Of a stretch of 64,000 nucleotides of DNA, positions 1 to 64,000 are shown one piece after another. The stretch is taken from the NCBI RefSeq assembly GCF_009363755.1, contig NZ_CP045417.1, positions 186,001-250,000 of the forward strand, read 5' to 3'. Each line of letters begins with the position of its first letter. Position 1 is the stretch's first letter. The DNA is from Halomonas sp. THAF5a (GTDB lineage Bacteria; Pseudomonadota; Gammaproteobacteria; Pseudomonadales; Halomonadaceae). The notes under the pieces are model-generated. The model was not told the DNA's origin and made no database searches. It saw only the letters and a list, made by a program, of their open reading frames with translations. The position numbers and the translations under genes were made by a program.

Positions 1-1
1 C

Positions 2-1663
2 ACCAACGGCCCGCTGGCGTTCATGGATATCTACGACAAGATGTGCTTCACGGTGGCCTCGGCGGGCGGGCGCCGCGGCGCCCAGATGGGCACCTTCGAC
101 GTCGGCCACCCCGACGTGCGCCAGTTCATCGAGGCCAAGCGCGAGGCGGGCCGGCTGCGCCAGTTCAATCTCTCGCTGCTGATCACCGACGAGTTCATGG
201 AGGCGGTGAAGAACGACACCGACTGGCCGCTGGCCTTTCCCCTCCACCCGGGCGAGAAGGACGACGTCGAGGAGAGCGAGCTGATCTACCGCGACTGGCC
301 GGTGATCGAGGAGGGCTACACCCTCGACGACGAGGGGCGCGTGGCCTGCCGCATCGTCGAGGTGATCCGCGCCCGGGAGCTGTGGGACACCATCATGGCC
401 TCGACCTACGACTTCGCCGAGCCGGGCTTCATCCTGATCGACCAGGTCAACCGCATGAACAACAACTGGTTCTGCGAAGAGATCCGCGCCACCAATCCTT
501 GCGGCGAACAGCCGCTGCCACCGGAGGGCGCCTGCCTGCTCGGCTCGGTGAACCTGACTCGGTTCGTCATCGACCCCTTCGGCAAGGCGCCGCGCTTCGA
601 CTGGGAGCGCTACCGCCAGGTGGTGGCGATCTTCACTCGCATGCTCGACAACGTGGTCGAGATCAGCGGCCTGCCCCTGGAGGGCCAGCGACGCGAGATC
701 GAGGCCAAGCGCCGCCACGGCATGGGGTTCCTGGGCCTGGGCTCGACCCTGACCATGCTCAAGATTCCCTACGGCTCGGCGGAATCGCTCGCCTTCACCG
801 AGGAGGTGAGTCGCACCCTGGCCCTCGAGGGCTGGAAGCAGGCCCTGGAACTCGCCCGCGAGAAGGGCGCGGCGCCGGCGCTCACCGAGGACTACGCGAT
901 CACCCCGCGGATGATGCGCGAGCGCCCCGAGCTCAAGCGCGACGGCTACGAGGTCGGCGACAAGGTGCCGGGGCGCATCCTCCACGCCCGCTACAGCCGC
1001 TACATGCAGAAGGTCGCCGAGGTGGAGCCGGAGCTGGTGGCGGCGCTGGCCGAGCACGGCGCGCGCTTCACCCACCACAGCTCGATCGCCCCCACGGGCA
1101 CCATCTCGCTGTCGCTGGGCAATAACGCCTCCAACGGCATCGAGCCGTCTTTCTCGCACCGCTACTTCCGCAACGTCATCCAGTCGGGCAAGAAGACCAA
1201 GGAGCAGGTCGAGGTGGTCTCCTTCGAGCTGGCCGCCTACCGCCACTTCATCGCCGCCGAGGCGGTGGAGAGCGACCTGCCCGACTACTTCATCACCGCC
1301 GACGCGGTGAGCCCGAAGCAGCACGTGGCGGTGCAGGCGGCGGCCCAGGGGTGGGTCGACTCGGCGATCTCCAAGACGGTCAACGTGCCCACCGAGTTCG
1401 CCTTCGAGGAGTTCAAGGACCTCTACCTCGACGCCTACGCCAGCAAGCTCAAGGGCTGCACCACCTTCCGCTTCAATCCCGAGGCCTTTCAGGGCGTGCT
1501 GGTGCGCGAGGACGACCTCAAGAACACCACCTACGTCTTCGAGCTGGAGAACGGCGAGACCGTCGAACTCAGAGGCGACGAGAAGGTCATCTACGACGGC
1601 GAGGAGCACAATGCGGCGAATCTCTATGATGCGCTGAAGGAAGGCACCTATGGCAAGTGGTAA
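2..1663 (+). CDS. nrdJa: Class II (B12-dependent) ribonucleotide reductase, large part NrdJa, 5'-truncated
   Basis: Reduces ribonucleotides to deoxyribonucleotides with adenosylcobalamin, so it needs no oxygen and is expected to work aerobically and anaerobically. The frame is open from base 2 and reads TNGPLAFM before the first internal ATG, so the N-terminal part lies outside the window. The visible finger-loop motif NPCGEQPL (around bases 494-517) carries the radical-site Cys and neighbouring Asn and Glu. PTGTISLSLGNNASNGIEPS (from about 1090) is the nucleotide-phosphate loop. The protein stops at 1663 without the C-terminal cysteine tail, which is encoded separately by the gene at 1868. 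This matches the split NrdJa/NrdJb enzyme known from Pseudomonas aeruginosa. A palindromic repeat fills the 204-bp gap to nrdJb. Confidence 0.95.
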   Translation, partial: TNGPLAFMDIYDKMCFTVASAGGRRGAQMGTFDVGHPDVRQFIEAKREAGRLRQFNLSLLITDEFMEAVKNDTDWPLAFPLHPGEKDDVEESELIYRDWPVIEEGYTLDDEGRVACRIVEVIRARELWDTIMASTYDFAEPGFILIDQVNRMNNNWFCEEIRATNPCGEQPLPPEGACLLGSVNLTRFVIDPFGKAPRFDWERYRQVVAIFTRMLDNVVEISGLPLEGQRREIEAKRRHGMGFLGLGSTLTMLKIPYGSAESLAFTEEVSRTLALEGWKQALELAREKGAAPALTEDYAITPRMMRERPELKRDGYEVGDKVPGRILHARYSRYMQKVAEVEPELVAALAEHGARFTHHSSIAPTGTISLSLGNNASNGIEPSFSHRYFRNVIQSGKKTKEQVEVVSFELAAYRHFIAAEAVESDLPDYFITADAVSPKQHVAVQAAAQGWVDSAISKTVNVPTEFAFEEFKDLYLDAYASKLKGCTTFRFNPEAFQGVLVREDDLKNTTYVFELENGETVELRGDEKVIYDGEEHNAANLYDALKEGTYGKW

Positions 1664-1700
1664 GCCAGTGTTCTCGAGCTGGCCCTCAGCGAGAGGCGCC

Positions 1701-1806
1701 GGGGATGAGCCGAAGAGGAGGTCCTACGCCATGGATGGCGTCGGTAGCGTACAAGGACGTATTCACAGCGCCTCCTCGCTGGTCCGACATTTCGGGGCTT
1801 GTCCCC
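1701..1806 (+). repeat. Intercistronic palindromic repeat, copy 1 (nrdJa-nrdJb)
   Basis: One of three related elements in the window. The outer arm GGGGATGAGCC (1701-1711) pairs with GGCTTGTCCCC (1796-1806); as RNA all 11 positions pair, two of them as a tandem U-G/G-U wobble. Inside is GAGGAGG (1715-1721) with CCTCCTC (1771-1777), and a small hairpin ACGCC/GGCGT (1726-1742) with an ATGGAT loop. This copy has about 16 extra bases before the right arm compared with copy 2. It lies between the two cistrons of one enzyme, so it should be in their shared mRNA. Short open frames through it are shadows, not genes. Confidence 0.85.
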
Positions 1807-1867
1807 GTCTCAGCCCCGAGCGATGGATGTCCAGTGCCACCCAACAACTTTTCGGAGGAGTCTCCTG

Positions 1868-2608
1868 ATGGCCGTCGAGATCACTTCCAAGATCGTCTCC
1901 TACAGCGTCAAGAAGGCGGTGGAAGCCCCGCCGCTGGCCGAGGAGAACCCGCTCACGGTGCGCATCCCCTCGCGCCCCGAGGGCACCCTGGAGGCCGTGT
2001 CGGAGAAGATCTCCTACGTCGGCGCCGAGGGGCGCAAGAAGGTCTACCTGCTGGTCTCCTTCATGCCCGTGGAGGGCGTGGTCAACGGCAAGCGGGTGGT
2101 GATCGAGCGCCCGGTGGAGTTCTTCTTTCCCTCTGGCCAGCTCTCCAGCGAGCACCAGTGGATCACCGCCACCATGCGCAGCCTGTCGCTGGCCGCCCGG
2201 GGCGGCTACGTCACCCAGGCGGTGGCCGACCTGCGCAAGGTGGCCTGGGACAAGGGCCTGGTGCGCTGCGGCATGAACCGCTGGGGCAAGCCGGTGTTCC
2301 ACGACTCCGAGGTCGCGGCCATCGCCTGGTCGATCCAGCAGATCCTCTACCGCCGCGGCTTCCTCGACCAGGATGGCCACCAGGTGCCGGTGGAGGAGCT
2401 GGTCAGCCGTTACGCCCAGCGCCTGGCGAGCGGCCGCCCCTGGCATCCGCCCACCCCGGAGGAGCTCGAGCAGGCCGACCGCCAGGCGCAGGAGCAGGGC
2501 GGTGGCCCCGCCGTGGTCGGCCACTGCCCCGAGTGCAACGGCGAGCTGATCATGATGGACGGCTGCCCCACCTGCTACTCCGGCTGCGGCTGGTCCAAGT
2601 GTGGATAA
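1868..2608 (+). CDS. nrdJb: Class II ribonucleotide reductase, C-terminal part NrdJb
   Basis: Supplies the C-terminal redox-active part of the split adenosylcobalamin-dependent reductase. It is 246 residues and starts at the ATG at 1868 behind GGAGGA (spacing 7-8), although the frame is open further upstream. The last ~28 residues contain CPEC, CPTC, C and a final C close to the terminus, the pattern of shuttle cysteines that re-reduce the active-site disulfide in NrdJa. By analogy with the P. aeruginosa split enzyme it must bind NrdJa to form an active reductase. The stop codon lies inside a perfect DnaA-box sequence. A strong bidirectional terminator follows at 2684. Confidence 0.93.
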   Translation: MAVEITSKIVSYSVKKAVEAPPLAEENPLTVRIPSRPEGTLEAVSEKISYVGAEGRKKVYLLVSFMPVEGVVNGKRVVIERPVEFFFPSGQLSSEHQWITATMRSLSLAARGGYVTQAVADLRKVAWDKGLVRCGMNRWGKPVFHDSEVAAIAWSIQQILYRRGFLDQDGHQVPVEELVSRYAQRLASGRPWHPPTPEELEQADRQAQEQGGGPAVVGHCPECNGELIMMDGCPTCYSGCGWSKCG

Positions 2609-2636
2609 GCGGGCCCGCTAGAGGGCCTGTGGATAA
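2600..2636. promoter_or_regulatory. Pair of perfect DnaA-box 9-mers
   Basis: TGTGGATAA (reverse complement TTATCCACA, the consensus DnaA box) occurs at 2600-2608, overlapping the nrdJb stop, and again at 2628-2636, in the same orientation, 28 bp apart. DnaA is known to regulate ribonucleotide reductase genes in other bacteria, but these boxes lie at the 3' end of the gene rather than at a promoter. A titration or auxiliary DnaA-binding site is an alternative. Confidence 0.55.
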
Positions 2637-2683
2637 CGCGGGCCGGCCCGGCTGAACGCCCGCGATGGGGGTAATAGCGATGG

Positions 2684-2724
2684 AGAGACGCCCCGGGACG
2701 CAGCGCGTTCCGGGGCGTCTCTTT
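2684..2724. terminator. Bidirectional rho-independent terminator between nrdJb and ubiV
   Basis: GAGACGCCCCGG and CCGGGGCGTCTC form a 12-bp perfect stem with a loop of about 13 bases. It is followed by TTTC on the plus strand and preceded by bases that give a short pyrimidine tract on the minus strand. It sits between the convergent ends of nrdJb and ubiV. Confidence 0.85.
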
Positions 2725-2752
2725 CATGTTGGCATGGGAAGGCGCGTTGCGC

Positions 2753-3670
2753 TCAGGGCGCGGCCGAGCCGCGGCTGTGGTCCATGCCCGGGCGGCCGTA
2801 CCAGTAGCCGTCGCAGACCTCGGCCTCCACCAGCGCCAGCGGGTCGGGGGCGGGAAGGGCGCCTCGCCGCGCCGCATCGAAGGCCGCGACCACCTCGGCC
2901 ATGCCCTCGGCGCGGGGACTCAGCCGGGCGCTCGCCACGCCCATCTCGGCCATGGTCGGCAGCTCGTGGCGCAGGTCCTGGCAGGCGCCGGAGAGGGTCT
3001 GGATGCCGTTCAGCGTGAACACCTCCCGGGATTCCTGGGAGCGCAGGGCGAGGCCCTCGGGATACTTCTGGCAGACGAACTGGCAGCGGTCCTTGGGCTT
3101 CTGGTGGCGCCGCGCGGTGAAGCAGCGTGACGACCAGGCCAGCGGCAGGTGACCGTAGGCGACGACCTCGCAGGGCTGCTCGAGCCCCCTGTCGCTACAG
3201 TCGGCCAGCAGCCGGGTCAGATCGTCTCGGGACATCTCCACCGGCGCCTGCCAGCCCTGCATGCCGGCGCGGGCCAGCACGGCCAGCGAGGCCGGGTTGT
3301 AGAGGTTCAGCGCGGCCCCGGCGACGAAGGGCAGGCCGGCAGCGGCGAGACGCTGCACCGCGCTCTGGTCGTTGGCCTCGACGGTGAACTCGCCATTGTC
3401 GCAGAGCCTGCGCAGGTCGCGCAGGTCGGCCTCGGACTCGATCAGGGTCTGGCTCGCCAGCACCACCCGCTTGCCGTTCTGGGCGAGCTCGCGGCCGATC
3501 CCCAGCCAGTCGTCGAGCTTCATGTCGCGGCGCCGGGAGCAGACCGACTCGCCCAGGGTGACGGTCTCGACGGGCCAGTCGGCGGCGGCGCAGTAGAAGG
3601 CGGCGTAGTCCTCGCGGGTCCAGTAGAAGAGCACCGGGCCAAGGCTCATTTCCAGGGTCGTGGCGGTCAT
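2753..3670 (-). CDS. ubiV: UbiV, O2-independent ubiquinone hydroxylation protein (U32 peptidase family)
   Basis: Partner of UbiU in the anaerobic ubiquinone pathway, where the complex uses prephenate as hydroxyl donor in place of the O2-dependent UbiI/H/F enzymes (known from E. coli). It is 305 residues; the ATG at 3670 follows AGGAGA. Four cysteines, C44, C183, C196 and C200, match the 4Fe-4S ligand pattern of UbiV. It lies 8 bp downstream of ubiU in the same direction, so the two are co-transcribed. In a nitrate-respiring cell this keeps ubiquinone supply independent of oxygen. A member of another U32 subfamily is unlikely given the paired arrangement and cysteines. Confidence 0.93.
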   Translation of the reverse strand: MTATTLEMSLGPVLFYWTREDYAAFYCAAADWPVETVTLGESVCSRRRDMKLDDWLGIGRELAQNGKRVVLASQTLIESEADLRDLRRLCDNGEFTVEANDQSAVQRLAAAGLPFVAGAALNLYNPASLAVLARAGMQGWQAPVEMSRDDLTRLLADCSDRGLEQPCEVVAYGHLPLAWSSRCFTARRHQKPKDRCQFVCQKYPEGLALRSQESREVFTLNGIQTLSGACQDLRHELPTMAEMGVASARLSPRAEGMAEVVAAFDAARRGALPAPDPLALVEAEVCDGYWYGRPGMDHSRGSAAP

Positions 3671-3678
3671 GAGGTCTC

Positions 3679-4674
3679 CTATTTCCAGCGCCGCTCGTAG
3701 GCGCCCAGGGTGGTTGTGGCGCCCTCGGAGAGCTCGCCGAGGCCGGCCATCCAGGCGGGCTCGGCGCGGAAGTGCCCGGGGGCGCGCTCGACACGATCCA
3801 GGGCCTGGCGCCAGATGCCGGCGACCTTCGAGACGTAGGCGGGGCTGCGCTGGCGTCCCTCGATCTTCACCGCGCTGATGCCCAGCTCCTTGAGCTCCGG
3901 GAGCAGCTCCAGGGTGTTGAGACTGGTCGGCTCCTCGATGGCGTGGTAGGTCTCGCCTCCCACCGCGAAGCGCCCCTTGCACAGGGTCGGGTAGCCGGCC
4001 CGTTCGCCCTCGGCGTAGCGGTCGATCAGCACGCCGTTGAGGCGTGACTCCCGGCCCCGGGGGGTCTCCTCCCAACGCACGTGGGCCGCCGGCGAGCAGA
4101 CGCCGCGGGTGTTGGGCGACTCGCCGGTGAGATACGACGACAGGTAGCAGCGCCCCTCGGCCATGATGCAGAGGCTGCCGAAGGCGAACACCTCGAGCTC
4201 CACCGGGCTCTGCTTCGCCAGGTCGCGGACCTGGGTGATCGAGAGCACCCGCGGCAGCACGGCGCGCTTGATGCCGAACTGCTCGTGGTAGAAGCGCAGC
4301 GCCTCATGGCTGGTCGCCGAGCCCTGCACCGAGAGGTGGCGGTCGAGGTGCGGGTGGCGGCGGGCGGCATAGTCGAGCAGCCCCATGTCGGCCAGGATCA
4401 GAGCGTCGACGCTGAGCTCGGCGGCCTGGTCCACGGCGCGGGTCCACATCGCCCAGCCGTCCGGCTGCGGGTAGGTATTGATGGCGCAGAACACCCGCTT
4501 TCCCCGGGCGTGGGCATAGTCGATGCCCTCCCCGGCGCGCTTGTCGGTGAAGTTGAGCCCGGCGAACTGGCGCGCGTTGGTGGTGTTCTGGAAGCCGAAG
4601 TAGACGGCATCGGCACCCTCGTTCACGGCTCGCTTGAGGGCGGGCAGGTTGCCGGCGGGGCAGACGAGCTCCAT
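3679..4674 (-). CDS. ubiU: UbiU, O2-independent ubiquinone hydroxylation protein (U32 peptidase family)
   Basis: Forms the heterodimeric Fe-S hydroxylation complex with UbiV for anaerobic ubiquinone synthesis. It is 331 residues. The four cysteines C169, C176, C193 and C232 fall at the positions I recall for the E. coli UbiU cluster ligands, which makes the call secure. It is first in a two-gene operon with ubiV. An ANR/FNR-like box lies about 100 bp upstream at 4771-4784, between ubiU and the divergent globin gene, and fits anaerobic induction. The third member of the pathway, the SCP2-domain protein UbiT, is not encoded anywhere in this window, although it is often a neighbour. Confidence 0.95.
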   Translation of the reverse strand: MELVCPAGNLPALKRAVNEGADAVYFGFQNTTNARQFAGLNFTDKRAGEGIDYAHARGKRVFCAINTYPQPDGWAMWTRAVDQAAELSVDALILADMGLLDYAARRHPHLDRHLSVQGSATSHEALRFYHEQFGIKRAVLPRVLSITQVRDLAKQSPVELEVFAFGSLCIMAEGRCYLSSYLTGESPNTRGVCSPAAHVRWEETPRGRESRLNGVLIDRYAEGERAGYPTLCKGRFAVGGETYHAIEEPTSLNTLELLPELKELGISAVKIEGRQRSPAYVSKVAGIWRQALDRVERAPGHFRAEPAWMAGLGELSEGATTTLGAYERRWK

Positions 4675-4770
4675 GGCGCGACTCCTCTCGATGAAATCCC
4701 GGCCATGCTAGTCGACCCGCCCGGCCCCGCCCTTGACGGGCGTCATCTCGGGCGGGCATTCGCCCCCGAC

Positions 4771-4784
4771 GTGATCCAGGTCAT
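4771..4784. promoter_or_regulatory. ANR/FNR-like box between ubiU and the globin gene
   Basis: GTGATCCAGGTCAT compares with the ANR/DNR consensus TTGAT-N4-GTCAA: the core TGAT and GTCA halves match and the outer bases differ. It can serve either divergent gene; its centre is about 95 bp from each start codon. Confidence 0.5.
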
Positions 4785-4872
4785 GTCCTGTCCACCGTTC
4801 GGCTCCCGGCCGTGGCGGGCATGCGCGCCTGGCCTAGGCTATGATCAGGCCCGTTCACCGTGCGGGGTGACC

Positions 4873-5301
4873 ATGGACATCGAGCGGCTCTTCGACGAGA
4901 GCTACGTGCGGGTGCTGAACCGCGAGGTCGAGGGGCAGGCGTTCTTCGCGATCTTCTACGACCGCTTCCTCGCCGCCTCGCCCGCGGTCGCCGAGAAGTT
5001 CCGCCATACCGACATGGCGCGCCAGCAGGCGATGCTCAAGAAGGCCTTCTACCACCTGCTGGCGTTCTACGCCTCGAGCCATACCGACTATTACCTGCAG
5101 CAGGTGGCGATCACCCACGACCGGGCCCACCGGGATATTTCTCCGAGGCTCTACGACCTCTGGCTCGAGAGTCTGATCGACACGGTGCGCGCCTTCGACG
5201 AGGCCTTCGACGACGACATCGAACTGGCCTGGCGGCTGGTGATGACCCCGGGCATCGTCTTCATGACCTTCCACTACGACCGGGGAAACGGCGACGGCTA
5301 G
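4873..5301 (+). CDS. Single-domain globin-like protein
   Basis: A 142-residue protein of all-helical globin size. Helix A/B carries FFAIFYDRFLAASP, and the segment THDRAHRDISPRLYDLWL (81-98) contains two histidines, H82 and H86, one of which is the likely proximal haem ligand. The closing TPGIVFM segment resembles a globin helix H. There is no attached signalling or reductase domain, so haem-based O2 or NO binding is a reasonable guess, not a demonstration. It starts at the ATG at 4873 and is transcribed away from ubiUV, sharing an intergenic region with an ANR-like box. The role in ubiquinone synthesis or NO metabolism is unknown. Confidence 0.7.
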   Translation: MDIERLFDESYVRVLNREVEGQAFFAIFYDRFLAASPAVAEKFRHTDMARQQAMLKKAFYHLLAFYASSHTDYYLQQVAITHDRAHRDISPRLYDLWLESLIDTVRAFDEAFDDDIELAWRLVMTPGIVFMTFHYDRGNGDG

Positions 5302-5421
5302 GACTTTCCGTGAACACCCTGGTGGGTTGACACGACTGGGCGCGTGCAGGGCCCCCGCGGGCGGACGTCCAGGGGGCGATGCCGCTGAGTCGGTAGACCT
5401 CGCGCCCGGTGCGAGGCGCCC

Positions 5422-6618
5422 TCAGCCGGCCGGCTCCGGATCCAGCGCCTGGCGCAGGTCGGCGAGCAGGTCCTCGACCTCCTCCAGGCCGATCGATAGC
5501 CGCAGCAGGTTGTCGCCGATGCCGCGCCGGGCGCGCTCCCGGGGCGAGAGATCGGCGTGGGAGGTGGTGCAGGGCTGGGTCACCAGGCTCTCGGCGCCGC
5601 CGAGGCTGGGCGCCAGCGCGAACAGCGCCAGCCGGTCGGCGACCCGGGCTGCCGCCTCGCCGCCGCCCGCCAGCTCGATGCCGAGCATGCCGCCGAACCC
5701 CGACATCTGGCGGCAGGCCAGCGCGTGCCCGGGATGGCTCGGAAGGCCCGGGTAGAGCACCCGGGCGAGGGCGGGGTGATTCGCTAGCGCCTCGGCGATC
5801 GTCTGGGCGGAGGCGCTGTGGCGCTGAACGCGCAGCGCCAGGGTGCGCAGGCTGCGGGACAGCAGCGCAGCCGTCTGGGGGGAGAGCGCCGTGCCCAGGC
5901 TCTGGCGCCATGCCCACATCGGCGACAGCACCTCGGCACTCCCCATCACGGCGCCGGCGGTAAGGTCGCCGTGGCCCCCCAGGTACTTGGTGGCGCTGTG
6001 CACCACCAGGTCGGCGCCCAGTGCCAGCGGATTCTGGTTGATCGGCGTGGCGAAGGTGCCGTCCACCGCGACCAGGGCGCCGTGACGGTGGGCCTGCTCG
6101 GCCACCGCGGCGACATCGATCAGCTGGAGCCTGGGGTTGGTCGGCGTCTCCAGATAGACCAGGCCCGCGCCCGCGACCAGGTATCGCTCCAGCGCCTCGG
6201 CGTCATGGCCCTCGAGCAGGCAGTGCGTGTCGATGCCCAAGCCCGGCAGATGTCGCTCGAGCAGGCTCATGGTGCCGCCGTAGACCTCGCCGAGGCAGAC
6301 GATGCCGCGCCGGCCGTGGGTCAGCAGCAGCGCGCTGATGGCGGCCATGCCCGAGCAGAAGGCCCAGGCCGACTCGGCCTGCTCCAGCGCCGCCAGGGTC
6401 TCCTCAAGGGCGTAGAGCGTGGGATTCTGGCCGTAGCGGGTATAGAGAGGGGCGCGTCGGCGCCCCTCGGTGACCTCGCGCAGCGCCGCGGTGTCGGGGT
6501 AGGCGAAGGTGGTGGTGTCGTAGATCGGCATGTGCGGGCTGCCGAAGGCGTCGCGCTGCCGCTGAGCGTGAATGGCCCGGGTCGCGGGGCCGTGGCGGGG
6601 CGGTTGGGAAGAGGACAT
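5422..6618 (-). CDS. Trans-sulfuration family PLP enzyme (cystathionine gamma-synthase / O-acylhomoserine sulfhydrylase type)
   Basis: 398 residues, the usual length of the Cys/Met-metabolism PLP family. Visible landmarks: the YTRYGQNPT substrate/PLP loop (59-67), SGMAAI (89-94) contacting the cofactor phosphate, the D186 region (VAVDGTFATP), and the PLP Schiff-base lysine K211 in HSATKYLGGHGD. It forms or breaks C-S bonds in homocysteine or cystathionine chemistry. Cystathionine gamma-synthase, O-acylhomoserine sulfhydrylase, cystathionine gamma-lyase and methionine gamma-lyase cannot be told apart by eye. It lies downstream of hmp in the same direction with a 99-bp gap and has its own RBS (AAGGAG), so it may be read from the hmp promoter or separately. 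Confidence 0.85.
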   Translation of the reverse strand: MSSSQPPRHGPATRAIHAQRQRDAFGSPHMPIYDTTTFAYPDTAALREVTEGRRRAPLYTRYGQNPTLYALEETLAALEQAESAWAFCSGMAAISALLLTHGRRGIVCLGEVYGGTMSLLERHLPGLGIDTHCLLEGHDAEALERYLVAGAGLVYLETPTNPRLQLIDVAAVAEQAHRHGALVAVDGTFATPINQNPLALGADLVVHSATKYLGGHGDLTAGAVMGSAEVLSPMWAWRQSLGTALSPQTAALLSRSLRTLALRVQRHSASAQTIAEALANHPALARVLYPGLPSHPGHALACRQMSGFGGMLGIELAGGGEAAARVADRLALFALAPSLGGAESLVTQPCTTSHADLSPRERARRGIGDNLLRLSIGLEEVEDLLADLRQALDPEPAG

Positions 6619-6717
6619 GGGAACTCCTTCGCGCGGTGAGAGGATTGGACGCGGCCCCGGCCCCCGGCGGGGAGGCCGTCCCGGGGTCGGGGTGGCATGA
6701 CCGGGCCCGACGTGCCG

Positions 6718-7887
6718 TCAGGCGGCCTCGAGGGGGCGGGAGGGGCCGAAGTGCTCGTAGTGGCGACGTTCCGCCGGCACGCCGAGGTCGGCCAGTGCCC
6801 GATCCACGGCGGTCATGAAGCCCGGGGGGCCAACGAAGTAGCAGCGGGCGCCCTCGGGCAGCAGATCGGCGAGCAGCTCGCGGTCGATGCGACCGATATG
6901 GTCGGCGTCGGCGCCGCGCTCATGGACGCTCACGGCATGCAGTCGCTGCGGGTGCGCGGAGGCCAGCGCCGCCACCTCGTCGCGGAAGGCGTGGTGCTCG
7001 GCGTCCAGGGCGGCGTGCAGGTAGATCACCCGGCGTCCCGCGGCCAGGGCGTGGCGCGCCATCGGCAGCAGCGGGGTCTGGCCGACGCCGCCGGAGGCCA
7101 GCAGCAGGGGCTCGTCCTCACCCTGCAGGATCAGCTCGCCGGCGGGCGGCAGCAGCTCCAGGGTGTCACCCACCGCCATGGCATCGTGGAAGTGGCGGCT
7201 CGCCCGGCCCTCGGGCTCGCGCTTGATCGAGATCCGGTAGGAGCGGCCGTTGGGCACGTCCGAGAGGCTGTAGTGGCGATAGAGCGGCTCGCCGTCGATG
7301 GTCAGCCGCACGCCGATGAACTGGCCGGGCGCGTGATCGGCCACCAGGCCGCCGTCCTCGGGCTCCAGCACGAAGGAACGGATCACCGCGCTCTCGCGGC
7401 GGATCTCGGCGATGCGAAAGCGCCGCGTGCCGCGCCAGCCGCCGGGGCGCTCGGCGAAGGCCCGGTAGCGGTGATCCTCCAGCTCGATGAGCAGGCCGGC
7501 GAGCTCCTCGTAGAGGGCGCTCCAGGCTCCGGCGACCTCCGGGGTCACCGCCTCGCCCAGCACCTCGCCGATGGCGGCCATCAGGCACTCGCCGACGATG
7601 GGGTACTGATCGGGCCGGATGCCCAGGGCGACGTGCTTGCCGACGATAGTACCCAGCGCCCCCCTGGCCTGCTGGGTATCCTCGCGCAGCCCCACGTAGG
7701 CCAGCACCGCGCCGGCCAGCGCCCGGGGCTGTCCGCCGTCGCGCTGATGGGCCTCGTTGAACAGCGGCTTCACCTCGGGGTAGCGCGAGAACATCAGCGG
7801 ATAGAAGCGCTGGGTGATGGCGTCGAGATGCTCCGCCACCGTGGGCGCGGTGGCGGCGATCAGGCGTTCCTGGTCTGGGGTCAGCAT
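6718..7887 (-). CDS. hmp: Flavohaemoglobin, NO dioxygenase Hmp
   Basis: Converts NO plus O2 to nitrate using NAD(P)H; cytoplasmic NO detoxification. It is 389 residues. The N-terminal globin domain has Y29 (B10), Q53 (E7) and proximal H85, the canonical trio. The central FAD-binding part has the YRHYSLSD motif, and the NAD-binding part has GGVGQTPLLPM. The frame continues upstream, but the ATG at 7887 gives the standard MLTPDQ-type N-terminus. A near-perfect NsrR palindrome lies 29 bp upstream, so induction by NO is expected. It stands next to other NO-related genes (nnrS, norCBQD). Confidence 0.96.
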   Translation of the reverse strand: MLTPDQERLIAATAPTVAEHLDAITQRFYPLMFSRYPEVKPLFNEAHQRDGGQPRALAGAVLAYVGLREDTQQARGALGTIVGKHVALGIRPDQYPIVGECLMAAIGEVLGEAVTPEVAGAWSALYEELAGLLIELEDHRYRAFAERPGGWRGTRRFRIAEIRRESAVIRSFVLEPEDGGLVADHAPGQFIGVRLTIDGEPLYRHYSLSDVPNGRSYRISIKREPEGRASRHFHDAMAVGDTLELLPPAGELILQGEDEPLLLASGGVGQTPLLPMARHALAAGRRVIYLHAALDAEHHAFRDEVAALASAHPQRLHAVSVHERGADADHIGRIDRELLADLLPEGARCYFVGPPGFMTAVDRALADLGVPAERRHYEHFGPSRPLEAA

Positions 7888-7915
7888 GGCGGGGCTCCGG
7901 TCAGGGGTGTCTTTT

Positions 7916-7938
7916 AAAGTGCATTTAAAATACATCTT
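7916..7938. promoter_or_regulatory. NsrR operator upstream of hmp
   Basis: A 23-bp imperfect palindrome with half-sites AAAGTGCATTT and AAATACATCTT (read on the plus strand), matching the 11-1-11 NsrR consensus of AAGATGCATTT-like arms. It lies in the expected promoter region of hmp. A second copy of the same motif stands before norC at 15854-15876, which strengthens the assignment to the NO-sensing repressor NsrR. Confidence 0.85.
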
Positions 7939-7987
7939 AAAGCCTGGCCCCGTCATCTCGCGGCGCTGACGCAAAATGTCGCAGGGA

Positions 7988-8554
7988 TCAGTAAGCCCAG
8001 ACGATGGTCATCAGCAGGCCCCAGGCCAGCACGCCGGCGGCCATGATCGTGTAGGCGGCCGACATGGTGTTGACGTCGTTGTCGCTGCGTCCACACAGCG
8101 CCTGCAGGCCGTGATAGAGCAGCTGACAGGAGATGCCGAGCGCCGTCAGCACGGCCAGGACGCCGAGCAGCAGGCTGGGGATCAGCAGGACGAGGGCCGA
8201 GGACCAGAGCGGCAGCGGCGCCAGGGCGGCCAGCAGGTAGGCGTCGTGATAGCTGATCGACAGCTCCCGGGTGCTGTTGACCACGGAGTGGATCAGCCAG
8301 CCCATCAGGAAGAAGGTGAGCAGCTCGGCCAGGAACAGGATGGTGGTGATGAAGCGCCACTCCCGGTCGGCGAAACCCATCACGAAGTCGTCGCCGTAGT
8401 GGGTGCCGGCGTAGTAGAGCATCACCGGGGGCAGCAGCGACATGGGTAGCACCAAACACCAGGCCAGCACGGGAATCGGCGTCTGGCGCTGTTGAAGCGA
8501 CTTCCAGCCGGCCTGGCGGGTGAAGGGCAGCTTGAAGATCGTCACGGGGTTCAT
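7988..8554 (-). CDS. YIP1-family membrane protein
   Basis: 188 residues with about five hydrophobic segments (near 31-52, 66-90, 106-140, 165-188) and a short cytoplasmic N-terminus. The layout and the segment MNPVTIFKLPFTRQAGW resemble YIP1/DUF1282 proteins. Function is unknown. The ATG at 8554 follows GAGGAG; an ATG eight codons upstream has no RBS. It is divergent from the MarR gene at 8697, with a TGATA/TATCA inverted-repeat array between them, so the MarR protein probably controls both. It lies 100 bp upstream of hmp, in the NO-related neighbourhood, but no direct link can be shown. Confidence 0.65.
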   Translation of the reverse strand: MNPVTIFKLPFTRQAGWKSLQQRQTPIPVLAWCLVLPMSLLPPVMLYYAGTHYGDDFVMGFADREWRFITTILFLAELLTFFLMGWLIHSVVNSTRELSISYHDAYLLAALAPLPLWSSALVLLIPSLLLGVLAVLTALGISCQLLYHGLQALCGRSDNDVNTMSAAYTIMAAGVLAWGLLMTIVWAY

Positions 8555-8573
8555 GGGAGGCTCCTCGCGTCCG

Positions 8574-8600
8574 GGCATGATAAAATATCACGGCATGATA
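8574..8600. promoter_or_regulatory. Candidate MarR operator
   Basis: TGATA-AAA-TATCA (8578-8590) overlaps TATCA-CGGCA-TGATA (8586-8600), giving two nested inverted repeats. GGCATGATA is also directly repeated at 8574 and 8592. The array lies immediately upstream of the YIP1 gene and about 100 bp before the marR start. Assignment to the adjacent MarR protein is inferred from position only. Confidence 0.45.
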
Positions 8601-8696
8601 TAGTTGCTTAACCTTTTAGGCCCCGGCCCCCTCCCTGTCAAGCGACACGGACGCCGCCGGATCGCCCCACTTCCCTCTTTCGGATCGAGAACGGCC

Positions 8697-9110
8697 ATGA
8701 TCGACGACGCCTTGACCAAGCAGGACTTCCAGCGGCTCTCGCACTTCCGCTACCAGCTGCGCTGCTTCCTGCGCCAGAGCGATGACATCTGCCGCGAACA
8801 CGGCCTGACGCCGCTGCAGTACCAGCTGCTGCTGCACCTGCTTGGCGGGGAGGGGAGCGAGTGGGCCTCGGTGGGAGAGCTGGCTGAGCGGCTCCAGGCG
8901 AAACACCACGGCACGGTGGCGCTGGTGGATCGCTGCGAGCAGCTGGGCCTGGTGGAGCGACGCACGAGTCGTGCCGACCGGCGGCGCACCGAGGTGCATC
9001 TGCTGCCCCGCGGAAGCGAGCTGGCCCGGCGCATTGCCGAGCTGCATCAGCCCGAGCTGCGCCATCTGCAGGAGGAGTTCCATCTCCCCGGCTGGCCCGA
9101 ACTCTCCTGA
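8697..9110 (+). CDS. MarR-family transcriptional regulator
   Basis: 137 residues with a winged-helix core: the recognition region VGELAERLQAKHHGTVALVDRCEQLGLVERR (about 60-90), followed by the wing SRADRRRTEVHLLPRGSELAR, is typical of MarR proteins. It probably binds as a dimer to the palindromes at 8574-8600 and controls itself and the divergent YIP1 gene. One cysteine near residue 41 and one in the recognition helix could make it redox-sensitive, but this is speculative. The ATG at 8697 was chosen because upstream codons lack an RBS and are not MarR-like. A GC hairpin follows the stop. Confidence 0.85.
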   Translation: MIDDALTKQDFQRLSHFRYQLRCFLRQSDDICREHGLTPLQYQLLLHLLGGEGSEWASVGELAERLQAKHHGTVALVDRCEQLGLVERRTSRADRRRTEVHLLPRGSELARRIAELHQPELRHLQEEFHLPGWPELS

Positions 9111-9411
9111 GCCCCTCGTCGGGGCCCCTTGTCCCCTGAGGGGGCACCATCTACCGAGTGGACAAGCCGTCATGCCTTGCTGCGCTCGATGTCCAGGCCT
9201 GCGGCGGTGCCGAAACGCCGACCCGGTCAGCGCCTTATGGAACCGCCAGTCACCTCCTCGTCCTCCACTCCGCCGGCGGCCAGATTCCGGTTGCTGGCGA
9301 CAGGAAGGAACGGCTCTTCTCGTAAGAAGTATTCTTGATGCCAGTCAAGGAAGGAGGAGAGAGCCCGGGCCACAATGGCCATCACCAAGCGTTCCAGTCG
9401 GGTATGGCGCC
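9111..9411. other. 301-bp gene-free region: marR 3' hairpins and nnrS promoter
   Basis: I see no coding potential here. The left end holds GCCCC-TCGTC-GGGGC (9111-9125), directly after the marR stop, and CCCCTGAGGGGG (9133-9144); these are possible terminator stems without a clear T tract. The right part holds the ANR/DNR box at 9335-9348 and GGAGGAGAG at 9352-9360. Confidence 0.6.
9335..9348 (+). promoter_or_regulatory. ANR/DNR box upstream of nnrS
   Basis: TTGATGCCAGTCAA is an exact match to TTGAT-N4-GTCAA. A class II FNR-type activator centred at -41.5 would place the transcription start near 9383, about 29 bases before the nnrS ATG. Confidence 0.85.
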
Positions 9412-10620
9412 ATGCATTCGACCTCCTCCGTTAGCTCCTCCTCGCTATCGCACCTGCCGGTGACGAGGCTGGCCTTTCGTCCCTTCTTCCTGCTGGCCGC
9501 GCTCTATGGCTTGGCGGCGATGACCGTGTGGCTGGCCTTCTGGCACGGCGACATCCTGCTGCGCCCGGTCGGCGGGCTGATGTTCTGGCACCAGCACGAG
9601 ATGCTGTTCGGCTTCGCCGCCGCGGTGGTGGCGGGTTTCCTGCTCACCGCGGTGCAGAACTGGACGGGGCTGCCAAGCCTCCGGGGCGCGCCGCTGCTGG
9701 CGCTGGTCGCGCTCTGGCTGGCCGCACGGGGCCTGATGGCCTTCCCGGTGGGCATGCCGGCGTGGCTGCCGATGCTGGTCGACCTGGTCTTCCTGCCGGT
9801 GGTGGCCGTGGTGATGGCGAGCCTGGTGATCCGCGCCCGCCGCTGGCGCAACCTGATCTTCCTGCCGGCGCTGGGGTTGTTGACCCTGGCCAACCTGGCC
9901 ATGCACCTCGGCGTGCTCACCGGCGAGGCCGAGCTGATCCGCCAGGCCGCCTACCTGGCGGTGCTCACGATCACCCTGCTGATGGTGGTGGTGGGCGGCC
10001 GGGTCATCGCCATGTTCACCGCCAATCGCCTGGGCCTCACCCGCCGGCCGGCGCTCCCCGCCCTGGAGTATGCAAGCCTCGGCAGCGTGATGGTCGTGGT
10101 GCTGGCCCAGGGGCTCGCCGTGCTCGGCGTGGCGCTGCCGGGCGCGCTCTTCGCCGTCCTGCTGGGGCTGGCGGCGCTGGCCAACGCGCTGCGCCTGGCG
10201 GGCTGGGACGGCCTTCATAGCTGGCGCGAGCCGCTGCTCTGGGGCCTGCACGGCAGCTACGCCTTCATCCCGGTGGGCCTGGCGATGTGGGCGCTGGCGG
10301 CGCTGGGCATGTTCCGCGTGGAGCTTGCCGTGCACGCCCTGACCGTCGGCGGCATGGGCACCATGATGCTGGCGATGATGTCGCGGGTGTCGCTCGGCCA
10401 TACCGCGCGTCCCATCCGCACCCTGCCGGGCATCGGCGTGGCGCTCGGCCTGATGCTCGCCGCCGCCGTGCTGCGCTCGCCGGTGCTGGCGCTGGCCCCC
10501 CAGATCACCCACTGGACCTACAACCTAGGCATTCTCTTCTGGTGCCTGGCATATGCGATCTTCCTGTTCCACTATACGGGGCCGCTGCTGTCGGTTCGGG
10601 CCGACGGCAAGGACGGATAG
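9412..10620 (+). CDS. nnrS: NnrS, haem-copper membrane protein of the NO stress response
   Basis: 402 residues, almost entirely about 12 hydrophobic transmembrane segments. It contains FRPFFLLAALYGL near the N-terminus, FWHQHEMLFGF (about 59-69) and GGRVIAMFTANRLG, all typical of NnrS. The family is a haem- and copper-containing inner-membrane protein that protects cells from nitrosative stress; its biochemical activity is not settled. The ATG at 9412 gives the standard N-terminus; upstream sequence in this frame is not NnrS-like. A perfect ANR/DNR box 64 bp upstream links expression to oxygen limitation or NO. A SirB2-type gene follows 38 bp later. Confidence 0.93.
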   Translation: MHSTSSVSSSSLSHLPVTRLAFRPFFLLAALYGLAAMTVWLAFWHGDILLRPVGGLMFWHQHEMLFGFAAAVVAGFLLTAVQNWTGLPSLRGAPLLALVALWLAARGLMAFPVGMPAWLPMLVDLVFLPVVAVVMASLVIRARRWRNLIFLPALGLLTLANLAMHLGVLTGEAELIRQAAYLAVLTITLLMVVVGGRVIAMFTANRLGLTRRPALPALEYASLGSVMVVVLAQGLAVLGVALPGALFAVLLGLAALANALRLAGWDGLHSWREPLLWGLHGSYAFIPVGLAMWALAALGMFRVELAVHALTVGGMGTMMLAMMSRVSLGHTARPIRTLPGIGVALGLMLAAAVLRSPVLALAPQITHWTYNLGILFWCLAYAIFLFHYTGPLLSVRADGKDG

Positions 10621-10658
10621 GACACCGCTCCGCCATCGACGCCGAGGATACCGCGCCC

Positions 10659-11045
10659 GTGGAACACTACGCTCTGATCAAGCACCTGCACGTCACTGTC
10701 GCCGCCCTGAGCCTCGCCTTCTTCCTGCTGCGGGCCTGGTGGTCGGTACGCGAGGCGCCGCTGCTACAGCGGCGCTGGGTGAAGATCGCGCCCCATCTCA
10801 TCGACACCGCCCTGCTGGGGCTCGGCGTGACGCTGATGGTGCTGCTCTCCGCCTGGCCCCACCAGCAGCCCTGGCTCGCCGCCAAGCTGATCGCCCTGCT
10901 GGTCTACATCGGCCTGGGTGCCCTGGCGATCAAGCGCGGCCGCACCCCCGCGGTACGCGCGACGTCGGCGCTGGCCGCGCTGGCCACCTTCGCCTACATG
11001 GTGGGGGCGGCCGTGACCCACAGCCCGCTCTCCTGGCTGGCCTGA
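10659..11045 (+). CDS. SirB2-family small membrane protein
   Basis: 128 residues starting at a GTG (10659) preceded by GAGGA. It has four predicted membrane helices. The opening ALIKHLHVTVAALSLAFFLLRAWW and the SIRB-like block RRWVKIAPHLIDTALLGLGVTLM identify the SirB2/DUF family, which has conserved histidines (KHLH, PHLID) and no defined biochemical role. It directly follows nnrS and is likely co-transcribed with it, a pairing that suggests a part in membrane haem or NO metabolism; this is only inferred from context. Confidence 0.75.
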   Translation: MEHYALIKHLHVTVAALSLAFFLLRAWWSVREAPLLQRRWVKIAPHLIDTALLGLGVTLMVLLSAWPHQQPWLAAKLIALLVYIGLGALAIKRGRTPAVRATSALAALATFAYMVGAAVTHSPLSWLA

Positions 11046-11121
11046 GGCCAGGCGCGCCTGCGCTGAGCCGTATGCGCTGATCTATACTGCCCCCGCCACT
11101 CGTCTGCAGAAGGATGATCTC

Positions 11122-11439
11122 ATGTCGAAACAGGAACTCCCCGCCGGTGCCGGTCAGGTGGCCGAGCAGTATCCCGAGGTGTGGTCGGCTTACGCCGAAC
11201 TCGGCCGGGCCTGTGCCGAGTCCGGCCCGCTGGACGCGCGCACTCGCCGCCTGATCAAGCTGGCGTTGGCCGTGGGCGCGCGCTCCGAGGGGGCGGTACA
11301 CTCCCACGTGCGCCGCGGCCTGGAAGAAGGCGAGTCCGCCGAGGCCCTGAAGCAGGTGGCCATGCTGGCTATCCCCACCCTGGGCCTGCCTGGGGGCGTC
11401 GCGGCCCTGACCTGGATCGAAGACATCACCGAAGCCTGA
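11122..11439 (+). CDS. Carboxymuconolactone decarboxylase (CMD/AhpD-like) family protein
   Basis: 105 residues spanning one CMD/AhpD-like helical domain: LDARTRRLIKLALAVGARSEGAVHSHVRRGLEEGES is the conserved core. The usual redox CxxC of AhpD peroxidase partners is missing: the position reads EGAVHSHV, with only the histidine. Alkylhydroperoxidase activity is therefore unlikely, and the function is unknown. It follows the nnrS-sirB2 pair with a 76-bp gap and a good RBS (AAGGATG), so it may be transcribed with them or alone. Its cytoplasmic location is inferred from the lack of a signal sequence. Confidence 0.8.
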   Translation: MSKQELPAGAGQVAEQYPEVWSAYAELGRACAESGPLDARTRRLIKLALAVGARSEGAVHSHVRRGLEEGESAEALKQVAMLAIPTLGLPGGVAALTWIEDITEA

Positions 11440-11470
11440 GGTATCGCGGCCATGGTGGCCGCTTGGACAA

Positions 11471-11482
11471 GCGTTTAAACGC
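11471..11482. promoter_or_regulatory. Perfect 12-bp palindrome upstream of aapJ
   Basis: GCGTTTAAACGC lies 86 bp before the aapJ start and 32 bp after the CMD gene. It could be an operator for the amino-acid transporter operon; the stem is too short and lacks a T tract for a terminator. Confidence 0.3.
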
Positions 11483-11567
11483 GAGTTGGTCACGCCGTTC
11501 CGGGGTCTGCTAGGTTCGAGGCTGTTGCATCAGCAGCAATCGATTTATCAGACCCCGGAGTCATTTC

Positions 11568-12596
11568 ATGCGGTACAACAACAAGACACTGCTCTCCCTC
11601 TCTACTGCGGCCCTCTGCGTCGGCATGGTCTCCTCCGCCTCGGCGGCCACTCTGGACGAGGTGAAGGAGCGCGGCGAGCTTCGCTGCGGCGTCAACGTGG
11701 GCCTCTCCGGTTTCTCCTCGCCGGACGAGAACGGCACCTGGCAGGGGCTGGACGTGGAGACCTGCCGCGGCATCGCCGCCGCGATCTTCGACGACCCCGA
11801 GGCGGTCTCCTTCACGCCGCTGACCGCCAAGGAGCGATTCACCGCCCTGCAGTCCGGCGAGATCGATGTCCTCTCGCGCAACACCACCTGGACCGCGACC
11901 CGCGACAACTCGCTGGGGCTGAACTTCACCGCCACCACCTTCTACGACGGCCAGGGCTTCATGGTGGCCAAGGATCTGGGCATCGAGGGGCCCGAGCAGT
12001 TCGACGGCGCCTCGATCTGCATCCAGTCCGGCACCACCCACGAGCTCAACCTGGCCGATTACTTCCCCTCCCGCGGCATCGATATCCAGACCGTCACCTT
12101 CGACACCCCCGACCAGACCGCTCAGGGCTTCGCTAGCGGCCGCTGCGACATCCTGACCTCCGATACCTCCCAGCTCAGCGCCCTGCGTCTGCAGCTGCCC
12201 GAGCCCGACAGCGTCGAGATTCTCGAAACGCTGATCTCCAAGGAGCCGCTCGGCCCCGTGGTTCGTCAGGGCGACGACCAGTGGCTGGATATCGTCAAGT
12301 GGTCGATCTTTGCCATGGTCAACGCCGAGGAACTCGGCGTGAACAGCGACAACGTCGATGAGATGAAGGCCGATCCGCCTAACCCCCAGGTGGCGCGCCT
12401 GCTGGGCGTGGACGGCGACTACGGCGAGCAGATGGGGCTCGAGAACGACTGGGCCTACCGGCTGATCACCCACGTCGGCAACTACGGAGAAGTGTTCGCC
12501 GGCACCGTGGGCACGGACTCGCCCATGCAGATCAGCCGCGGCGTGAACGCGCTGTGGGACGAGGGCGGCATCCTCTACGCCCCGCCGGTCCGCTGA
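11568..12596 (+). CDS. aapJ: General L-amino-acid ABC transporter, periplasmic binding protein
   Basis: Captures amino acids in the periplasm for the AapQMP permease. It is 342 residues. The N-terminal signal peptide (about 24 residues, cleavage after SASA before ATLDEV) is followed by the family block GELRCGVNVGLSGFSSPDENGTWQGLDVETCRGIAAAIF and by RNTTWTATRDNSLGLNF, both typical of AapJ/BztA-type binding proteins. First gene of aapJQMP. A strong hairpin (12626-12655) separates it from the permease genes, which fits the usual excess of binding protein over membrane components. Confidence 0.93.
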   Translation: MRYNNKTLLSLSTAALCVGMVSSASAATLDEVKERGELRCGVNVGLSGFSSPDENGTWQGLDVETCRGIAAAIFDDPEAVSFTPLTAKERFTALQSGEIDVLSRNTTWTATRDNSLGLNFTATTFYDGQGFMVAKDLGIEGPEQFDGASICIQSGTTHELNLADYFPSRGIDIQTVTFDTPDQTAQGFASGRCDILTSDTSQLSALRLQLPEPDSVEILETLISKEPLGPVVRQGDDQWLDIVKWSIFAMVNAEELGVNSDNVDEMKADPPNPQVARLLGVDGDYGEQMGLENDWAYRLITHVGNYGEVFAGTVGTDSPMQISRGVNALWDEGGILYAPPVR

Positions 12597-12625
12597 TCTC
12601 CCGGACACCGAACGTTCCCTGAACG

Positions 12626-12655
12626 GGCATCACGCATGGCGACATGCGTGATGCC
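12626..12655 (+). terminator. Strong stem-loop between aapJ and aapQ (attenuator or mRNA stabiliser)
   Basis: GGCATCACGCATG and CATGCGTGATGCC form a 13-bp perfect stem closed by the loop GCGA, a GNRA-type tetraloop. There is no T tract, so it is more likely a 3'-end stabiliser or processing barrier that raises aapJ over aapQMP than a full terminator. Confidence 0.7.
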
Positions 12656-12682
12656 GTGTCGTTGACGTCCACGAGGCTCGAT

Positions 12683-13861
12683 ATGCTGCGTTCTTCTTCA
12701 CGGGAGCGGGGGCCGCTGTGGCGTGACCCCACCTTCCGCGCCCTGCTGGTGCAGGGCATCCTGCTGCTGGCGCTGGGGGGCTTCATCGCCATGGTGGTGT
12801 CGAACACCCTGGCCAACCTCGAGGCCCGGGGCATCACCACCGGCTTCGGCTTCCTCCAGGACCGTGCCGGCTTCTCCATCCCCCAGACCCTGGTCGCCTA
12901 CTCCGGCGACAGCACCTATGCCCGCACCTTCGTGGTAGGGCTGCTCAACACCCTGCTGGTCTCCGCCATGGGCATCGTCGCAGCGACCCTGATCGGCTTC
13001 GCCGTAGGCATCGCCCGGCTGTCGCCCAACTGGCTGCTGGCCCGACTGGCCACCGCCTACGTCGAGATCTTCCGCAACATCCCGCTGCTGGTGCAGATCC
13101 TGTTCTGGTACTTCGCCGTACTCCAGGCCCTGCCGAGCCCGCGCAACAGCCATTCGCTGTTCGAGGCGATCTTCCTCAACGTGCGCGGCGTAGTATTGCC
13201 CGACCCCCAGCCGCTGCCCGGCTTCGCCGCCACCCCCTGGGCACTGCTGGTCGCGGTGATCGCCACCGCCCTGCTGGTGCGCTACGCCCGGCGGCGCCAG
13301 GCTCGCACCGGCCAGGCGCTGCCAGTCTTCAAGCTCGGCGCGCTGATCCTCGTCGGCCTGCCGGCGCTGGTCTTCGTCGCCACGGGCATGCCGCTCGACT
13401 GGTCCATCCCGTCGCTTGCCGGTTTCAACTTCCAGGGCGGCGTGACGATCCTGCCCGAGCTGATGGCGCTGTGGCTGGCGCTCTCGATCTACACCGCTTC
13501 CTTCATTGCCGAAATCGTGCGCTCTGGCATCCAGTCGGTGCCCCAGGGCCAGGTAGAGGCGGCCAAGGCGCTGAGCCTGCCGGGCGGCGTCATCCTGCGC
13601 AAGGTGGTGATTCCCCAGGCGATGCGGGTGATCGTGCCGCAGCTGACCAGCCAGCACCTCAACCTGATCAAGAACTCCTCGCTGGCCACGGCGATCGGCT
13701 ATCCGGACCTGGTGGCGGTGTTCTCCGGCACGGCTCTGAACCAGACCGGCCAGGCGATCGAGATCGTCGCCATGACCATGGCCGTCTACCTGCTGATCAA
13801 CCTGCTGGTGTCCGCGCTGATGAACCTCTATAACGCGCGCACGCTGCTCAAGGAGCGCTGA
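12683..13861 (+). CDS. aapQ: General L-amino-acid ABC transporter, permease AapQ
   Basis: 392 residues, inner membrane. Several transmembrane segments, with the large insert between the first helices that marks AapQ/BztB permeases. The conserved cytoplasmic EAA loop is seen in VEAAKALSLPGGVILRKVVIPQAMRVIVP (about 292-320). VEIFRNIPLLVQILFWYF is the usual HisMQ-type motif. The ATG at 12683 follows GAGG; an in-frame start 13 codons upstream falls close to the hairpin and is less likely. It pairs with AapM to form the heterodimeric channel; the next start is one base after this stop. Confidence 0.93.
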   Translation: MLRSSSRERGPLWRDPTFRALLVQGILLLALGGFIAMVVSNTLANLEARGITTGFGFLQDRAGFSIPQTLVAYSGDSTYARTFVVGLLNTLLVSAMGIVAATLIGFAVGIARLSPNWLLARLATAYVEIFRNIPLLVQILFWYFAVLQALPSPRNSHSLFEAIFLNVRGVVLPDPQPLPGFAATPWALLVAVIATALLVRYARRRQARTGQALPVFKLGALILVGLPALVFVATGMPLDWSIPSLAGFNFQGGVTILPELMALWLALSIYTASFIAEIVRSGIQSVPQGQVEAAKALSLPGGVILRKVVIPQAMRVIVPQLTSQHLNLIKNSSLATAIGYPDLVAVFSGTALNQTGQAIEIVAMTMAVYLLINLLVSALMNLYNARTLLKER

Positions 13862-13862
13862 G

Positions 13863-14972
13863 ATGGTCCAGACCACGACCGCGACCGAGATGGTCGCCGA
13901 GCGTCGGCCCCCCGACCTGCGCCGCGGCCTGCTCGGTTGGCTGCACGCCAACCTCTTCAATACCCTGCTCAACGGAGTGGTGACTCTGATCACCGTAACC
14001 CTGCTGGCCATGCTGCTTTGGCCCGCGCTGCAGTGGGCGGTGTTTCAGGCCGACTGGCTCGGCGACTCCCGGGAGGCGTGCAGCGGCGAGGGGGCCTGCT
14101 GGGTCTTCATCAGCGCACGCTTCGAGTCGATCGTCTACGGCTTCTATCCCGAGGCCGAACGCTGGCGGGTGAACCTGGTCTTCGCCCTGCTGGCGGCGCT
14201 GATCGCCTGGCTCGCCATCCCGAGCCTGCCCGCCAAGCGCTGGGTGGGCGCGTTCGCCCTGGTGGGCTTCCCGCTGCTCGCCTTCCTGCTGCTGGCGGGG
14301 GGGAACTTCGGCCTTCCGGCCGTGCCGACCCGCAACTGGGGCGGGGTGATGCTGACCCTGACCATCGCCGTCGTGGGGATCGTCGGCTCGCTGCCCATCG
14401 GCGTGGTGCTGGCACTGGGACGGCGCTCGCAGATGCCGCTGGTGCGAGGCTTCTGCGTGGTGTTCATCGAGTTCTGGCGCGGCGTGCCGCTGATCACCGT
14501 GCTGTTCATGGCCTCGGTGATGCTGCCGCTGTTCGTGCCTGCCCAGGTGGAGTTCGACAAGCTGCTGCGGGCGCTGGTGGGCATCATGCTCTTCTGGAGC
14601 GCCTACATGGCCGAGGTGGTGCGCGGCGGTCTCCAGGCGATTCCCCGCGGCCAGGAGGAGGCCGCCAAGGCGCTGGGCATGGGCTACTGGCAGCGCATGG
14701 CGCTGATCGTGCTGCCCCAGGCGCTCAAGCTGGTCATCCCCGGCATCGTCAACACCTTCATCGCACTGTTCAAGGACACCTCGCTGGTGTTGATCATCGG
14801 GCTCTTCGATCTGCTGGCGATCATCCGTGCGGGGCTCACCGACAGCAACTGGTTGGGTTTCGCCACTGAGGGCTACGTCTTCGCGGCCCTGGTGTTCTGG
14901 GTGTTCTGCTTCAGCATGTCGCGCTATAGCCAGTACATCGAACGGCGCCTGCACACCGGCCATCGGAACTGA
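13863..14972 (+). CDS. aapM: General L-amino-acid ABC transporter, permease AapM
   Basis: 369 residues, second permease subunit. It has multiple membrane segments; the EAA loop [29 protein letters not shown] (about 262-290) is the contact point for the ATPase, and [18 protein letters not shown] is the family motif. The start at 13863 is one base after aapQ, indicating translational coupling. The large periplasmic region between the first two helices (about 60-105) distinguishes it from simpler HisM-type permeases. It works in the inner membrane with AapQ and AapP. Confidence 0.93.
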
Positions 14973-14994
14973 CCATCATCAACGGGACACACTC

Positions 14995-15759
14995 ATGAAT
15001 CAGGCAACTGCTGCCCGGGCCGACGCGCCCATGGTCGAGATCACCGGGCTCAACAAGTGGTACGGCGACTTCCACGTGCTGCGCGACATCAACCTGACGG
15101 TCGCCCAGGGCGAACGCATCGTCATCTGTGGCCCCTCGGGGTCGGGCAAGTCGACGCTGATCCGCTGCATCAACCACCTCGAGGAGCACCAGGAGGGGCG
15201 CATCGTGGTCAACGGCCTGCCGATGACCCGCGACGTGAAACGCATCGAGCAGATCCGCCGTAACGTCGGCATGGTGTTCCAGCACTTCAACCTCTTTCCC
15301 CACCTGAGCGTGCTGGACAACTGCTGCATCTCCCAGACCTGGGTGCAGAGGAAGCCCCGCGCGGAGGCCGAGCGCACGGCACTGGAGATCCTCGAGCGGG
15401 TGCAGATCGCCGACCAGGCCCGCAAGTACCCGGGCCAGCTCTCCGGTGGCCAGCAGCAGCGGGTGGCCATCGCCCGGGCGCTGTGCATGCAGCCGGAGGT
15501 GATGCTCTTCGATGAGCCGACCTCGGCGTTGGATCCGGAGATGATCAAGGAGGTGCTCGACGTCATGGTCGAGCTGGCCCAGGACGGCATGACCATGCTC
15601 TGCGTGACCCACGAGATGGGCTTCGCCAAGACCGTGGCCGACCGGGTGATCTTCATGGATCAGGGCCAGATCATCGAAGAGGCGCCCCCCGAGACCTTCT
15701 TCAATCATCCGCGCTCCGAGCGCACCAGGCTCTTCCTCGGCCAGATCCTCGGCCACTGA
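14995..15759 (+). CDS. aapP: General L-amino-acid ABC transporter, ATPase AapP
   Basis: 254 residues. Walker [10 protein letters not shown] (about 45-53), Q-loop [11 protein letters not shown], signature LSGGQQQR, Walker [14 protein letters not shown], and the switch histidine in CVTHEMGFA are all intact. It drives amino-acid import through AapQM. The ATG at 14995 is preceded by only a weak RBS but gives the normal N-terminus. It is the last gene of the operon. A loose GC stem follows (about 15770-15795), and then comes the norC promoter. Confidence 0.94.
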
Positions 15760-15809
15760 GCCCCTCCCAGGCGGCGGCTACGCGGCCGTCGCCCTCCTCT
15801 TCCCGAAAA

Positions 15810-15823
15810 TTGATCGACGTCAA
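15810..15823 (+). promoter_or_regulatory. ANR/DNR box upstream of norC
   Basis: TTGATCGACGTCAA is an exact match to TTGAT-N4-GTCAA. Centred at -41.5 it predicts a start of transcription near 15858, inside the NsrR palindrome that follows. Confidence 0.9.
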
Positions 15824-15853
15824 GGCTCCATACCATGCCCTGCTGCTACTCTT

Positions 15854-15876
15854 AACATGTATTTTTTATACATCTT
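15854..15876. promoter_or_regulatory. NsrR operator upstream of norC
   Basis: A 23-bp palindrome with arms AACATGTATTT and TATACATCTT, the same pattern as the hmp operator. It lies at the predicted transcription start, so NsrR bound here would block initiation until NO is present. Confidence 0.85.
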
Positions 15877-15944
15877 AAAAGAGGCACAGGGCCGCTTGCC
15901 GTGAGAGGCGGCGGCGCTGCCACACGAGCAAGGGGGTATGGTCC

Positions 15945-16397
15945 ATGGCCGACGGTCTCACCAAGTCGGCGGCCCGCAACATCTTCTACGGCGGGTCGCT
16001 GTTCTTCTTTCTGCTGTTCGCCGCGCTGACGGCCCACAGCCACTGGTACATGGTCAACACGTCCACCGACAGCGAGGGGCTCACCGAGTCCGTCAAGCAC
16101 GGCAAGGAAGTGTGGGAAAAGAACATGTGCATCAATTGCCACAGCATCATGGGCGAGGGCGCCTACTTCGCGCCGGAGCTGGGCAACGTCTGGGAGCGCT
16201 ACGGCGGTCACAAGAATCCCGACGCGGCCCGTGCGGGCCTCGCCGCCTGGATCCGCGCGCAGCCGCTGGGGGCCGAGGGGCGCCGCCAGATGCCCGCCTA
16301 CGACTTCAGCGAGGAGGAGATGCAGGCGCTGATCGACTTCCTGGAGTGGACCGACGGCATCGACGACCAGGGCTGGCCGCCGCACCCTGCCGGCTGA
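15945..16397 (+). CDS. norC: Nitric oxide reductase subunit C (NorC)
   Basis: Membrane-anchored cytochrome c that passes electrons to NorB for 2 NO to N2O. It is 150 residues with a single N-terminal transmembrane anchor (about 13-30), then a periplasmic haem-c domain with C62-I-N-C-H66 and the axial Met probably in RQMPAYDFS. It is first in norCBQD. The promoter carries both an activator box (ANR/DNR) and an NsrR box. Its length matches typical NorC. Confidence 0.96.
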   Translation: MADGLTKSAARNIFYGGSLFFFLLFAALTAHSHWYMVNTSTDSEGLTESVKHGKEVWEKNMCINCHSIMGEGAYFAPELGNVWERYGGHKNPDAARAGLAAWIRAQPLGAEGRRQMPAYDFSEEEMQALIDFLEWTDGIDDQGWPPHPAG

Positions 16398-16434
16398 GCC
16401 GGGGACCGCGGATCAATCGAGGAGAACGAGACCG

Positions 16435-17790
16435 ATGAAATACGAAACCCAGAGGGTGGCGCTGCCCTTCTTCATGGTGGCCATGGCGCTCTTCGCGCTG
16501 CAGGTGGTCTTCGGGCTGCTGGCCGCCACCGTCTACGCCTGGCCCAACTTCATGGCCGAGCTGATGCCCTTCAACATCATGCGCGTCAGCCATACCAACC
16601 TGCTGATCGTCTGGCTGCTGCTGGGCTTCATGGGCTGCACCTACTATCTGATGCCGGAAGAGGCCGAGCAGGAGATCCACAGCCCGACCATCGCCTATAT
16701 CCAGCTGGCGCTCTTCGCCTTCGCCGGTGCCGCCGCGCTGGTCGGCTACCAGTTCGGGATCCACGAGGGGCGCGAGTTCCTCGAGCAGCCGTTCTGGGTC
16801 AAGGTGCTGATCACCATCTCGTTTCTGATGTTTTTGTTCAACACCAGCATGACGCTGGCCAAGGGTCGCAAGACCGCCATCAACCTGGTGCTGATGCTGG
16901 GCCTGTGGCTGGCCGCGGTGTTCTGGCTGTTCGCCTTCTATAACCCGACCAACCTCGCCGTGGACAAGCTCTACTGGTGGTGGGTGGTGCACCTCTGGGT
17001 CGAGGGCGTCTGGGAGCTGATCATGGCCTCGTTGCTGGGCTACCTGTTGATCAAGATGACCGGCGTCGACCGCGAGGTGATCGAGAAGTGGCTCTACGTC
17101 ATCGTCGGCCTGTCGCTCTTCTCGGGCCTGCTGGGAACCGGCCACCACTACTACTGGATCGGCGCGCCGAGCTACTGGCAGCCCATCGGCAGCATCTTCT
17201 CCACTCTGGAGGTGATCCCCTTCTTCGCCATGGTGGTGTTCGCCTTCACCATGTTCTGGAAGGGCAGCCGCAACCATCCCAACAAGGCCGCCATGCTGTG
17301 GGCCCTGGGCTGCCCGACCGTGGCCTTCTTCGGCGCCGGCGTGTGGGGCTTCATGCACACCCTGCACTGGATCAACTACTACAGCCACGGCACCCAGGTC
17401 ACCGCCGCCCACGGCCACCTGGCCTTCTATGGCGCCTACGTGATGCTGATCCTGGGCGTGATCACCTTCGCCATGCCGCAGCTGCGCCGCGTGCAGCCCT
17501 ATAACCAGGTGCTGAACATGTGGGGCTTCTGGGTCATGACCGGCGCCATGTGCTTCATGACCTTCACGCTGACCTTCGCCGGGGTCGTCCAGACCCACCT
17601 GCAGCGCGTGCTGGGCATGAACTACATGGAAGTCCAGGACCAGCTCGGCCTCTTCTACCTGATGCGCCTGGGCGCCGGCGTGGCCGTGGCCATTGGCGCG
17701 GTGATGTTGATCTACGCCTTCTTCGGCCCTGCCCGCGAGCAGGTGCCGGCCGGCGGCACCCAGCTGACCGCAGGCCCCGAGCGCGCCTGA
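16435..17790 (+). CDS. norB: Nitric oxide reductase subunit B (NorB)
   Basis: Catalytic subunit, a haem-copper oxidase relative with a haem b and a haem b3-FeB centre, reducing NO to N2O in the cytoplasmic membrane. It is 451 residues with 12 predicted helices. Histidine landmarks: MRVSHTNLL, WWWVVHLWVEGVWEL, GTGHHYYWIG (FeB ligands) and AAHGHLAFYGAY (haem ligands). The Glu in HLWVEGVWE is typical of cNor. There is no quinol-oxidase N-terminal extension, so with NorC it forms the short-chain cNor. A 10-bp hairpin separates it from norQ. Confidence 0.97.
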   Translation: MKYETQRVALPFFMVAMALFALQVVFGLLAATVYAWPNFMAELMPFNIMRVSHTNLLIVWLLLGFMGCTYYLMPEEAEQEIHSPTIAYIQLALFAFAGAAALVGYQFGIHEGREFLEQPFWVKVLITISFLMFLFNTSMTLAKGRKTAINLVLMLGLWLAAVFWLFAFYNPTNLAVDKLYWWWVVHLWVEGVWELIMASLLGYLLIKMTGVDREVIEKWLYVIVGLSLFSGLLGTGHHYYWIGAPSYWQPIGSIFSTLEVIPFFAMVVFAFTMFWKGSRNHPNKAAMLWALGCPTVAFFGAGVWGFMHTLHWINYYSHGTQVTAAHGHLAFYGAYVMLILGVITFAMPQLRRVQPYNQVLNMWGFWVMTGAMCFMTFTLTFAGVVQTHLQRVLGMNYMEVQDQLGLFYLMRLGAGVAVAIGAVMLIYAFFGPAREQVPAGGTQLTAGPERA

Positions 17791-17795
17791 TCCGC

Positions 17796-17819
17796 CGAGG
17801 GTCCCGCTCGGGGCCCTCG
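17796..17819 (+). terminator. Stem-loop between norB and norQ
   Basis: CGAGGGTCCC and GGGGCCCTCG pair over 10 bp (one G-U) around the loop GCTC. There is no real T run. Its position suggests it limits read-through into, or protects the end of, the structural norCB message relative to the accessory norQD genes. Confidence 0.55.
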
Positions 17820-17847
17820 TTCACTCACCCCGACGGGAGTGACCCCC

Positions 17848-18660
17848 ATGTCCCTTTCCCCCGTGGCCATCCACGCCGACGAGCAGGCGATGCCCTACTA
17901 TCAGAGCGTCAGCAACGAGTGCGCCCTGTTCGACCAGGCCTTTCGGCAGCGCCTGCCGGTGTTGCTCAAGGGGCCGACCGGTTGCGGCAAGACGCGCTTC
18001 GTCCACCACATGGCGGCCAGGCTCGGCAAGCCGCTCTACACCGTCTCCTGCCACGACGACCTGACCGCCGCCGATCTGACCGGGCGCTACCTGCTGCAGG
18101 GCGGCGAGACCCGCTGGGTCGACGGCCCGCTGACCCGCGCGGTGCGAGAGGGCGGCATCTGCTACCTCGACGAGGTGGTGGAGGCGCGCAAGGACGTCAC
18201 CGTGGTGCTGCACCCGCTCACCGACGACCGCCGCCTGCTGCCGCTGGAGCGCACCGGCGAGCTGCTCGAGGCGCCGGACGACTTCATGCTGGTGGTCTCC
18301 TACAACCCGGGTTATCAGCACATCCTCAAGTCGCTCAAGCCGAGTACCCGCCAGCGCTTCGTGGCGATGTCCTTCGACTTCCCACCGCCGGCGGTGGAGC
18401 GCGACATCGTCGCCCGGGAGAGCGGTCTCGCCCCCGACCGCTGCGCGGCCCTGGTCAACCTGGCGGCGAGCCTGCGCGCCATGAAGGGCCAGGACCTGGA
18501 GGAGGGCGTCTCCACCCGGCTGCTGGTCTACTGCGCGATCCTGATCGGCGCCGGCATGCCGATCCTGGAGGCCGCCCGCGCCACCCTGGTGGAGCCGCTC
18601 TCGGATGACGCGGACGTCCAGGAGGGGCTGATGGAGGCCATCCAGGCCACCTTCGGTTAA
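17848..18660 (+). CDS. norQ: NorQ, MoxR-type AAA+ ATPase for NO reductase maturation
   Basis: 270 residues. Walker A GPTGCGKT (42-49), Walker B ICYLDEVVE (near 109), and the AAA+ sensor segment VVSYNPGYQ. With the VWA protein NorD it inserts or activates the non-haem iron of NorB (as shown for norQD systems). The ATG at 17848 follows GGGAG with 8-base spacing, better than the GTG three codons earlier. The next gene, norD, is separated by repeat copy 2. Confidence 0.95.
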   Translation: MSLSPVAIHADEQAMPYYQSVSNECALFDQAFRQRLPVLLKGPTGCGKTRFVHHMAARLGKPLYTVSCHDDLTAADLTGRYLLQGGETRWVDGPLTRAVREGGICYLDEVVEARKDVTVVLHPLTDDRRLLPLERTGELLEAPDDFMLVVSYNPGYQHILKSLKPSTRQRFVAMSFDFPPPAVERDIVARESGLAPDRCAALVNLAASLRAMKGQDLEEGVSTRLLVYCAILIGAGMPILEAARATLVEPLSDDADVQEGLMEAIQATFG

Positions 18661-18686
18661 TCAGGTATCACATGGAACAGAGGGAG

Positions 18687-18803
18687 AAAGGGGGCGTCGG
18701 GGACAAGCCGAAGAGGAGGTCCTACGCCATGGATGGCGTCGGTAGCGTACAGGGAGGTATTCACAGCGCCTCCTCGCAGGCTTGTCCCCGAATTAGCCCC
18801 TTT
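18687..18803 (+). repeat. Intercistronic palindromic repeat, copy 2 (norQ-norD), the most complete
   Basis: Terminal arms AAAGGGG (18687-18693) and CCCCTTT (18797-18803); then a perfect 12-bp stem CGGGGACAAGCC (18698-18709) with GGCTTGTCCCCG (18779-18790); then GAGGAGG with CCTCCTC; then the inner ACGCC/GGCGT hairpin around bases 18724-18740. The central ~70 bases are almost identical to copy 1. It fills most of the 163-bp gap between two genes that act as one complex. Confidence 0.9.
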
Positions 18804-18823
18804 CAATACCCGGGAGCTTGATC

Positions 18824-20764
18824 ATGCTGGACTTTCTTGAGGTCGAGGAGACCGTCGGCCGCTTCTGGCACCGCTGGGCGTCCGGCGCGGCGAGCTACCC
18901 GGACCACCCCGAGGCGGCGGTGACCCTCGAGAGCCTGCGCCCCATGCTCGGCGTCTTCTTCCGCGCCGGCGGCGGCGAGGCGGGGGTCGAGGTGGCCGCC
19001 ATCGCCCGGCGTGCCTCGGCGCACCGGCTGAGCCTGCGCCAGCGCCTGGGCCTTGACGAGGAGGACCTCGACCAGGCCCGCCGCGACGAGGAGCACCTGC
19101 TGCTGCCGCCGCGCCTGGCGCTGTTTCCCGAGGCCGCCCTCAACCGCGACCTCTACCTATGGCTCACCGCCTTCCTGGCCGAGGCCCGGCCGCTGACGCC
19201 GCCCGCGGACCCGCTGCAGGCCGATCTCGCGCGCCTGCGCGAGGCGCGCCGCACCGCCAGGGCGGCGCTGTCGCGCTTCCCGGGTCTGACGGAGCGCTAC
19301 GTGCGCCTGAGCGGCGAACTGCTGGCGATCCGTCCGAGACGCAAGGGCCTGCCGCCCAGGGAGGCCGCCCTGGAGGCCGCCCTGCGCGCGGAGCTCGGCG
19401 ACCCCGACCCCGAGGAGGCCTGGGCCCGGGCCATGCAGCGGGCCATCCGCGAGCCGGATCGTCCCCTGGAGGACTTCCGCGCCCCGCGCGGCTATCGCCC
19501 GCTGCTGCCGGTGCCGCTCTGGGGTCAGGCCATCACCCTGGGCACCCGCGACGCGGCCCGCGAGGCGTCGCCGGACGACGACGAGGCGCCGGCCGGCGCC
19601 TCCCCGGAAGACGACGGCGGCAAGCGCAAGGCCGACCGGCGAGAGCAGGACCAGGCCGACCGCGACGATCCGCTGATGCTCAACAACATGGAGAAGATGC
19701 TCTCCTGGGCCGAGATGGTGAACCTCAACCGCCACGTCGACGACGAGGAAGAGGAGGAGGCCCGCCAGGCCGCCGACCAGATCGACGAGATCGTGCTCAC
19801 CCCCAACCGCAAGCGGGCGGCCTCGACGCTCAAGCTCGACCTCGACCTGGCCCCCGACGCGGCCGGCGGCGGCCGGCTGGCGGGGCGCCACACCTACCCC
19901 GAGTGGAACCATCGCAGGCAGGCCTACCTGCCCGACCACTGCGTGGTGCTCAGCGGCGTGCAGGAGGAGGAGGGCGAGGCGTGGGCACCGGACGAGCTGA
20001 CCCGCCGGCGCATCCGCCGGGTGCGCCGCGAGTTCGAGGCCCTGCGCCCGCGGCGCGAGCTGCTGCGCGGCCAGCTCGACGGCTTTGATCTCGACATGGA
20101 CGCGGTGATCCGCGCCCGCTGCGACCTGGCGGCCACCGGCGAGTCCAGCGACCGGCTCTACGTCGACAGCCGCACCCAGGCCCGGGACCTGGCGGTGTCG
20201 ATCCTGGTCGACGTCTCGCTCTCCACCGAGGCCTGGCTGGAGGATCGCCGGGTGCTGGACGTGGCCAAGGAGGCGCTGCTGGTGCTGGGCCACGGCCTGG
20301 CCGGATGCGGCGACGACTACGCCATCCACAGCTTCACCTCCCAGCGGCGCCACAAGGTGTGGGTGAAGACCCTCAAGGACTTCGAGGAGCCTATGGGGGA
20401 GCGGGTCTCGCGTCGTATCTCGGCGCTCAAGCCGGGTAGCTATACCCGCATGGGGCCGGCCATTCGTCATCTCTCCAAGCAACTGAGCGAGCGCCCCAAC
20501 CGTCACCGGCTGCTACTGCTGCTCACTGATGGCAAGCCCAACGATAACGACTACTACGAGGGGCGCTACGGCATCGAGGACACCCGCAAGGCGGTGCTCG
20601 AGGCGCGGCGTCAGGAGGTGAAAGTGTTCGGTGTGACCATCGACCGCGAGGCGGGCCGCTACATTCCCCACCTGTTCGGTCGCGGCGGCTATGCCATCGT
20701 GCAACGCCCCGAGCACCTCTCCCTGGCGCTGCCGGGCATCTATCGCCAGATCATTGCCACCTGA
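18824..20764 (+). CDS. norD: NorD, VWA-domain NO reductase activation protein
   Basis: 646 residues. The C-terminal von Willebrand A domain has the MIDAS motif DVSLS (about 462-466), with downstream TDGKPNDNDYYEG supplying the second acidic part. The middle is highly charged and acidic (EEEEEARQAADQ region). It partners with NorQ in cytoplasmic maturation of NorB. The ATG at 18824 is preceded by CGGGAG. The length is normal for NorD. It is separated from norQ by an unusually long repeat-containing spacer, so its level may be set independently of norCBQ. Confidence 0.94.
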   Translation: MLDFLEVEETVGRFWHRWASGAASYPDHPEAAVTLESLRPMLGVFFRAGGGEAGVEVAAIARRASAHRLSLRQRLGLDEEDLDQARRDEEHLLLPPRLALFPEAALNRDLYLWLTAFLAEARPLTPPADPLQADLARLREARRTARAALSRFPGLTERYVRLSGELLAIRPRRKGLPPREAALEAALRAELGDPDPEEAWARAMQRAIREPDRPLEDFRAPRGYRPLLPVPLWGQAITLGTRDAAREASPDDDEAPAGASPEDDGGKRKADRREQDQADRDDPLMLNNMEKMLSWAEMVNLNRHVDDEEEEEARQAADQIDEIVLTPNRKRAASTLKLDLDLAPDAAGGGRLAGRHTYPEWNHRRQAYLPDHCVVLSGVQEEEGEAWAPDELTRRRIRRVRREFEALRPRRELLRGQLDGFDLDMDAVIRARCDLAATGESSDRLYVDSRTQARDLAVSILVDVSLSTEAWLEDRRVLDVAKEALLVLGHGLAGCGDDYAIHSFTSQRRHKVWVKTLKDFEEPMGERVSRRISALKPGSYTRMGPAIRHLSKQLSERPNRHRLLLLLTDGKPNDNDYYEGRYGIEDTRKAVLEARRQEVKVFGVTIDREAGRYIPHLFGRGGYAIVQRPEHLSLALPGIYRQIIAT

Positions 20765-20775
20765 GGAGACCCGCC

Positions 20776-20982
20776 ATGGCACCACACGCTCGATTCGTCC
20801 TGGCCGTGGCGGCCTGGTGCCTGGCCGCCGTGGCGGTGGTGCTGCCGCTGGCCTGGCTGATCAACACCCGCGACTGGGGGATAGCGCTGATGCTGTTGGT
20901 GCCCGTCGTCGTCTACGGCCTGCTGCGCCTGGGCCGTGTCCTGGAGGGGTGGGCCCGGGCCATGCCGCCGCCCCGGGGGTAA
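20776..20982 (+). CDS. Small two-helix membrane protein downstream of norD
   Basis: 68 residues: a hydrophobic segment at about 7-29, a short NTRDWG turn, a second segment at about 34-50, then a basic tail. It starts 11 bases after norD behind GAGGAGA, so it is translated with the nor operon. I do not recognise the family. A role as a small NO-reductase accessory protein would fit the position but has no direct support. Confidence 0.55.
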   Translation: MAPHARFVLAVAAWCLAAVAVVLPLAWLINTRDWGIALMLLVPVVVYGLLRLGRVLEGWARAMPPPRG

Positions 20983-21017
20983 ACCGCGAGTGCCCCGGCG
21001 CGGCCGAGCGCATCGCC

Positions 21018-21308
21018 TCAGCTCAGCCGCGCCGCCTGGACGCCGGCGCCGATCAGCGCCAGCGTCAGCAGCACCAGGCCCATGAAGGTGCCCCGCCAAG
21101 CCGGCGTGGCCGCGCGCAGGTTGAGATAGACCATCAGCAGCCGCTGCGCCTTGAAGCCGGTGGCGGCGATTACCAGCGCCGCCGACCACAGCGGCAGCGC
21201 CTGCCAGTCGTGCTGGTCCAGGCACGCCGAGAGCATCGAGAGCAGCGTCAGGGCCATCAGCGTGGCCCAGGTGGCGAGCAGGCGGCGGGTGCTGGGAAGC
21301 GGGGTCAT
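21018..21308 (-). CDS. NorF-like / cytochrome c oxidase subunit IV-type small membrane protein
   Basis: 96 residues (ATG at 21308 behind GAGG) with three hydrophobic helices: about 10-31, 38-60 and 72-94. Size and helix pattern resemble prokaryotic cytochrome c oxidase subunit IV and the NorF proteins encoded beside norE. It follows norE by 40 bp in the same direction, so it probably belongs to that group. NorE/NorF are thought to improve NO reductase function, without a known reaction. Confidence 0.65.
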   Translation of the reverse strand: MTPLPSTRRLLATWATLMALTLLSMLSACLDQHDWQALPLWSAALVIAATGFKAQRLLMVYLNLRAATPAWRGTFMGLVLLTLALIGAGVQAARLS

Positions 21309-21348
21309 GGTCACCTCGGGAGGGAGCCTTCAGCGTGATGGAGAGCCT

Positions 21349-21930
21349 TCAGCGCAATAAATAGAGCAGCGGATAGAGCAGGATCCAGATCAGGTCGACC
21401 ATGTGCCAGAAGGCCGCGGCGGTCTCCACGTTCTCGGTGGAGGTGCGCCAGGTCACCAGCGCCAGCAGCGCCAGGCCGAACAGCACGTGGGCGAAGTGGA
21501 AGGCGGTCAGGCCGTAGTAGAAGCCGAAGAAGGCGTTGGTCTCCGGGGTGATGCCGATGGCGAACTTGTCGGCGTACTCGATCCCCTTGACGACGCCGAA
21601 CAGCACCCCCAGCGCCATGCCCCCGCCCAGCCACTGGCGAGCCCGGCGGATGCGGTCAACGCTCACCGCCCCCACGGCGAGGGCCACGCAAAGCCCGCTG
21701 GTCAGCAGCACCAGAGTGTTGAGCCCGCCCATCAGCGGGTCGAGCTCGCGCTGGGAGGCGTCGAACAACGCTGTCGCGCCGACGCGCTCCGCCGCATAGA
21801 GCGCGAAGAAGGCGCTGAACACCAGCATCTCGCTGAGTATCAGCACCCACATCAGCGGGTTGCCGGGCAGCGCCGAGAGCGGTCCCCAGCCCGGGTTGGG
21901 CAGCTCGCGGGGCAGGGCGCGCTCGCTCAT
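21349..21930 (-). CDS. norE: NorE, cytochrome c oxidase subunit III-family protein
   Basis: 193 residues with five predicted helices. PGNPLMWVLILSEMLVFSAFFALYA, AFHFAHVLFGLALLALV and AAAFWHMVDLIWILLYPLLYL are the hallmark blocks of COX3-like NorE proteins, including the HVLFG and WHMVDLIW motifs. It lacks the full seven-helix oxidase length. It is convergent with norCBQD, and its ATG overlaps the stop of the upstream gene by four bases, so translation is coupled. It probably supports NO reductase assembly or activity in the membrane. Confidence 0.85.
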   Translation of the reverse strand: MSERALPRELPNPGWGPLSALPGNPLMWVLILSEMLVFSAFFALYAAERVGATALFDASQRELDPLMGGLNTLVLLTSGLCVALAVGAVSVDRIRRARQWLGGGMALGVLFGVVKGIEYADKFAIGITPETNAFFGFYYGLTAFHFAHVLFGLALLALVTWRTSTENVETAAAFWHMVDLIWILLYPLLYLLR

Positions 21931-22364
21931 GCGTCCGCCAGGGTGACCCGGGCGCCGCCGAAGGCCAGGCTTCTCGGGTCGCGGATCGGGGCGTTGGCGG
22001 TCAGGCGGCCGATGCCCACGCCGCAGCGCGCCACCATCCAGATCAGGCAGGCGGTGAAGTAGACGTAGCCCAGCGCCCAGGGCGCCACCGCGGGGGCGCC
22101 GACCAGCCCCAGCAGCTGCCAGGCGGCGACGAAGAGCGCCCCGCCGAGCACGCCCAGCCAGAAGGTGCGGATCTGGAACTGCAGGTGGCTCTGCACCCAG
22201 AGCGCGGCGTCGCGCCGCTTGAGGTGGGCGATCAGCACGCCGATGGGCGCGGTGACCACGGCCAGCACGCTGCCCAGGAAGAGCATGTAGATGACGATGG
22301 CGGCGCCGCGGCCGCGGGACTGCTTGCCTGCGGCGTGGGAGGGAAGCGGGTGAGAGGCGGACAT
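21927..22364 (-). CDS. Small membrane protein upstream of norE (DUF4870-like)
   Basis: 145 residues with three or four hydrophobic segments (about 22-45, 67-87, 95-113). The segment ...LIAHLKRRDAALWVQSHLQFQIRTFWLG resembles DUF4870/Tic20-like membrane proteins, where a His- and Gln-containing loop follows helix one. Function is unknown. It overlaps norE by four bases (ATGA) and so probably contributes to the same membrane system. The promoter has a weak ANR-like box at 22452-22465 and an NsrR-like half-site. Confidence 0.6.
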   Translation of the reverse strand: MSASHPLPSHAAGKQSRGRGAAIVIYMLFLGSVLAVVTAPIGVLIAHLKRRDAALWVQSHLQFQIRTFWLGVLGGALFVAAWQLLGLVGAPAVAPWALGYVYFTACLIWMVARCGVGIGRLTANAPIRDPRSLAFGGARVTLADA

Positions 22365-22451
22365 GGTGGGTCCTCGCGTGATGGGCGACCGGCCCTGGCG
22401 GCCGGTCTAAAGGTGCATCTTGTATGCTACTACAAGGCGACGCGACACGCC

Positions 22452-22465
22452 TTGGCCAGGATCAA
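22452..22465 (-). promoter_or_regulatory. Weak ANR/DNR-like box before the norE group
   Basis: Minus-strand TTGATCCTGGCCAA has one good half (TTGAT) and a degenerate second half (GCCAA rather than GTCAA). At -41.5 it would place the start near 22417, where an NsrR-like half-site AAGATGCACCTT lies on the minus strand. Suggestive only. Confidence 0.3.
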
Positions 22466-23745
22466 GTCTCGACCCACTTGGCCTCGGGGGACCTGCCCGG
22501 ATGCGTCTCGTCACGGGTCAGCATGGGAACGCGCCGCTCGGTCCACCACATCCAGATGATCGAGACCAGGGTCACGCCGAAGCAGAGCATCCACACGGTG
22601 GTGGCCACGCCGGTGATGTCCACCAGCGCGCCGAACATGATCGGCAGCAGGAAGCCGCCCACGCCGCCGGCCAGCCCGACGATGCCGGAGACCAGGCCGA
22701 GGTTCTCGTGGTACTCGTTGGAGAGGTACTTGAAGACCGAGGCCTTGCCGATGCCCCAGGAGATGCCCACCACGAACAGTGCACTGGTGAACAGCCACAC
22801 CGGGATGCCGAAGCCGAACTCCACCACCCCTTCGCCGCCGGCGCCGGCCACGCGGTACTGGGTCTCGGGGTAGGACATGATGAACAGCGCGATCAGGCTG
22901 GCCCACATGCAGGCCCAGGTAACGGTGTGGGCACCGAAGCGGTCGGAGAGCCAGCCGCCGAAGGCGCGGATCACCCCCGAGGGCAGCACGAAGATGGTGG
23001 CGATCAGCGCCGCGACCTGGATGCCGAGGCCGTATTCGCCCATGTAGTAGCGGGTCAGCCACAGCGAGACGCCCACGTAGCCGCCGAACACCACGGAGTA
23101 GTACTGGCAGTACTTCCACACCCGGGGGTCGTTGAGCACCTTGAGTTGCTCACGCAGCGAGACGCGGCTGGCGCTGCGGTGGCTCGGGTTGGAGTAGGTG
23201 AAGCACCAGAACAGCACCGCGGTGACCAGCATGATGCCTGCGTAGATGTTGGGTACCGACTGCCAGCCCAGCACCACGATCACCGTGGGGGCGATGAACT
23301 TGGTCACCGCGGCCCCGGCATTGCCGGCGCCGAAGATCCCCATGGCCAGACCCTGGCGGTCCTTGTCGAACCACTTGGCGGTGTAGGTGATGCCCACCGA
23401 GAAGGAGCCGCCGGCGAGGCCGACGAAGGCGCCCAGTACCAGCAGCTGCCAGTACTCGGTGGCAAACTGCACCAGCCAGATGGCCGGCACGATCACCAGC
23501 AGGATGATGAAGAACACCGGGCGGCCGCCGTAGCGGTCGGTCAGCGAGCCCAGCGGCAGTCGCGAGAGGGCACCCGTGAGGATGGGAACCGCGGTGAGGA
23601 TACCGAACTGGGTGCCGTTGAGATCGAGCTGCTCGGCGATCGGCACGCCGATCTCTCCGAACATCGTCCACACCATGAAGCACATGGTGAAGGCGAAGGT
23701 GTTGGCCACCAGCACCGAGGTCTGCTTGAAGCGTTCAGAGGCCAT
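22462..23745 (-). CDS. narK1: NarK1-type nitrate transporter (MFS, type I)
   Basis: 427 residues, 12-helix MFS nitrate/nitrite porter. TM2 carries the substrate arginine R62 (GALSRLP), TM8 carries R260 (GVIRAFGG), and the nitrate signature GIFGAGNAG is at 137-145. These are the residues that coordinate nitrate in NarK structures. The sequence resembles type I (NasA/NarK1) proteins, usually proton-coupled nitrate importers that start nitrate respiration. It lies 45 bp downstream of narK2 in the same direction, giving the NarK1/NarK2 pair seen in Pseudomonas and Paracoccus. Confidence 0.92.
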   Translation of the reverse strand: MASERFKQTSVLVANTFAFTMCFMVWTMFGEIGVPIAEQLDLNGTQFGILTAVPILTGALSRLPLGSLTDRYGGRPVFFIILLVIVPAIWLVQFATEYWQLLVLGAFVGLAGGSFSVGITYTAKWFDKDRQGLAMGIFGAGNAGAAVTKFIAPTVIVVLGWQSVPNIYAGIMLVTAVLFWCFTYSNPSHRSASRVSLREQLKVLNDPRVWKYCQYYSVVFGGYVGVSLWLTRYYMGEYGLGIQVAALIATIFVLPSGVIRAFGGWLSDRFGAHTVTWACMWASLIALFIMSYPETQYRVAGAGGEGVVEFGFGIPVWLFTSALFVVGISWGIGKASVFKYLSNEYHENLGLVSGIVGLAGGVGGFLLPIMFGALVDITGVATTVWMLCFGVTLVSIIWMWWTERRVPMLTRDETHPGRSPEAKWVET

Positions 23746-23790
23746 GGGACCCTCCGAGATGTCGAGTCAAAGGAGTGAGTTCGGAGTCGC

Positions 23791-25443
23791 TCAGGGGTTC
23801 TTCACGTAGGCCCCGGGGCGCAGGTAGAACCACCAGTTGACGATCAGGCACAGCGCGTAGAAGACCGCGAAGCCGTACATGGCGAGCTCCGGGGTGCCGG
23901 CCTTGATCTGTTCGCCCATCACCCGCGGGGCGATGAAGGAGCCGTAGGCGGCCACGGCGGAGGTCCAGCCCAGCGCGGGGCCCTTCTGCTGCGGATCGAA
24001 GATGAAGCCGATGCTGCGGAAGGTGGAGCCGTTGCCGATGCCGCTGGCGGCGAACAGCACGATGAACAGCGCCAGGAACATCCAGAAGTACTGGTTGGGG
24101 TCGGTGGCGTTGTAGGCCAGCATCATGACGTAGCCGGCGCCCACGGAGCCCACCACCATGATCGCGGTGATCACCTGGGTGACGATGGAGCCGCCCAGCT
24201 TGTCGGAGATCCAGCCGCCCACCGGGCGAATCAGCGCGCCGACGAAGGGACCCATCCAGGCCCAGGTGAGGGCGCTGGGGGCGTCGGGATTGGCGACGCG
24301 AGTCACGGTGCCGTCGGCGGCCACCTCCATCATGTTGCCGAAGATCACCGAGATGGAGAGCGGCAGCGCCGCCGAGAAGCCGATGAAGGAGCCGAAGGTG
24401 GCGATATAGAGCACCGTCATCGACCAGGTGTGCTTGTTGGAGAAGATCGCGAACTGCTTCTTGATGCCCGGCTTGATGTCGCCGGGGATCAGCCGCAGCA
24501 GCACCACGGTCAGCACGATGGTCAGCGGCAGGGCGAACCACATGTTGAGAAAGCCCAGCGCCACCACGCCGACCACCGAGGTCACCACGCCCACGCCGTA
24601 GAGGCCGAGGATCTTGCCGAAGGCCTGCAGCGGCGTGCCCGGGTTGGGGGTGATGGTGCGCAGGTTGTTCATGCCGAACCAGCCGGCGAAGGCCAGTGGC
24701 ACCAGCAGCAGCATCCACACGAAGCCGGCGTTCTGGATCCAGGTGTCGGTGCCCGCCTCGATGCGTCCGATCAGGGTGCCGCTGGCCTTCTCGAGCGCCA
24801 TGGGCTCGCCGCCCAGCGCGCCGAACAGGCCCACGGTCATCACCAGCGGAATCAGGATCTGCATGGTGGTGACGCCGAAGTTGCCGAGCCCGGCGTTCAT
24901 GCCCAGCGCATAGCCCTGCTGCTTCTTGGGGAAGAAGTTGGAGATGTTGCTCATCGAGTTGGCGAAGTTGCCGCCGCCGATGCCGGAGAGCAGCGCCAGG
25001 GACTGGAAGACCCAGAAGGGCGTGCCCGGGTTCATCAGCGCGATGCCGGTGCCCATGGCGGGAATCATCAGCAGCGCGGTGGTCAGGAAGATGGTGTTGC
25101 GCCCGCCGGCGATGCGGATCATGAACGACGCCGGGATGCGCAGGGTGGCGCCGGCCAGGCCGGCGATGGCGGTCAGGGTGAACAGCTGTTCGACCGAGAA
25201 GGGGAAGCCCAGGTTCTGCATCTGGGTGGTGATCATCCCCCACATCAGCCAAACGGCGAAGCCCAGCAGCAGGCTCGGGATGGAGATCCAGAGGTTGCGG
25301 CTGGCGATCTTCCTGCCCTGCGTCTTCCAGAACGCCTCGTCCTCGACGTCCCAGTGCTCGATGTCGGCGTTGCGCCGGCCGCCGGTCGGCAGCGCCTGGC
25401 CCTTGTCCTCCCAGTGGGTGGAGTCGGCACTCTCTCTGGTCAT
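23791..25443 (-). CDS. narK2: NarK2-type nitrate/nitrite transporter (MFS, type II) with extra helices
   Basis: 550 residues, about 90 longer than E. coli NarK. The core matches type II NarK: GRKIASRNLWISIPSLLLGFAVW, R102 in TM2 (GATLRIPASF), nitrate signature NAGLGNFG (183-190), and R406 in TM8 (GALIRPVGG). Type II proteins are usually nitrate/nitrite exchangers. Two oddities: a ~45-residue charged N-terminus, and an insertion at about 262-330 holding two additional hydrophobic segments between TM6 and TM7. The ATG at 25443 follows GAGGGGGAA; 28 upstream in-frame codons are not NarK-like. It is first in narK2-narK1, with ANR and NarL sites upstream. Confidence 0.92.
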   Translation of the reverse strand: MTRESADSTHWEDKGQALPTGGRRNADIEHWDVEDEAFWKTQGRKIASRNLWISIPSLLLGFAVWLMWGMITTQMQNLGFPFSVEQLFTLTAIAGLAGATLRIPASFMIRIAGGRNTIFLTTALLMIPAMGTGIALMNPGTPFWVFQSLALLSGIGGGNFANSMSNISNFFPKKQQGYALGMNAGLGNFGVTTMQILIPLVMTVGLFGALGGEPMALEKASGTLIGRIEAGTDTWIQNAGFVWMLLLVPLAFAGWFGMNNLRTITPNPGTPLQAFGKILGLYGVGVVTSVVGVVALGFLNMWFALPLTIVLTVVLLRLIPGDIKPGIKKQFAIFSNKHTWSMTVLYIATFGSFIGFSAALPLSISVIFGNMMEVAADGTVTRVANPDAPSALTWAWMGPFVGALIRPVGGWISDKLGGSIVTQVITAIMVVGSVGAGYVMMLAYNATDPNQYFWMFLALFIVLFAASGIGNGSTFRSIGFIFDPQQKGPALGWTSAVAAYGSFIAPRVMGEQIKAGTPELAMYGFAVFYALCLIVNWWFYLRPGAYVKNP

Positions 25444-25492
25444 GGTGGTTCCCCCTCGCGGTCTCTCGGTGGTGCCCCTCGTGCGATGGCGG

Positions 25493-25506
25493 TTGACCGA
25501 CATCAA
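25493..25506 (-). promoter_or_regulatory. ANR/FNR box upstream of narK2
   Basis: Minus-strand TTGATGTCGGTCAA is an exact match to TTGAT-N4-GTCAA. At -41.5 it would put transcription start near 25458, 15 bases before the narK2 ATG. Confidence 0.85.
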
Positions 25507-25584
25507 GCCTGGGGCTTTGCCACGCAAGATACGCGCGGGAGGCGAGGGGGGAAACGGCCCGAAAAGGCCGTCAAAACAGCGAGA

Positions 25585-25600
25585 TACTCCTTGAGGGGTA
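25585..25600. promoter_or_regulatory. NarL heptamer pair (7-2-7) upstream of narK2
   Basis: TACTCCT-TG-AGGGGTA is a 7-2-7 inverted pair of NarL heptamers (consensus TACYYMT). It lies about 93 bp upstream of the ANR box, a far-upstream arrangement like that of E. coli narG/narK promoters. NarL is encoded next door. Confidence 0.8.
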
Positions 25601-25642
25601 GGAGGTAGGCGCGATGCTGTCCCGTCTTATCAGGGGCTTAGC

Positions 25643-25685
25643 GCCACCCCGCCCGCCGACGACGGCCGGCGGCGGGCGGGGTGGC
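25643..25685. terminator. Very GC-rich hairpin downstream of narL
   Basis: GCCACCCCGCCCGCCG pairs perfectly with CGGCGGGCGGGGTGGC (16 bp) around an 11-base loop. It sits 33 bp beyond the narL stop. It has no T tract on the minus strand, so termination efficiency is uncertain. Confidence 0.65.
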
Positions 25686-25717
25686 TATTTGGAGGTATCC
25701 ACACGGAGCCCCTCCCG

Positions 25718-26380
25718 CTACTTGTCCACACCCTCCTGCACGGCCCACACCGCGGCCTCCACCCGGGAGCGCAGGTTGAGCTTCTTGAGCAGGTGCTTGA
25801 CGTGCACCTTCACCGTGCCCTCGGTGATGTCGAGCTGGCGGGCGATCAGTTTGTTGGAGAGCCCCGCGGCCAGCTCGCGCAGGATCTCCCGCTCGCGCTG
25901 GGTCAGGCTGTGGATATCCGGGGTGGCCGGCTGGCTGCGCTGGCTGCGCAGCGCCTCGGCGAGCAGGGCGGTGAGGCGCTCGCTGATCACCATGCGGCCC
26001 AGCGCCGCCTGGCGCAGCTGGCGGATCATGTCGTCCGGGTCCATGTCCTTGAGCAGGTAGCCGTCGGCGCCGGCGCGCAGGGCGGCGATCACGTCCTCCT
26101 CGTGGTCGGAGACGGTGAACATCACAATGCGTCCGGCGAACCCCTCCTGGCGCAGCCGCTTGAGGGTCTCGAGGCCGTCCATCTCCGGCATGTTGAGGTC
26201 CAGCAGCACCAGGTCCGGATCCAGCTCGCCGGCCAGTCGGACGCCTTCCTCCGGTTTGCCGGTCTCGCCGGCGAGCGTCAGGTCGTCCTCCAGCTCGAGC
26301 AGCTGGGTCACCCCGCGGCGCAGCAGCGGGTGATCGTCGATGATCAGAATCATGGCGGGGTCGTGAGCGGTCCTTGTCAT
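25718..26380 (-). CDS. narL: NarL, nitrate/nitrite response regulator
   Basis: 220 residues. The receiver domain has D15-D16, the phospho-acceptor D61 ([11 protein letters not shown]) and K110 region (YLLKDMDP); the C-terminal LuxR-type HTH has [43 protein letters not shown]. Phosphorylated by NarX, it binds TACYYMT heptamers; candidate sites lie at 25585, 28328 and 29803, next to the nar genes. It overlaps narX by four bases (ATGA), showing translational coupling. Length and domain order are normal. Confidence 0.96.
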
Positions 26381-28284
26381 CCTGCGGGGTCCCTGTTCGC
26401 TGGTTGAAGGGTGAGGGGCTGCTCGGCGGGCTGCTGGGCGATCAGCCGCGACGTCTGCGGGGTGAAAGCGATGGCCACGAGAGTGCCGCCGGCGTCGCGG
26501 TTGCGCACCCGGAAGTCGCCGCCGAGGGTATCGGCCCGATCACGCATGATCACCAGGCCATAGTGCATGGGCGGCGAGTCCTGGGTCTCTAGGCCGATGC
26601 CGTCGTCCTCGATCATCACCTCGAGGCGGGCCTCGACGAAGCGCACCGTGACCGCCGCCCAGTGGGCCCGGGCGTGCTTGTGCACGTTGGCCAGCGCCTC
26701 GCGCACCACCTGCAGCACGTGGATCTCCTCGTTGGGGCTGAGCAGATGCGGCGGCACATCGACGTAGAGCTCCACTGTGAAGCCCAGGCGCTCGCCGAAC
26801 TCTTCGGTGGTCTGGCGCAGGGCACTCGAGAGCCCCGGGCCGTCGAGGCGCAGCCGGAAGGTGGTGAGCAGCTCGCGCAGCTGGCGATAGGCGCTGTCTA
26901 GCCCGGTGCGCAGCTCGTCGAACACCGGCGCCTGGGTCTCCCGGGGCATCTCCTTGGCCTGCATGCGCTCCAGTCGCGCCACCTGCATCTTCAGGTAGGA
27001 GAGCGACTGAGCCAGGGAATCGTGGAGCTCGCGGGCGATGATGGTGCGCTCGTTCATCAGCGTCACCTGTTGTTCCTCTTCGATGCGCCGCTGCAGGTAG
27101 ACCGCCGTGGCCAGCTGGTCGGAGAGGGTATAGAGCAGCCGGCGGGTGCTGGCGCTAAGCGGCTGTGCGGAGGGGTACCAGACCTCCAGGGTGCCCAGCA
27201 GGGTCTCGCCGATGCTCACCGGCAGCAACAGCCGCTCTGACCCATCGCGCTCGGAGAGTTCCAGGGGTTGGGGGTCGATCAAGCAGGCATGGCAGTCGTG
27301 GTTGCGGCAGTAGGTCGGCCGACTGGGCGAGTGAGTGGCCAGTATCGACACCTCGCGCTGGTCGAACGGATCGTGCAGCGCGAGGCCGATGGGGCCGATA
27401 CCGAGCAGCGTCTCGAGGCGGCGCAGCATGGGAGCAGCGCTGGCGCAGAGGTCGTTGCCGCCGCCGAAGAGCGCGCGGCTGCCGTCGTGGAGGATCTGCA
27501 TGGCCTCGTTGCTGCGCGCCAGCTCCTGCTTATTGCGCGACACCCGAGCCTCGAGCTCGGCGTAGCTGGCGCCGAGTTCCGCGGCCATGGTGTCCAGGGT
27601 GTTGCCAAGCAGCGCCAGCTCGTCGCTGCCCGAGAGCCGGGTGCGATAGTCGAAGTTGCGGCGCCCGGCCTCCCGGGCCAGCACCACCAGCTGGTGCAGC
27701 GGGCCCACCAGGTTGTGGCGGATGTCGTAGAGGGCGATCGCCACCACCACCGCGGTTAGCACCAGGAAGAGGATCTGCAGGGCGCTGAGCAGGCGGATCT
27801 TGGCCTCGCTGTTCTGCTCGAGTTGAGTGACCACCAGGTCGATATTGCCCACCAGGCCGTCGAGGGCCTGGCGCAGGGCATCGACCTCCAGCCCGCCGCC
27901 GGCGATGGCGCGTGTTACCTGGGGCGCCAGCGCCTCTTCCCAGCGCGTCTGCAGCTGTCGGTACTGCTCGCGCAGCGGATGGTCCTCGGCCTCGGGCAAC
28001 GCCTCGGTCAGCCGGGAGCTCGCCAGCCGCTCGCGAAAGCGCTCGCTTAGCGCCTGGACCCGCTCGCGCTGTGCGGGCTCAGGCGCGCGCTCGTAACGCT
28101 GCAGGGCCGCGACGATCTGGTAGGTGTTCATGCGTAGCGAGCCGGCCACGTTGATGGCGGCGGCGTCACCGCGGCTGCCGTTGGCCACCATCATGGTCAC
28201 CACGATGCTGATCAGCGCTATGGCGCTGATCGCCAGCAGCGAGGCGCTGATGCGGGCCACCAGGGAGCGCTGCAGCAGCTTCAT
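26377..28284 (-). CDS. narX: NarX, nitrate/nitrite sensor histidine kinase
   Basis: 635 residues. TM1 (about 8-32), then the periplasmic P-box [18 protein letters not shown] that binds nitrate, TM2 (about 170-192), HAMP, a central module with the cysteine cluster [12 protein letters not shown] typical of NarX, H-box with H421 ([14 protein letters not shown]7 type) and an HATPase with DDGIGL. The ATG at 28284 follows GGAG; a GTG 14 codons upstream would place the start on top of the NarL-like site. Transcribed with narL, and divergent from the MFS gene at 28438. Confidence 0.94.
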
Positions 28285-28327
28285 CGGGGTCTCCAGCCTG
28301 GCGAACGAAGGGATGTAGGACGCCACT

Positions 28328-28341
28328 ATACCCTAGTAGGT
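28328..28341. promoter_or_regulatory. NarL-like palindrome between narX and the third MFS gene
   Basis: TACCCTAGTAGGTA is a palindrome of two TACC(C/T)-type half-sites, one base shorter per arm than the 7-2-7 pattern. It could allow NarL to act on narXL and/or the divergent transporter gene. Confidence 0.5.
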
Positions 28342-28437
28342 AGGCGCCGCTCCCTCAAAGGCGTACCCCGACTGCCCCTTTGACGTCCTCCCCTCGGCTC
28401 CCGAGACTTCCGGGTAACTCTCTTCGAGCGTCGGCCC

Positions 28438-29769
28438 ATGTCCTGCGAACTCCCGGCATCCTCACGCGCCACCCGCGCCTCGCCGCGCGACGCGCTCGAG
28501 GCGCCGCCGGGCTATCGCGCGCTGGTAGTGGTCGCGCTCTCGCCGCTGGCCTTCGCCCTGGTCTTCGCCTGCTGGACGCTGTTCGCCGTGCTCGGCGTGG
28601 AGCTGCGTCGCGACCTGGCCCTGGGCGGGGTCGCCTTCGCTGTGCTGCTCTCCACGCCGATGCTCGCCGGCGCCCTGGCAAGCCTGCCGATGGCGGGGCT
28701 GGCCCGACGCCACGGCGGTCGACGCGTCATGCTCGGCTGTCTGCTGCTGATCTGCCCCTTCCTGTGGTGGATCGGCCACGCCCAGCACTACGCGGAGTTC
28801 CTGCTGGCTGGCCTGGGGCTGGGGCTGGGGGCCGGGGCGCTGGCCGCCGGACTGGTCTACGTGGCGGAGCTGGGGCCATCCCGTCATGCCGGCCTGGCGC
28901 TGGGGCTCTACGCCGCCGGCATGGTCGGGGCGGGGCTCGGCTACCTGCTGCTGCCGCTGGTCAGCCAGGCCTACGGCTGGCGCACGGCACCTCTGCTCTA
29001 CCTGCTGCCGGTGGGGCTGGTCGCCGGGCTCTTGTGGCTCTTCGCCGAGGACCGCGCCCCGCCGCCCGCGGGCGACTCCCTGGAGGACGATGCGCCACGC
29101 CCACCCCTGCCGTCGCGGCGGGCGCGCGCCCTGGTCCTCGCCCGGCGGCTCGCCGACGGGGCGGTCTGGCGCCTGGCCTTGCCCTACGCCTTCCTCTTCG
29201 GCGCCTTCCTGGCCCTGGCGCTGTGGTTGCCCGGCCACCTGGCGGCGCGTTTCGCGCTCTCGCTGCAGGAGGCGGCCCTGCGCGCCATTCCCTTCACCCT
29301 GGCCGTCGGGGCGGGCCAGGTGCTCGGCGGCTGGCTGGCCGACCGTCGCGACCTGCGCAGCCTGCGCTGGTGGATCTGCGCCTTCGTGCTGGTCTGTCTC
29401 TTCCTGCTTTCCTACCCGCCTTTCGAGCTGCGCATCGAGGGCACCCTGGGCCCGCGGACCTGGCATTACGCGGCGCCGCTGTGGGGCTTTCTTGCCCTGC
29501 TGCTGCCCATGGGCGTGGCCATGGGGCTCGGGCAGGGCAGCCTGATGCGCCTGATCCACCGCGACCACGGCGGCGACATGGCGCTGGTGGGCGGGCTTGC
29601 GCTGACCCTGGGCGGGCTCTTCGCCGCCCTGCTGCCACCGGTCTTCGTGCTGGGCAGCGAGTGGCTGGGGCTCTCCACCGCCGGCTTCATGTTCCTCTAC
29701 GCCGCCCTGATCGCCTGCCTGCTGGCGATGCTCGCCGACCACGCGCGACACCGCGCTCGGCCGAGGTGA
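28438..29769 (+). CDS. Divergent NarK-like MFS transporter lacking the nitrate-binding arginines
   Basis: 443 residues, 12 hydrophobic helices, clearly alignable to NarK1 in this window (LSTPMLAGALASLPMAGLARRHGGRR against the TM2 region). However, the TM2 arginine is S82, the TM8 arginine is Q294, and the signature Asn is M162 (GLYAAGMVG). These three changes remove the known nitrate ligands, so ordinary nitrate/nitrite transport is doubtful. It lies between narXL and narGHJI, reads in the nar direction, and is followed by a NarL site. Substrate unknown; a sensor-like or different-anion transporter are possibilities. Confidence 0.8.
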   Translation: MSCELPASSRATRASPRDALEAPPGYRALVVVALSPLAFALVFACWTLFAVLGVELRRDLALGGVAFAVLLSTPMLAGALASLPMAGLARRHGGRRVMLGCLLLICPFLWWIGHAQHYAEFLLAGLGLGLGAGALAAGLVYVAELGPSRHAGLALGLYAAGMVGAGLGYLLLPLVSQAYGWRTAPLLYLLPVGLVAGLLWLFAEDRAPPPAGDSLEDDAPRPPLPSRRARALVLARRLADGAVWRLALPYAFLFGAFLALALWLPGHLAARFALSLQEAALRAIPFTLAVGAGQVLGGWLADRRDLRSLRWWICAFVLVCLFLLSYPPFELRIEGTLGPRTWHYAAPLWGFLALLLPMGVAMGLGQGSLMRLIHRDHGGDMALVGGLALTLGGLFAALLPPVFVLGSEWLGLSTAGFMFLYAALIACLLAMLADHARHRARPR

Positions 29770-29802
29770 CCCCGCCGGTCTAACCCCTCTCTCGGCGCCG
29801 CC

Positions 29803-29818
29803 TATCCCCTTGGGGGTA
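29803..29818. promoter_or_regulatory. NarL-type 7-2-7 site upstream of narG
   Basis: TATCCCC-TT-GGGGGTA is a near-palindromic pair of NarL-like heptamers 155 bp before the narG start. I found no TTGAT-N4-ATCAA box in the narG upstream region, unlike narK2. Confidence 0.6.
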
Positions 29819-29972
29819 GGGGCCATGTATATGGAGGTAACCGGGCAGTAATCGGCGTGACGATGACCCAGAATCGGCCCCAACGACCCTGACCGCGAGC
29901 GAACTAGGCGGCGGTGCAGGAGGGGTGGCCCGGGGCGGTCACGCATCTTTTCGAGGAGCCTGGAGAGCGACC

Positions 29973-32900
29973 ATGAGTCACTTTATCGATCGGCTGAACT
30001 TCTTCCGCAAGGCCCGCGAGCCCTTCGCGAACGAGCATGGCGAACTCCGACAGGAGTCTCGCGAGTGGGAGGACGGCTACCGCAAGCGCTGGCAGCACGA
30101 CAAGGTCGTGCGCTCCACTCACGGGGTGAACTGCACCGGGTCGTGCAGCTGGAAGATCTACGTCAAGAACGGCCTGGTCACCTGGGAGACCCAGCAGACC
30201 GACTACCCGCGCACCCGGCCCGACCTGCCCAACCACGAGCCGCGGGGCTGCCCGCGGGGCGCCAGCTACTCCTGGTATCTCTACAGCGCCAACCGCCTCA
30301 AGCACCCGATGATCCGCAAGCCGCTGCTCAAGCTGTGGCGCGAGGCGCTCGCCGACAAGGGCGACCCGGTCGACGCCTGGGCCTCCATCGTCGAGGACCC
30401 GGCCAAGGCCAAGCAGTACAAGCGCGCCCGGGGCATGGGCGGCTTCGTGCGTGCCGACTGGAACGAGGTCAACCAGCTGATCGGCGCCTCCAACGTCTAC
30501 ACCGCCAAGCAGTACGGCCCGGATCGCATCATCGGCTTCTCGCCGATCCCCGCCATGTCGATGGTCAGCTACGCTGCGGGCAGCCGCTACCTGTCACTGA
30601 TCGGCGGCGTCTGCATGAGCTTCTACGACTGGTACTGCGACCTGCCGCCGGCCTCGCCGATGACCTGGGGCGAGCAGACCGACGTTCCCGAGTCCGCCGA
30701 CTGGTACAACTCCGGCTACATCATCGCCTGGGGCTCCAACGTGCCCCAGACCCGCACCCCGGACGCCCACTTCTTCACCGAGGTGCGCTACAAGGGCACC
30801 AAGACCGTCTCGGTGACCCCGGACTACGCCGAGGTCTCCAAGCTTACCGACGAGTGGCTCTCCGCCAAGCAGGGCACCGATGCCGCCCTGGCCATGGCCA
30901 TGGGTCACGTGATCCTCAAGGAGTTCCACCTCGAGAACCCCAGCACCTACTTCACCGACTACGTGCGGCGCTACTCCGACATGCCCTGCCTGGTCGAGCT
31001 GGAGGCGCGGGAGGACGGCAGCTACGCGCCGGGCCGCCAGCTGCGTGCCAGCGACATCGCCGACAACCTGGGCCAGGCCAACAATCCCGAGTGGAAGACC
31101 CTGGCCTGGGATGAGACCTCCGACAGCCTCGTCGTCCCGCGCGGCTCCATCGGCTTCCGCTGGGGCGAGACCGGCGAGGAGGTCGGCAAGTGGAACCTCG
31201 AGTCCCGGGACGCCGCCGGCGCCGAGATCAAGCCGCTGCTGACCCTGGCCGAGCACCATGACGAGGTGGCCAGGGTCGCCTTCCCCTACTTCGGCGGCAT
31301 TGCCCACGAGCACTTCGACCACGTCAAGAGCGGCGGGGCCAGCGACGAGCTGCTGTTCCACAGCCTGCCGGTCAAGCGCCTGAAGAAGTCCGACGGCAGC
31401 GAGGCGCTGATCGCCACCGTCTTCGACCTGATGTGCGCCAACTACGGCATCGATCGCGGTTTCGGCAAGGAGGGCGAGGACGACGGCGCCACCGCCTACG
31501 ACCAGGTCAAGCCCTACACCCCGGCCTGGCAGGAGAAGATCACCGGCGTGCCCGCCGAGCAGGCCACCCGCATCGCCCGGGAGTTCGCCGACAACGCGAA
31601 CAAGACCCAGGGGCGCTCCATGATCATCGTCGGTGCCGGCATGAACCACTGGTACCACATGGACATGAACTACCGCGGCCTGATCAACATGCTGATCATG
31701 TGCGGCTGCATCGGCCAGAGCGGCGGCGGCTGGTCCCACTACGTGGGCCAGGAGAAGCTGCGCCCGCAGACCGGCTGGACGCCGCTGGCCTTCGGCCTCG
31801 ACTGGCACCGCCCGCCGCGGCACATGAACTCCACCTCCTTCTTCTACAACCACTCCTCCCAGTGGCGCTACGAGAAGCTCGAGATCAAGGAGATCCTGTC
31901 GCCGCTGGCCAATCCGGCCGATTACTCCGGCAGCCTGATCGACTTCAACGTGCGCTCCGAGCGCATGGGCTGGCTGCCCTCCGCGCCGCAGCTCGGCACC
32001 AACCCGCTGCGCCTGGCCAAGGCCGCCGAGGCCGCCGGCCTGTCGACCAAGGACTACGCCGTGCAGCAGCTCAAGGAGGGCAAGCTCGCCTTCGCCGCGG
32101 AGGACCCGGACAACCCCCAGAACTTCCCGCGCAACCTGTTCGTGTGGCGCTCCAACCTGCTGGGCAGCTCCGGCAAGGGCCACGAGTACATGCTCAAGTA
32201 TCTGCTGGGCACCCGCCACGGCATCCAGGGCAAGGACCTGGGCGAGGAGGGCGGCACCAAGCCCGAGGAGGTCAAGTGGCACGACGAGGCCCCCGAGGGC
32301 AAGCTCGACCTGCTGGTGACCCTGGACTTCCGCATGTCCACCACCTGCCTCTACTCGGACGTCGTGCTGCCCACGGCGACCTGGTACGAGAAGGACGACC
32401 TCAACACCTCCGACATGCATCCCTTCATCCACCCGCTCACCGCGGCTACCGACCCGGCCTGGGAGTCGCGCAGCGACTGGGAGATCTTCAAGGGCATCGC
32501 CAAGGCCTTCTCCGCGGCCACCGAGGGGCACCTGGGTGAGGAGACCGACCTGGTCACCCTGCCGCACCAGCACGACTCCCCGGCCGAGCTGGCCCAGCTC
32601 GAGGTCAAGGACTGGAAAAGGGGCGAGTGCGAGCCGATCCCTGGCAAGACCATGCCGGCGCTGATCGAGGTCAAGCGCAACTACCCCGAGACCTATGAGC
32701 GCTTCACCTCCGTGGGCCCGCTGCTCGAGGAGGTCGGCAACGGCGGCAAGGGCATCGCCTGGAAGACCGAGAAGGAGGTCAAGCTGCTGGGCGATCTCAA
32801 CCACCGCAAGACCGAGGGGCCGCACAAGGGGCGCCCGCGCCTCGACAGCGCCGTCGACGCCGCCGAGATGATCCTAACCCTGGCCCCGGAGACCAACGGC

Positions 32901-33749
32901 CAGGTGGCGGTGAAGGCCTGGGACGCGCTCTCCAAGATCACCGGCCGCGACCACACCCACCTCGCCGAGCCCAAGGAGGAGGAGAAGATCCGCTTCCGCG
33001 ACATCGTCGCCCAGCCGCGCAAGATCATCTCCAGCCCCACCTGGTCGGGCCTCGAGGACGAGCATGTCTCCTACAACGCCGGCTACACCAACGTGCATGA
33101 GCTGATTCCGTGGCGCACGGTGAGCGGGCGCCAGCAGTTCTACCAGGATCACCCCTGGATGCGCGCCTTCGGCGAAAGCCTGCTGGTCTATCGTCCGCCC
33201 ATCGACACCAAGGCGGCGGTGAGCGTGGCCGAACCCAAGGGCAACGGCAACCCGGAGATCGCGCTGAACTGGATCACCCCGCACCAGAAGTGGGGCATCC
33301 ACTCCACCTACTCGGACAACCTGCTGATGCAGACCCTGTCTCGGGGCGGCCCCATCGTCTGGCTCTCCGAGGACGACGCCCAGTCCATCGGCGTCGAGGA
33401 CAACGACTGGATCGAGCTCTACAACGCCAACGGCGCCATCGCGGCCCGGGCGGTGGTCAGCCAGCGGGTCAAGAACGGCATGGCGATGATGTACCACGCC
33501 CAGGAGCGGATCCTGAACATGCCCGGCTCCGAGCAGACTGGCACCCGCGGCGGCATCCACAACTCGGTCACCCGGGTCTGCCCCAAGCCGACCCACATGA
33601 TCGGCGGCTATGCGCAGCTCTCCTACAGCTTCAACTACTACGGCACCGTCGGCTCCAACCGCGACGAGTTCGTCATCGTGCGCAAGATGAAGAAGATCGA
33701 CTGGCTGGACGGCGAAGGCAACGACTACGAGCAGGAGGCCGTGAAATGA
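29973..33749 (+). CDS. narG: Respiratory nitrate reductase alpha subunit NarG
   Basis: 1258 residues (E. coli NarG is 1247). Reduces nitrate to nitrite at a Mo-bisMGD centre on the cytoplasmic side. The FS0 cluster ligands H50, C54, C58 and C93 have the E. coli pattern. D223 in YCDLPPASPMTWGEQTD corresponds to the Mo-ligating Asp. The ATG at 29973 follows GGAGAG. First gene of narGHJI, with its stop overlapping narH by four bases (ATGA). There is no Tat-type signal, so this is the membrane-bound cytoplasm-facing enzyme. Confidence 0.98.
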   Translation: MSHFIDRLNFFRKAREPFANEHGELRQESREWEDGYRKRWQHDKVVRSTHGVNCTGSCSWKIYVKNGLVTWETQQTDYPRTRPDLPNHEPRGCPRGASYSWYLYSANRLKHPMIRKPLLKLWREALADKGDPVDAWASIVEDPAKAKQYKRARGMGGFVRADWNEVNQLIGASNVYTAKQYGPDRIIGFSPIPAMSMVSYAAGSRYLSLIGGVCMSFYDWYCDLPPASPMTWGEQTDVPESADWYNSGYIIAWGSNVPQTRTPDAHFFTEVRYKGTKTVSVTPDYAEVSKLTDEWLSAKQGTDAALAMAMGHVILKEFHLENPSTYFTDYVRRYSDMPCLVELEAREDGSYAPGRQLRASDIADNLGQANNPEWKTLAWDETSDSLVVPRGSIGFRWGETGEEVGKWNLESRDAAGAEIKPLLTLAEHHDEVARVAFPYFGGIAHEHFDHVKSGGASDELLFHSLPVKRLKKSDGSEALIATVFDLMCANYGIDRGFGKEGEDDGATAYDQVKPYTPAWQEKITGVPAEQATRIAREFADNANKTQGRSMIIVGAGMNHWYHMDMNYRGLINMLIMCGCIGQSGGGWSHYVGQEKLRPQTGWTPLAFGLDWHRPPRHMNSTSFFYNHSSQWRYEKLEIKEILSPLANPADYSGSLIDFNVRSERMGWLPSAPQLGTNPLRLAKAAEAAGLSTKDYAVQQLKEGKLAFAAEDPDNPQNFPRNLFVWRSNLLGSSGKGHEYMLKYLLGTRHGIQGKDLGEEGGTKPEEVKWHDEAPEGKLDLLVTLDFRMSTTCLYSDVVLPTATWYEKDDLNTSDMHPFIHPLTAATDPAWESRSDWEIFKGIAKAFSAATEGHLGEETDLVTLPHQHDSPAELAQLEVKDWKRGECEPIPGKTMPALIEVKRNYPETYERFTSVGPLLEEVGNGGKGIAWKTEKEVKLLGDLNHRKTEGPHKGRPRLDSAVDAAEMILTLAPETNGQVAVKAWDALSKITGRDHTHLAEPKEEEKIRFRDIVAQPRKIISSPTWSGLEDEHVSYNAGYTNVHELIPWRTVSGRQQFYQDHPWMRAFGESLLVYRPPIDTKAAVSVAEPKGNGNPEIALNWITPHQKWGIHSTYSDNLLMQTLSRGGPIVWLSEDDAQSIGVEDNDWIELYNANGAIAARAVVSQRVKNGMAMMYHAQERILNMPGSEQTGTRGGIHNSVTRVCPKPTHMIGGYAQLSYSFNYYGTVGSNRDEFVIVRKMKKIDWLDGEGNDYEQEAVK

Positions 33750-35326
33750 AGATTCGTTCCCAGGTAGGCATGGTCCTCAACCTCGACAAGTGCATCGGCT
33801 GTCATACCTGCTCGGTGACCTGCAAGAACGTCTGGACCAGCCGCGAGGGCGTCGAGTACGCCTGGTTCAACAACGTCGAGACCAAGCCCGGCATCGGCTA
33901 TCCCAAGGAGTGGGAGAACCAGAGCAAGTGGAAGGGCGGCTGGATGCGCCGCAAGGATGGCAAGATCGAGCCGCGTATCGGCGGTAAGTGGCGGGTGCTG
34001 GCGAACATCTTCGCCAACCCCGACCTGCCGGAGATCGATGACTACTACGAGCCGTTCACCTTCGACTACGAGCACCTGCACACCGCCAAGCAGGGCGAGC
34101 ATCAGCCCACCGCGCGGCCGCGCTCGCTGATCTCCGGTCAGCGCATGAACAAGATCGAGTGGGGCCCGAACTGGGAGGAGATCCTCGGCACCGAGTTCGC
34201 CAAGCGGCGCAAGGACATGAACTTCGAGAAGGTGCAGGCCGACATCTACGGCCAGTTCGAGAACACCTTCATGATGTACCTGCCGCGGCTGTGCGAGCAC
34301 TGCCTCAACCCCACCTGCGTGGCGAGCTGCCCCTCAGGGGCGATCTACAAGCGCGAGGAGGACGGCATCGTCCTGATCGACCAGGACAAGTGCCGCGGCT
34401 GGCGGATGTGCATCTCCGGCTGCCCGTACAAGAAGATCTACTACAACTGGAAGACCGGCAAGTCCGAGAAGTGCATCTTCTGCTACCCGCGCATCGAGGC
34501 CGGCCAGCCGACCGTCTGCTCCGAGACCTGCGTGGGCCGCATCCGCTACCTCGGCGTGCTGCTCTACGACGCCGATCGCATCGAGGAGGTGGCGAGCTCA
34601 CCGGACGAGCGCGATCTCTACCATCGCCAGCGCGAGATCTTCCTGGACCCCAACGACCCGGAGGTGATCGCTCAGGCCAGGCAGGACGGCATTCCCGACA
34701 ACGTGATCAAGGCAGCCCAGGCCTCGCCGGTCTACAAGCTGGCCATGGACTGGGGCCTGGCGCTGCCGCTGCACCCGGAGTATCGCACCCTGCCGATGGT
34801 CTGGTACGTGCCGCCGCTGTCGCCGATCCAGTCCGCCGCCGAGGCCGGCAAGGTCGAGTTCGACGGCGTGATGCCCAGGATCGAGTCGCTGCGCATCCCG
34901 GTGAAGTACCTGGCCAACATGCTCACCGCCGGCGAGGAGGAACCCGTGGTGCTGGCGCTCAAGCGCCTGATGGCCATGCGCCTCTACATGCGCGGCAAGC
35001 ACGTGGAGGGCCAGGCCAACACCGAGGTGCTGGAGGGCGTCGATCTCACCGAGGGGCAGGTGGAGGAGATGTACCGGTATCTCGCCATCGCCAACTACGA
35101 GGATCGCTTCGTGATCCCGACGAGTCACCGCGAGATGGCCACCGAGGCGTTTCCGGAGCGCGGCGGCTGTGGCTTCAGCTTCGGTGACGGCTGCCACGGC
35201 GACAGCGGCCAGAGCCTGTTCGGCGGGCGCAAGACCACCGCCACCCTGGTCAAGCCGGTGGAGACCTTCGATCCGAAGGGCGAGGCGCGGCGCGACGAGA
35301 CAACCGAGGAGGCCCGTCATGGCTGA
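33746..35326 (+). CDS. narH: Respiratory nitrate reductase beta subunit NarH
   Basis: 526 residues. Four Fe-S clusters carry electrons from NarI haem b to NarG. Cluster motifs are intact: CIGCHTCSVTC at the N-terminus, CEHCLNPTCVASCP, the 3Fe-4S-type CRGWRMC with tryptophan in place of the fourth cysteine, and CIFCYPRIEAG...CSETC. It starts inside the narG stop and overlaps narJ by eight bases, so the operon is translationally coupled. The length is slightly above the E. coli protein (512). Confidence 0.98.
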   Translation: MKIRSQVGMVLNLDKCIGCHTCSVTCKNVWTSREGVEYAWFNNVETKPGIGYPKEWENQSKWKGGWMRRKDGKIEPRIGGKWRVLANIFANPDLPEIDDYYEPFTFDYEHLHTAKQGEHQPTARPRSLISGQRMNKIEWGPNWEEILGTEFAKRRKDMNFEKVQADIYGQFENTFMMYLPRLCEHCLNPTCVASCPSGAIYKREEDGIVLIDQDKCRGWRMCISGCPYKKIYYNWKTGKSEKCIFCYPRIEAGQPTVCSETCVGRIRYLGVLLYDADRIEEVASSPDERDLYHRQREIFLDPNDPEVIAQARQDGIPDNVIKAAQASPVYKLAMDWGLALPLHPEYRTLPMVWYVPPLSPIQSAAEAGKVEFDGVMPRIESLRIPVKYLANMLTAGEEEPVVLALKRLMAMRLYMRGKHVEGQANTEVLEGVDLTEGQVEEMYRYLAIANYEDRFVIPTSHREMATEAFPERGGCGFSFGDGCHGDSGQSLFGGRKTTATLVKPVETFDPKGEARRDETTEEARHG

Positions 35327-36101
35327 AGCCGCACAACAGATGCAAACGGTGGCAGACATGCTGAGCCTGCGCGTGCTGGCCCGACTGCTCGATTACCCCA
35401 CCACCGAGCTGCAGGCCTCGGTACCCGAGATGATCGAGATCCTCGACGCGGAGCGCCGCCTGCCGGCGGCGTGCCGCGCCGCGCTGATGGAGTGGTGCCA
35501 GCGCACGCTTGAAGCCGACCTTATGGACCTGCAGGCGGAGTACGTGGCGCTGTTCGACCGCGGCCGCAATACCTCGCTGCTGCTCTTCGAGCACGTCCAC
35601 GGCGAGTCCCGCGACCGCGGCCAGGCGATGGTCGACCTGATGGCCGAGTACACCGCCGCGGGCTTCGAGCTGGATGCCCACGAACTGCCGGACTACCTGC
35701 CGCTGTTTCTGGAGTACCTCTCCACCCGCGACGAGGCCGAGATCGGCCGCTGGCTGGGCGAGATCCGCCACATCCTGGCGCTGCTGACCGCGCGCCTGGA
35801 GGAGCGCGACGCCGACCACGCCCTGGTGCCGCTGGCGCTGCTGGCGCTGATCGGCGCCGAGGGCGAGGTCGACGCCCATCGCCAGACGGCGCAGGAGGAG
35901 GCCCCCGACTACACCGCCGAGGCGCTGGACCAGGTATGGGAGGAGGAGGCGGTACGCTTCACCGCCGAATCCGACCAGGACTGCGCGCTGCAGTCCGCCG
36001 AGGGGCGCCGGCTCGCCGAGCGCAAGCAGGCCGTGCCCAGCGACCCCGTCAGAATCATGCCCGGCAGCGGCCCGACCGAACGCGGCCCGACCGAACGCTA
36101 A
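35319..36101 (+). CDS. narJ: NarJ, nitrate reductase maturation chaperone
   Basis: 260 residues. A TorD/DmsD-family helical chaperone that holds NarGH for Mo-cofactor insertion and membrane docking. Typical segments: LARLLDYPTTELQ, LFDRGRNTSLLLFEHVHGESRDRGQAMVDL and ELPDYLPLFLEYLS. The ATG at 35319 overlaps narH. The C-terminal tail is unusual: GPTERGPTER, encoded by a 15-bp direct duplication (about 36069-36098), giving a short repeat just before the stop. Confidence 0.95.
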   Translation: MAEAAQQMQTVADMLSLRVLARLLDYPTTELQASVPEMIEILDAERRLPAACRAALMEWCQRTLEADLMDLQAEYVALFDRGRNTSLLLFEHVHGESRDRGQAMVDLMAEYTAAGFELDAHELPDYLPLFLEYLSTRDEAEIGRWLGEIRHILALLTARLEERDADHALVPLALLALIGAEGEVDAHRQTAQEEAPDYTAEALDQVWEEEAVRFTAESDQDCALQSAEGRRLAERKQAVPSDPVRIMPGSGPTERGPTER

Positions 36102-36112
36102 GGAGAACCGTC

Positions 36113-36796
36113 ATGTTTGGCGAATACCTGCAACACCTCATCTATGGCTACTATCCCTACCTGGCCGGCACGGTGTTCCTGGTCGGCAGCCTGCTGCGCT
36201 ATGACCACGGCCAGTACACCTGGAAGACCGGCTCCAGCCAGATGCTCTCGTCGAGGAACATGCGTCTGGCCAGCAACCTCTTCCACATCGGCATTCTGGT
36301 GATCTTCTTCGGCCACCTGTTCGGCATGCTGACGCCGCACTGGGTCTATGCGCCCTTCCTGCACGCCGGCACCAAGCAGCTGCTAGCGATCGTGGTGGGC
36401 GGCATCGCCGGCGTCCTCTGCGTGGTGGGCGGGGCCATGCTCTTCTATCGGCGTCTGACCAACCCCCGGGTGAAGGCCTCCTCGAGCACCATGGACACGG
36501 TCATCCTCGGGCTGATCGTCTTCCAAGCGGCGCTGGGCCTGATCACCGTGATCTTCTCCCTGGGTCACCTGGACGGCGCGATGATGCTGACACTCTCCAG
36601 CTGGGCGCAGTCCATCGTCTTCTTCAGCGGCGGGGCGGCGGACTACATGGCCGAGGTCTCCTGGATCTACAAGCTCCATATCTTCATCGGCCTGACCATC
36701 ATCCTGCTGTTCCCGTTCTCGCGCCTGGTACACGTGTGGAGCGTGCCCTTCGGCTACGTGACCCGCCGCTACCAGCTGGTGCGCAAGCGGGGCTGA
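36113..36796 (+). CDS. narI: Respiratory nitrate reductase gamma subunit NarI
   Basis: 227 residues with five transmembrane helices. It oxidises quinol and passes electrons through two b haems to NarH. Haem-ligand histidines H58, H68, H189 and H207 correspond to E. coli H56, H66, H187 and H205. The start at 36113 follows AAGGAGA, 11 bp after narJ. Last structural subunit; repeat copy 3 lies between it and the parvulin gene. Confidence 0.97.
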   Translation: MFGEYLQHLIYGYYPYLAGTVFLVGSLLRYDHGQYTWKTGSSQMLSSRNMRLASNLFHIGILVIFFGHLFGMLTPHWVYAPFLHAGTKQLLAIVVGGIAGVLCVVGGAMLFYRRLTNPRVKASSSTMDTVILGLIVFQAALGLITVIFSLGHLDGAMMLTLSSWAQSIVFFSGGAADYMAEVSWIYKLHIFIGLTIILLFPFSRLVHVWSVPFGYVTRRYQLVRKRG

Positions 36797-36823
36797 GCAG
36801 AAAGGTTGCCGCTACGTCCGGCC

Positions 36824-36932
36824 AGGGCGCCGGGGGCAGGGCGAAGAGGAGGTCCGACGCCAGGGAGGGCGTCGGTAGCGCCCAGGGAGGGGTTCATAGC
36901 ACCTCCTCGCAGTCCTGCCGCCGGAAAGCCCC
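36824..36932 (+). repeat. Intercistronic palindromic repeat, copy 3 (narI-parvulin)
   Basis: The most diverged copy. The outer arm CCGGGGGCAGG (36830-36840) pairs with CCTGCCGCCGG (36914-36924) with one mismatch, although its sequence differs from copy 2: the pairing is kept by compensatory changes. The middle arm GAGGAGGT pairs with ACCTCCTC (8 bp), and the inner hairpin GACGCC/GGCGTC gains one pair over the other copies. Same orientation relative to transcription as copies 1 and 2. Confidence 0.85.
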
Positions 36933-36970
36933 TTATCCGACAGGTTGAGAAGAGCACCGAGGATTCTCCC

Positions 36971-37792
36971 ATGCAGAAGATCGATATCGAGATGATTCCC
37001 GGGGGCGCGAGCCCGCCCCCGATCCGGGTCGGCGAGGCCACCATCGCCGAGGTCGCCATCGCCGAGGAGATGCAGTACCACCCCGCCGACAGCGCCGGCT
37101 CCGCCCAGCTCAAGGCCGCCCGCGCCCTGGTGGTGCGCGAGCTCCTGCGCCAGCGCGCCGCTCAGCTGGGGCTGGTCGAGGCCGATGACGCGGCGCTGGA
37201 TGAGGGCGACGCCGCCATCGCCGCCCTGCTGGAACAAGAGCTCGACGTGCCCGATCCCGCCGAGGCGGACTGCCGTCGCTTCCACGCGACCCACGCCGAG
37301 CGTTTCAGTGAGCCAACGCGGCTTAAGGTGCGCCATATCCTGCTGCCAGCGGCGCCGGACGACGCCGAGGCTCGGGACGCTGGCTATCACCAGGGCCAGC
37401 GGCTGATCCGCGAGCTCGAGCAGGTGCCCGAGCGCTTCACCGAGCTCGCCCAGCGCCACTCCGCCTGCCCCTCGAAGGACGAGGGCGGGGAGCTTGGCTG
37501 GCTCGCCCCCGGCCAGACCGTGACCGAGCTCGACGGCGCCCTGCAGCGGCTGCCCGTCGGGCTGCACGATCGCCCACTGGCCTCACGCTACGGCTGGCAC
37601 GTCATCAGCATCGACGCGCGCCAGGAGGGGCGCGAGCTGCCCTTCGAGCAAGTGGCCGAGCGGGTGCGTCACAGCCTGCGTGAACAGGCCACGCGTCGCG
37701 CCCTGCGCCACTACCTGCTGGCGCTGGAGGCCGAGATCGGCGTCGAGGGCATCGCCCTAGACGATGACGGCGGCAGCGCGCTGATGCAGTAA
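36971..37792 (+). CDS. Parvulin-type peptidyl-prolyl isomerase following narGHJI
   Basis: 273 residues. A SurA-N-like helical region (about 25-105) precedes a PpiC/parvulin domain (about 115-220) with the motifs LKVRHILLPA, FTELAQRHSACPSKDEGGELGWLAPGQ and YGWHVISI. No signal peptide, so it is cytoplasmic. A parvulin directly after narI is also seen in Pseudomonas, and it is probably a folding helper for nitrate reductase. Transcribed with nar through repeat copy 3; a terminator follows. Confidence 0.85.
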   Translation: MQKIDIEMIPGGASPPPIRVGEATIAEVAIAEEMQYHPADSAGSAQLKAARALVVRELLRQRAAQLGLVEADDAALDEGDAAIAALLEQELDVPDPAEADCRRFHATHAERFSEPTRLKVRHILLPAAPDDAEARDAGYHQGQRLIRELEQVPERFTELAQRHSACPSKDEGGELGWLAPGQTVTELDGALQRLPVGLHDRPLASRYGWHVISIDARQEGRELPFEQVAERVRHSLREQATRRALRHYLLALEAEIGVEGIALDDDGGSALMQ

Positions 37793-37800
37793 AGAAGCGT

Positions 37801-37840
37801 GCGAGGCCCCGCCGGCCGAGGCGGGATCTCGCGCTTTATT
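37801..37840 (+). terminator. Terminator after the nar operon
   Basis: GCGAG-GC-CCCGCC, loop GGCCGA, GGCGGG-AT-CTCGC, followed by GCTTTATT. The T tract runs into the DNR-like box for moaB. Confidence 0.75.
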
Positions 37841-37852
37841 GATGCGCGTCAT
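37839..37852 (+). promoter_or_regulatory. ANR/DNR-like box upstream of moaB
   Basis: TTGATGCGCGTCAT differs from TTGAT-N4-GTCAA only in the last base. Centred at -41.5 it predicts a start near 37887. If real, DNR encoded at 39713 may control its own operon. Confidence 0.65.
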
Positions 37853-37900
37853 TTCCCTCTTTCCAGCGCCGCCGCACCATGTACGGCAAGGAGGATCCTC

Positions 37901-38494
37901 ATGTCCCATGTCTCTGCCAACACCCCCTTCGTGCCCCTGGGCATCGCCGTGCTCACCGTCTCCGATACCCGCGGCTTCGCGGAAGACGGCAGCGGCGACC
38001 TGCTCGCCGCGCGCCTCAGCGCCGCCGGCCACCGCCTGGCGGAGCGCCGGATCGTGCCCGACGACGTCTACCGCCTGCGCGCCGTGGTCTCGGCCTGGGT
38101 GGTGCGCGACGATGTCCAGGTCATCCTGGTCAACGGCGGCACCGGCTTCACGCCCCGGGACACCACCCCCGAGGCCCTGGCGCCGCTGTTTGACAAGGCC
38201 ATCGACGGCTACGGCGAGCTGTTCCGCCAGCGCTCGCTGGCCACCATCGGCACCTCGACGATCCAGTCCCGCGCCGTGGCCGGGCTGATCGACCGCACCC
38301 TGGTGTTCGCCATGCCCGGCTCGCCCAAGGCCTGCGCCACCGCCTGGGACGAGATCCTGGTCGAGCAGCTCGACGCCCGCACCCGGCCCTGCAACTTCGT
38401 CGCCATGGTGCGCCCCCAGGTCGCGCCCTGCGTCTCTCGCCAGGCGAGTGCCGGCCAAGACACGACGGGCGCGGCGTCGGGAGTGACGGCATGA
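37901..38494 (+). CDS. moaB: MoaB, molybdopterin biosynthesis protein
   Basis: 197 residues. MoCF_biosynth fold: GIAVLTVSDTRGFAEDGSGD, VNGGTGFTPRDTTPEAL and the MPGSPKACATAWDEIL blocks. Proteins of this family adenylylate molybdopterin or support that step before Mo insertion by MoeA. It supplies cofactor for NarG next door. The ATG at 37901 follows AAGGAGG. The C-terminal ~25 residues beyond the fold are Ala/Gly-rich. The stop overlaps moeA by four bases, so this is an operon moaB-moeA-dnr. Confidence 0.93.
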   Translation: MSHVSANTPFVPLGIAVLTVSDTRGFAEDGSGDLLAARLSAAGHRLAERRIVPDDVYRLRAVVSAWVVRDDVQVILVNGGTGFTPRDTTPEALAPLFDKAIDGYGELFRQRSLATIGTSTIQSRAVAGLIDRTLVFAMPGSPKACATAWDEILVEQLDARTRPCNFVAMVRPQVAPCVSRQASAGQDTTGAASGVTA

Positions 38495-39747
38495 ACTGCG
38501 GCTGCGCCGACGTCGTTACCCCGGGCCTGCTCGATCTCTTCGAGGCCCGGGACCGCATGGTCCGGGCCGCCCGGCCGATTGCCGGCCTCGAGGGCGTGGC
38601 GCTGGAGGCGGCCGCGGGCCGGGTGCTGGCCGAGCCGGCGCGCGCGACACTCGACATGCCCGGCGTCGACAACAGCGCCATGGACGGCTACGCGCTGCGC
38701 CTCGATGACCTGGCCGCGGCCGGCGGCGGGCTCTCCGTGGTCCAGCGCATTCCCGCCGGGGCCGGCGTGCAACGCCTGGCCGAGGGCGGCTGCGCGCGCA
38801 TTTTCACCGGCGCCTCGGTGCCGCTGGGGGCCGACGCCGTGGTGCCCCAGGAGCGCGTCTGGGTCGGAGACGACGGCCGGGTGCGTTTCCCAGCCGAGAT
38901 CGCTGCCGGCGCCAATATCCGTCGCCGCGGCGAGGAGAGCCGCGCGGGCGATAACCTGCTGGCGGCGGGCACGCGGCTCACCGCTGCGGCCATCGCCCTG
39001 CTGGCCGGCCAGGGCATCGCCAGCGTCACGGTGCACCGGCGCCTGCGGGTGGCCCTGATCACCACCGGCGACGAGCTGATCGCCGCCGGCCAGGTCTGGC
39101 GGCCGGGCGCCGTCTACGACAGCAGCGGCCCGATGCTGCGCACCTTGCTGGCCGGCCAGGGCTGCGAGGTGCTCGATCTCGGCCCGGTGCTCGACACCCC
39201 CGAGGCGCTGGCCGCGGTGCTCGCCGAGGCCCGCGACACTGCTGACCTGGTGCTTTGCACCGGTGGCGTCTCGGTGGGCGAGGAGGATCACGTGCGCCCG
39301 GTGCTGGAGCGTCTCGGCGGCATCGCCTTCCACGGCGTGGCCATGAAGCCCGGCAAGCCCTTCGCCCTGGGCTGGCTCGGCGCCTCCCGGGAGGCCGGGA
39401 CGCCGCTGATCGGCCTGCCCGGCAACCCGGTGGCCTCGCTGGTGGGCTGGCAGCTGCTGGCGCTGCCCTTCGTCCACGGGTGCCAGGGGCGCGCCCCCGC
39501 GCCGCTCGAGCGCTTCCCGGTCGCGGCCGGCTTCTCGCGCCGGGCGAGCCGGGGGCGCCGCGAGCTGCTGCGGGTGGTGCTGGACTGGCGCGCCGGCGCG
39601 CCCGTGGCGCGGCTGGCCGGTGGCCAGGGCTCGCATATGCTCGGCGCCGCCAGCCAGGCCCACGGCTACCTGATCATCGACGCCGACACGCCCGTGGAGG
39701 AGGGGCTCGCCTATGGCTACTGTCCCGGCGCCCAGTTCCTCGACTGA
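38491..39747 (+). CDS. moeA: MoeA, molybdenum insertase
   Basis: 418 residues. Inserts molybdate into molybdopterin. Landmarks: VDNSAMDGYALR, IFTGASVPLGADAVVPQE, TTGDELI, YDSSGPML, CTGGVSVGEEDHVRPVLE, and GLPGNPVASLVGW. The length is normal. It starts within the moaB stop, and its final 35 bases are also read by the dnr gene in another frame, an unusually long overlap. Together with moaB it makes the Mo cofactor needed by the nitrate reductase encoded just upstream. Confidence 0.95.
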   Translation: MNCGCADVVTPGLLDLFEARDRMVRAARPIAGLEGVALEAAAGRVLAEPARATLDMPGVDNSAMDGYALRLDDLAAAGGGLSVVQRIPAGAGVQRLAEGGCARIFTGASVPLGADAVVPQERVWVGDDGRVRFPAEIAAGANIRRRGEESRAGDNLLAAGTRLTAAAIALLAGQGIASVTVHRRLRVALITTGDELIAAGQVWRPGAVYDSSGPMLRTLLAGQGCEVLDLGPVLDTPEALAAVLAEARDTADLVLCTGGVSVGEEDHVRPVLERLGGIAFHGVAMKPGKPFALGWLGASREAGTPLIGLPGNPVASLVGWQLLALPFVHGCQGRAPAPLERFPVAAGFSRRASRGRRELLRVVLDWRAGAPVARLAGGQGSHMLGAASQAHGYLIIDADTPVEEGLAYGYCPGAQFLD

Positions 39748-40450
39748 GCCGCTGCTGCGGCCGCGCCAGCTCCGCGAGCTGGTGCGCGGGGTGCCCTGGC
39801 TCAGCGGCCTCGACGACGAGGCCCTCGAGGGGCTGCTCCAGGATGCCGGGGTACGCACCCTGGCGAGCCGCGAGTGGCTGTTCCGCCAGGACGCCCCGGC
39901 GCGGCGGGTCTACATCGTGATCAACGGCCTGGTGCGCCTGGTGCGCAGCGGCCGCGACGGCCGGCTGGCGACCATCCGCTGCGTCGAGCGCGGCGGCACC
40001 CTGGGCGAGCTGAGCATGGTCTCGGGGCCGGGGAGCTACCTCTACTGCGCCGAGGCGCTGCGGCGCACCCAGGTGCTGGCAATTCCCGCCGCGCGCTGCC
40101 GCGAGATCCTCGATCGCCACCCCGACTGCCGGGCCGAGTTCATGAGCCGCCTGGCCCTGGAACTCACCGACCGCCTCGAGGACCTGGCCCTGCTCACCCA
40201 GGCGGACGCCATGTCGCGGCTGGTCAGCTATCTTCTCCGCCAGCTGCCCGCCGGCCATCTCGTGGGGCAGCAGGTGGTACGCCTGACCATCCCCAAGCGC
40301 TGGCTGGCCGCCCAGCTCGCCATGACTCCGGAGACCCTCTCGCGCCTGCTGGCCAGGCTACGCGAGGAGGGCGTCATCACCATCGATCGCCAGCGCCTGG
40401 TCGTGCTCGACGAGCACGCGCTGCGCGACTTCATGCTGGACGACGACTGA
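39713..40450 (+). CDS. dnr: CRP/FNR-family regulator, DNR-like
   Basis: 245 residues. Cyclic-nucleotide-type sensor domain (LASREWLFRQDAPARRVYIVINGLVRLV, then GGTLGELSMVSG), dimerisation helix, and a winged HTH with TPETLSRLLARLREEGVI. The recognition helix has the E..SR pattern of FNR-type proteins that read TTGAT-N4-ATCAA. The N-terminal cysteine cluster of FNR/ANR is absent, so it is not a 4Fe-4S sensor; a haem-type NO sensor like DNR is most likely. GGAGGAGGGG precedes the start inside moeA. Confidence 0.82.
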   Translation: MATVPAPSSSTEPLLRPRQLRELVRGVPWLSGLDDEALEGLLQDAGVRTLASREWLFRQDAPARRVYIVINGLVRLVRSGRDGRLATIRCVERGGTLGELSMVSGPGSYLYCAEALRRTQVLAIPAARCREILDRHPDCRAEFMSRLALELTDRLEDLALLTQADAMSRLVSYLLRQLPAGHLVGQQVVRLTIPKRWLAAQLAMTPETLSRLLARLREEGVITIDRQRLVVLDEHALRDFMLDDD

Positions 40451-40478
40451 CGCGAGATCCGTCGTCCGGGGAGGCCGC

Positions 40479-40868
40479 ATGTCCCGTACCGCCAACCGAT
40501 CCCGTCCCCTGATCTACGCCTGCTCGGGCTGCTCCGACGTGGCCCAGCTCGCCAACGAGGTCGCCCTGCGCCTGGACCACCGGCGCGACGCCGAGATGTC
40601 CTGCATCGCCGGGGTGGGCGGCGGCGTGCCGGGCCTGGTTCGCACCGCCCGTTCGGGCCGTCCCATCGTGGCCATCGACGGCTGTCAGATGCACTGCGCC
40701 GAGCACTGCCTGGCCAACGCCGACGTCGCGCCCACCGAGCACGTGCGGCTCTACGAGCAGGGCCTGAAGAAGCGCAAGGGCCGGCGCTACGACGAGGCGA
40801 CCATCGCCGCGGTCACCGAGCGGGTGGGCGAGCTGATCGCCCAGCTGCCGGTGAATGCCGAGACCTGA
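40479..40868 (+). CDS. DGC-domain putative zinc-binding protein
   Basis: 129 residues. YACSGCSDVAQLAN at the N-terminus, then MSCIAGVGGG, and the name-giving DGC motif in IDGCQMHCAEHCL; eight cysteines and nearby histidines suggest metal binding, presumably zinc. Function is not known. It follows dnr with 28 bp and may be read with it. The DGC family often occurs near denitrification and metal genes, but no reaction is established. Confidence 0.8.
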   Translation: MSRTANRSRPLIYACSGCSDVAQLANEVALRLDHRRDAEMSCIAGVGGGVPGLVRTARSGRPIVAIDGCQMHCAEHCLANADVAPTEHVRLYEQGLKKRKGRRYDEATIAAVTERVGELIAQLPVNAET

Positions 40869-40967
40869 GGGCAGCATCCAGGGCGCCCTGACGAGGGCGC
40901 TTGGGCCGGACGGCGAAGCCGGGCGGGCTCCGCTATAGTGGGCTCCTCACACGTTAAGGGGGATCCC

Positions 40968-41738
40968 ATGGAGCTGCTCGCCGACCTCTCGCCGCTCGCC
41001 GCCTCGCTCAACCTGCTGATGATCCTGCTCTCGGCGCTCACCTCGGCGTTCACCGCGGCGGTGGGGGTCGGGGGCGGGGTGCTGATGATCATGGCGCTGG
41101 CCCAGGTGATGCCGGCGGCGGCACTGATCCCGGTTCACGGCATGGTGCAGCTGGGCTCCAACGTCGGCCGTACGGCGATGACCTGGCGCCACATCGATCG
41201 CGCGACGCTGGCCGCCTTCCTGCCCGGGGTGGCGCTCGGCGCCCTGGCGGCCGCCTGGCTGCTGATCCGGCTGCCGGCGGGGGTGCTGGAGCTCTGTATC
41301 GCCGCCTTCGTGCTCGTCACCCTCTGGGGGCCGGGGCTGCCCGGGCGCGCCCTGGGCCGCGTCGGTACCCTGGTCGTCGGCGCGGTGACGACCCTGCTCT
41401 CCAGCCTGGTCGGCGCCAGCGGCCCGGTGGTGGCGGCCTTCGTCAAGCAGCGCCAGGCGGGGCGGCTGCCCAAGGTGGCGACCTTCTCCGCCTGCATGGT
41501 GGCTCAGCACCTCACCAAGGCCTTCGTGTTCGGCGCCGCGGGCTTCGTCTTCCACGACTGGCTGGCGCTGATGCTCGCCATGGTGGCGGCGGGCTTTCTC
41601 GGCACCTGGCTGGGGCTGCGCCTGCTCCATCGCCTCTCCGAGCGGCGCTTCGACGCGCTCTTTCGCTGGGCGCTGACGCTGCTCGCTCTGCGGCTGGTGT
41701 GGATGGGCGCCCAGCACCTGGTGGGGAGCCCGGGCTGA
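40968..41738 (+). CDS. TSUP (TauE/SafE) family permease
   Basis: 256 residues with about seven to eight hydrophobic helices. The family signature is seen twice in internally related halves: ALTSAFTAAVGVGGGVLMIMAL near the N-terminus and VTTLLSSLVGASGPVVAAFVKQ in the middle. TSUP proteins move sulfite, sulfoacetate or other organosulfur anions; the substrate here cannot be named. The ATG at 40968 follows AAGGGGGA; a GTG ten codons upstream has no RBS. Apparently monocistronic. Confidence 0.85.
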   Translation: MELLADLSPLAASLNLLMILLSALTSAFTAAVGVGGGVLMIMALAQVMPAAALIPVHGMVQLGSNVGRTAMTWRHIDRATLAAFLPGVALGALAAAWLLIRLPAGVLELCIAAFVLVTLWGPGLPGRALGRVGTLVVGAVTTLLSSLVGASGPVVAAFVKQRQAGRLPKVATFSACMVAQHLTKAFVFGAAGFVFHDWLALMLAMVAAGFLGTWLGLRLLHRLSERRFDALFRWALTLLALRLVWMGAQHLVGSPG

Positions 41739-41898
41739 GCCAGCGTCGTCTCACCGGCAACCATCCGACGCCACCGCCAATCGCGCCCGGGGGATTCAGT
41801 CGAAAAATCGGCGAAAAGTCTGATCCCCGCCCTGTACAGGGCGCGGCGGCTAGCCATAATGTTTAGGTGTCATGGGAACAACCTCGAGGGAACGCATC

Positions 41899-43302
41899 AT
41901 GGTGCCTAGCACAACAACGATCCGGCGCCGCCTGGGGGGCGTTTGCGCGCTGTTGGCCTGCCTGCTGCTGGTGGCCGGGACCGCCAACGCCGGCAATCCC
42001 CGCTATGCCGGCATCGTCATCGACGCCGACAGCCAGGAGATCCTCTACGCGGAGAACGCCGACCGGCTCCGCTATCCCGCCTCGCTGACCAAGATGATGA
42101 CGCTCTACCTGGTCTTCGAGGCCCTCGAGGAGGGGCGGCTGCGCCTGGACCAGCCGCTGCCGGTCTCCGCCTATGCGGCCGCCAAGCCCGCCTCCAAGCT
42201 TTACGTCAAGCCCGGCTCCAGCATCCCGGTGGACACCGCCATCGATGCGCTGGTGATCAAGTCGGCCAATGACGTGGCCGTGGTGGTGGCCGAGGCCCTG
42301 GGCGGCAGCGACACCCGCTTCGCGCAGATGATGACCGACAAGGCCCGTGAACTCGGCATGCAGGACACCGTCTTCCGCAATCCCCACGGCCTGCCCGACG
42401 CCGGCCAGGTCACCACCGCCCGCGACATGGCGGTGCTCTCGCGCCACCTGATGCGCGACTTCCCCCAGTACTACCCGCGCTTCTCGCGCACGCGCTTCAC
42501 CTGGCAGGGCAAGACCATCACCGGCCACAATCGTCTGCTCGACTCCTACCCCGGCGCCGACGGCCTCAAGACCGGCTTCATCCGCGCCTCCGGCTTCAAC
42601 GTCGCCACCTCGGCAGTGCGCGACGAGCGCCGCCTGCTGACCGTGGTGATGGGCGGCTTCACCGCCGCCTCTCGGGACGCCCACACCGCCGACCTGCTGG
42701 ATCGCGGCTTCCTGCGTGCGTCGCTGGCCGACGGCCGCGACTGGCTGGCCAGCGCGGACATCAGTGGCGGCCGCCTGATGCCCGGCGAGCCCCTGGCACC
42801 GGGGCAGCCCATCGCCCGCGACCAGCGCCTGGCGAGCCTCGGCGCGACGCCGCGTAAGGTCGATCGCGAGGTCACGGTGGCCTCCCCGGCCGCGGCCTCG
42901 ACGCCGAGCATGCCGTCGGCGCAGCCGGCGACGCAGATCGCCCGGGTGGAGCGCCCCGTCGCGGCCGAGGCGGTGGCCCCGGCACAGGGCTCCGTCGAGG
43001 AGGATCCCATTCGCGAGCTGATCGCCGAGGGCGCGGCCGCGCCGGGGTCGCTCGGTGGGGGCCGCTGGGGCGTGCAGGTCGGCGCCTTCCGCGATGCCGG
43101 CCACGCCCGCAGCCTGGCCGCCCGGGCCGCCGATCGCCTGGCCAGCGAGCTCGCCCATGCCCGGGTCGCCGTGGGCAGCGCCGAGTCCGCCGGCGTCTAC
43201 CGCGCCCGGCTGGTCGACATGAACGAGGGGCAGGCGCACACCGCCTGCCGACGGCTGGTGGCCCAGGGCATGGAGTGCATGGTGGTGCAGGCCAGCCTCT
43301 GA
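41899..43302 (+). CDS. D-alanyl-D-alanine carboxypeptidase with C-terminal SPOR domain
   Basis: 467 residues. Signal peptide (about 1-31), then a class A low-molecular-weight PBP with S62-L-T-K65, S122-A-N124 and K224-T-G226. This removes the terminal D-Ala of peptidoglycan stem peptides in the periplasm. After a Pro/Ala-rich linker (about 295-390), the last ~80 residues form a SPOR domain (WGVQVGAFRDAGHARSLAARAADRL), which binds denuded glycan at the division site. The start at 41899 has CGAGGG at the right distance; the ATG nine codons upstream is also possible. Confidence 0.9.
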   Translation: MVPSTTTIRRRLGGVCALLACLLLVAGTANAGNPRYAGIVIDADSQEILYAENADRLRYPASLTKMMTLYLVFEALEEGRLRLDQPLPVSAYAAAKPASKLYVKPGSSIPVDTAIDALVIKSANDVAVVVAEALGGSDTRFAQMMTDKARELGMQDTVFRNPHGLPDAGQVTTARDMAVLSRHLMRDFPQYYPRFSRTRFTWQGKTITGHNRLLDSYPGADGLKTGFIRASGFNVATSAVRDERRLLTVVMGGFTAASRDAHTADLLDRGFLRASLADGRDWLASADISGGRLMPGEPLAPGQPIARDQRLASLGATPRKVDREVTVASPAAASTPSMPSAQPATQIARVERPVAAEAVAPAQGSVEEDPIRELIAEGAAAPGSLGGGRWGVQVGAFRDAGHARSLAARAADRLASELAHARVAVGSAESAGVYRARLVDMNEGQAHTACRRLVAQGMECMVVQASL

Positions 43303-43346
43303 GGCCTTGCCCCCGCGTGCGCCACCGACTAGCCTGACCCACCTGA

Positions 43347-43385
43347 CACCCCGCCGGCCCCAGGCCGGCGGGGTGATCGTTTTCG
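43347..43385 (+). terminator. Rho-independent terminator after the carboxypeptidase gene
   Basis: CACCCCGCCGGCC, loop CCA, GGCCGGCGGGGTG: a 13-bp perfect stem, followed by ATCGTTTTC. Confidence 0.9.
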
Positions 43386-43409
43386 TCGCCGCCAGGGAGG
43401 GACGTCGGC

Positions 43410-44300
43410 ATGCCACCGACCTACACGTCATCCACCTTCAAGGGCATCGGCTTCATGTGCCTGGGCGTCTTCTGCCTGGCGCTGGGCGACGCCATCACCA
43501 AGTGGCTGGGCGAGGTGCACTCGCCGCTGCAGATCATCTTCTTTCGCACCCTGGTATCGCTGCCGCTGATCGCCCTGATCGCGCGCTTCAACGGCGGCCT
43601 GCGCACCCTCGCCACCCGGCGCCCTGGGGTGCACCTGCTGCGCGGCCTGATCTTCAGCGGCACTATGATCTGCTTCATGTGGGGCCTCACCCTGCTGCCC
43701 CTGGCCGAGACCACGGCCATCGCCTTCGCCGCGCCGCTCTTCGTGACCGTGCTGTCGGTGCCGCTGCTCGGCGAGCGGGTCGACGGGCCGACGCTGGCCG
43801 CCACCCTGCTGGGCTTCCTCGGGGTGCTGGTGGTGATCCGCCCGGGGGGCGCGAGCTTCCAGCCCGGCGCCCTGGTGGTGGTCGGCGCGGCGGTCTTCTA
43901 TGCCCTGACCATGCTCACCGCGCGGCGCTACGGCGATCGCGAGCACCTCTGGGCGATGGTCTTCTACACCACCCTGGTGCCGTTTCTGGTCTCGGCGGCG
44001 ACGCTGCCCTGGGTGTGGCAGACCCCGGCCCCGCAGCACTGGCCGGCCTTCCTGGTGGCGGGTGTGCTCGGGGTCGGCGCCATGACCGGCCTGACCCTGG
44101 CCTTTCGCTACGCCCCGGCGGCGCTGGTCGCGCCCTTCGACTACACGGCCCTGCTGTGGGCCGTGGGGCTGGGCTGGTGGTTCTGGGGCGAGGTGCCGGA
44201 TCTCTGGGTCTTCGTCGGCGGTACCCTGATCATCGCCAGCGGCCTGGCGATCGCCTATCACGATCGGCGCACCACCCTGAAGCGCCGGCCCACCGCCTGA
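43410..44300 (+). CDS. EamA-family (DMT) inner-membrane transporter
   Basis: 296 residues with ten predicted helices in two EamA repeats. The first starts KGIGFMCLGVFCLALGDAITKWLGEVHSPLQIIFFRTL; each repeat ends with a basic loop. Such proteins are usually metabolite exporters; some are S-adenosylmethionine or riboflavin transporters, but the substrate here is unknown. RBS AGGGAGGG. It ends 10 bp from the convergent DUF1826 gene. Confidence 0.85.
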   Translation: MPPTYTSSTFKGIGFMCLGVFCLALGDAITKWLGEVHSPLQIIFFRTLVSLPLIALIARFNGGLRTLATRRPGVHLLRGLIFSGTMICFMWGLTLLPLAETTAIAFAAPLFVTVLSVPLLGERVDGPTLAATLLGFLGVLVVIRPGGASFQPGALVVVGAAVFYALTMLTARRYGDREHLWAMVFYTTLVPFLVSAATLPWVWQTPAPQHWPAFLVAGVLGVGAMTGLTLAFRYAPAALVAPFDYTALLWAVGLGWWFWGEVPDLWVFVGGTLIIASGLAIAYHDRRTTLKRRPTA

Positions 44301-44310
44301 GCATCCGCCG

Positions 44311-44973
44311 CTAGGCGGGGTCCAGCGTCAGCAGCAGGCGCTGTTGGCCAGCCGGTACGCTCGGGCTGCGGTGGACCAGGCCGTGCGCCTCGTTGCCGAT
44401 CCATCCGCTGCCCTTGAGCAGCGCCAGGTCACCGACCTCGAGCCGTTGCACGGCGCCCGGGTCGGTGACGATCTCCGGTTTCTCGGGCGTCGGTGCCCCC
44501 AGGCCGTGGCGGTTGACTGCCCGCTCGGGCAGCCACTCGCTGCCGGGGCCGTGGTAGGTCGTGACCAGGCGCACGGGCAGGTTGTCGCAGTGAAAGCGGG
44601 GACACATGGCGCCGTCCATCCGGCGCAGGCGCAGGCCCACGGTATCGGTGTCGAAGAGGTAGGCCATGGCGTCGGCCAGGGTCACGATATCCTCGATCAG
44701 CTCACTGCAGGCGTCGGGCGCATGGAGGTGTTGCGAAAGCTCCGCGCGCAGGGCGTCCCCGGCGGGGCCGAGCCAGGCAAAGGAGAGCGCCCGCTCGGCC
44801 TGGAGCTGTGCCGTCACGCCGGCCTCGACGCCGGGGGAAAGCCGGCGCCGCATGATGGCGATGTTGACCTCCTCCTCGAAGATGCGGGGCAGGATGCTGA
44901 TCTCCTCGCCCTCGGCATGGCGGGGGGTAGTGCGAGAGCGAGGGGCGTTTAGGTTGAGTGCGCTCGACGGCAT
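44311..44973 (-). CDS. DUF1826 protein of the zinc-starvation regulon
   Basis: 220 residues, no signal or membrane segment. The core has FDTDTVGLRLRRMDGAMCPRFHCDNLPVRLVTTYHGPGSEWLPE followed by GDLALLKGSGWIGNEAHGLVHRSP; the conserved FHCDN, H and GNEAHGLVHRS resemble the HxD..H motif of 2-oxoglutarate/Fe(II) dioxygenase-like folds, though this is only a visual likeness. DUF1826 genes are known neighbours of Zur boxes and COG0523 genes. Divergent from the outer-membrane gene at 45072 with a Zur box between, so zinc limitation should induce it. Confidence 0.8.
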   Translation of the reverse strand: MPSSALNLNAPRSRTTPRHAEGEEISILPRIFEEEVNIAIMRRRLSPGVEAGVTAQLQAERALSFAWLGPAGDALRAELSQHLHAPDACSELIEDIVTLADAMAYLFDTDTVGLRLRRMDGAMCPRFHCDNLPVRLVTTYHGPGSEWLPERAVNRHGLGAPTPEKPEIVTDPGAVQRLEVGDLALLKGSGWIGNEAHGLVHRSPSVPAGQQRLLLTLDPA

Positions 44974-45003
44974 GGCGGGATCCCTACGACATGGGGTTGC
45001 TTG

Positions 45004-45024
45004 AATGTTATGTTATAACGTATC
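45004..45024. promoter_or_regulatory. Zur box serving DUF1826 and the zinc operon
   Basis: The core GTTATGTTATAAC (45008-45020) compares with the Zur core GTTATANTATAAC, one mismatch. It lies between divergent genes, 31 bp and 52 bp from their start codons, and the flanks AAT/GTATC extend the palindrome. A second, better-matching copy stands at znuA/znuCB. Confidence 0.85.
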
Positions 45025-45071
45025 TTTTCTGGTCCTTGAAGCCGAGCCAGCTCATCCGACCGAGAGATACC

Positions 45072-46421
45072 ATGACACGCCGCCCCTTTCGCCTTCTCAC
45101 ACCGCTCGCCGCCACCCTGCTGATGAGCACGACCGCACACGGGCAGGAGCAGGATGCCCACTCGCACGATCACGAGGCGCATGGGCATGACCATGAGGCG
45201 CATGGGCATGGTCACGACCACGACCACGACCATGACCATGACCGTGCTGGCGTGGGGCTTGCCGATCTGCGCCTGTCCGCCGCCTTGACCGTGGAGGGCA
45301 TCTACCACAACCGCGTCTCCGGGGACGAGGGCTCCCCCGCCGGCTTTGGCCATGGCGAGGATCATGATGAAGGCCATCACGAAGGCCATGCCGGTCACGA
45401 GGATCACGGCCATGCGCATGGTCTCGATGAAGGCTTCAACCTGGGGCACTCCGAACTGATGCTGCGCGGGCAGACCTCGCTGTTCGAGGGGCAGGCCGTG
45501 GTATCGCTTACCGAGGACGACGTCAGTCTCGAGGAGGCCTTCGTGGCGACGCGGGCGCTGCCTCACGACCTGCGGATCAAGGCCGGCCGGTTCCTGTCGG
45601 AGATCGGTCACGTCAACAGTCGCCATCCCCATGCCTGGGACTTCATCGAACGCCCGCTGGTCAACGAGTACCTGTTCGGCGATCACGGCCTGCGTGAGGA
45701 TGGCGTGCAGCTCACCTGGTCACCCTCGCCGCACACCACCCTGGGCACCGAGTGGCTGCAAGGGGACGGCGAGCGGCTCAGCCGCTTCGATGAAGGGGGC
45801 AGCGAGGCGCGAGACAGCGGCCCGCGGCTGGTGACGATCTTCGCCAAGCAGCGCACCGCCCTGGGCGATGGCCAGACCCTCGACTACGGCGCTTCCGCCG
45901 GCGTCAGTCGCCAGTACGTCCGTCTCGACGACCATGGCGAGCATGCCCATAGCCTGGAGGGCGACAGCTGGTTCGCCGGCCTGGATGCCCGCTATCACTA
46001 CCGCAGCGGCCGGCATGGCGGTCAGGGCGACTGGACCCTGGGCGCCGAATACTTCTACACCGAGCGCGACCTGACCGAGCGGGTCAATCACCACGGTGAC
46101 TGGGAATCGGGGGACGACTTCACCGAGCAGCAGGACGGCGCCTATGTCGAGGCCATTTACGGTGTCGCGCCGCACTGGGAGCTCGGGGTGCGCAGCGAGG
46201 CCCTGGGGCTGACCAACGAGACCGTCCACGCCCACCCCAGCGAACTGGAGTCCGCCGATGCCTCCTACCGCCACAGCGGACAGGCGACCTGGCGCTTCCG
46301 CGACCATGCCTTCCTGCGCGCCCAGCTGAGTCAGGAGGACTTCGCCGGCCAGGACGAGAGCTGGGTGGCCATGCTGCAGTTCAATGCCACCTTTGGCCAC
46401 CCAGCCGGTCATGCCCATTAA
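45072..46421 (+). CDS. Histidine-rich outer-membrane beta-barrel protein, zinc-regulated
   Basis: 449 residues. Signal peptide (about 1-24, AHGQEQ), then a strongly His/Asp-rich stretch (about 28-57) and a second His-rich loop (about 92-117). The rest has alternating amphipathic strands and ends in ...MLQFNATFGHPAGHAH, barrel-like but with His beyond the usual terminal aromatic residue. There is no TonB box or plug domain, and it is too short for a TonB-dependent receptor, so a porin-like zinc entry channel is likely. Directly behind a Zur box, first of the operon. Confidence 0.75.
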   Translation: MTRRPFRLLTPLAATLLMSTTAHGQEQDAHSHDHEAHGHDHEAHGHGHDHDHDHDHDRAGVGLADLRLSAALTVEGIYHNRVSGDEGSPAGFGHGEDHDEGHHEGHAGHEDHGHAHGLDEGFNLGHSELMLRGQTSLFEGQAVVSLTEDDVSLEEAFVATRALPHDLRIKAGRFLSEIGHVNSRHPHAWDFIERPLVNEYLFGDHGLREDGVQLTWSPSPHTTLGTEWLQGDGERLSRFDEGGSEARDSGPRLVTIFAKQRTALGDGQTLDYGASAGVSRQYVRLDDHGEHAHSLEGDSWFAGLDARYHYRSGRHGGQGDWTLGAEYFYTERDLTERVNHHGDWESGDDFTEQQDGAYVEAIYGVAPHWELGVRSEALGLTNETVHAHPSELESADASYRHSGQATWRFRDHAFLRAQLSQEDFAGQDESWVAMLQFNATFGHPAGHAH

Positions 46422-46425
46422 CCGC

Positions 46426-46456
46426 AGGCGCGGCGGTGGCGACGAGCGCCGCGCCT
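46426..46456 (+). terminator. Stem-loop between the outer-membrane gene and dksA2
   Basis: AGGCGCGGCG and CGCCGCGCCT pair over 10 bp around an 11-base loop. It lacks a T run, so partial attenuation of the downstream cytoplasmic genes is more likely than full termination. Confidence 0.55.
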
Positions 46457-46484
46457 CGCGTGCCTGTCGCGAGAGGAGAGTGCG

Positions 46485-46909
46485 ATGCCATCTGCCGAAG
46501 AGACCCGTCTGCTGTCGATGCCGGCTGATGACTACATGAACGACGAGCAGTTGGCGTTCTTCCGCCGTCGACTGCTTGCCGACAAGGCCCGCATCGAGGA
46601 ACACCTGGGCGACATTCGTGCCGCCATGGCCGGCCACGAGCGCGACAGCGATGAGCTGGACCAGGCGGCCTTCGAGGAGGTGCTGCGCCTGCAGCTGCGT
46701 CAGGCCGATCGGGAGACCCGGCTGCTGGCCAATATCGGCGCGGCGCTGCGCCGCATCGAGGCGGGCGATTATGGCTACTGCGAGGAGAGCGGTGAGCCGA
46801 TCGGCCTTCCTCGGCTCCTGCTGCGTCCCACCGCGCGGCTCAGCCTGGAGGCCAAGGAGCGCCAGGAGCATCGCGAGACCCACTACCGCAAGAACCGAGG
46901 TGAAGGCTG

Positions 46910-46910
<1 letters not shown>
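46485..46910 (+). CDS. dksA2: DksA2, zinc-independent DksA paralogue
   Basis: 141 residues. Binds the RNA polymerase secondary channel and, with ppGpp, controls transcription. The coiled-coil tip D56-x-x-D59-x-A61 is intact. Of the four zinc cysteines of normal DksA only C99 remains: the motif reads C-E-E-S, and the second pair is S120 and A123. It should therefore fold without zinc and replace DksA when zinc is scarce, as known for P. aeruginosa DksA2. RBS GAGAGGAGAG. The stop overlaps the next start by one base (TGATG). Confidence 0.92.
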
Positions 46911-48130
<1,220 letters not shown>

Positions 48131-48133
48131 GCC

Positions 48134-49207
48134 ATGCCCACGGAAGACCTCATTCCGGTCACGGTACTGACCGGATTTCTCGGCAGCGGCAAGACGACCT
48201 TGCTCAACCAACTGGTGCGCCAGCCTGCCATGCGTGATGCGCTGGTGGTGATCAACGAGTTCGGGGATATCGGGCTCGACCACCGGCTGGTCGCCGAAGG
48301 CGATGAGCATAGCGTGGTGGAGATGAGCAGCGGCTGCCTGTGCTGCACCATCCGCGGGGACCTCAGTCGCAGCGTCCAGCAGGCGCTGGAGCGCCTCGAC
48401 CGTGGAGAGGGTCGACCGATCTCGCGGATGGTGATCGAGACCACGGGGCTGGCCGATCCGGCGCCGATTCTCCAGACCCTCATGACCGACCACTGGCTGG
48501 CCCACCGCTTTCGGCTGGATGGCGTGGTGTGTCTGGTGGATGCGGCCAACGGCATCTCGACCCTCAACGCCCATCGCGAATCTCAACGACAGGCGGCCAT
48601 CGCCGACTGCCTGCTGATCACCAAGGCCGACCTGGTCGACGACAGCCGCCTGACGCGGCTCGCCGAGCGGCTGACCGAGATCAATCCGGCGGCCGAGCAG
48701 TGGACCGTGCACCACGGTGAGATCGAGGCCGAGCGGCTCACCGCCAAGCGCCTGCCCGTCTCGGAGCACGCCGACCGGCAGGCCGAGGACTGGCTGAGCG
48801 CGGGCGCCTACCTCCAGGTGTCTTCCCTCTCGGGACTGGCGCCCACGGCCAGCGCCGCCTTTGCGCCGATGCTGGCCCCCGCCGGCGAAGCGCCACTGAG
48901 CCGGCACGGCGAGCAGATACGCTCGTTCTGCTTCAGTGTGGAGGCGCCCATCGCGCCCGAGGTGCTGGAGGACTGGCTGGAGCTAGTGATGAGCCTGCTC
49001 GGCGACAGGATGCTGCGCATCAAGGCGATCGTGAACGTCGCGGGTCGGCCACAGCCGCTGGCCCTGCATGGGGTTCAGCATATCTTCCACCCGCCGGTGG
49101 CCCTGCCGTCGAAGGCGTGCCCCGATGGGGTCTCACGCTTCGTCTTCATCACCAGCGGCGTGGCGCCTGACGCCGTCACGCGGCTGTTCGACTACTTCGA
49201 CCGCTAG
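48134..49207 (+). CDS. Second COG0523 (CobW-like) GTPase
   Basis: 357 residues. Walker [10 protein letters not shown] (14-22), C68-L-C-C71 metal motif, [10 protein letters not shown], and TKAD. It is shorter than the neighbouring ZigA, with a different C-terminal domain ([52 protein letters not shown]...). It belongs to another COG0523 subfamily, so it probably serves a different client. Two such chaperones in tandem, upstream of folE2, hisI, cysS, thrS and pyrC, suggest clients among those products. Confidence 0.9.
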
Positions 49208-49231
49208 TCGTCATTCACAAGCGAGCCCTAC

Positions 49232-50128
49232 ATGGAACAGCACTCTCTGGAAGACATCGCCGCCGCGCCTGCCGAACGCCTGGGCACGCTGAGCTGGGTC
49301 GGCATGGAAGGCATCGCGCTGCCGCTCCGGGTGGCCGGGCAGAGCATTGCCGGTCGCGCCTCGGCGGGCGTGAGCCTCGACGATCCCACCGCCCGGGGCA
49401 TTCACATGTCGCGCCTCTACCTGGCGCTGGCGGACCTGGAAGCGCGTGAGCTCTCGCAGTCGCGGGTTGCCGAGGTGCTCGACGCCTTCCTGGCCAGCCA
49501 TGAGGGGCTGGCCCGGCAGGCCTTCCTCGACCTGGAGGGCGAGGCGCTGCTGCGCCGCCCGGCGCTGATCAGTCCGCTGTCCGGATGGAAGACCTATCCC
49601 TTCGCCCTGCGCTGCCGGCGCGATGCCGAAGGCCTGGCGGTTACCCTGGACCTGACGGTCGGCTACTCCTCGACCTGCCCCTGTTCGGCGGCCCTGGCCC
49701 GCCAGCTGATCCAGCAGGCCTTCGACGAGGACTTCACCGACGTGCCGGTCACCCGCGAGGCGGTGCATGCCTGGCTGGGCAGCGAGCAGGGCATCCTGGC
49801 CACGCCCCACAGCCAGCGCAGCCAGGCCCATCTGTCGGTGCGCCTGGCGGATGACCTCGAGGCGCTGCCGCTTACGGCCCTGGTGGAGCGCGTCGAGAAG
49901 GCGCTCGGCACGGCGCTTCAGACCGCGGTCAAGCGCGTCGACGAGCAGGCCTTCGCCCTGGCCAATGGCCAGAATCTGATGTTCTGCGAGGATGCCGCCC
50001 GGCGCCTGCACCACGCGCTTCGCGACCAGCCCGGCATCGAGGGCTTCTCCCTGCGGGTGGTGCATGCCGAGAGCCTGCACGCCCACGACGCCGTGGCCCG
50101 CAGCCAGTGGAACTGGCAGGAGGCCTGA
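49232..50128 (+). CDS. folE2: FolE2, GTP cyclohydrolase IB
   Basis: 298 residues. Makes dihydroneopterin triphosphate for folate. It is the type IB enzyme, which works with Mn or other metals, in place of zinc-dependent FolE; Zur control of folE2 is known in several bacteria. Motifs: GIHMSRLY (57-64) and [13 protein letters not shown] with C149/C151. Weak RBS, but close spacing (24 bp) in the operon. The stop overlaps the hisI start by one base (TGATG). Confidence 0.94.
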
Positions 50129-50541
50129 TGGACATCTGGAGGCAACTGGAAGAGGCCGAGCGCGGTGAGCGCCGTCCGCTCGAAGCCGTCGTCGCCGCCA
50201 TGCCGTGGAACAGCGACGGCCTGGTGACCGCCGTCGCCCAGCAGCACGACAGCGGCGAGGTGCTGATGCTCGCCTGGATGAACCGCGAGGCGCTGCGCGA
50301 GACCCTGGACACCGGGCGAGTCTGCTACTGGTCGCGCTCCCGGCAGGCCCTGTGGCGCAAGGGCGAGAGCTCGGGCCACCGGCAGCGGCTCATCGAGGCG
50401 CGGCTGGACTGTGACGGCGACGCCGTGCTGCTGCTCGTCGACCAGCAGGGGCCGGCCTGCCATACGGGGCGGCCCAACTGCTTCTACAACGCCATTCGCG
50501 ACGGCTCGGTGGAGGTCATCACCGCACCGCTGAGTTCCTGA
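50128..50541 (+). CDS. hisI: Phosphoribosyl-AMP cyclohydrolase HisI (zinc-regulon copy)
   Basis: 137 residues. Opens the adenine ring of PR-AMP in histidine synthesis. Motifs: [40 protein letters not shown] and CFYN. The cysteines C and CHTG...C that bind zinc in the family are all present, so this copy is not zinc-free; its place after two COG0523 chaperones suggests it receives scarce zinc. It is outside any his operon, so it is probably a paralogue. Confidence 0.93.
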
Positions 50542-50576
50542 CGGATCCGCCGCCCGAACGCCATGCCAGGAGCACG

Positions 50577-51953
50577 ATGCAACTCTTCAATACCCTGACT
50601 CGCCGTCGCGAGACGCTGCGCACCGAACGACCGGACCGCGTCACGCTCTATGTCTGCGGTCCCACGGTCTACAACTACGCCCACATCGGCAACGCCCGTC
50701 CGGCGGTGGTCTTCGATCTGCTGTCACGGGTGCTGCGCCATGACTATGCGCGGGTGGTCTATGCGCGCAACTTCACCGACGTGGACGACAAGATCAACGC
50801 CGCCGCTGCGGCGGCGGGGGTGCCCATCGGCACCATCACCGAGCGCTATATCGCCGCCTATCAAGAGGACATGCAGGCGCTCGGCGTGCGCCCACCGGAT
50901 CTCGAACCCCTCGTCACCGAGCATCTTCCCGAGATCATCGCGCTGATCGAGACCCTGATCGCACGCGGCCACGCCTACGAGGCCGAGGGGCACGTGCTCT
51001 TTCACGTCGGCTCCTTTGCGGAGTACGGCCGGCTCTCGGGCCGTCGCCCCGAGGAGATGCTGGCCGGCGCCCGGGTGGAAGTGGCCCCCTACAAGCGCGA
51101 CCCGCTGGACTTCGTGCTGTGGAAGCCCTCCGCGCCCGAGCAGCCGGGCTGGGAGAGCCCCTGGGGGCGCGGGCGGCCCGGCTGGCACGTGGAGTGCACC
51201 GCCATGATCGGCGAACACCTGGGCCACACCATCGATATCCACGGCGGCGGCCAGGACCTGATCTTCCCCCATCACGAGAACGAGATCGCCCAGGGCACCT
51301 GCGCCCACGGCGCCCGCTACTGCCACACCTGGGTGCACAACAGCTTCGTCACCGTGGACGGGCAGAAGATGTCGAAGTCGCTGGGCAACGTGCTGCTGGT
51401 GCGCGACCTGCTCGACCAGGGCCCGGGGGAGGCGGTGCGCCTGGCGCTGCTCGGCACCCACTATCGCCGCCCCCTGGACTGGAACGCCGAGCGCCTGAAG
51501 CGTGCCCGGCGCACCCTGCTCCACCACTACCGGGCCCTGGCCGAGGTCGAGGCCCTGGAGGCCACCGACGCGCCCCCGGACGCAGAGCTGCTGGCGGCGC
51601 TGCGCCGTGACTTGAACGTCGCCGAGGCGCTCGGCCGCCTGCAGCGGCTGGTGGACGACCTGAAGGCCGCGGACAGCGATGCCGAGCGTGCCCGCGCCAA
51701 GGGCACCGTGCTGGCCTCGGCCAGGCTGCTCGGCCTGCTCCAGCAGTCCCCCGCCGAGGCCCTGGCCGCGCTGGCCCCCGAACGCGCCGACCTGCCGGTG
51801 ACGCGCATCGAGGCGCTGGTCGCCGAGCGCGAACAGGCCCGGCAGCAGCGCGACTTCGCCCGTGCCGATGCCCTGCGCGACGCCCTGGCCGAGCTGGGCG
51901 CCGAGGTGCGCGATACGCCCGAAGGCCCCCGCTGGCAGCCGGTGCTTGCCTAG
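50577..51953 (+). CDS. cysS: Cysteinyl-tRNA synthetase (zinc-regulon copy)
   Basis: 458 residues. Class I synthetase: C27 in [58 protein letters not shown]. All four zinc ligands of E. coli CysRS (Cys, Cys, His, Glu) have counterparts. The C-terminal anticodon part is of normal length. RBS CCAGGAGC. Its place in a Zur-type operon suggests a second copy for zinc-poor growth; whether a housekeeping cysS exists elsewhere cannot be seen. Confidence 0.95.
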
Positions 51954-52003
51954 GACGGCCCCCCCTCATGCTTCGATATGCTTCGATCGACGAGACCCCT
52001 CCC

Positions 52004-54025
52004 ATGACCGAGACGCTCCCTCCCGCCGCCGGCGACACCCTCATCATCACCCTGCCGGACGGACGCGAGCTGACGCTGACCGCGCCCACCTGCGTATCCA
52101 AGATCGCCGCCGCCATCGGTCCCGGCCTGGCCCGCCAGGCGCTGGCCGGCCGCGTGGACGGCCGGCTGGTGGATGCCTGCGACCCCATTACCGAGGACGC
52201 CCGGGTGCAGGTGATCACGCCCCGCGATCCCGAGGGGCTGGAGATCATTCGCCACTCCTGTGCCCACCTGGTGGGGCACGCCGTCAAGCAGCTCTATCCC
52301 GACGCCGAGATGGTGATCGGCCCGGTCATCGACGACGGCTTCTACTACGACATCGCCTTCGAGCGCCCCTTCACGCCGGAGGACCAGGCGGCCATCGAGG
52401 CGCGCATGGCGGAGCTGATCGCCCAGGAGTACGACGTCGTCAAGCGACGGGTGCCGCGGGAGGAGGCCCTCCGGATCTTCCGCGAGCGCGGCGAGGGCTA
52501 CAAGCAGCGCCTGATCGAGGAGATGCCCGACGAGGCCACCCTCGGGCTCTACTTCCATCAGGAATACGTGGACATGTGCCGCGGCCCCCACGTGCCCAAC
52601 ACCCGTTTTCTCAAGCACTTCCGGCTGACCAAGCTGTCCGGCGCCTACTGGCGGGGCGACGCCCGCAACGCCCAGCTGCAGCGCCTCTACGGCACCGCCT
52701 GGGCCGACCGCAAGGCGCTCAAGGCCTACCTGACGCGCCTGGAGGAGGCCGAGAAGCGCGACCACCGCCGCCTGGGGCGCCAGCTGGGGCTGTTTCACTT
52801 CCAGGAAGAGGCCCCCGGCGCGGTGTTCTGGCAGCCCGGCGGCTGGACGGTACTGCAGACCCTGATCGCCTACATGCGTCGCCGCCAGGCCGCCGGCGGC
52901 TATGTGGAGGTGAACACGCCGGACCTCATGGATCGCGCCCTGTGGGAGACCTCCGGCCACTGGCAGAACTATCAGGAGCACATGTTCACCACGCGCACGG
53001 AGGATGGCCGCGACCTGGCGCTCAAGCCGATGAACTGCCCGGGCAGCGTGATGCTCTATCGCCACGGCCTGAAGAGCTACCGCGAGCTGCCGATCCGCAT
53101 GGGCGAGTTCGGCAAGGTGCACCGCTACGAGCCCTCCGGCGCCCTGCATGGCCTGCTGCGGGTGCGCCACTTCACCCAGGACGATGCCCATATCTACTGC
53201 ACGCCCGAGCAGATGAACGCGGAGTGCCGCCGCGTGGTGGCGCTGGTGCTCGACATCTATCGGGAGTTCGGCTTCGAGGAGGTGCGCCTCAAGCTCTCCA
53301 CCCGGCCGGAGAACCGCATGGGCAGCGAGGCCGTCTGGGACCGTCTGGAGGGCGCCCTGACCACGGCGCTGGAGGGGATGGCGCTGGAGTACGAGCTCAA
53401 CCCCGGCGAAGGGGCCTTCTACGGGCCCAAGCTGGAGTTCGTGCTGCGCGACGCCATCGGCCGCGACTGGCAGTGCGGCACCCTGCAGGTGGACATGAAC
53501 CTGCCCGAGCGCTTCGCGCTCGACTACGTCGACGAAGCGGGCCAGCGCCAGCGTCCGGTGCTGCTGCACCGTGCGCTGTTCGGCTCACTGGAGCGCTTCC
53601 TCGGCATCCTGATCGAGCATCACGCCGGCAAGCTGCCGGCCTGGCTGGCGCCCCGGCAGGCGGTGGTGATGTCGATCACCGAGGCCCAGGCCGACTATGC
53701 CCGGGCGCTCGCCGAGGCGCTGTGCGGCGCCGGTTTGCGCGCCGAGGCCGATGTGCGTAACGAGAAGATCGGCTACAAGATCCGCGAGCAGACCCTGCAG
53801 CGTATTCCTTATCTGCTGGTCGTCGGCGGCCGGGAGGCGGCCGAGGGCAGGGTCACCCTGCGCCACCGGGACGGCACCGACCTCGGCACGCTCGGCGTGG
53901 AGGACGCCATCGCCCTGCTCGAGAGCGAGTGCCAGGCCCCCGACCGGGACGCCCAGCGCCGCGCCCAGGCGGACCGTCTGCAGCGCCTGCTCGCTCCGGG
54001 GAACGCCGAGGAGGCCACCGCATGA
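52004..54025 (+). CDS. thrS: Threonyl-tRNA synthetase (zinc-regulon copy)
   Basis: 673 residues with TGS (about 14-75), editing/SAD (about 77-220), class II core and anticodon domain. Zinc-site residues are kept: C in [14 protein letters not shown] in [10 protein letters not shown] in [13 protein letters not shown]. The editing motif [20 protein letters not shown] reads HxxxH as usual. There is no infC/rplT neighbourhood, so it is probably a paralogue of the housekeeping gene. The ATG at 52004 was chosen; 51968 is an alternative 12 codons upstream with AGGA at 12-base spacing. The stop overlaps pyrC (ATGA). Confidence 0.94.
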
Positions 54026-55395
54026 GCCCGATCGACGACCTCGACGCGCGCCTGGCCCGCCGCCATGCCGACCTGCTGGTGCTGGGCGGCCGGGTGGTCA
54101 CGCCTGCCGGCATCGAGCGCATGGATGTGGCTTGCCTGGACGGGCGGATCGTGGCCCTCGGCGAGCTGCGTGACGGCTGGACCGCCGCCAGTACCCTGGA
54201 CGCCGCCGGCCTGCACGTGCTGCCCGGGGTGATCGATACCCAGGTGCACTTCCGCGAACCGGGCCTCACCCACAAGGAGACCCTGGAGGCGGGCACTCGC
54301 GGCGCCGTGCTGGGCGGGGTCACCGGCGTCTTCGAGATGCCCAACACCGCCCCCCTGACCCTGACGCCGGAGGACCTGCAGGCCAAGTTCGACCGCGCCC
54401 GTGGCCGCGCCTGGTGCGACCACGCCTTCTACATGGGCGGGTCGGGGGTCAACGCCGAACGCCTGGCCGAGCTGGAGCGGCTGCCCGGCTGTGCCGGCGT
54501 CAAGGTGTTCATGGGCAGCTCCTTCGGCGACCTGCTGGCCGATGACGACACCGTGCTGCGGCGTATCCTGCGTCATGGCCGGCGCCGCCTGGCCGTGCAT
54601 GCCGAGGACGAGGCACGGCTGCGCGAACGCCGCGCCCTGGTGGAGGCCAGCGGCGACGTCCGGGACCACCCCCGTTGGCGCGATCCACAGAGCGCGCTGA
54701 TGGCCACCCGGCGCATCGTGGGGATGGCCGCCGAGAGCGGCCGGCGGCTGCACGTGCTGCACGTCTCCACCGCCGACGAGATGGCCTACCTGGCCCGCCA
54801 CAAGCGCCGCGTCAGCGTCGAGGTGACCCCCCACCACCTGACGCTGTGCGCGCCGGAGTGCTACGAGCGCCAGGGCAGCCTGGCCCAGATGAACCCGCCG
54901 GTGCGCGACGATGCCCACCGCCGGGGGCTGTGGCAGGCGATTCGCGACGGCGTGGTGGATGTGATCGGCAGCGACCATGCGCCCCACACCCGCGAGGAGA
55001 AGGCCCGGCCGTACCCGGACTCGCCCAGCGGCATGACCGGCGTACAGACCCTGGTGCCCATCATGCTGGATCACGTGCATCGGGGCCGGCTCAGCTTGCA
55101 GCGGCTGGTGGACCTGACCAGCGCCGGGCCGGCCCGGCTGTTCGGCATCGAGGGCAAGGGACGCATCGCGCTGGGATACGACGCCGACCTGACCCTGGTG
55201 GATCTGAACGCCCGGCGCACCATCACCGATGAGTGGATCGCCAGCGTCAGCGGCTGGACGCCCTACCATGGTCAGGCGGTCACGGGCTGGCCGATCGCCA
55301 CCGTGGTCCGTGGCCAGGCGGTGGTGCGCGACGAAGCGCTGGTCGGCCGCCCGCAGGGGCAGCCCATGGGCTTCCTGGAGTCAGCGCGACACTAG
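54022..55395 (+). CDS. pyrC: Dihydroorotase-like amidohydrolase (zinc-regulon copy)
   Basis: 457 residues, class I dihydroorotase fold. GVKVFMGSS holds the likely carbamylated Lys, LAVHAEDE and LHVLHVST carry metal His, IGSDHAPHT carries the catalytic Asp. The usual HxH at the start of the barrel reads Q-V-H ([10 protein letters not shown]), so one standard zinc ligand is replaced by Gln. That could lower zinc demand, or be a subfamily trait. Last gene of the compact run; a hairpin follows. Confidence 0.88.
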
Positions 55396-55396
55396 C

Positions 55397-55417
55397 GCCC
55401 CGGCATCACGCCGGGGC
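55397..55417. terminator. Hairpin between pyrC and the His-rich gene
   Basis: GCCCCGGC-ATCAC-GCCGGGGC, an 8-bp perfect stem directly after the pyrC stop. Convergent genes on both sides make a bidirectional terminator likely, although no T tract is present. Confidence 0.6.
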
Positions 55418-55441
55418 AGCGACAGGGGCCCGCCGTGGCCG

Positions 55442-55789
55442 TCAGCGCACCACGTCGATCGGCCCGTGATCGTCGCAGTGGTCACCGTGGGGGTGGTGCA
55501 GGTGGCCGTCGACCAGGTAGTCGGTGTGATCGCCATGCGGCACCGGCTCGTGGCCGCACCCCGGGCCGTGGACGTGGTCCGGGTCGTGCCCCTGGCACCG
55601 GTGGTGCGGCGTGCAGCCATCGGGGTTCGTCTCGGACACCTCGATGACGTGCTCATCCACGTGATCCTGATGGGGATGGTGCAGGTGCCCGTCGTGGAGG
55701 TAGTCGACATGGCCATCGTGCCTGATGCGCGTGTGGCCGCAATCCGGGCCATGCTGGTGGGGATGGTCGCGGTGGATCTCGCAGCTCAT
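55442..55789 (-). CDS. Small histidine-rich putative zinc-binding protein
   Basis: 115 residues, 28 of them His (24%) plus six Cys and many Asp. Two related halves: HGPDCGH...HDGHVDYLHDGHLHHPHQDH and HGPGCGH...HGDHTDYLVDGHLHHPHGDH, an internal duplication. There is no signal peptide, so it is cytoplasmic: a zinc store, buffer or chaperone are all possible. Very strong RBS (AAGGAGGTCATC). It stands between the zinc operon and luxS/znu. I saw no clear Zur box in its 222-bp upstream region. Confidence 0.8.
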   Translation of the reverse strand: MSCEIHRDHPHQHGPDCGHTRIRHDGHVDYLHDGHLHHPHQDHVDEHVIEVSETNPDGCTPHHRCQGHDPDHVHGPGCGHEPVPHGDHTDYLVDGHLHHPHGDHCDDHGPIDVVR

Positions 55790-56011
55790 GATGACCTCCT
55801 TGGGGGTATCATCTCGTCGAGGCCAGGCGTCACGGTGCTCAGGGCCGCCATGGTGTCATGCCAAGCCTTCACGTCATGATCTCATGTTAGTCCCCGCCCG
55901 GCGTTTTTCCAGCCGCTGGGGTTGGCGAACCGCCGACGCAACGAGCTACCATGCCCGCATCGAGCACGGCCCAGGCGGCCGCGTCCTTCCCCATGACCTG
56001 CAGGAGCCGAC

Positions 56012-56536
56012 ATGCCCCTACTCGACAGCTTTACCGTGGACCACACCATCATGAGCGCCCCCGCGGTGCGCGTCGCCAAGACCATGCGCTCCCCCTCGGG
56101 CGATACCATCACCGTCTTCGACCTGCGCTTCAACAAGCCCAACGAGGACCTGATGAGCGAGAAGGGGGTTCACACCCTGGAGCACCTGTTCGCCGGCTTC
56201 ATGCGCCAGCACCTGAACGGCGACGGCGTCGAGATCATCGATATCTCGCCCATGGGCTGTCGCACCGGTTTCTACATGAGCCTGCTGGGCAGCCCGAGCG
56301 AGCAGAGCGTTGCCGAGGCTTGGCAGGCCGCCATGCACGATGTGCTGAACGTCGAGCGCATGGAGGAGATTCCCGAGCTCAACGAGCATCAGTGTGGTAC
56401 CTACCTGATGCACTCCCTGGAGGAGGCGCAGGAGATCGCCCGGGGCATCATCGATCAGGGCATCGGGGTCAACCGGAACGACGACCTGGCCCTCAGCCCC
56501 GAGAAGCTCAAGACGCTCGGCAACGACCTGGGCTGA
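56012..56536 (+). CDS. luxS: LuxS, S-ribosylhomocysteine lyase
   Basis: 174 residues. Cleaves S-ribosylhomocysteine to homocysteine and the AI-2 precursor DPD, part of the activated-methyl cycle. Metal ligands H54 and H58 (HTLEH) and C128 are present, and catalytic C83 (MGCRTGF). Usual length. RBS CAGGAG. It lies between zinc-homeostasis genes, but LuxS is normally an Fe(II) or zinc enzyme, and no Zur site is visible at its promoter. It converges with znuB. Confidence 0.97.
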
Positions 56537-56548
56537 GTGCCTCGCCGT

Positions 56549-56574
56549 CCGCCGCGCTCAAGGGGGCGCGGCGG
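56549..56574. terminator. Bidirectional GC hairpin between luxS and znuB
   Basis: CCGCCGCGC, 8-base loop, GCGCGGCGG. It overlaps the last codons of znuB (stop at 56558-56560) and has no T run. Confidence 0.5.
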
Positions 56575-57385
56575 AAGACGGCTCGGCGCGAGACAGCCGG
56601 CGCTTGAGCTGGCCGGCCAGGCTCGAGAGAGCGAACAGGATCGCCGCCAGGCAGACGATGGTGGGCCCGGTGGGGGTGTCGAGCCAGTAGGCGGCCTGCA
56701 GGCCGCCGGTGGTCGAGGCGGCCCCGATCACCGCGGCCACCAGGGCCATCGCCTCCGGGGTGCGGCAGAAGGGCCGGGCCGCGGCGGCCGGAATGATCAG
56801 CAGGGCGGCGATCAGCAGTACCCCCACCACCTTCAGCGCCACGGCCACCACCACGGCCAGCGACAGCGTCAGCACCAGCTGCTCGCGCCGGGGATCGATG
56901 CCGCTGGCCCGGGCGAGGTCGCCGTCCAGGGTCGCGGTGAGCAGCGCCGACCAGCGCCATCCTACCAGGCTGACGACCAGCAGCGCCCCGGCACCGATGA
57001 TGGCCAGGTCGTCCTTGCCGACCGCCAGGATGTCGCCGAACAGATAGGCCATCAGGTCGATGCGTACCCCGGAAAGGAACGAGACCGCCACCAGACCGAA
57101 GGCGAGCGCCGAGTGCGCCATGACGCCGAGCAGGGTATCCATGGCATAGCCTCGCCCGCTGAGCAGCGAGACCAGGGTGGCCATCAGCAGCGAGACCACC
57201 AGCACGCCGGCGAAGATGGACGTGGAGAGCAGCAGCGACAGCGCCACGCCGAGGATGGCGGCATGGGCGGTGGCGTCGCCGAAGTAGGCCATGCGCCGCC
57301 ATACCACGAAGCAGCCCAGCGGTGCGGCGGCGAGCACCACGCCGAGACCGGCCAGGGCGGCGCGTACCAGGAAGTCGTCGAGCAT
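56558..57385 (-). CDS. znuB: ZnuB, zinc ABC transporter permease
   Basis: 275 residues with eight to nine membrane helices, ABC-3 family. GCFVVWRRMAYFGDATAHAAILGVAL (near 25-50) and VKVVGVLLIAALLIIPAAAAR hold the family motifs. Inner-membrane channel for zinc. The start at 57385 shares one base with the znuC stop (TGATG), so the two are coupled. Its partner binding protein ZnuA is divergent at 58300. Confidence 0.95.
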   Translation of the reverse strand: MLDDFLVRAALAGLGVVLAAAPLGCFVVWRRMAYFGDATAHAAILGVALSLLLSTSIFAGVLVVSLLMATLVSLLSGRGYAMDTLLGVMAHSALAFGLVAVSFLSGVRIDLMAYLFGDILAVGKDDLAIIGAGALLVVSLVGWRWSALLTATLDGDLARASGIDPRREQLVLTLSLAVVVAVALKVVGVLLIAALLIIPAAAARPFCRTPEAMALVAAVIGAASTTGGLQAAYWLDTPTGPTIVCLAAILFALSSLAGQLKRRLSRAEPSSAAPP

Positions 57386-58152
57386 CAGCGGCTGGCCTCC
57401 AGTGGGGGTGTGCCGGTCGGCGCGGGCGTGCCGGCAGGGTGGTCGTGATGGATGTGGTTGTGGGCATGGCGATAGAACGCCAGGGCATCTACGGTGTCGG
57501 GCCCGAACAGTTCCCGATAGGCCGGCGACGCCAGCACCCGCTCGGGCGTGCCTTGGCAGCAGACATGGCGGTTCAGGCACACCACGCGGTCCGAGGCGCG
57601 CATTACCACGTGCAGCTCATGGCTGACCATCAGCACCGCGCAGCCCACTTCGCGCCGCACGCGCTCGATCTGGCGATAGAAGTCGGCGGTGCCGCGGTGA
57701 TCGAGGCCCTGGGTGGCCTCGTCGAGCAGCAGCAGGTCGGGCTGCTCCAGCAGGGCTCGAGCGAGCAGGATGCGCTGGAACTGCCCGCCGGAGAGATTCG
57801 TCACCTGCTGTCGGCCCAGTCCGGGGACGCCGGCGCGTTCCAGGGCCTGACGCAACGTCTGAGCCGAATGGCGACGCGGCAGGTTCAAAAAGCGGGTGAC
57901 CGTCATCGGCAGGGTGGGATCGATGGCCAGCCGCTGGGGCACGTAGCCGATGGTGAGGCCCGGCTGGCGCACGAGCCGGCCGCCGGCAGGCCGCACGGCG
58001 CCGATGATGGTGCGCAGCAGGGTCGACTTGCCGGAGCCGTTGGGGCCGACCAGGGTGACGATCTCACCGCGGTCGAGGCGCAGGTCGATGCCCTCGAGAA
58101 CGGTTCGCCCGCCGAGAACGACATGCAGGTCATCGAGCGAGAGCAGTGGCAT
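57385..58152 (-). CDS. znuC: ZnuC, zinc ABC transporter ATPase
   Basis: 255 residues. Walker A GPNGSGKST, LSGGQ signature (NLSGGQFQR), Walker B LLLLDEATQGLD, and SHELHVVM switch His. A C-terminal His-rich tail (HAHNHIHHDHPAG) is typical of ZnuC. Divergent from znuA across a Zur box. Zur itself, often encoded beside znuC, is not in the window. Confidence 0.96.
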   Translation of the reverse strand: MPLLSLDDLHVVLGGRTVLEGIDLRLDRGEIVTLVGPNGSGKSTLLRTIIGAVRPAGGRLVRQPGLTIGYVPQRLAIDPTLPMTVTRFLNLPRRHSAQTLRQALERAGVPGLGRQQVTNLSGGQFQRILLARALLEQPDLLLLDEATQGLDHRGTADFYRQIERVRREVGCAVLMVSHELHVVMRASDRVVCLNRHVCCQGTPERVLASPAYRELFGPDTVDALAFYRHAHNHIHHDHPAGTPAPTGTPPLEASR

Positions 58153-58223
58153 GGAGACCCTCCGGTGAGTTGCCGAGCCGGTGTGGGATGGCAGGGGCGT
58201 CGGATGGTGTTGACACGATCGTT

Positions 58224-58242
58224 AATGTTATAACATAACATT
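58224..58242. promoter_or_regulatory. Zur box between znuCB and znuA
   Basis: AATGTTATAACATAACATT is a 19-bp near-perfect palindrome; core GTTATAACATAAC differs from GTTATANTATAAC by one base. It lies 72 bp from the znuC start and 58 bp from the znuA start. Confidence 0.92.
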
Positions 58243-58299
58243 ATTCGGCTCAATCGCTCGTTTACTGCCCGCCCGTACCCTGGATCCCGGAGGAGAATG

Positions 58300-59427
58300 A
58301 TGAAGAACACCCTGCTACGTCCGCTCTGCCTGACCTGGCTGCTGGCACCCGCCGTCGCGGTGGCCGAGGTGCCCGCCGTGGCCGTGGATATCCCGCCGGT
58401 GCACTCGCTGGTCGACCGCGTGATGGGGGAGCTGGGCTCGCCCGACCTGGTGATCCAGCCGGGCGCCTCCCCGCACGGCTACTCCATGCGGCCCTCGGAG
58501 GCCGAGGCGCTGTCGCGGGCCGACGTCGTCTTCTGGGTCAGCGACGACCTGACGCCCTGGCTGGCTCGGGCCCGGCAGTCGCTGGCCGGCGACGCGCGGG
58601 AAGTGGAGCTGATGGAGGTGCCCGGCACGCTGCGTCACGCGTTTCGTCAGGGAGCGACGTTTGAGGCGCATGACCATGGGGGTGACGATCACGGCCACGA
58701 TGATCACGGGCACGACGATCACGGGCATGACGACCATGGCCACGATGACCACGGGCATGACGACCATGGCCACGATGATCACGGGCACGACGATCACGGG
58801 CATGACGACCATGGCCACGACGATCACGGGCATGACGACCATGGCCACGGCCATGCCCATGAGGGCCTGGACCCGCACGGTTGGCTCGACCCGGTGAACG
58901 CCCAGGCCTGGCTCGAGGCCATCGCCGCATCGCTGGCCGAGCTTGATCCCGACAACGCCGACGTCTATCGCCAGAACGCGGCCGAGGGACAGGCCGAGCT
59001 GGACACCCTGATCGACGAACTGAACGACCGCCTCGCGGATGCCCGTGGGACGCGCTTCATCGTCTTCCACGATGCCTATCAGTACTTCGAGCACCGCTTC
59101 GAGGTGCCGGCGGCCGGGGCGATCTCCCTGGGCGATGCCTCGGACCCGAGCCCGGCGCGCATCCGCGAGATCCAGGCGCGCGTCGCCGAGCTCGGTGTCC
59201 AGTGCGTGTTCCGTGAGCCGCAGTACAACCCGGCGCTGGTCGAGAGCGTGTTCGAGGGCACCGGCGTCGAGACCTCGATCGTCATCGATCCCCTCGGTGT
59301 CGACCTGCCGCTCGGTGAGACGCTCTATCCGCAGCTGCTGCATGGGCTGGCCGAAGGCGTGGCACGCTGCGCCGTCCAGGCGGCATCGTCCGGCGGTCAT
59401 GGCCATGATCACGATGACGCCGGGTGA
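58300..59427 (+). CDS. znuA: ZnuA, periplasmic zinc-binding protein with expanded His loop
   Basis: 375 residues. Signal peptide (about 1-22), then cluster A-I fold: DIPPVHSLVDRVMGELGSPDLVIQPGASPHGYSMRPSEA. The zinc-binding loop (about 124-192) is greatly enlarged by 11 DDHGH pentads, followed by HGHAHEGLDPHGWLD. C-terminal half: FIVFHDAYQYFEHRF. The start at 58300 is better spaced from GGAGGAG than the ATG one codon earlier. Zur box upstream. It ends in another short His tail (GGHGHDHDDAG). Confidence 0.96.
   Translation: MKNTLLRPLCLTWLLAPAVAVAEVPAVAVDIPPVHSLVDRVMGELGSPDLVIQPGASPHGYSMRPSEAEALSRADVVFWVSDDLTPWLARARQSLAGDAREVELMEVPGTLRHAFRQGATFEAHDHGGDDHGHDDHGHDDHGHDDHGHDDHGHDDHGHDDHGHDDHGHDDHGHDDHGHDDHGHGHAHEGLDPHGWLDPVNAQAWLEAIAASLAELDPDNADVYRQNAAEGQAELDTLIDELNDRLADARGTRFIVFHDAYQYFEHRFEVPAAGAISLGDASDPSPARIREIQARVAELGVQCVFREPQYNPALVESVFEGTGVETSIVIDPLGVDLPLGETLYPQLLHGLAEGVARCAVQAASSGGHGHDHDDAG
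58684..58848 (+). repeat. Eleven tandem 15-bp units in znuA
   Basis: Eleven in-frame 15-bp units of the type GAYGAYCAYGGSCAY, each coding DDHGH, differ only at synonymous positions. Some pairs of units recur in the same order (units 3-4, 8-9 and 10-11), indicating recent expansion of larger blocks. The copy number can change by slippage without breaking the frame. Confidence 0.95.
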
Positions 59428-59475
59428 CGCGATGGGGGCAGCGCAGCCTCCTGGGGCCTGAACTGACCGAGTGGG

Positions 59476-60087
59476 TTACCGAACGAAACGCCGCGCGGCG
59501 GCCTCGGGGTCCGGCGTGCCGCAGATGGCGGAGATCACCGCCAGGCCGTCGGCGCCCGCCCGGTACACCGCCTCGGCGTGCTCGACCTTGAGCCCGCCGA
59601 TGGCCACGCTCGGCAGCGGACTCGCCGCCACCAAGGCGGCCAGGCCGTCGACGCCCAGCGGCTCGGCGTGGTCATGCTTGCTGGGGGTGGCGAACACCGG
59701 GCCGAGCCCGAGGTAGTCCAGGGCGCTCGGGTCGAGGCGGGCGAGCTGCTCGTGGGTCTGCACCGAGAGGCCGAGGATCCCCTGTGGGCCCAGGGCGGCG
59801 CGGGCCCGGGCCACGTCGCCGTCGTCCTGGCCGATGTGCAGCCCGTCGGCCTCCGCGGCGAGCGCCACCTCCAGCCGGTCGTTGATGATCAGCGGCACGC
59901 CGGTGCCGGCCAGCAGCGCCTTGAGGCGGCGGGCCTGGTCGATCATCTCGGCGTCACTGGCGTGCTTGTCGCGCAGCTGCACCAGGGTCACGCCGCCGCG
60001 CACCGCGGCGGCGACGGTCGCCTCCAGGCCGTGGTCCGCGCAGAGGCCGGCGTCGGTGACGAGGTAGAGCGAGAGATCAAGGGGCAT
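59476..60087 (-). CDS. thiE: Thiamine-phosphate synthase ThiE
   Basis: 203 residues, TIM barrel. Joins HMP-PP and thiazole phosphate. Motifs: VTLVQLRDKHASDAEMI, LIINDRLEVALAAEADGLHIGQDD, LGLSVQTHEQL, YLGLGPVFATPSKHDH, and AIGGL. Starts within the last 11 bases of thiM, so the two are coupled and both lie behind the TPP riboswitch. With ThiM it salvages thiazole. Confidence 0.95.
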   Translation of the reverse strand: MPLDLSLYLVTDAGLCADHGLEATVAAAVRGGVTLVQLRDKHASDAEMIDQARRLKALLAGTGVPLIINDRLEVALAAEADGLHIGQDDGDVARARAALGPQGILGLSVQTHEQLARLDPSALDYLGLGPVFATPSKHDHAEPLGVDGLAALVAASPLPSVAIGGLKVEHAEAVYRAGADGLAVISAICGTPDPEAAARRFVR

Positions 60088-60883
60088 CGGTCATCTCCAG
60101 GCGGGCCCGCTCGGCGAGGGCCTCGTGGTCGAGGTGGTAGAGGGCGTCGAGGAAGGCGACCGCGAAGCTGCCGGGGCCGCGGGCCGTCTCGCCGGCGAGC
60201 TCGCCGGCCACGGCGTAGCCAGCGAGCGCCGCCGTCGTCGCCGCGAAGTGGTCGTCGGCGCCGGCCAGGAAGGCCGCCACCACCCCGGTCAGCGCGCAGC
60301 CCAGAGTGGTGACCCGGGGCATCAACGGGTGGCCGCCGCGCACCCGGGCGAGGCGCCGGCCGTCGGTGACCAGGTCCACCTCGCCGGTCACCGCCACCAC
60401 GCCGCCGGTCCGCTCGGCCAGGCGACGGGCGGCCGCCAGGGCCGCCTCGGCGGGGTCGGTGCTGTCCACGCCGCGGCCGCCGCCGGCGCCGCCCGCCAGG
60501 GCGATGATCTCCGAGGCGTTGCCGCGGATCACGTCCGGCGAGAGCGCCAGCAGCCGCTCGCCGGTCTCGCGGCGGTAGCGGGTGGCGCCCACCGCCACCG
60601 GGTCCAGCACCCAGGGGCGTCCCGTCTCGCCGGCGGCCAGTGCGGCGGCCTCCATGGCGTCGACCCAGTGGGGCGAGAGGGTGCCGATGTTGATCGTCAG
60701 GGCGCCGGCCAGGGCGGTGAACTCGGCGGCCTCCTCGCGGGCGTGGACCATAGCCGGCGAGGCGCCGAGCGCCAGCAGCACGTTGGCCATGCTGTTCATG
60801 GCCACGTGGTTGGTGATGTTGTGGACCAGCGGGCGGGTCTCGCGCACCCGGTCGAGGTGCGCGGCGGGGTCGATGTGATGCAT
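60077..60883 (-). CDS. thiM: Hydroxyethylthiazole kinase ThiM
   Basis: 268 residues, ribokinase-like. Phosphorylates hydroxyethylthiazole for salvage. VHNITNHVAMNSMANVLLALGASPAM near the N-terminus and RVTTLGCALTGVVAAFLAG (anion hole, catalytic Cys) near the C-terminus are diagnostic. The ATG at 60883 gives the normal N-terminus; upstream in-frame sequence belongs to the riboswitch leader. First gene of thiM-thiE. Confidence 0.95.
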   Translation of the reverse strand: MHHIDPAAHLDRVRETRPLVHNITNHVAMNSMANVLLALGASPAMVHAREEAAEFTALAGALTINIGTLSPHWVDAMEAAALAAGETGRPWVLDPVAVGATRYRRETGERLLALSPDVIRGNASEIIALAGGAGGGRGVDSTDPAEAALAAARRLAERTGGVVAVTGEVDLVTDGRRLARVRGGHPLMPRVTTLGCALTGVVAAFLAGADDHFAATTAALAGYAVAGELAGETARGPGSFAVAFLDALYHLDHEALAERARLEMTDAP

Positions 60884-60936
60884 GGGGCCTCCCCGGCGGG
60901 GAGGTGCCGGCGCGGCGGCGGCCGGCGCGGCACGAC

Positions 60937-61013
60937 TCCCTACGCCGGCATTGTCCGGGTCAGGTGCCAAGGGTGCGTCTCAGCCGTGTCGATATCGCCA
61001 CGGCGCCCCTGTC
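60937..61013 (-). ncRNA. TPP riboswitch (THI element) upstream of thiM
   Basis: Read on the minus strand: GGCTGAGACGCACCC carries the conserved CTGAGA, followed by GCACCTGACCCGGACAATGCC and GGCGTAGGGA, the ACCTGA..C.GG.TAATGCC.GCG.AGGGA signature of thi-boxes. The 3' edge lies 54 bases before thiM, and GC-rich sequence between them can form an alternative hairpin (GGAGGTGCC...). It should lower thiM-thiE expression when thiamine pyrophosphate is high. Confidence 0.93.
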
Positions 61014-61061
61014 GTCAGGCCCCACTATCCGTGTCGCCCCGGCGGCTGTAAAGAGTGGGCG

Positions 61062-61328
61062 TCAGGCCAGCAGCTGAATGCCGACCAGGGTGACCAGGCT
61101 GGCCAGGGTCAGGCAGTAGAGGGTCTCCCGGGCCTCCTCCTGCTGGAGCAGGCCGGGCGTCAGCAGCGCCAGCCCCGACGCCCCCAGGGCGACCAGCTCC
61201 AGCGGGATCGCCACCGGCTGCCAGCCGACCAGCAGCGCGCCAAGGGCCAGCAGCAGCAGGCCCGCGATGACGAGCCCGCCGGCCTGTCGGGCGTGGACGG
61301 TCAGGGCCTCCAGGGGGATCGTGCTCAT
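61062..61328 (-). CDS. Small membrane protein of unknown function
   Basis: 88 residues with two to three hydrophobic segments (about 18-33, 38-58, 68-88) and a single Cys in the last helix. I do not recognise the family. It has a separate start with moderate RBS (AGGAGATGACC) and lies between sulP and thiM in the same direction. Function unknown; it could be linked to either neighbour or to none. Confidence 0.55.
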   Translation of the reverse strand: MSTIPLEALTVHARQAGGLVIAGLLLLALGALLVGWQPVAIPLELVALGASGLALLTPGLLQQEEARETLYCLTLASLVTLVGIQLLA

Positions 61329-61447
61329 GCGGTCATCTCCTCGTCGTGGCCGGGCCGCGCATCGGCCCCGTACCCTGACGCTACGGGGGGCAGCTTAACG
61401 GCCGCTTAAGGGGAGATGACCGTCGCGTGTCAGTGGCCCTGGGACGC

Positions 61448-63187
61448 TCAGACGGGTCGCTCGAGCCAGCGCTGCGCCACGCGTCGACCCCGCGGAAGAT
61501 CCCGGCACCAGGTCAGCCGGCCGGCCGATCGGCGGATGCCCGCCCGGCGCAGCTTGACGAGGATCCGCGTTGGCAGGCCGACCAGCACCAGCGAGACGCC
61601 TTCGCGGTGCACCTCGTCGATCAGCGCCTCGAGGGCCACGATGGCGGTGCCGTCCATGCTCGGCACATCGTGCATGTCGAGGATGACGACCCGCACCTGC
61701 GGGTCCACGCGATGCAGCGAGGTGAGCGCCTTCTCGGCGGCGCCGAAGAACAGCGGGCCGTCGACGTCGTAGAGGGCGATCGCGTCGGGCAGCGCCTCGA
61801 CGTCGGTCCGGGGCGCGCCGTCGACGCGACGGGTCTCGGTGAGCAGCGCCATGCGCCGGATGAACAGGGCGGCGGCCAGGCCCATGCCCACCCCCACGGC
61901 CAGCACCATGTCGAAGAGCACGGTCAGGGTGAAGCAGGTCGCGAGGATGGCCACGTCACCCGGCGGGGCCGAGCGCAGGGTGTGCAGGACATGACGGGCC
62001 TCGCTCATGTTCCAGGCGACGATGAACAGCAGGGCCGCCAGCGCGGCCATCGGTACCCGCCCCAGCAGCTCCGCCAGGGCCACCACCGCCAGCAGCACCA
62101 CCAGCGCGTGTACCACGGCCGCGATCGGCGAGCGGGCGCCGCTTCGGATATTGGTGGCGGTGCGGGCAATGGCGGCCGTGGCGGTGATGCCGCCGAACAG
62201 CGGCGCGACGATGTTACCGAGCCCCTGGCCGATGAGTTCGGCGTTGGGATCATGTCGGGTCCGGGTCAGCCCGTCGGAGACCACGGCGCACAGCAGCGAT
62301 TCGATCGCCCCCAGCAGGGCGATGGCGAAGGCGGGCCCCAGCAGGGCGCGAATCAGGGCGAAATCCACCGCCAGGGGCTCGCCGTTCGCGCCGGGCAGTC
62401 GCCAGGGCGCGATGAAGCTCGGCGCGATGGGGGGAATGCCGCCGCCCGCCTCGCCCTGAGCCTCCCATGTGAAGCGCGAGGCGATGGTCGCCACCTCCGC
62501 GCCCGACCCGGCCAGCCAGTGGTTGATGGCAAAGGCGGCCAGGGCCCCGGCCACCAGGCCGACCAGCGGCGCCGGAATCGGCAGCCCCAGGCGCGGCCAG
62601 AGCAGCATGACCCCCAGGGCGAAGAGGCCGACCCCCAGCTCGAGGGGGGCCACGGTCGGCAGCGACATGGCGATCTGCCCGAGGTTCTCGACGAAATGCT
62701 CGCCCAGCTCGACCTCGAGGCCCAGGAAGTCGGGCAGCTGCAGCACCGCGATCACCACCGCGATGCCCGCGGTGAAGCCGAGCACCACCGGATAGGGCAC
62801 GAACTGGATCAGGCGCCCCATGCCGGTGAGGCCCAGTGCCACGAGGATCACGCCGGCCATCATCGAGGCGATCAGCAAGCCCCCCAGGCCGAACTGCTGG
62901 ACGACAGGGAAGAGGATGACGACGAAGGCCGCGGTCGGGCCCGAGACATTGAAGCGCGAGCCGCCGGTCAACGCGATAAGCACACCGGCGACGATCGCCG
63001 TATAGAGCCCGTGCTGGGGAGGCACGCCGGTGGCGATCGCCAGTGCCATGGAGAGCGGCACCGCCACGGTGCCGACGGTCAGCCCGGCCAGGCTGTCGCG
63101 GCGCAGGTCGTCCAGGCCGTAGCCGTCTCGCCAGGCCGCGCGCAGGCCGGTGGCGATGGCGGGAAGAGACGGTCGGTGGCGTGCCAT
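61448..63187 (-). CDS. SulP-family anion transporter with STAS domain
   Basis: 579 residues. The N-terminal transport domain has the SulP start RDSLAGLTVGTVAVPLSMALAIATGVPPQHGLYTAIVAG and SRFNVSGPTAAFVVIL; then about 12-14 helices; the C-terminal STAS domain (about 450-550) has the SMDGTAIVALEALI motif. Substrate may be sulfate, bicarbonate or another anion. Divergent from a ribbon-helix-helix gene, with repeat motifs between, suggesting that protein controls it. Confidence 0.9.
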   Translation of the reverse strand: MARHRPSLPAIATGLRAAWRDGYGLDDLRRDSLAGLTVGTVAVPLSMALAIATGVPPQHGLYTAIVAGVLIALTGGSRFNVSGPTAAFVVILFPVVQQFGLGGLLIASMMAGVILVALGLTGMGRLIQFVPYPVVLGFTAGIAVVIAVLQLPDFLGLEVELGEHFVENLGQIAMSLPTVAPLELGVGLFALGVMLLWPRLGLPIPAPLVGLVAGALAAFAINHWLAGSGAEVATIASRFTWEAQGEAGGGIPPIAPSFIAPWRLPGANGEPLAVDFALIRALLGPAFAIALLGAIESLLCAVVSDGLTRTRHDPNAELIGQGLGNIVAPLFGGITATAAIARTATNIRSGARSPIAAVVHALVVLLAVVALAELLGRVPMAALAALLFIVAWNMSEARHVLHTLRSAPPGDVAILATCFTLTVLFDMVLAVGVGMGLAAALFIRRMALLTETRRVDGAPRTDVEALPDAIALYDVDGPLFFGAAEKALTSLHRVDPQVRVVILDMHDVPSMDGTAIVALEALIDEVHREGVSLVLVGLPTRILVKLRRAGIRRSAGRLTWCRDLPRGRRVAQRWLERPV

Positions 63188-63220
63188 GCAGGATCCTCCC
63201 GGAGATCGCGGCGGTGATCT

Positions 63221-63317
63221 ATGTTAACGACATTAACATGTGATTGGCATGGTCGGCAAAGACGCCACCGGCGTTGCCCAGCAGGGAAGTGAGCATTAAC
63301 ATTTGATGATAATGCTC
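63221..63317. promoter_or_regulatory. Candidate operator array between sulP and the RHH gene
   Basis: ATGTTAACGACATTAACAT (63221-63239) is a palindrome with TTAACAT arms. CATTAACATGTGAT (63231-63244) is repeated as CATTAACATTTGAT at 63294-63307. GAGCATTA (63291-63298) pairs with TAATGCTC (63310-63317). AT-rich in a GC-rich setting, and close to both start codons. Confidence 0.55.
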
Positions 63318-63329
63318 TGGAGAAGCGAC

Positions 63330-63524
63330 ATGGAAAAGAAGACGGCACGCCTGACCCTGCTGATCGATCCGCACAAGAAGCGTGCCTTCGAGCAGCTCTG
63401 CGCGGCCCAGGACCTGACGCCCTCTCAGGTCGTGAGACAGCTGATTCGCGACTATCTGGGCGAGCACGGCGTGGACTACGAGTCGCGACCCGATCGGGCC
63501 AGTGAGGCGCCTGAGAAGCGCTGA
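63330..63524 (+). CDS. Ribbon-helix-helix (CopG-like) DNA-binding protein
   Basis: 64 residues. KKTARLTLLIDPHKKRAFEQLCAAQDLTPSQVVRQLIRDYL fits the beta-strand plus two-helix RHH fold (about 3-45). It would dimerise and bind DNA, probably the repeats just upstream. The ATG at 63330 follows TGGAG with suitable spacing; an earlier in-frame ATG lies in the operator. Divergent from sulP. There is no toxin-like partner beside it. Confidence 0.75.
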   Translation: MEKKTARLTLLIDPHKKRAFEQLCAAQDLTPSQVVRQLIRDYLGEHGVDYESRPDRASEAPEKR

Positions 63525-63544
63525 GGCTCAGCGCCTGGCCTGCG

Positions 63545-64000
63545 TCACGCGTCGCGCGGCGTCCTCGGCAGCGAGGCCGTGACCCGCAGCCCGCCGCCCG
63601 GAGCCTCGTCGAGGCGCAGCTCGCCGCGGTGGCGCTGCAGCAGGCGATCGACGATGGAGAGCCCCAGGCCGGCCCCGGCGCCGGGGCCGCCGCGGTGGAA
63701 GCGTGCCAGCACCTGCTGGCGCTGCTCGGCCGGAATGCCCGGCCCCTGGTCCTCGACGGTGATCGTCACGGCGTCGTGGCCGGCGCTGAGCATGACGCGG
63801 ATCAGCGCGCCCGCGGGCGAGTGCTGAAGGGCGTTGCCGACCAGGTTCTGCAGCAGGGTGTCGACCGTGCCGGGCTCCACGTCCAGTCGCCAGTCCGCCG
63901 TCTCGTCGGCCTCCAGCTGCAGCTCCTGGCGGCCCTCCACGGCCAGCGGCATCAGCTTGGCCAGCGCCTCGCGCACCTCGGGCAGCAGGGCGATCTCGCG
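63545..64000 (-). CDS. Sensor histidine kinase, C-terminal part (truncated by window end)
   Basis: At least 151 residues of the C-terminal catalytic domain; the frame remains open at base 64000, so sensor and H-box regions are outside. N-box LLQNLVGNALQHSP, G1 VEDQGPGIP, F-box FHRGG, and G2 GLGLSIVDRLLQRHRGELRLDEAPGGGL are intact. The pattern resembles QseC/EnvZ-type kinases of two-component systems. Partner regulator not visible. Confidence 0.9.
   Translation of the reverse strand, partial: REIALLPEVREALAKLMPLAVEGRQELQLEADETADWRLDVEPGTVDTLLQNLVGNALQHSPAGALIRVMLSAGHDAVTITVEDQGPGIPAEQRQQVLARFHRGGPGAGAGLGLSIVDRLLQRHRGELRLDEAPGGGLRVTASLPRTPRDA

Follow-up and report, generated by a model that had tools for sequence, protein, structure and literature searches.

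Three palindromic elements lie between genes in the analysed window, a 64,000-nt stretch of the Halomonas sp. THAF5a genome, and they are best explained as copies of a MITE-like mobile repeat from a gammaproteobacterial superfamily that includes YPAL/RU-2 of Yersinia. This MITE-like repeat probably carries a putative dual CsrA-binding RNA module, whose transcribed copies would titrate CsrA or tether it to mRNAs. The fold of one strand is alike in each lineage, an outer stem bearing two hairpins with A-N-GGA-N loops whose GGA triplets lie 19-20 nt apart, and by sequence these predicted twin ANGGAN loops match the published dual-site signature of CsrA/RsmA.

The existence of a structured three-copy repeat in the window, as put forward in a preliminary description of this DNA, was confirmed by sequence reading, by the covariance model R1, by BLAST and by folding. 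Copies 2 and 3 belong to the 33 of 42 aligned copies of the same genome from which R1 was built, so that their scores of 125.7 and 118.7 bits are matches by construction, and copy 1, which was outside that set, scores 86.7 bits. With copy 2 as query, BLAST recovers copy 1 at an E-value of 5.6e-31 and copy 3 at 1.4e-21, and the z-scores for RNA folding are -2.2, -5.8 and -6.3 for copies 1, 2 and 3, respectively. Copy 1 (positions 1693-1806, plus strand) has about 20 extra nucleotides in its 3' arm and lies between the stop codon of the nrdJ large chain gene at 1663 and the ATG of the next gene at 1868; sequence and alignment place the hexaloops AUGGAU at 1731-1736 in its hairpin 1 and AAGGAC at 1753-1758 in its hairpin 2, both on the plus strand. 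Copy 2 (18691-18801, plus strand) is enclosed by an outer stem of 12 bp seen in sequence and fold (5' arm 18698-18709, 3' arm 18779-18790), followed by the inner stem GAGGAGG (18713-18719 with 18769-18775), which covaries across copies as helix 3. Its hairpin 1 (18721-18742, loop AUGGAU at 18729-18734) is evident from sequence, fold and covariation of helix 4, and its hairpin 2 (18745-18767, loop AGGGAG at 18751-18756) from sequence and covariation of helix 5; hairpin 2 has basal GC/GC pairs and a UUCAC bulge, according to the sequence and to the refined structure of relatives, and the gap from GGA to GGA is 19 nt. Copy 3 (36824-36934, plus strand) follows narI, whose stop codon is at 36796, and its sequence contains the hexaloop AGGGAG in hairpin 1 (36862-36867) as well as in hairpin 2 (36884-36889). 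The outer stem had been described as 12 bp in copy 2, with wobbles in copy 1 and altered yet paired bases in copy 3, and it was found as described. All three copies also follow a stop codon and precede a gene on the same strand, in line with the intercistronic position first proposed. The names given to the partner genes fared less uniformly, since nrdJ large chain and narI pass the NCBIfam cut-offs whereas norQ and parvulin fall below theirs and nrdJb and norD have no match; norQ and norD, which flank copy 2, the parvulin-like gene after copy 3, and nrdJb are therefore the names of the preliminary description.

Searching the Halomonas sp. THAF5a genome with R1 yields 58 copies at or above 54 bits, which are dispersed and of which 2 lie inside a called ORF. 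The unit measures about 113 bp and its outer arms form inverted repeats. The spread through related genomes that had been anticipated was observed, with the family present in 34 of the 37 searched genomes of the genus, and relatives of the element occur in at least 71 of 369 searched gammaproteobacterial genomes, where the shared core sits in repeat units whose outer parts differ from genome to genome. A check for target-site duplication found AGCGA-like flanks at the nrdJ insertion; because the same flanks recur at other sites, they may belong to the element. With copy 2 as the sole query, the Halomonas-type element was absent from 50,697 phage records and matched one of 72,556 plasmid records, a 1.8-Mb Halomonas replicon, and carriage by phages or plasmids was rejected on these counts.

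Base changes across copies support the folded form, as had been argued from the three window copies. In the alignment from the THAF5a genome both partners have changed in 28 of 37 pairs, with 136 compensatory cells against a shuffle mean of 35, and among relatives, using the refined structure, 27 of 31 pairs covary, with 323 compensatory cells against a shuffle mean of 79. A second alignment displays covariation at 25 of 26 pairs, its further pair types not exceeding shuffles (202/500). The suggested signal for one single strand was likewise recovered, as G-U outnumbers A-C in all four alignments counted (55:30, 11:0, 6:2 and 49:25). Template-switch correction of palindromes could be a source of covariation without selection on RNA.

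The twin ANGGA loops went unmentioned in the preliminary description. Both hairpins have an ANGGAN loop in 53 of 59 aligned copies from the THAF5a genome, with a gap of 19 nt in all 53, the loop of hairpin 1 being altered or aligned to another length in the other 6, and in all 32 rows of a class set (the best-scoring match from each of 30 genomes plus neighbours, one partial row dropped), with a gap of 20 nt in 31 rows and 19 nt in one; these counts are biased towards the modelled loops, because the alignments (A2, A3, A7 and A9) are model-fitted and the rows of the class set were taken as the top-scoring matches. A model-independent test used a pattern for the hairpin 2 half only, which located 124 places, together with 929 control segments. 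A hairpin with an ANGGAN hexaloop and a stem of 5 bp or more stands just upstream at 79 of the 124 places and at none of the controls, and where any hexaloop hairpin adjoins a pattern place, loop positions 3-5 read GGA in 79 of 82 cases. By this strict rule hairpin 1 is missing at 45 of the 124 places; among 25 such places that were listed, many keep the GGA, on a stem that is shorter or in a loop of 5 nt.

The published SELEX consensus of CsrA/RsmA is RUACARGGAUGU, which occurs exactly in 4 of the 32 class rows and in 1 of the 59 rows from the THAF5a genome. Most SELEX hairpins are reported with at most 4 contiguous pairs, and the stem of hairpin 1 has about 8. For dual sites, the published bridging range is 10-63 nt with an optimum above 18 nt, and in rows with both loops the paired predicted sites at 19-20 nt fall within it. 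The csrA gene is present in Halomonas sp. THAF5a and, among genomes at least 90% complete, in 57 of 58 carriers of the element versus 223 of 256 non-carriers, an association for which genome size and clade may be confounders. The exception is one well-assembled carrier (G252) without a csrA match, as is also the case for four less complete carriers.

For YPAL, the core was compared by eye with the RU-2 sequence as printed in Table 1b of PMC2759123, in which an AAGGAU-loop hairpin is followed by GAGCC, UACAUGGAUGUA and UUUACGGCG. The element has the same core order, namely an ANGGA hairpin, AGC, a further ANGGA hairpin, UUYAC and GC, and shares with YPAL/RU-2 that its copies are dispersed, intergenic and insertion-polymorphic; YPAL is reported to be mobile and intergenic, with targets spanning or adjoining dyads (PMC2229807). 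The YPAL unit, however, is 168 bp long with Yersinia-type arms, whereas the element has about 113 bp and other arms, and it is thus a relative of YPAL and not YPAL proper. Among the papers listed in our literature search, none ties YPAL/RU-2 to CsrA. In Yersinia proxima, model R2 locates a copy at L238 363-446 on the plus strand, and the Rfam family Ysr224 (RF02770) reaches 94 bits (gathering threshold 70) on its opposite strand (L238 375-481, minus). Ysr224 is thus the reverse strand of the Yersinia copy, but it is annotated on the strand without ANGGA loops. On the reverse strand it also gives weak matches of 24-31 bits to copy 2 of the window (24.2 bits) and two other relatives, and no match in 5 of 8 relatives scanned; it was a weak reverse-strand match of this kind that pointed to the Yersinia link. 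In Rfam 15, YPAL and its relatives were matched here via this reverse-strand entry only, and a known Rfam family for the window element was rejected, none scoring above gathering. REP/BIME sequences are many-copy extragenic palindromes linked to RAYT transposases, which the element resembles in being extragenic and in many copies; it differs from them in its larger size and CsrA-like loops, and a REP of the RAYT type was rejected, as the THAF5a genome contains no Y1 transposase of the REP/IS200 type (PF01797).

In the proposed mechanism the payload would be a one-strand RNA module, a long stem closing a junction with two ANGGAN-hexaloop hairpins. When the element strand is transcribed within an operon, as part of a 3' UTR or through read-through, a single CsrA/RsmA dimer would bridge the loops, and each transcribed copy would sequester CsrA much as a single dual-site module of CsrB/RsmZ does; CsrA would perhaps also be tethered between genes, altering mRNA stability or translation. 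The module would be kept since it helps the element to spread or to be tolerated, and not as a tuned operon switch at each insertion. Many copies may not display the loops in mRNA, because antisense is about as frequent as sense outside the THAF5a genome. Whether the superfamily as a whole keeps one putative dual CsrA-binding junction in different mobile frames, so that its copies act as scattered CsrA sponges or recruiters and the repeat load of a host partly determines its CsrA economy, we regard as evenly balanced. Such a link would tie unexplained repeats, YPAL and its relatives, to CsrA, a global RNA-binding regulator that ranks among the most thoroughly studied. Should CsrA bind, each genome would offer tens of dual sites in competition with CsrB/Rsm decoys and with mRNA targets already known, which would affect the prediction of CsrA targets and the design of CLIP studies in these bacteria, and the question why a mobile element carries the binding site of a host regulator becomes testable.

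The preliminary description had proposed an intercistronic RNA that might act in cis by serving mRNA processing, shielding a 3' end or tuning subunit ratios, where processing could mean RNase III on the long stem and the shielded 3' end would be the upstream one; of this interpretation the structured, covarying and widespread element stands, whereas an element built into operons does not. The stable folds are in its favour, as are a sense bias relative to co-directional genes in the THAF5a genome (33 sense to 16 antisense, p = 0.02), the start of 22 of these 33 sense copies 20-40 nt past the upstream stop codon, and the report in PMC2229807 that ERIC repeats destabilise upstream transcripts and that YPAL possibly affects RNA stability. 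The bias is nevertheless confined to this genome, the ratio in other sets being 62:55, and a strong orientation bias was rejected as a general feature; the preliminary description had itself named random orientation as a refutation, and the near-random orientation seen here speaks against subunit tuning being the general function. At the nrdJ site the element occupies 6 of 30 orthologous spacers of the genus and the insertion differs between species, so a conserved operon element was rejected there, no shared function was seen in a small sample of 20 neighbouring genes, and a generic processing stem has no need of two ANGGA loops. We consider a cis-acting role of this kind rather unlikely.

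A purely mobile DNA palindrome, in which a transposase or integrase would recognise hairpins and GGA loops in single-stranded DNA and the RNA would be functionless, agrees with the dispersed and polymorphic copies, their near-random orientation outside the THAF5a genome and the differing outer parts, and the excess of G-T over A-C also fits recognition of single-stranded DNA. We judge it unlikely: it leaves the match of loops and spacing to the CsrA consensus, free N included, as coincidence, the THAF5a genome lacks PF01797, the sole transposase family sought, and the core is unlike a transposase end because it is common to units with different outer parts. An autonomous family of sRNA genes with its own promoter at each copy would follow the same loop logic as CsrB/CsrC and RsmX/Y/Z, in which GGA in hairpin loops, often with two such loops together, forms the described CsrA/RsmA sites, and as TwoAYGGAY (RF01731), which matches the CsrA motif strongly at two places and has been proposed to sequester CsrA (PMC4333381). 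Room for another decoy may exist in the THAF5a genome, where CsrB (RF00018) has no match and RsmY (RF00195) matches only below its cut-off, the RsmY model giving weak matches, none above cut-off, in 13 of 14 control genomes as well; a canonical decoy identity by the CsrB and RsmY models was rejected, no match above cut-off being found in the window or the genome. CsrB/CsrC and RsmX/Y/Z, however, are sRNA genes with several sites, whereas the element is a dispersed module with one dual site behind genes, and TwoAYGGAY has no match in the window, in copy 2 alone or in 8 relatives. Moreover, no shared promoter is seen upstream of the element in the 58 copies, because sequence conservation reaches only some 2-4 nt beyond the outer stem, and we hold such a gene family to be quite improbable.

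A protein-coding reading was set aside as well. To the eye, the changes in its stems and its indels make the element look non-protein-coding, and a protein search with one frame through copy 1 gave no match. The remark in the preliminary description that similar sequences are mistranslated as small hypothetical proteins is supported, since one frame through copy 2 matches three such proteins, including ones from Modicisalibacter xianhensis and Halomonas sp. BC04, which presumably arose by translating copies of the repeat.

The three repeats that the preliminary description placed in the window are present as described, at 1693-1806, 18691-18801 and 36824-36934, all on the plus strand, and belong to a much larger MITE-like repeat family. 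With copy 2 as BLAST query at least 40 copies were found in the 3.81-Mb genome of Halomonas sp. THAF5a (40 of 72 candidates scored; three of the 43 BLAST rows are short reverse-strand matches). Forty-two copies from this genome were aligned, and 33 of them formed alignment A1 and the covariance model R1; the nine set aside, which include copy 1, have a 3' arm that is extended or changed. R1 finds 68 matches in the genome at E <= 0.01, and the window holds three of the 58 that reach at least 54 bits. In these 58 copies conservation fades about 2-4 nt beyond the outermost stem, which gives a unit of about 113 bp. Outside this genome the repeat is widespread, R1 matches being present in 34 of the 37 genus genomes (this one counted) and in five of 21 other genomes of the order. 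Genome G041 contains paired elements in opposite orientation with about 200 nt between them (loci L100, L105 and L120), and two of the weak, below-cut-off RsmY matches in the own genome (G000:C1:1578809-1578874 and 2769196-2769250) both lie on element copies.

The element strand folds into an outer stem enclosing two hairpins, and this fold is maintained by compensatory change. In A1, standard pairs fill 92.7% of 1220 pair cells, and at 28 of 37 pairs both partners have changed. The alignment contains 136 compensatory cells, where shuffles average 35 (none of 500 gets to 136) and sliding the pairing partners by 1-3 columns gives 17-27. Alignment A6, fifteen sequences from three other families, has 131 compensatory cells against 44 in shuffles, its further pair types not rising above shuffles (202 of 500). 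Alignment A7, comprising 33 matches from class-wide genomes, is 95.8% paired with 323 compensatory cells against 79, where A7 was fitted to model R2, and the structures tested on A1 and A6 came from those alignments themselves. Class-wide, the outer stem measures at least 15 bp and hairpin 1 about 8-10 bp, while hairpin 2 is built of three upper pairs, the conserved bulge UUYAC and, at its base, a GCN/N'GC helix. The third pair of this helix varies in A7 (C-G 20, G-C 4, U-A 3, A-U 2, unpaired 4), and of 125 pattern places among the matches listed, 81 have a Watson-Crick pair there (47 expected) and 41 have G facing A. Seven copies in genome G330 (L218-L224) have a common core, and their outer 20 bp or so vary yet, judged by eye, stay largely paired, which suggests target-derived arms or palindrome correction.

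Compensated stems could likewise be produced by template-switch repair of palindromes, and pairing kept in DNA only would make G-T and A-C mismatches equally frequent. On the element strand of the own copies G-U outnumbers A-C by 55 to 30 (leaving aside two fixed wobble pairs and the columns that pair poorly), in sense (27:13) as in antisense copies (19:11). The ratio is 11:0 in A7, 6:2 in A6 and 49:25 in A9, a noisy fitted alignment with 165 other mismatches. This excess, counted in related rows, indicates that selection acts on a single strand, for which RNA is not the sole candidate; the RNA-level selection proposed in the preliminary description is borne out in part.

Hairpin 1 and hairpin 2 alike are capped by a hexaloop A-N-GGA-N. 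Both loops fit in all 32 A7 rows (one partial row dropped), with the GGAs 20 nt apart in 31 and 19 nt in one, in rows that are mostly each genome's best match, a choice favouring modelled loops. In the own genome both fit in 53 of 59 rows (71 matches minus five weak rows and duplicates), always at 19 nt. As a model-free test the hairpin 2 half alone was run as a pattern over public genomes, and 79 of the 124 distinct places listed, Halomonas included, had a hairpin of 5 bp or more with an ANGGAN hexaloop upstream, against none of 929 control segments. The 80 pattern-match records listed bear names that we assign to the Gammaproteobacteria, including Halomonas, Marinobacter, Microbulbifer, Stenotrophomonas, Shewanella, Alteromonas, Rheinheimera, Idiomarina, Methylococcaceae, Halorhodospira and Yersinia proxima. 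Loci L186 and L142 carry a nested insertion in hairpin 1, by eye one more ANGGA hairpin, with an AUGGAU loop flanked by short complementary arms.

Such loops resemble binding sites of CsrA, whose SELEX consensus, according to a review (PMC7652899), is RUACARGGAUGU with GGA in the hairpin loop of 51 of 55 ligands, and whose dimer spans two sites separated by 10 to 63 nt (optimum >18 nt), a range to be set beside the element's 19-20 nt. The exact consensus occurs in four of 32 class rows and one of 59 own rows, the remaining rows having ANGGA with other stem pairs. The own genome has one CsrA match, a 68-aa protein with Arg44, the residue altered in the bridging work (PMC7652899). In the class sample, where at least 71 of 369 genomes are carriers (12 candidates scored per genome), csrA is present in 66 of 71 carriers and 247 of 298 non-carriers (p = 0.04), and in 57 of 58 versus 223 of 256 among genomes at least 90% complete (p = 0.009). 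The sole carrier of that completeness without csrA is G252; the other four are 67-88% complete. Genome size or clade may be the source of this association. The repeat family is established, with its fold, loops, spacing and spread. The element RNA is probably bound by CsrA; that it acts as a decoy or local regulator is a more tentative proposal, with the chances slightly against it.

The preliminary description also proposed operon tuning. Between co-directional genes lie 33 of the 58 own copies in sense and 16 in antisense orientation; a further five have convergent neighbours, two have divergent ones, and two fall within a called ORF (ORFs from our own caller; Pfam matches for 20 of 20 neighbouring ORFs tested). 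Sense:antisense counts elsewhere are 12:10 in each of two genus sets (29 and 33 copies), 11:11 in other families of the order (39 copies), 8:9 in the class sample (32 copies) and 19:15 in pattern-scan loci (80 matches in 65 of 119 loci listed, Halomonas-type excluded), the other copies being convergent, divergent, at edges, inside or far. Pooled, in sets that may overlap in genomes, this gives 62:55 outside the own genome (p = 0.58) and 95:71 with it (p = 0.07). Sense copies in the genus cluster 20-40 nt past a stop codon, as do 22 of the 33 in the own genome and 10 of 12 in another genus set, antisense copies there also lie near a stop codon, and distances are looser beyond the genus. The nrdJ spacer was compared in 30 genomes (61 searched, 54 with the gene): six contain the element, in one case with hairpin 1 interrupted by a nested insertion; six more, by eye, have an apparent 3' outer arm only, soon after the stop codon (L187, L189, L190, L191, L196 and L203); and 18 are without it, one of these (L199) lacking a clear spacer in the stretch compared. 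Hence the site is polymorphic for the insertion, and with the 62:55 orientation this leaves operon tuning unsupported as a general role. In genome G305 (L205-L208) the core sits within a different mobile frame, about 165 bp long with TATACCC/GGGTATA ends, and in G124 (L209-L217) within a larger repeat, in either orientation to that repeat's flanks, as if the core flips.

Among known elements, Yersinia YPAL/RU-2 has the core in common, according to the sequence printed in PMC2759123. The Y. proxima locus (L238) matches R2 at 46.9 bits, and Rfam Ysr224 scores 94 bits on the reverse strand of its element (L238 375-481), so that Ysr224 may be annotated on the strand lacking CsrA-like loops. YPAL is described in PMC2229807 as mobile, targeting dyads and possibly affecting upstream transcript stability. 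TwoAYGGAY has been put forward as a CsrA-binding RNA (PMC4333381), but its model gives no match to the element, and the CsrB-like molecules of Alteromonas described in PMC5864184 are sRNAs, unlike this repeat. The open-licence literature, incompletely covered, yielded no link between such repeats and CsrA, which is absent from the searched portions of two papers on MITE-derived RNA (PMC5896051, PMC10969869). Apart from the repeats, the window contains a TPP riboswitch at 60920-61020 on the minus strand, which at 63.5 bits exceeds the gathering score.
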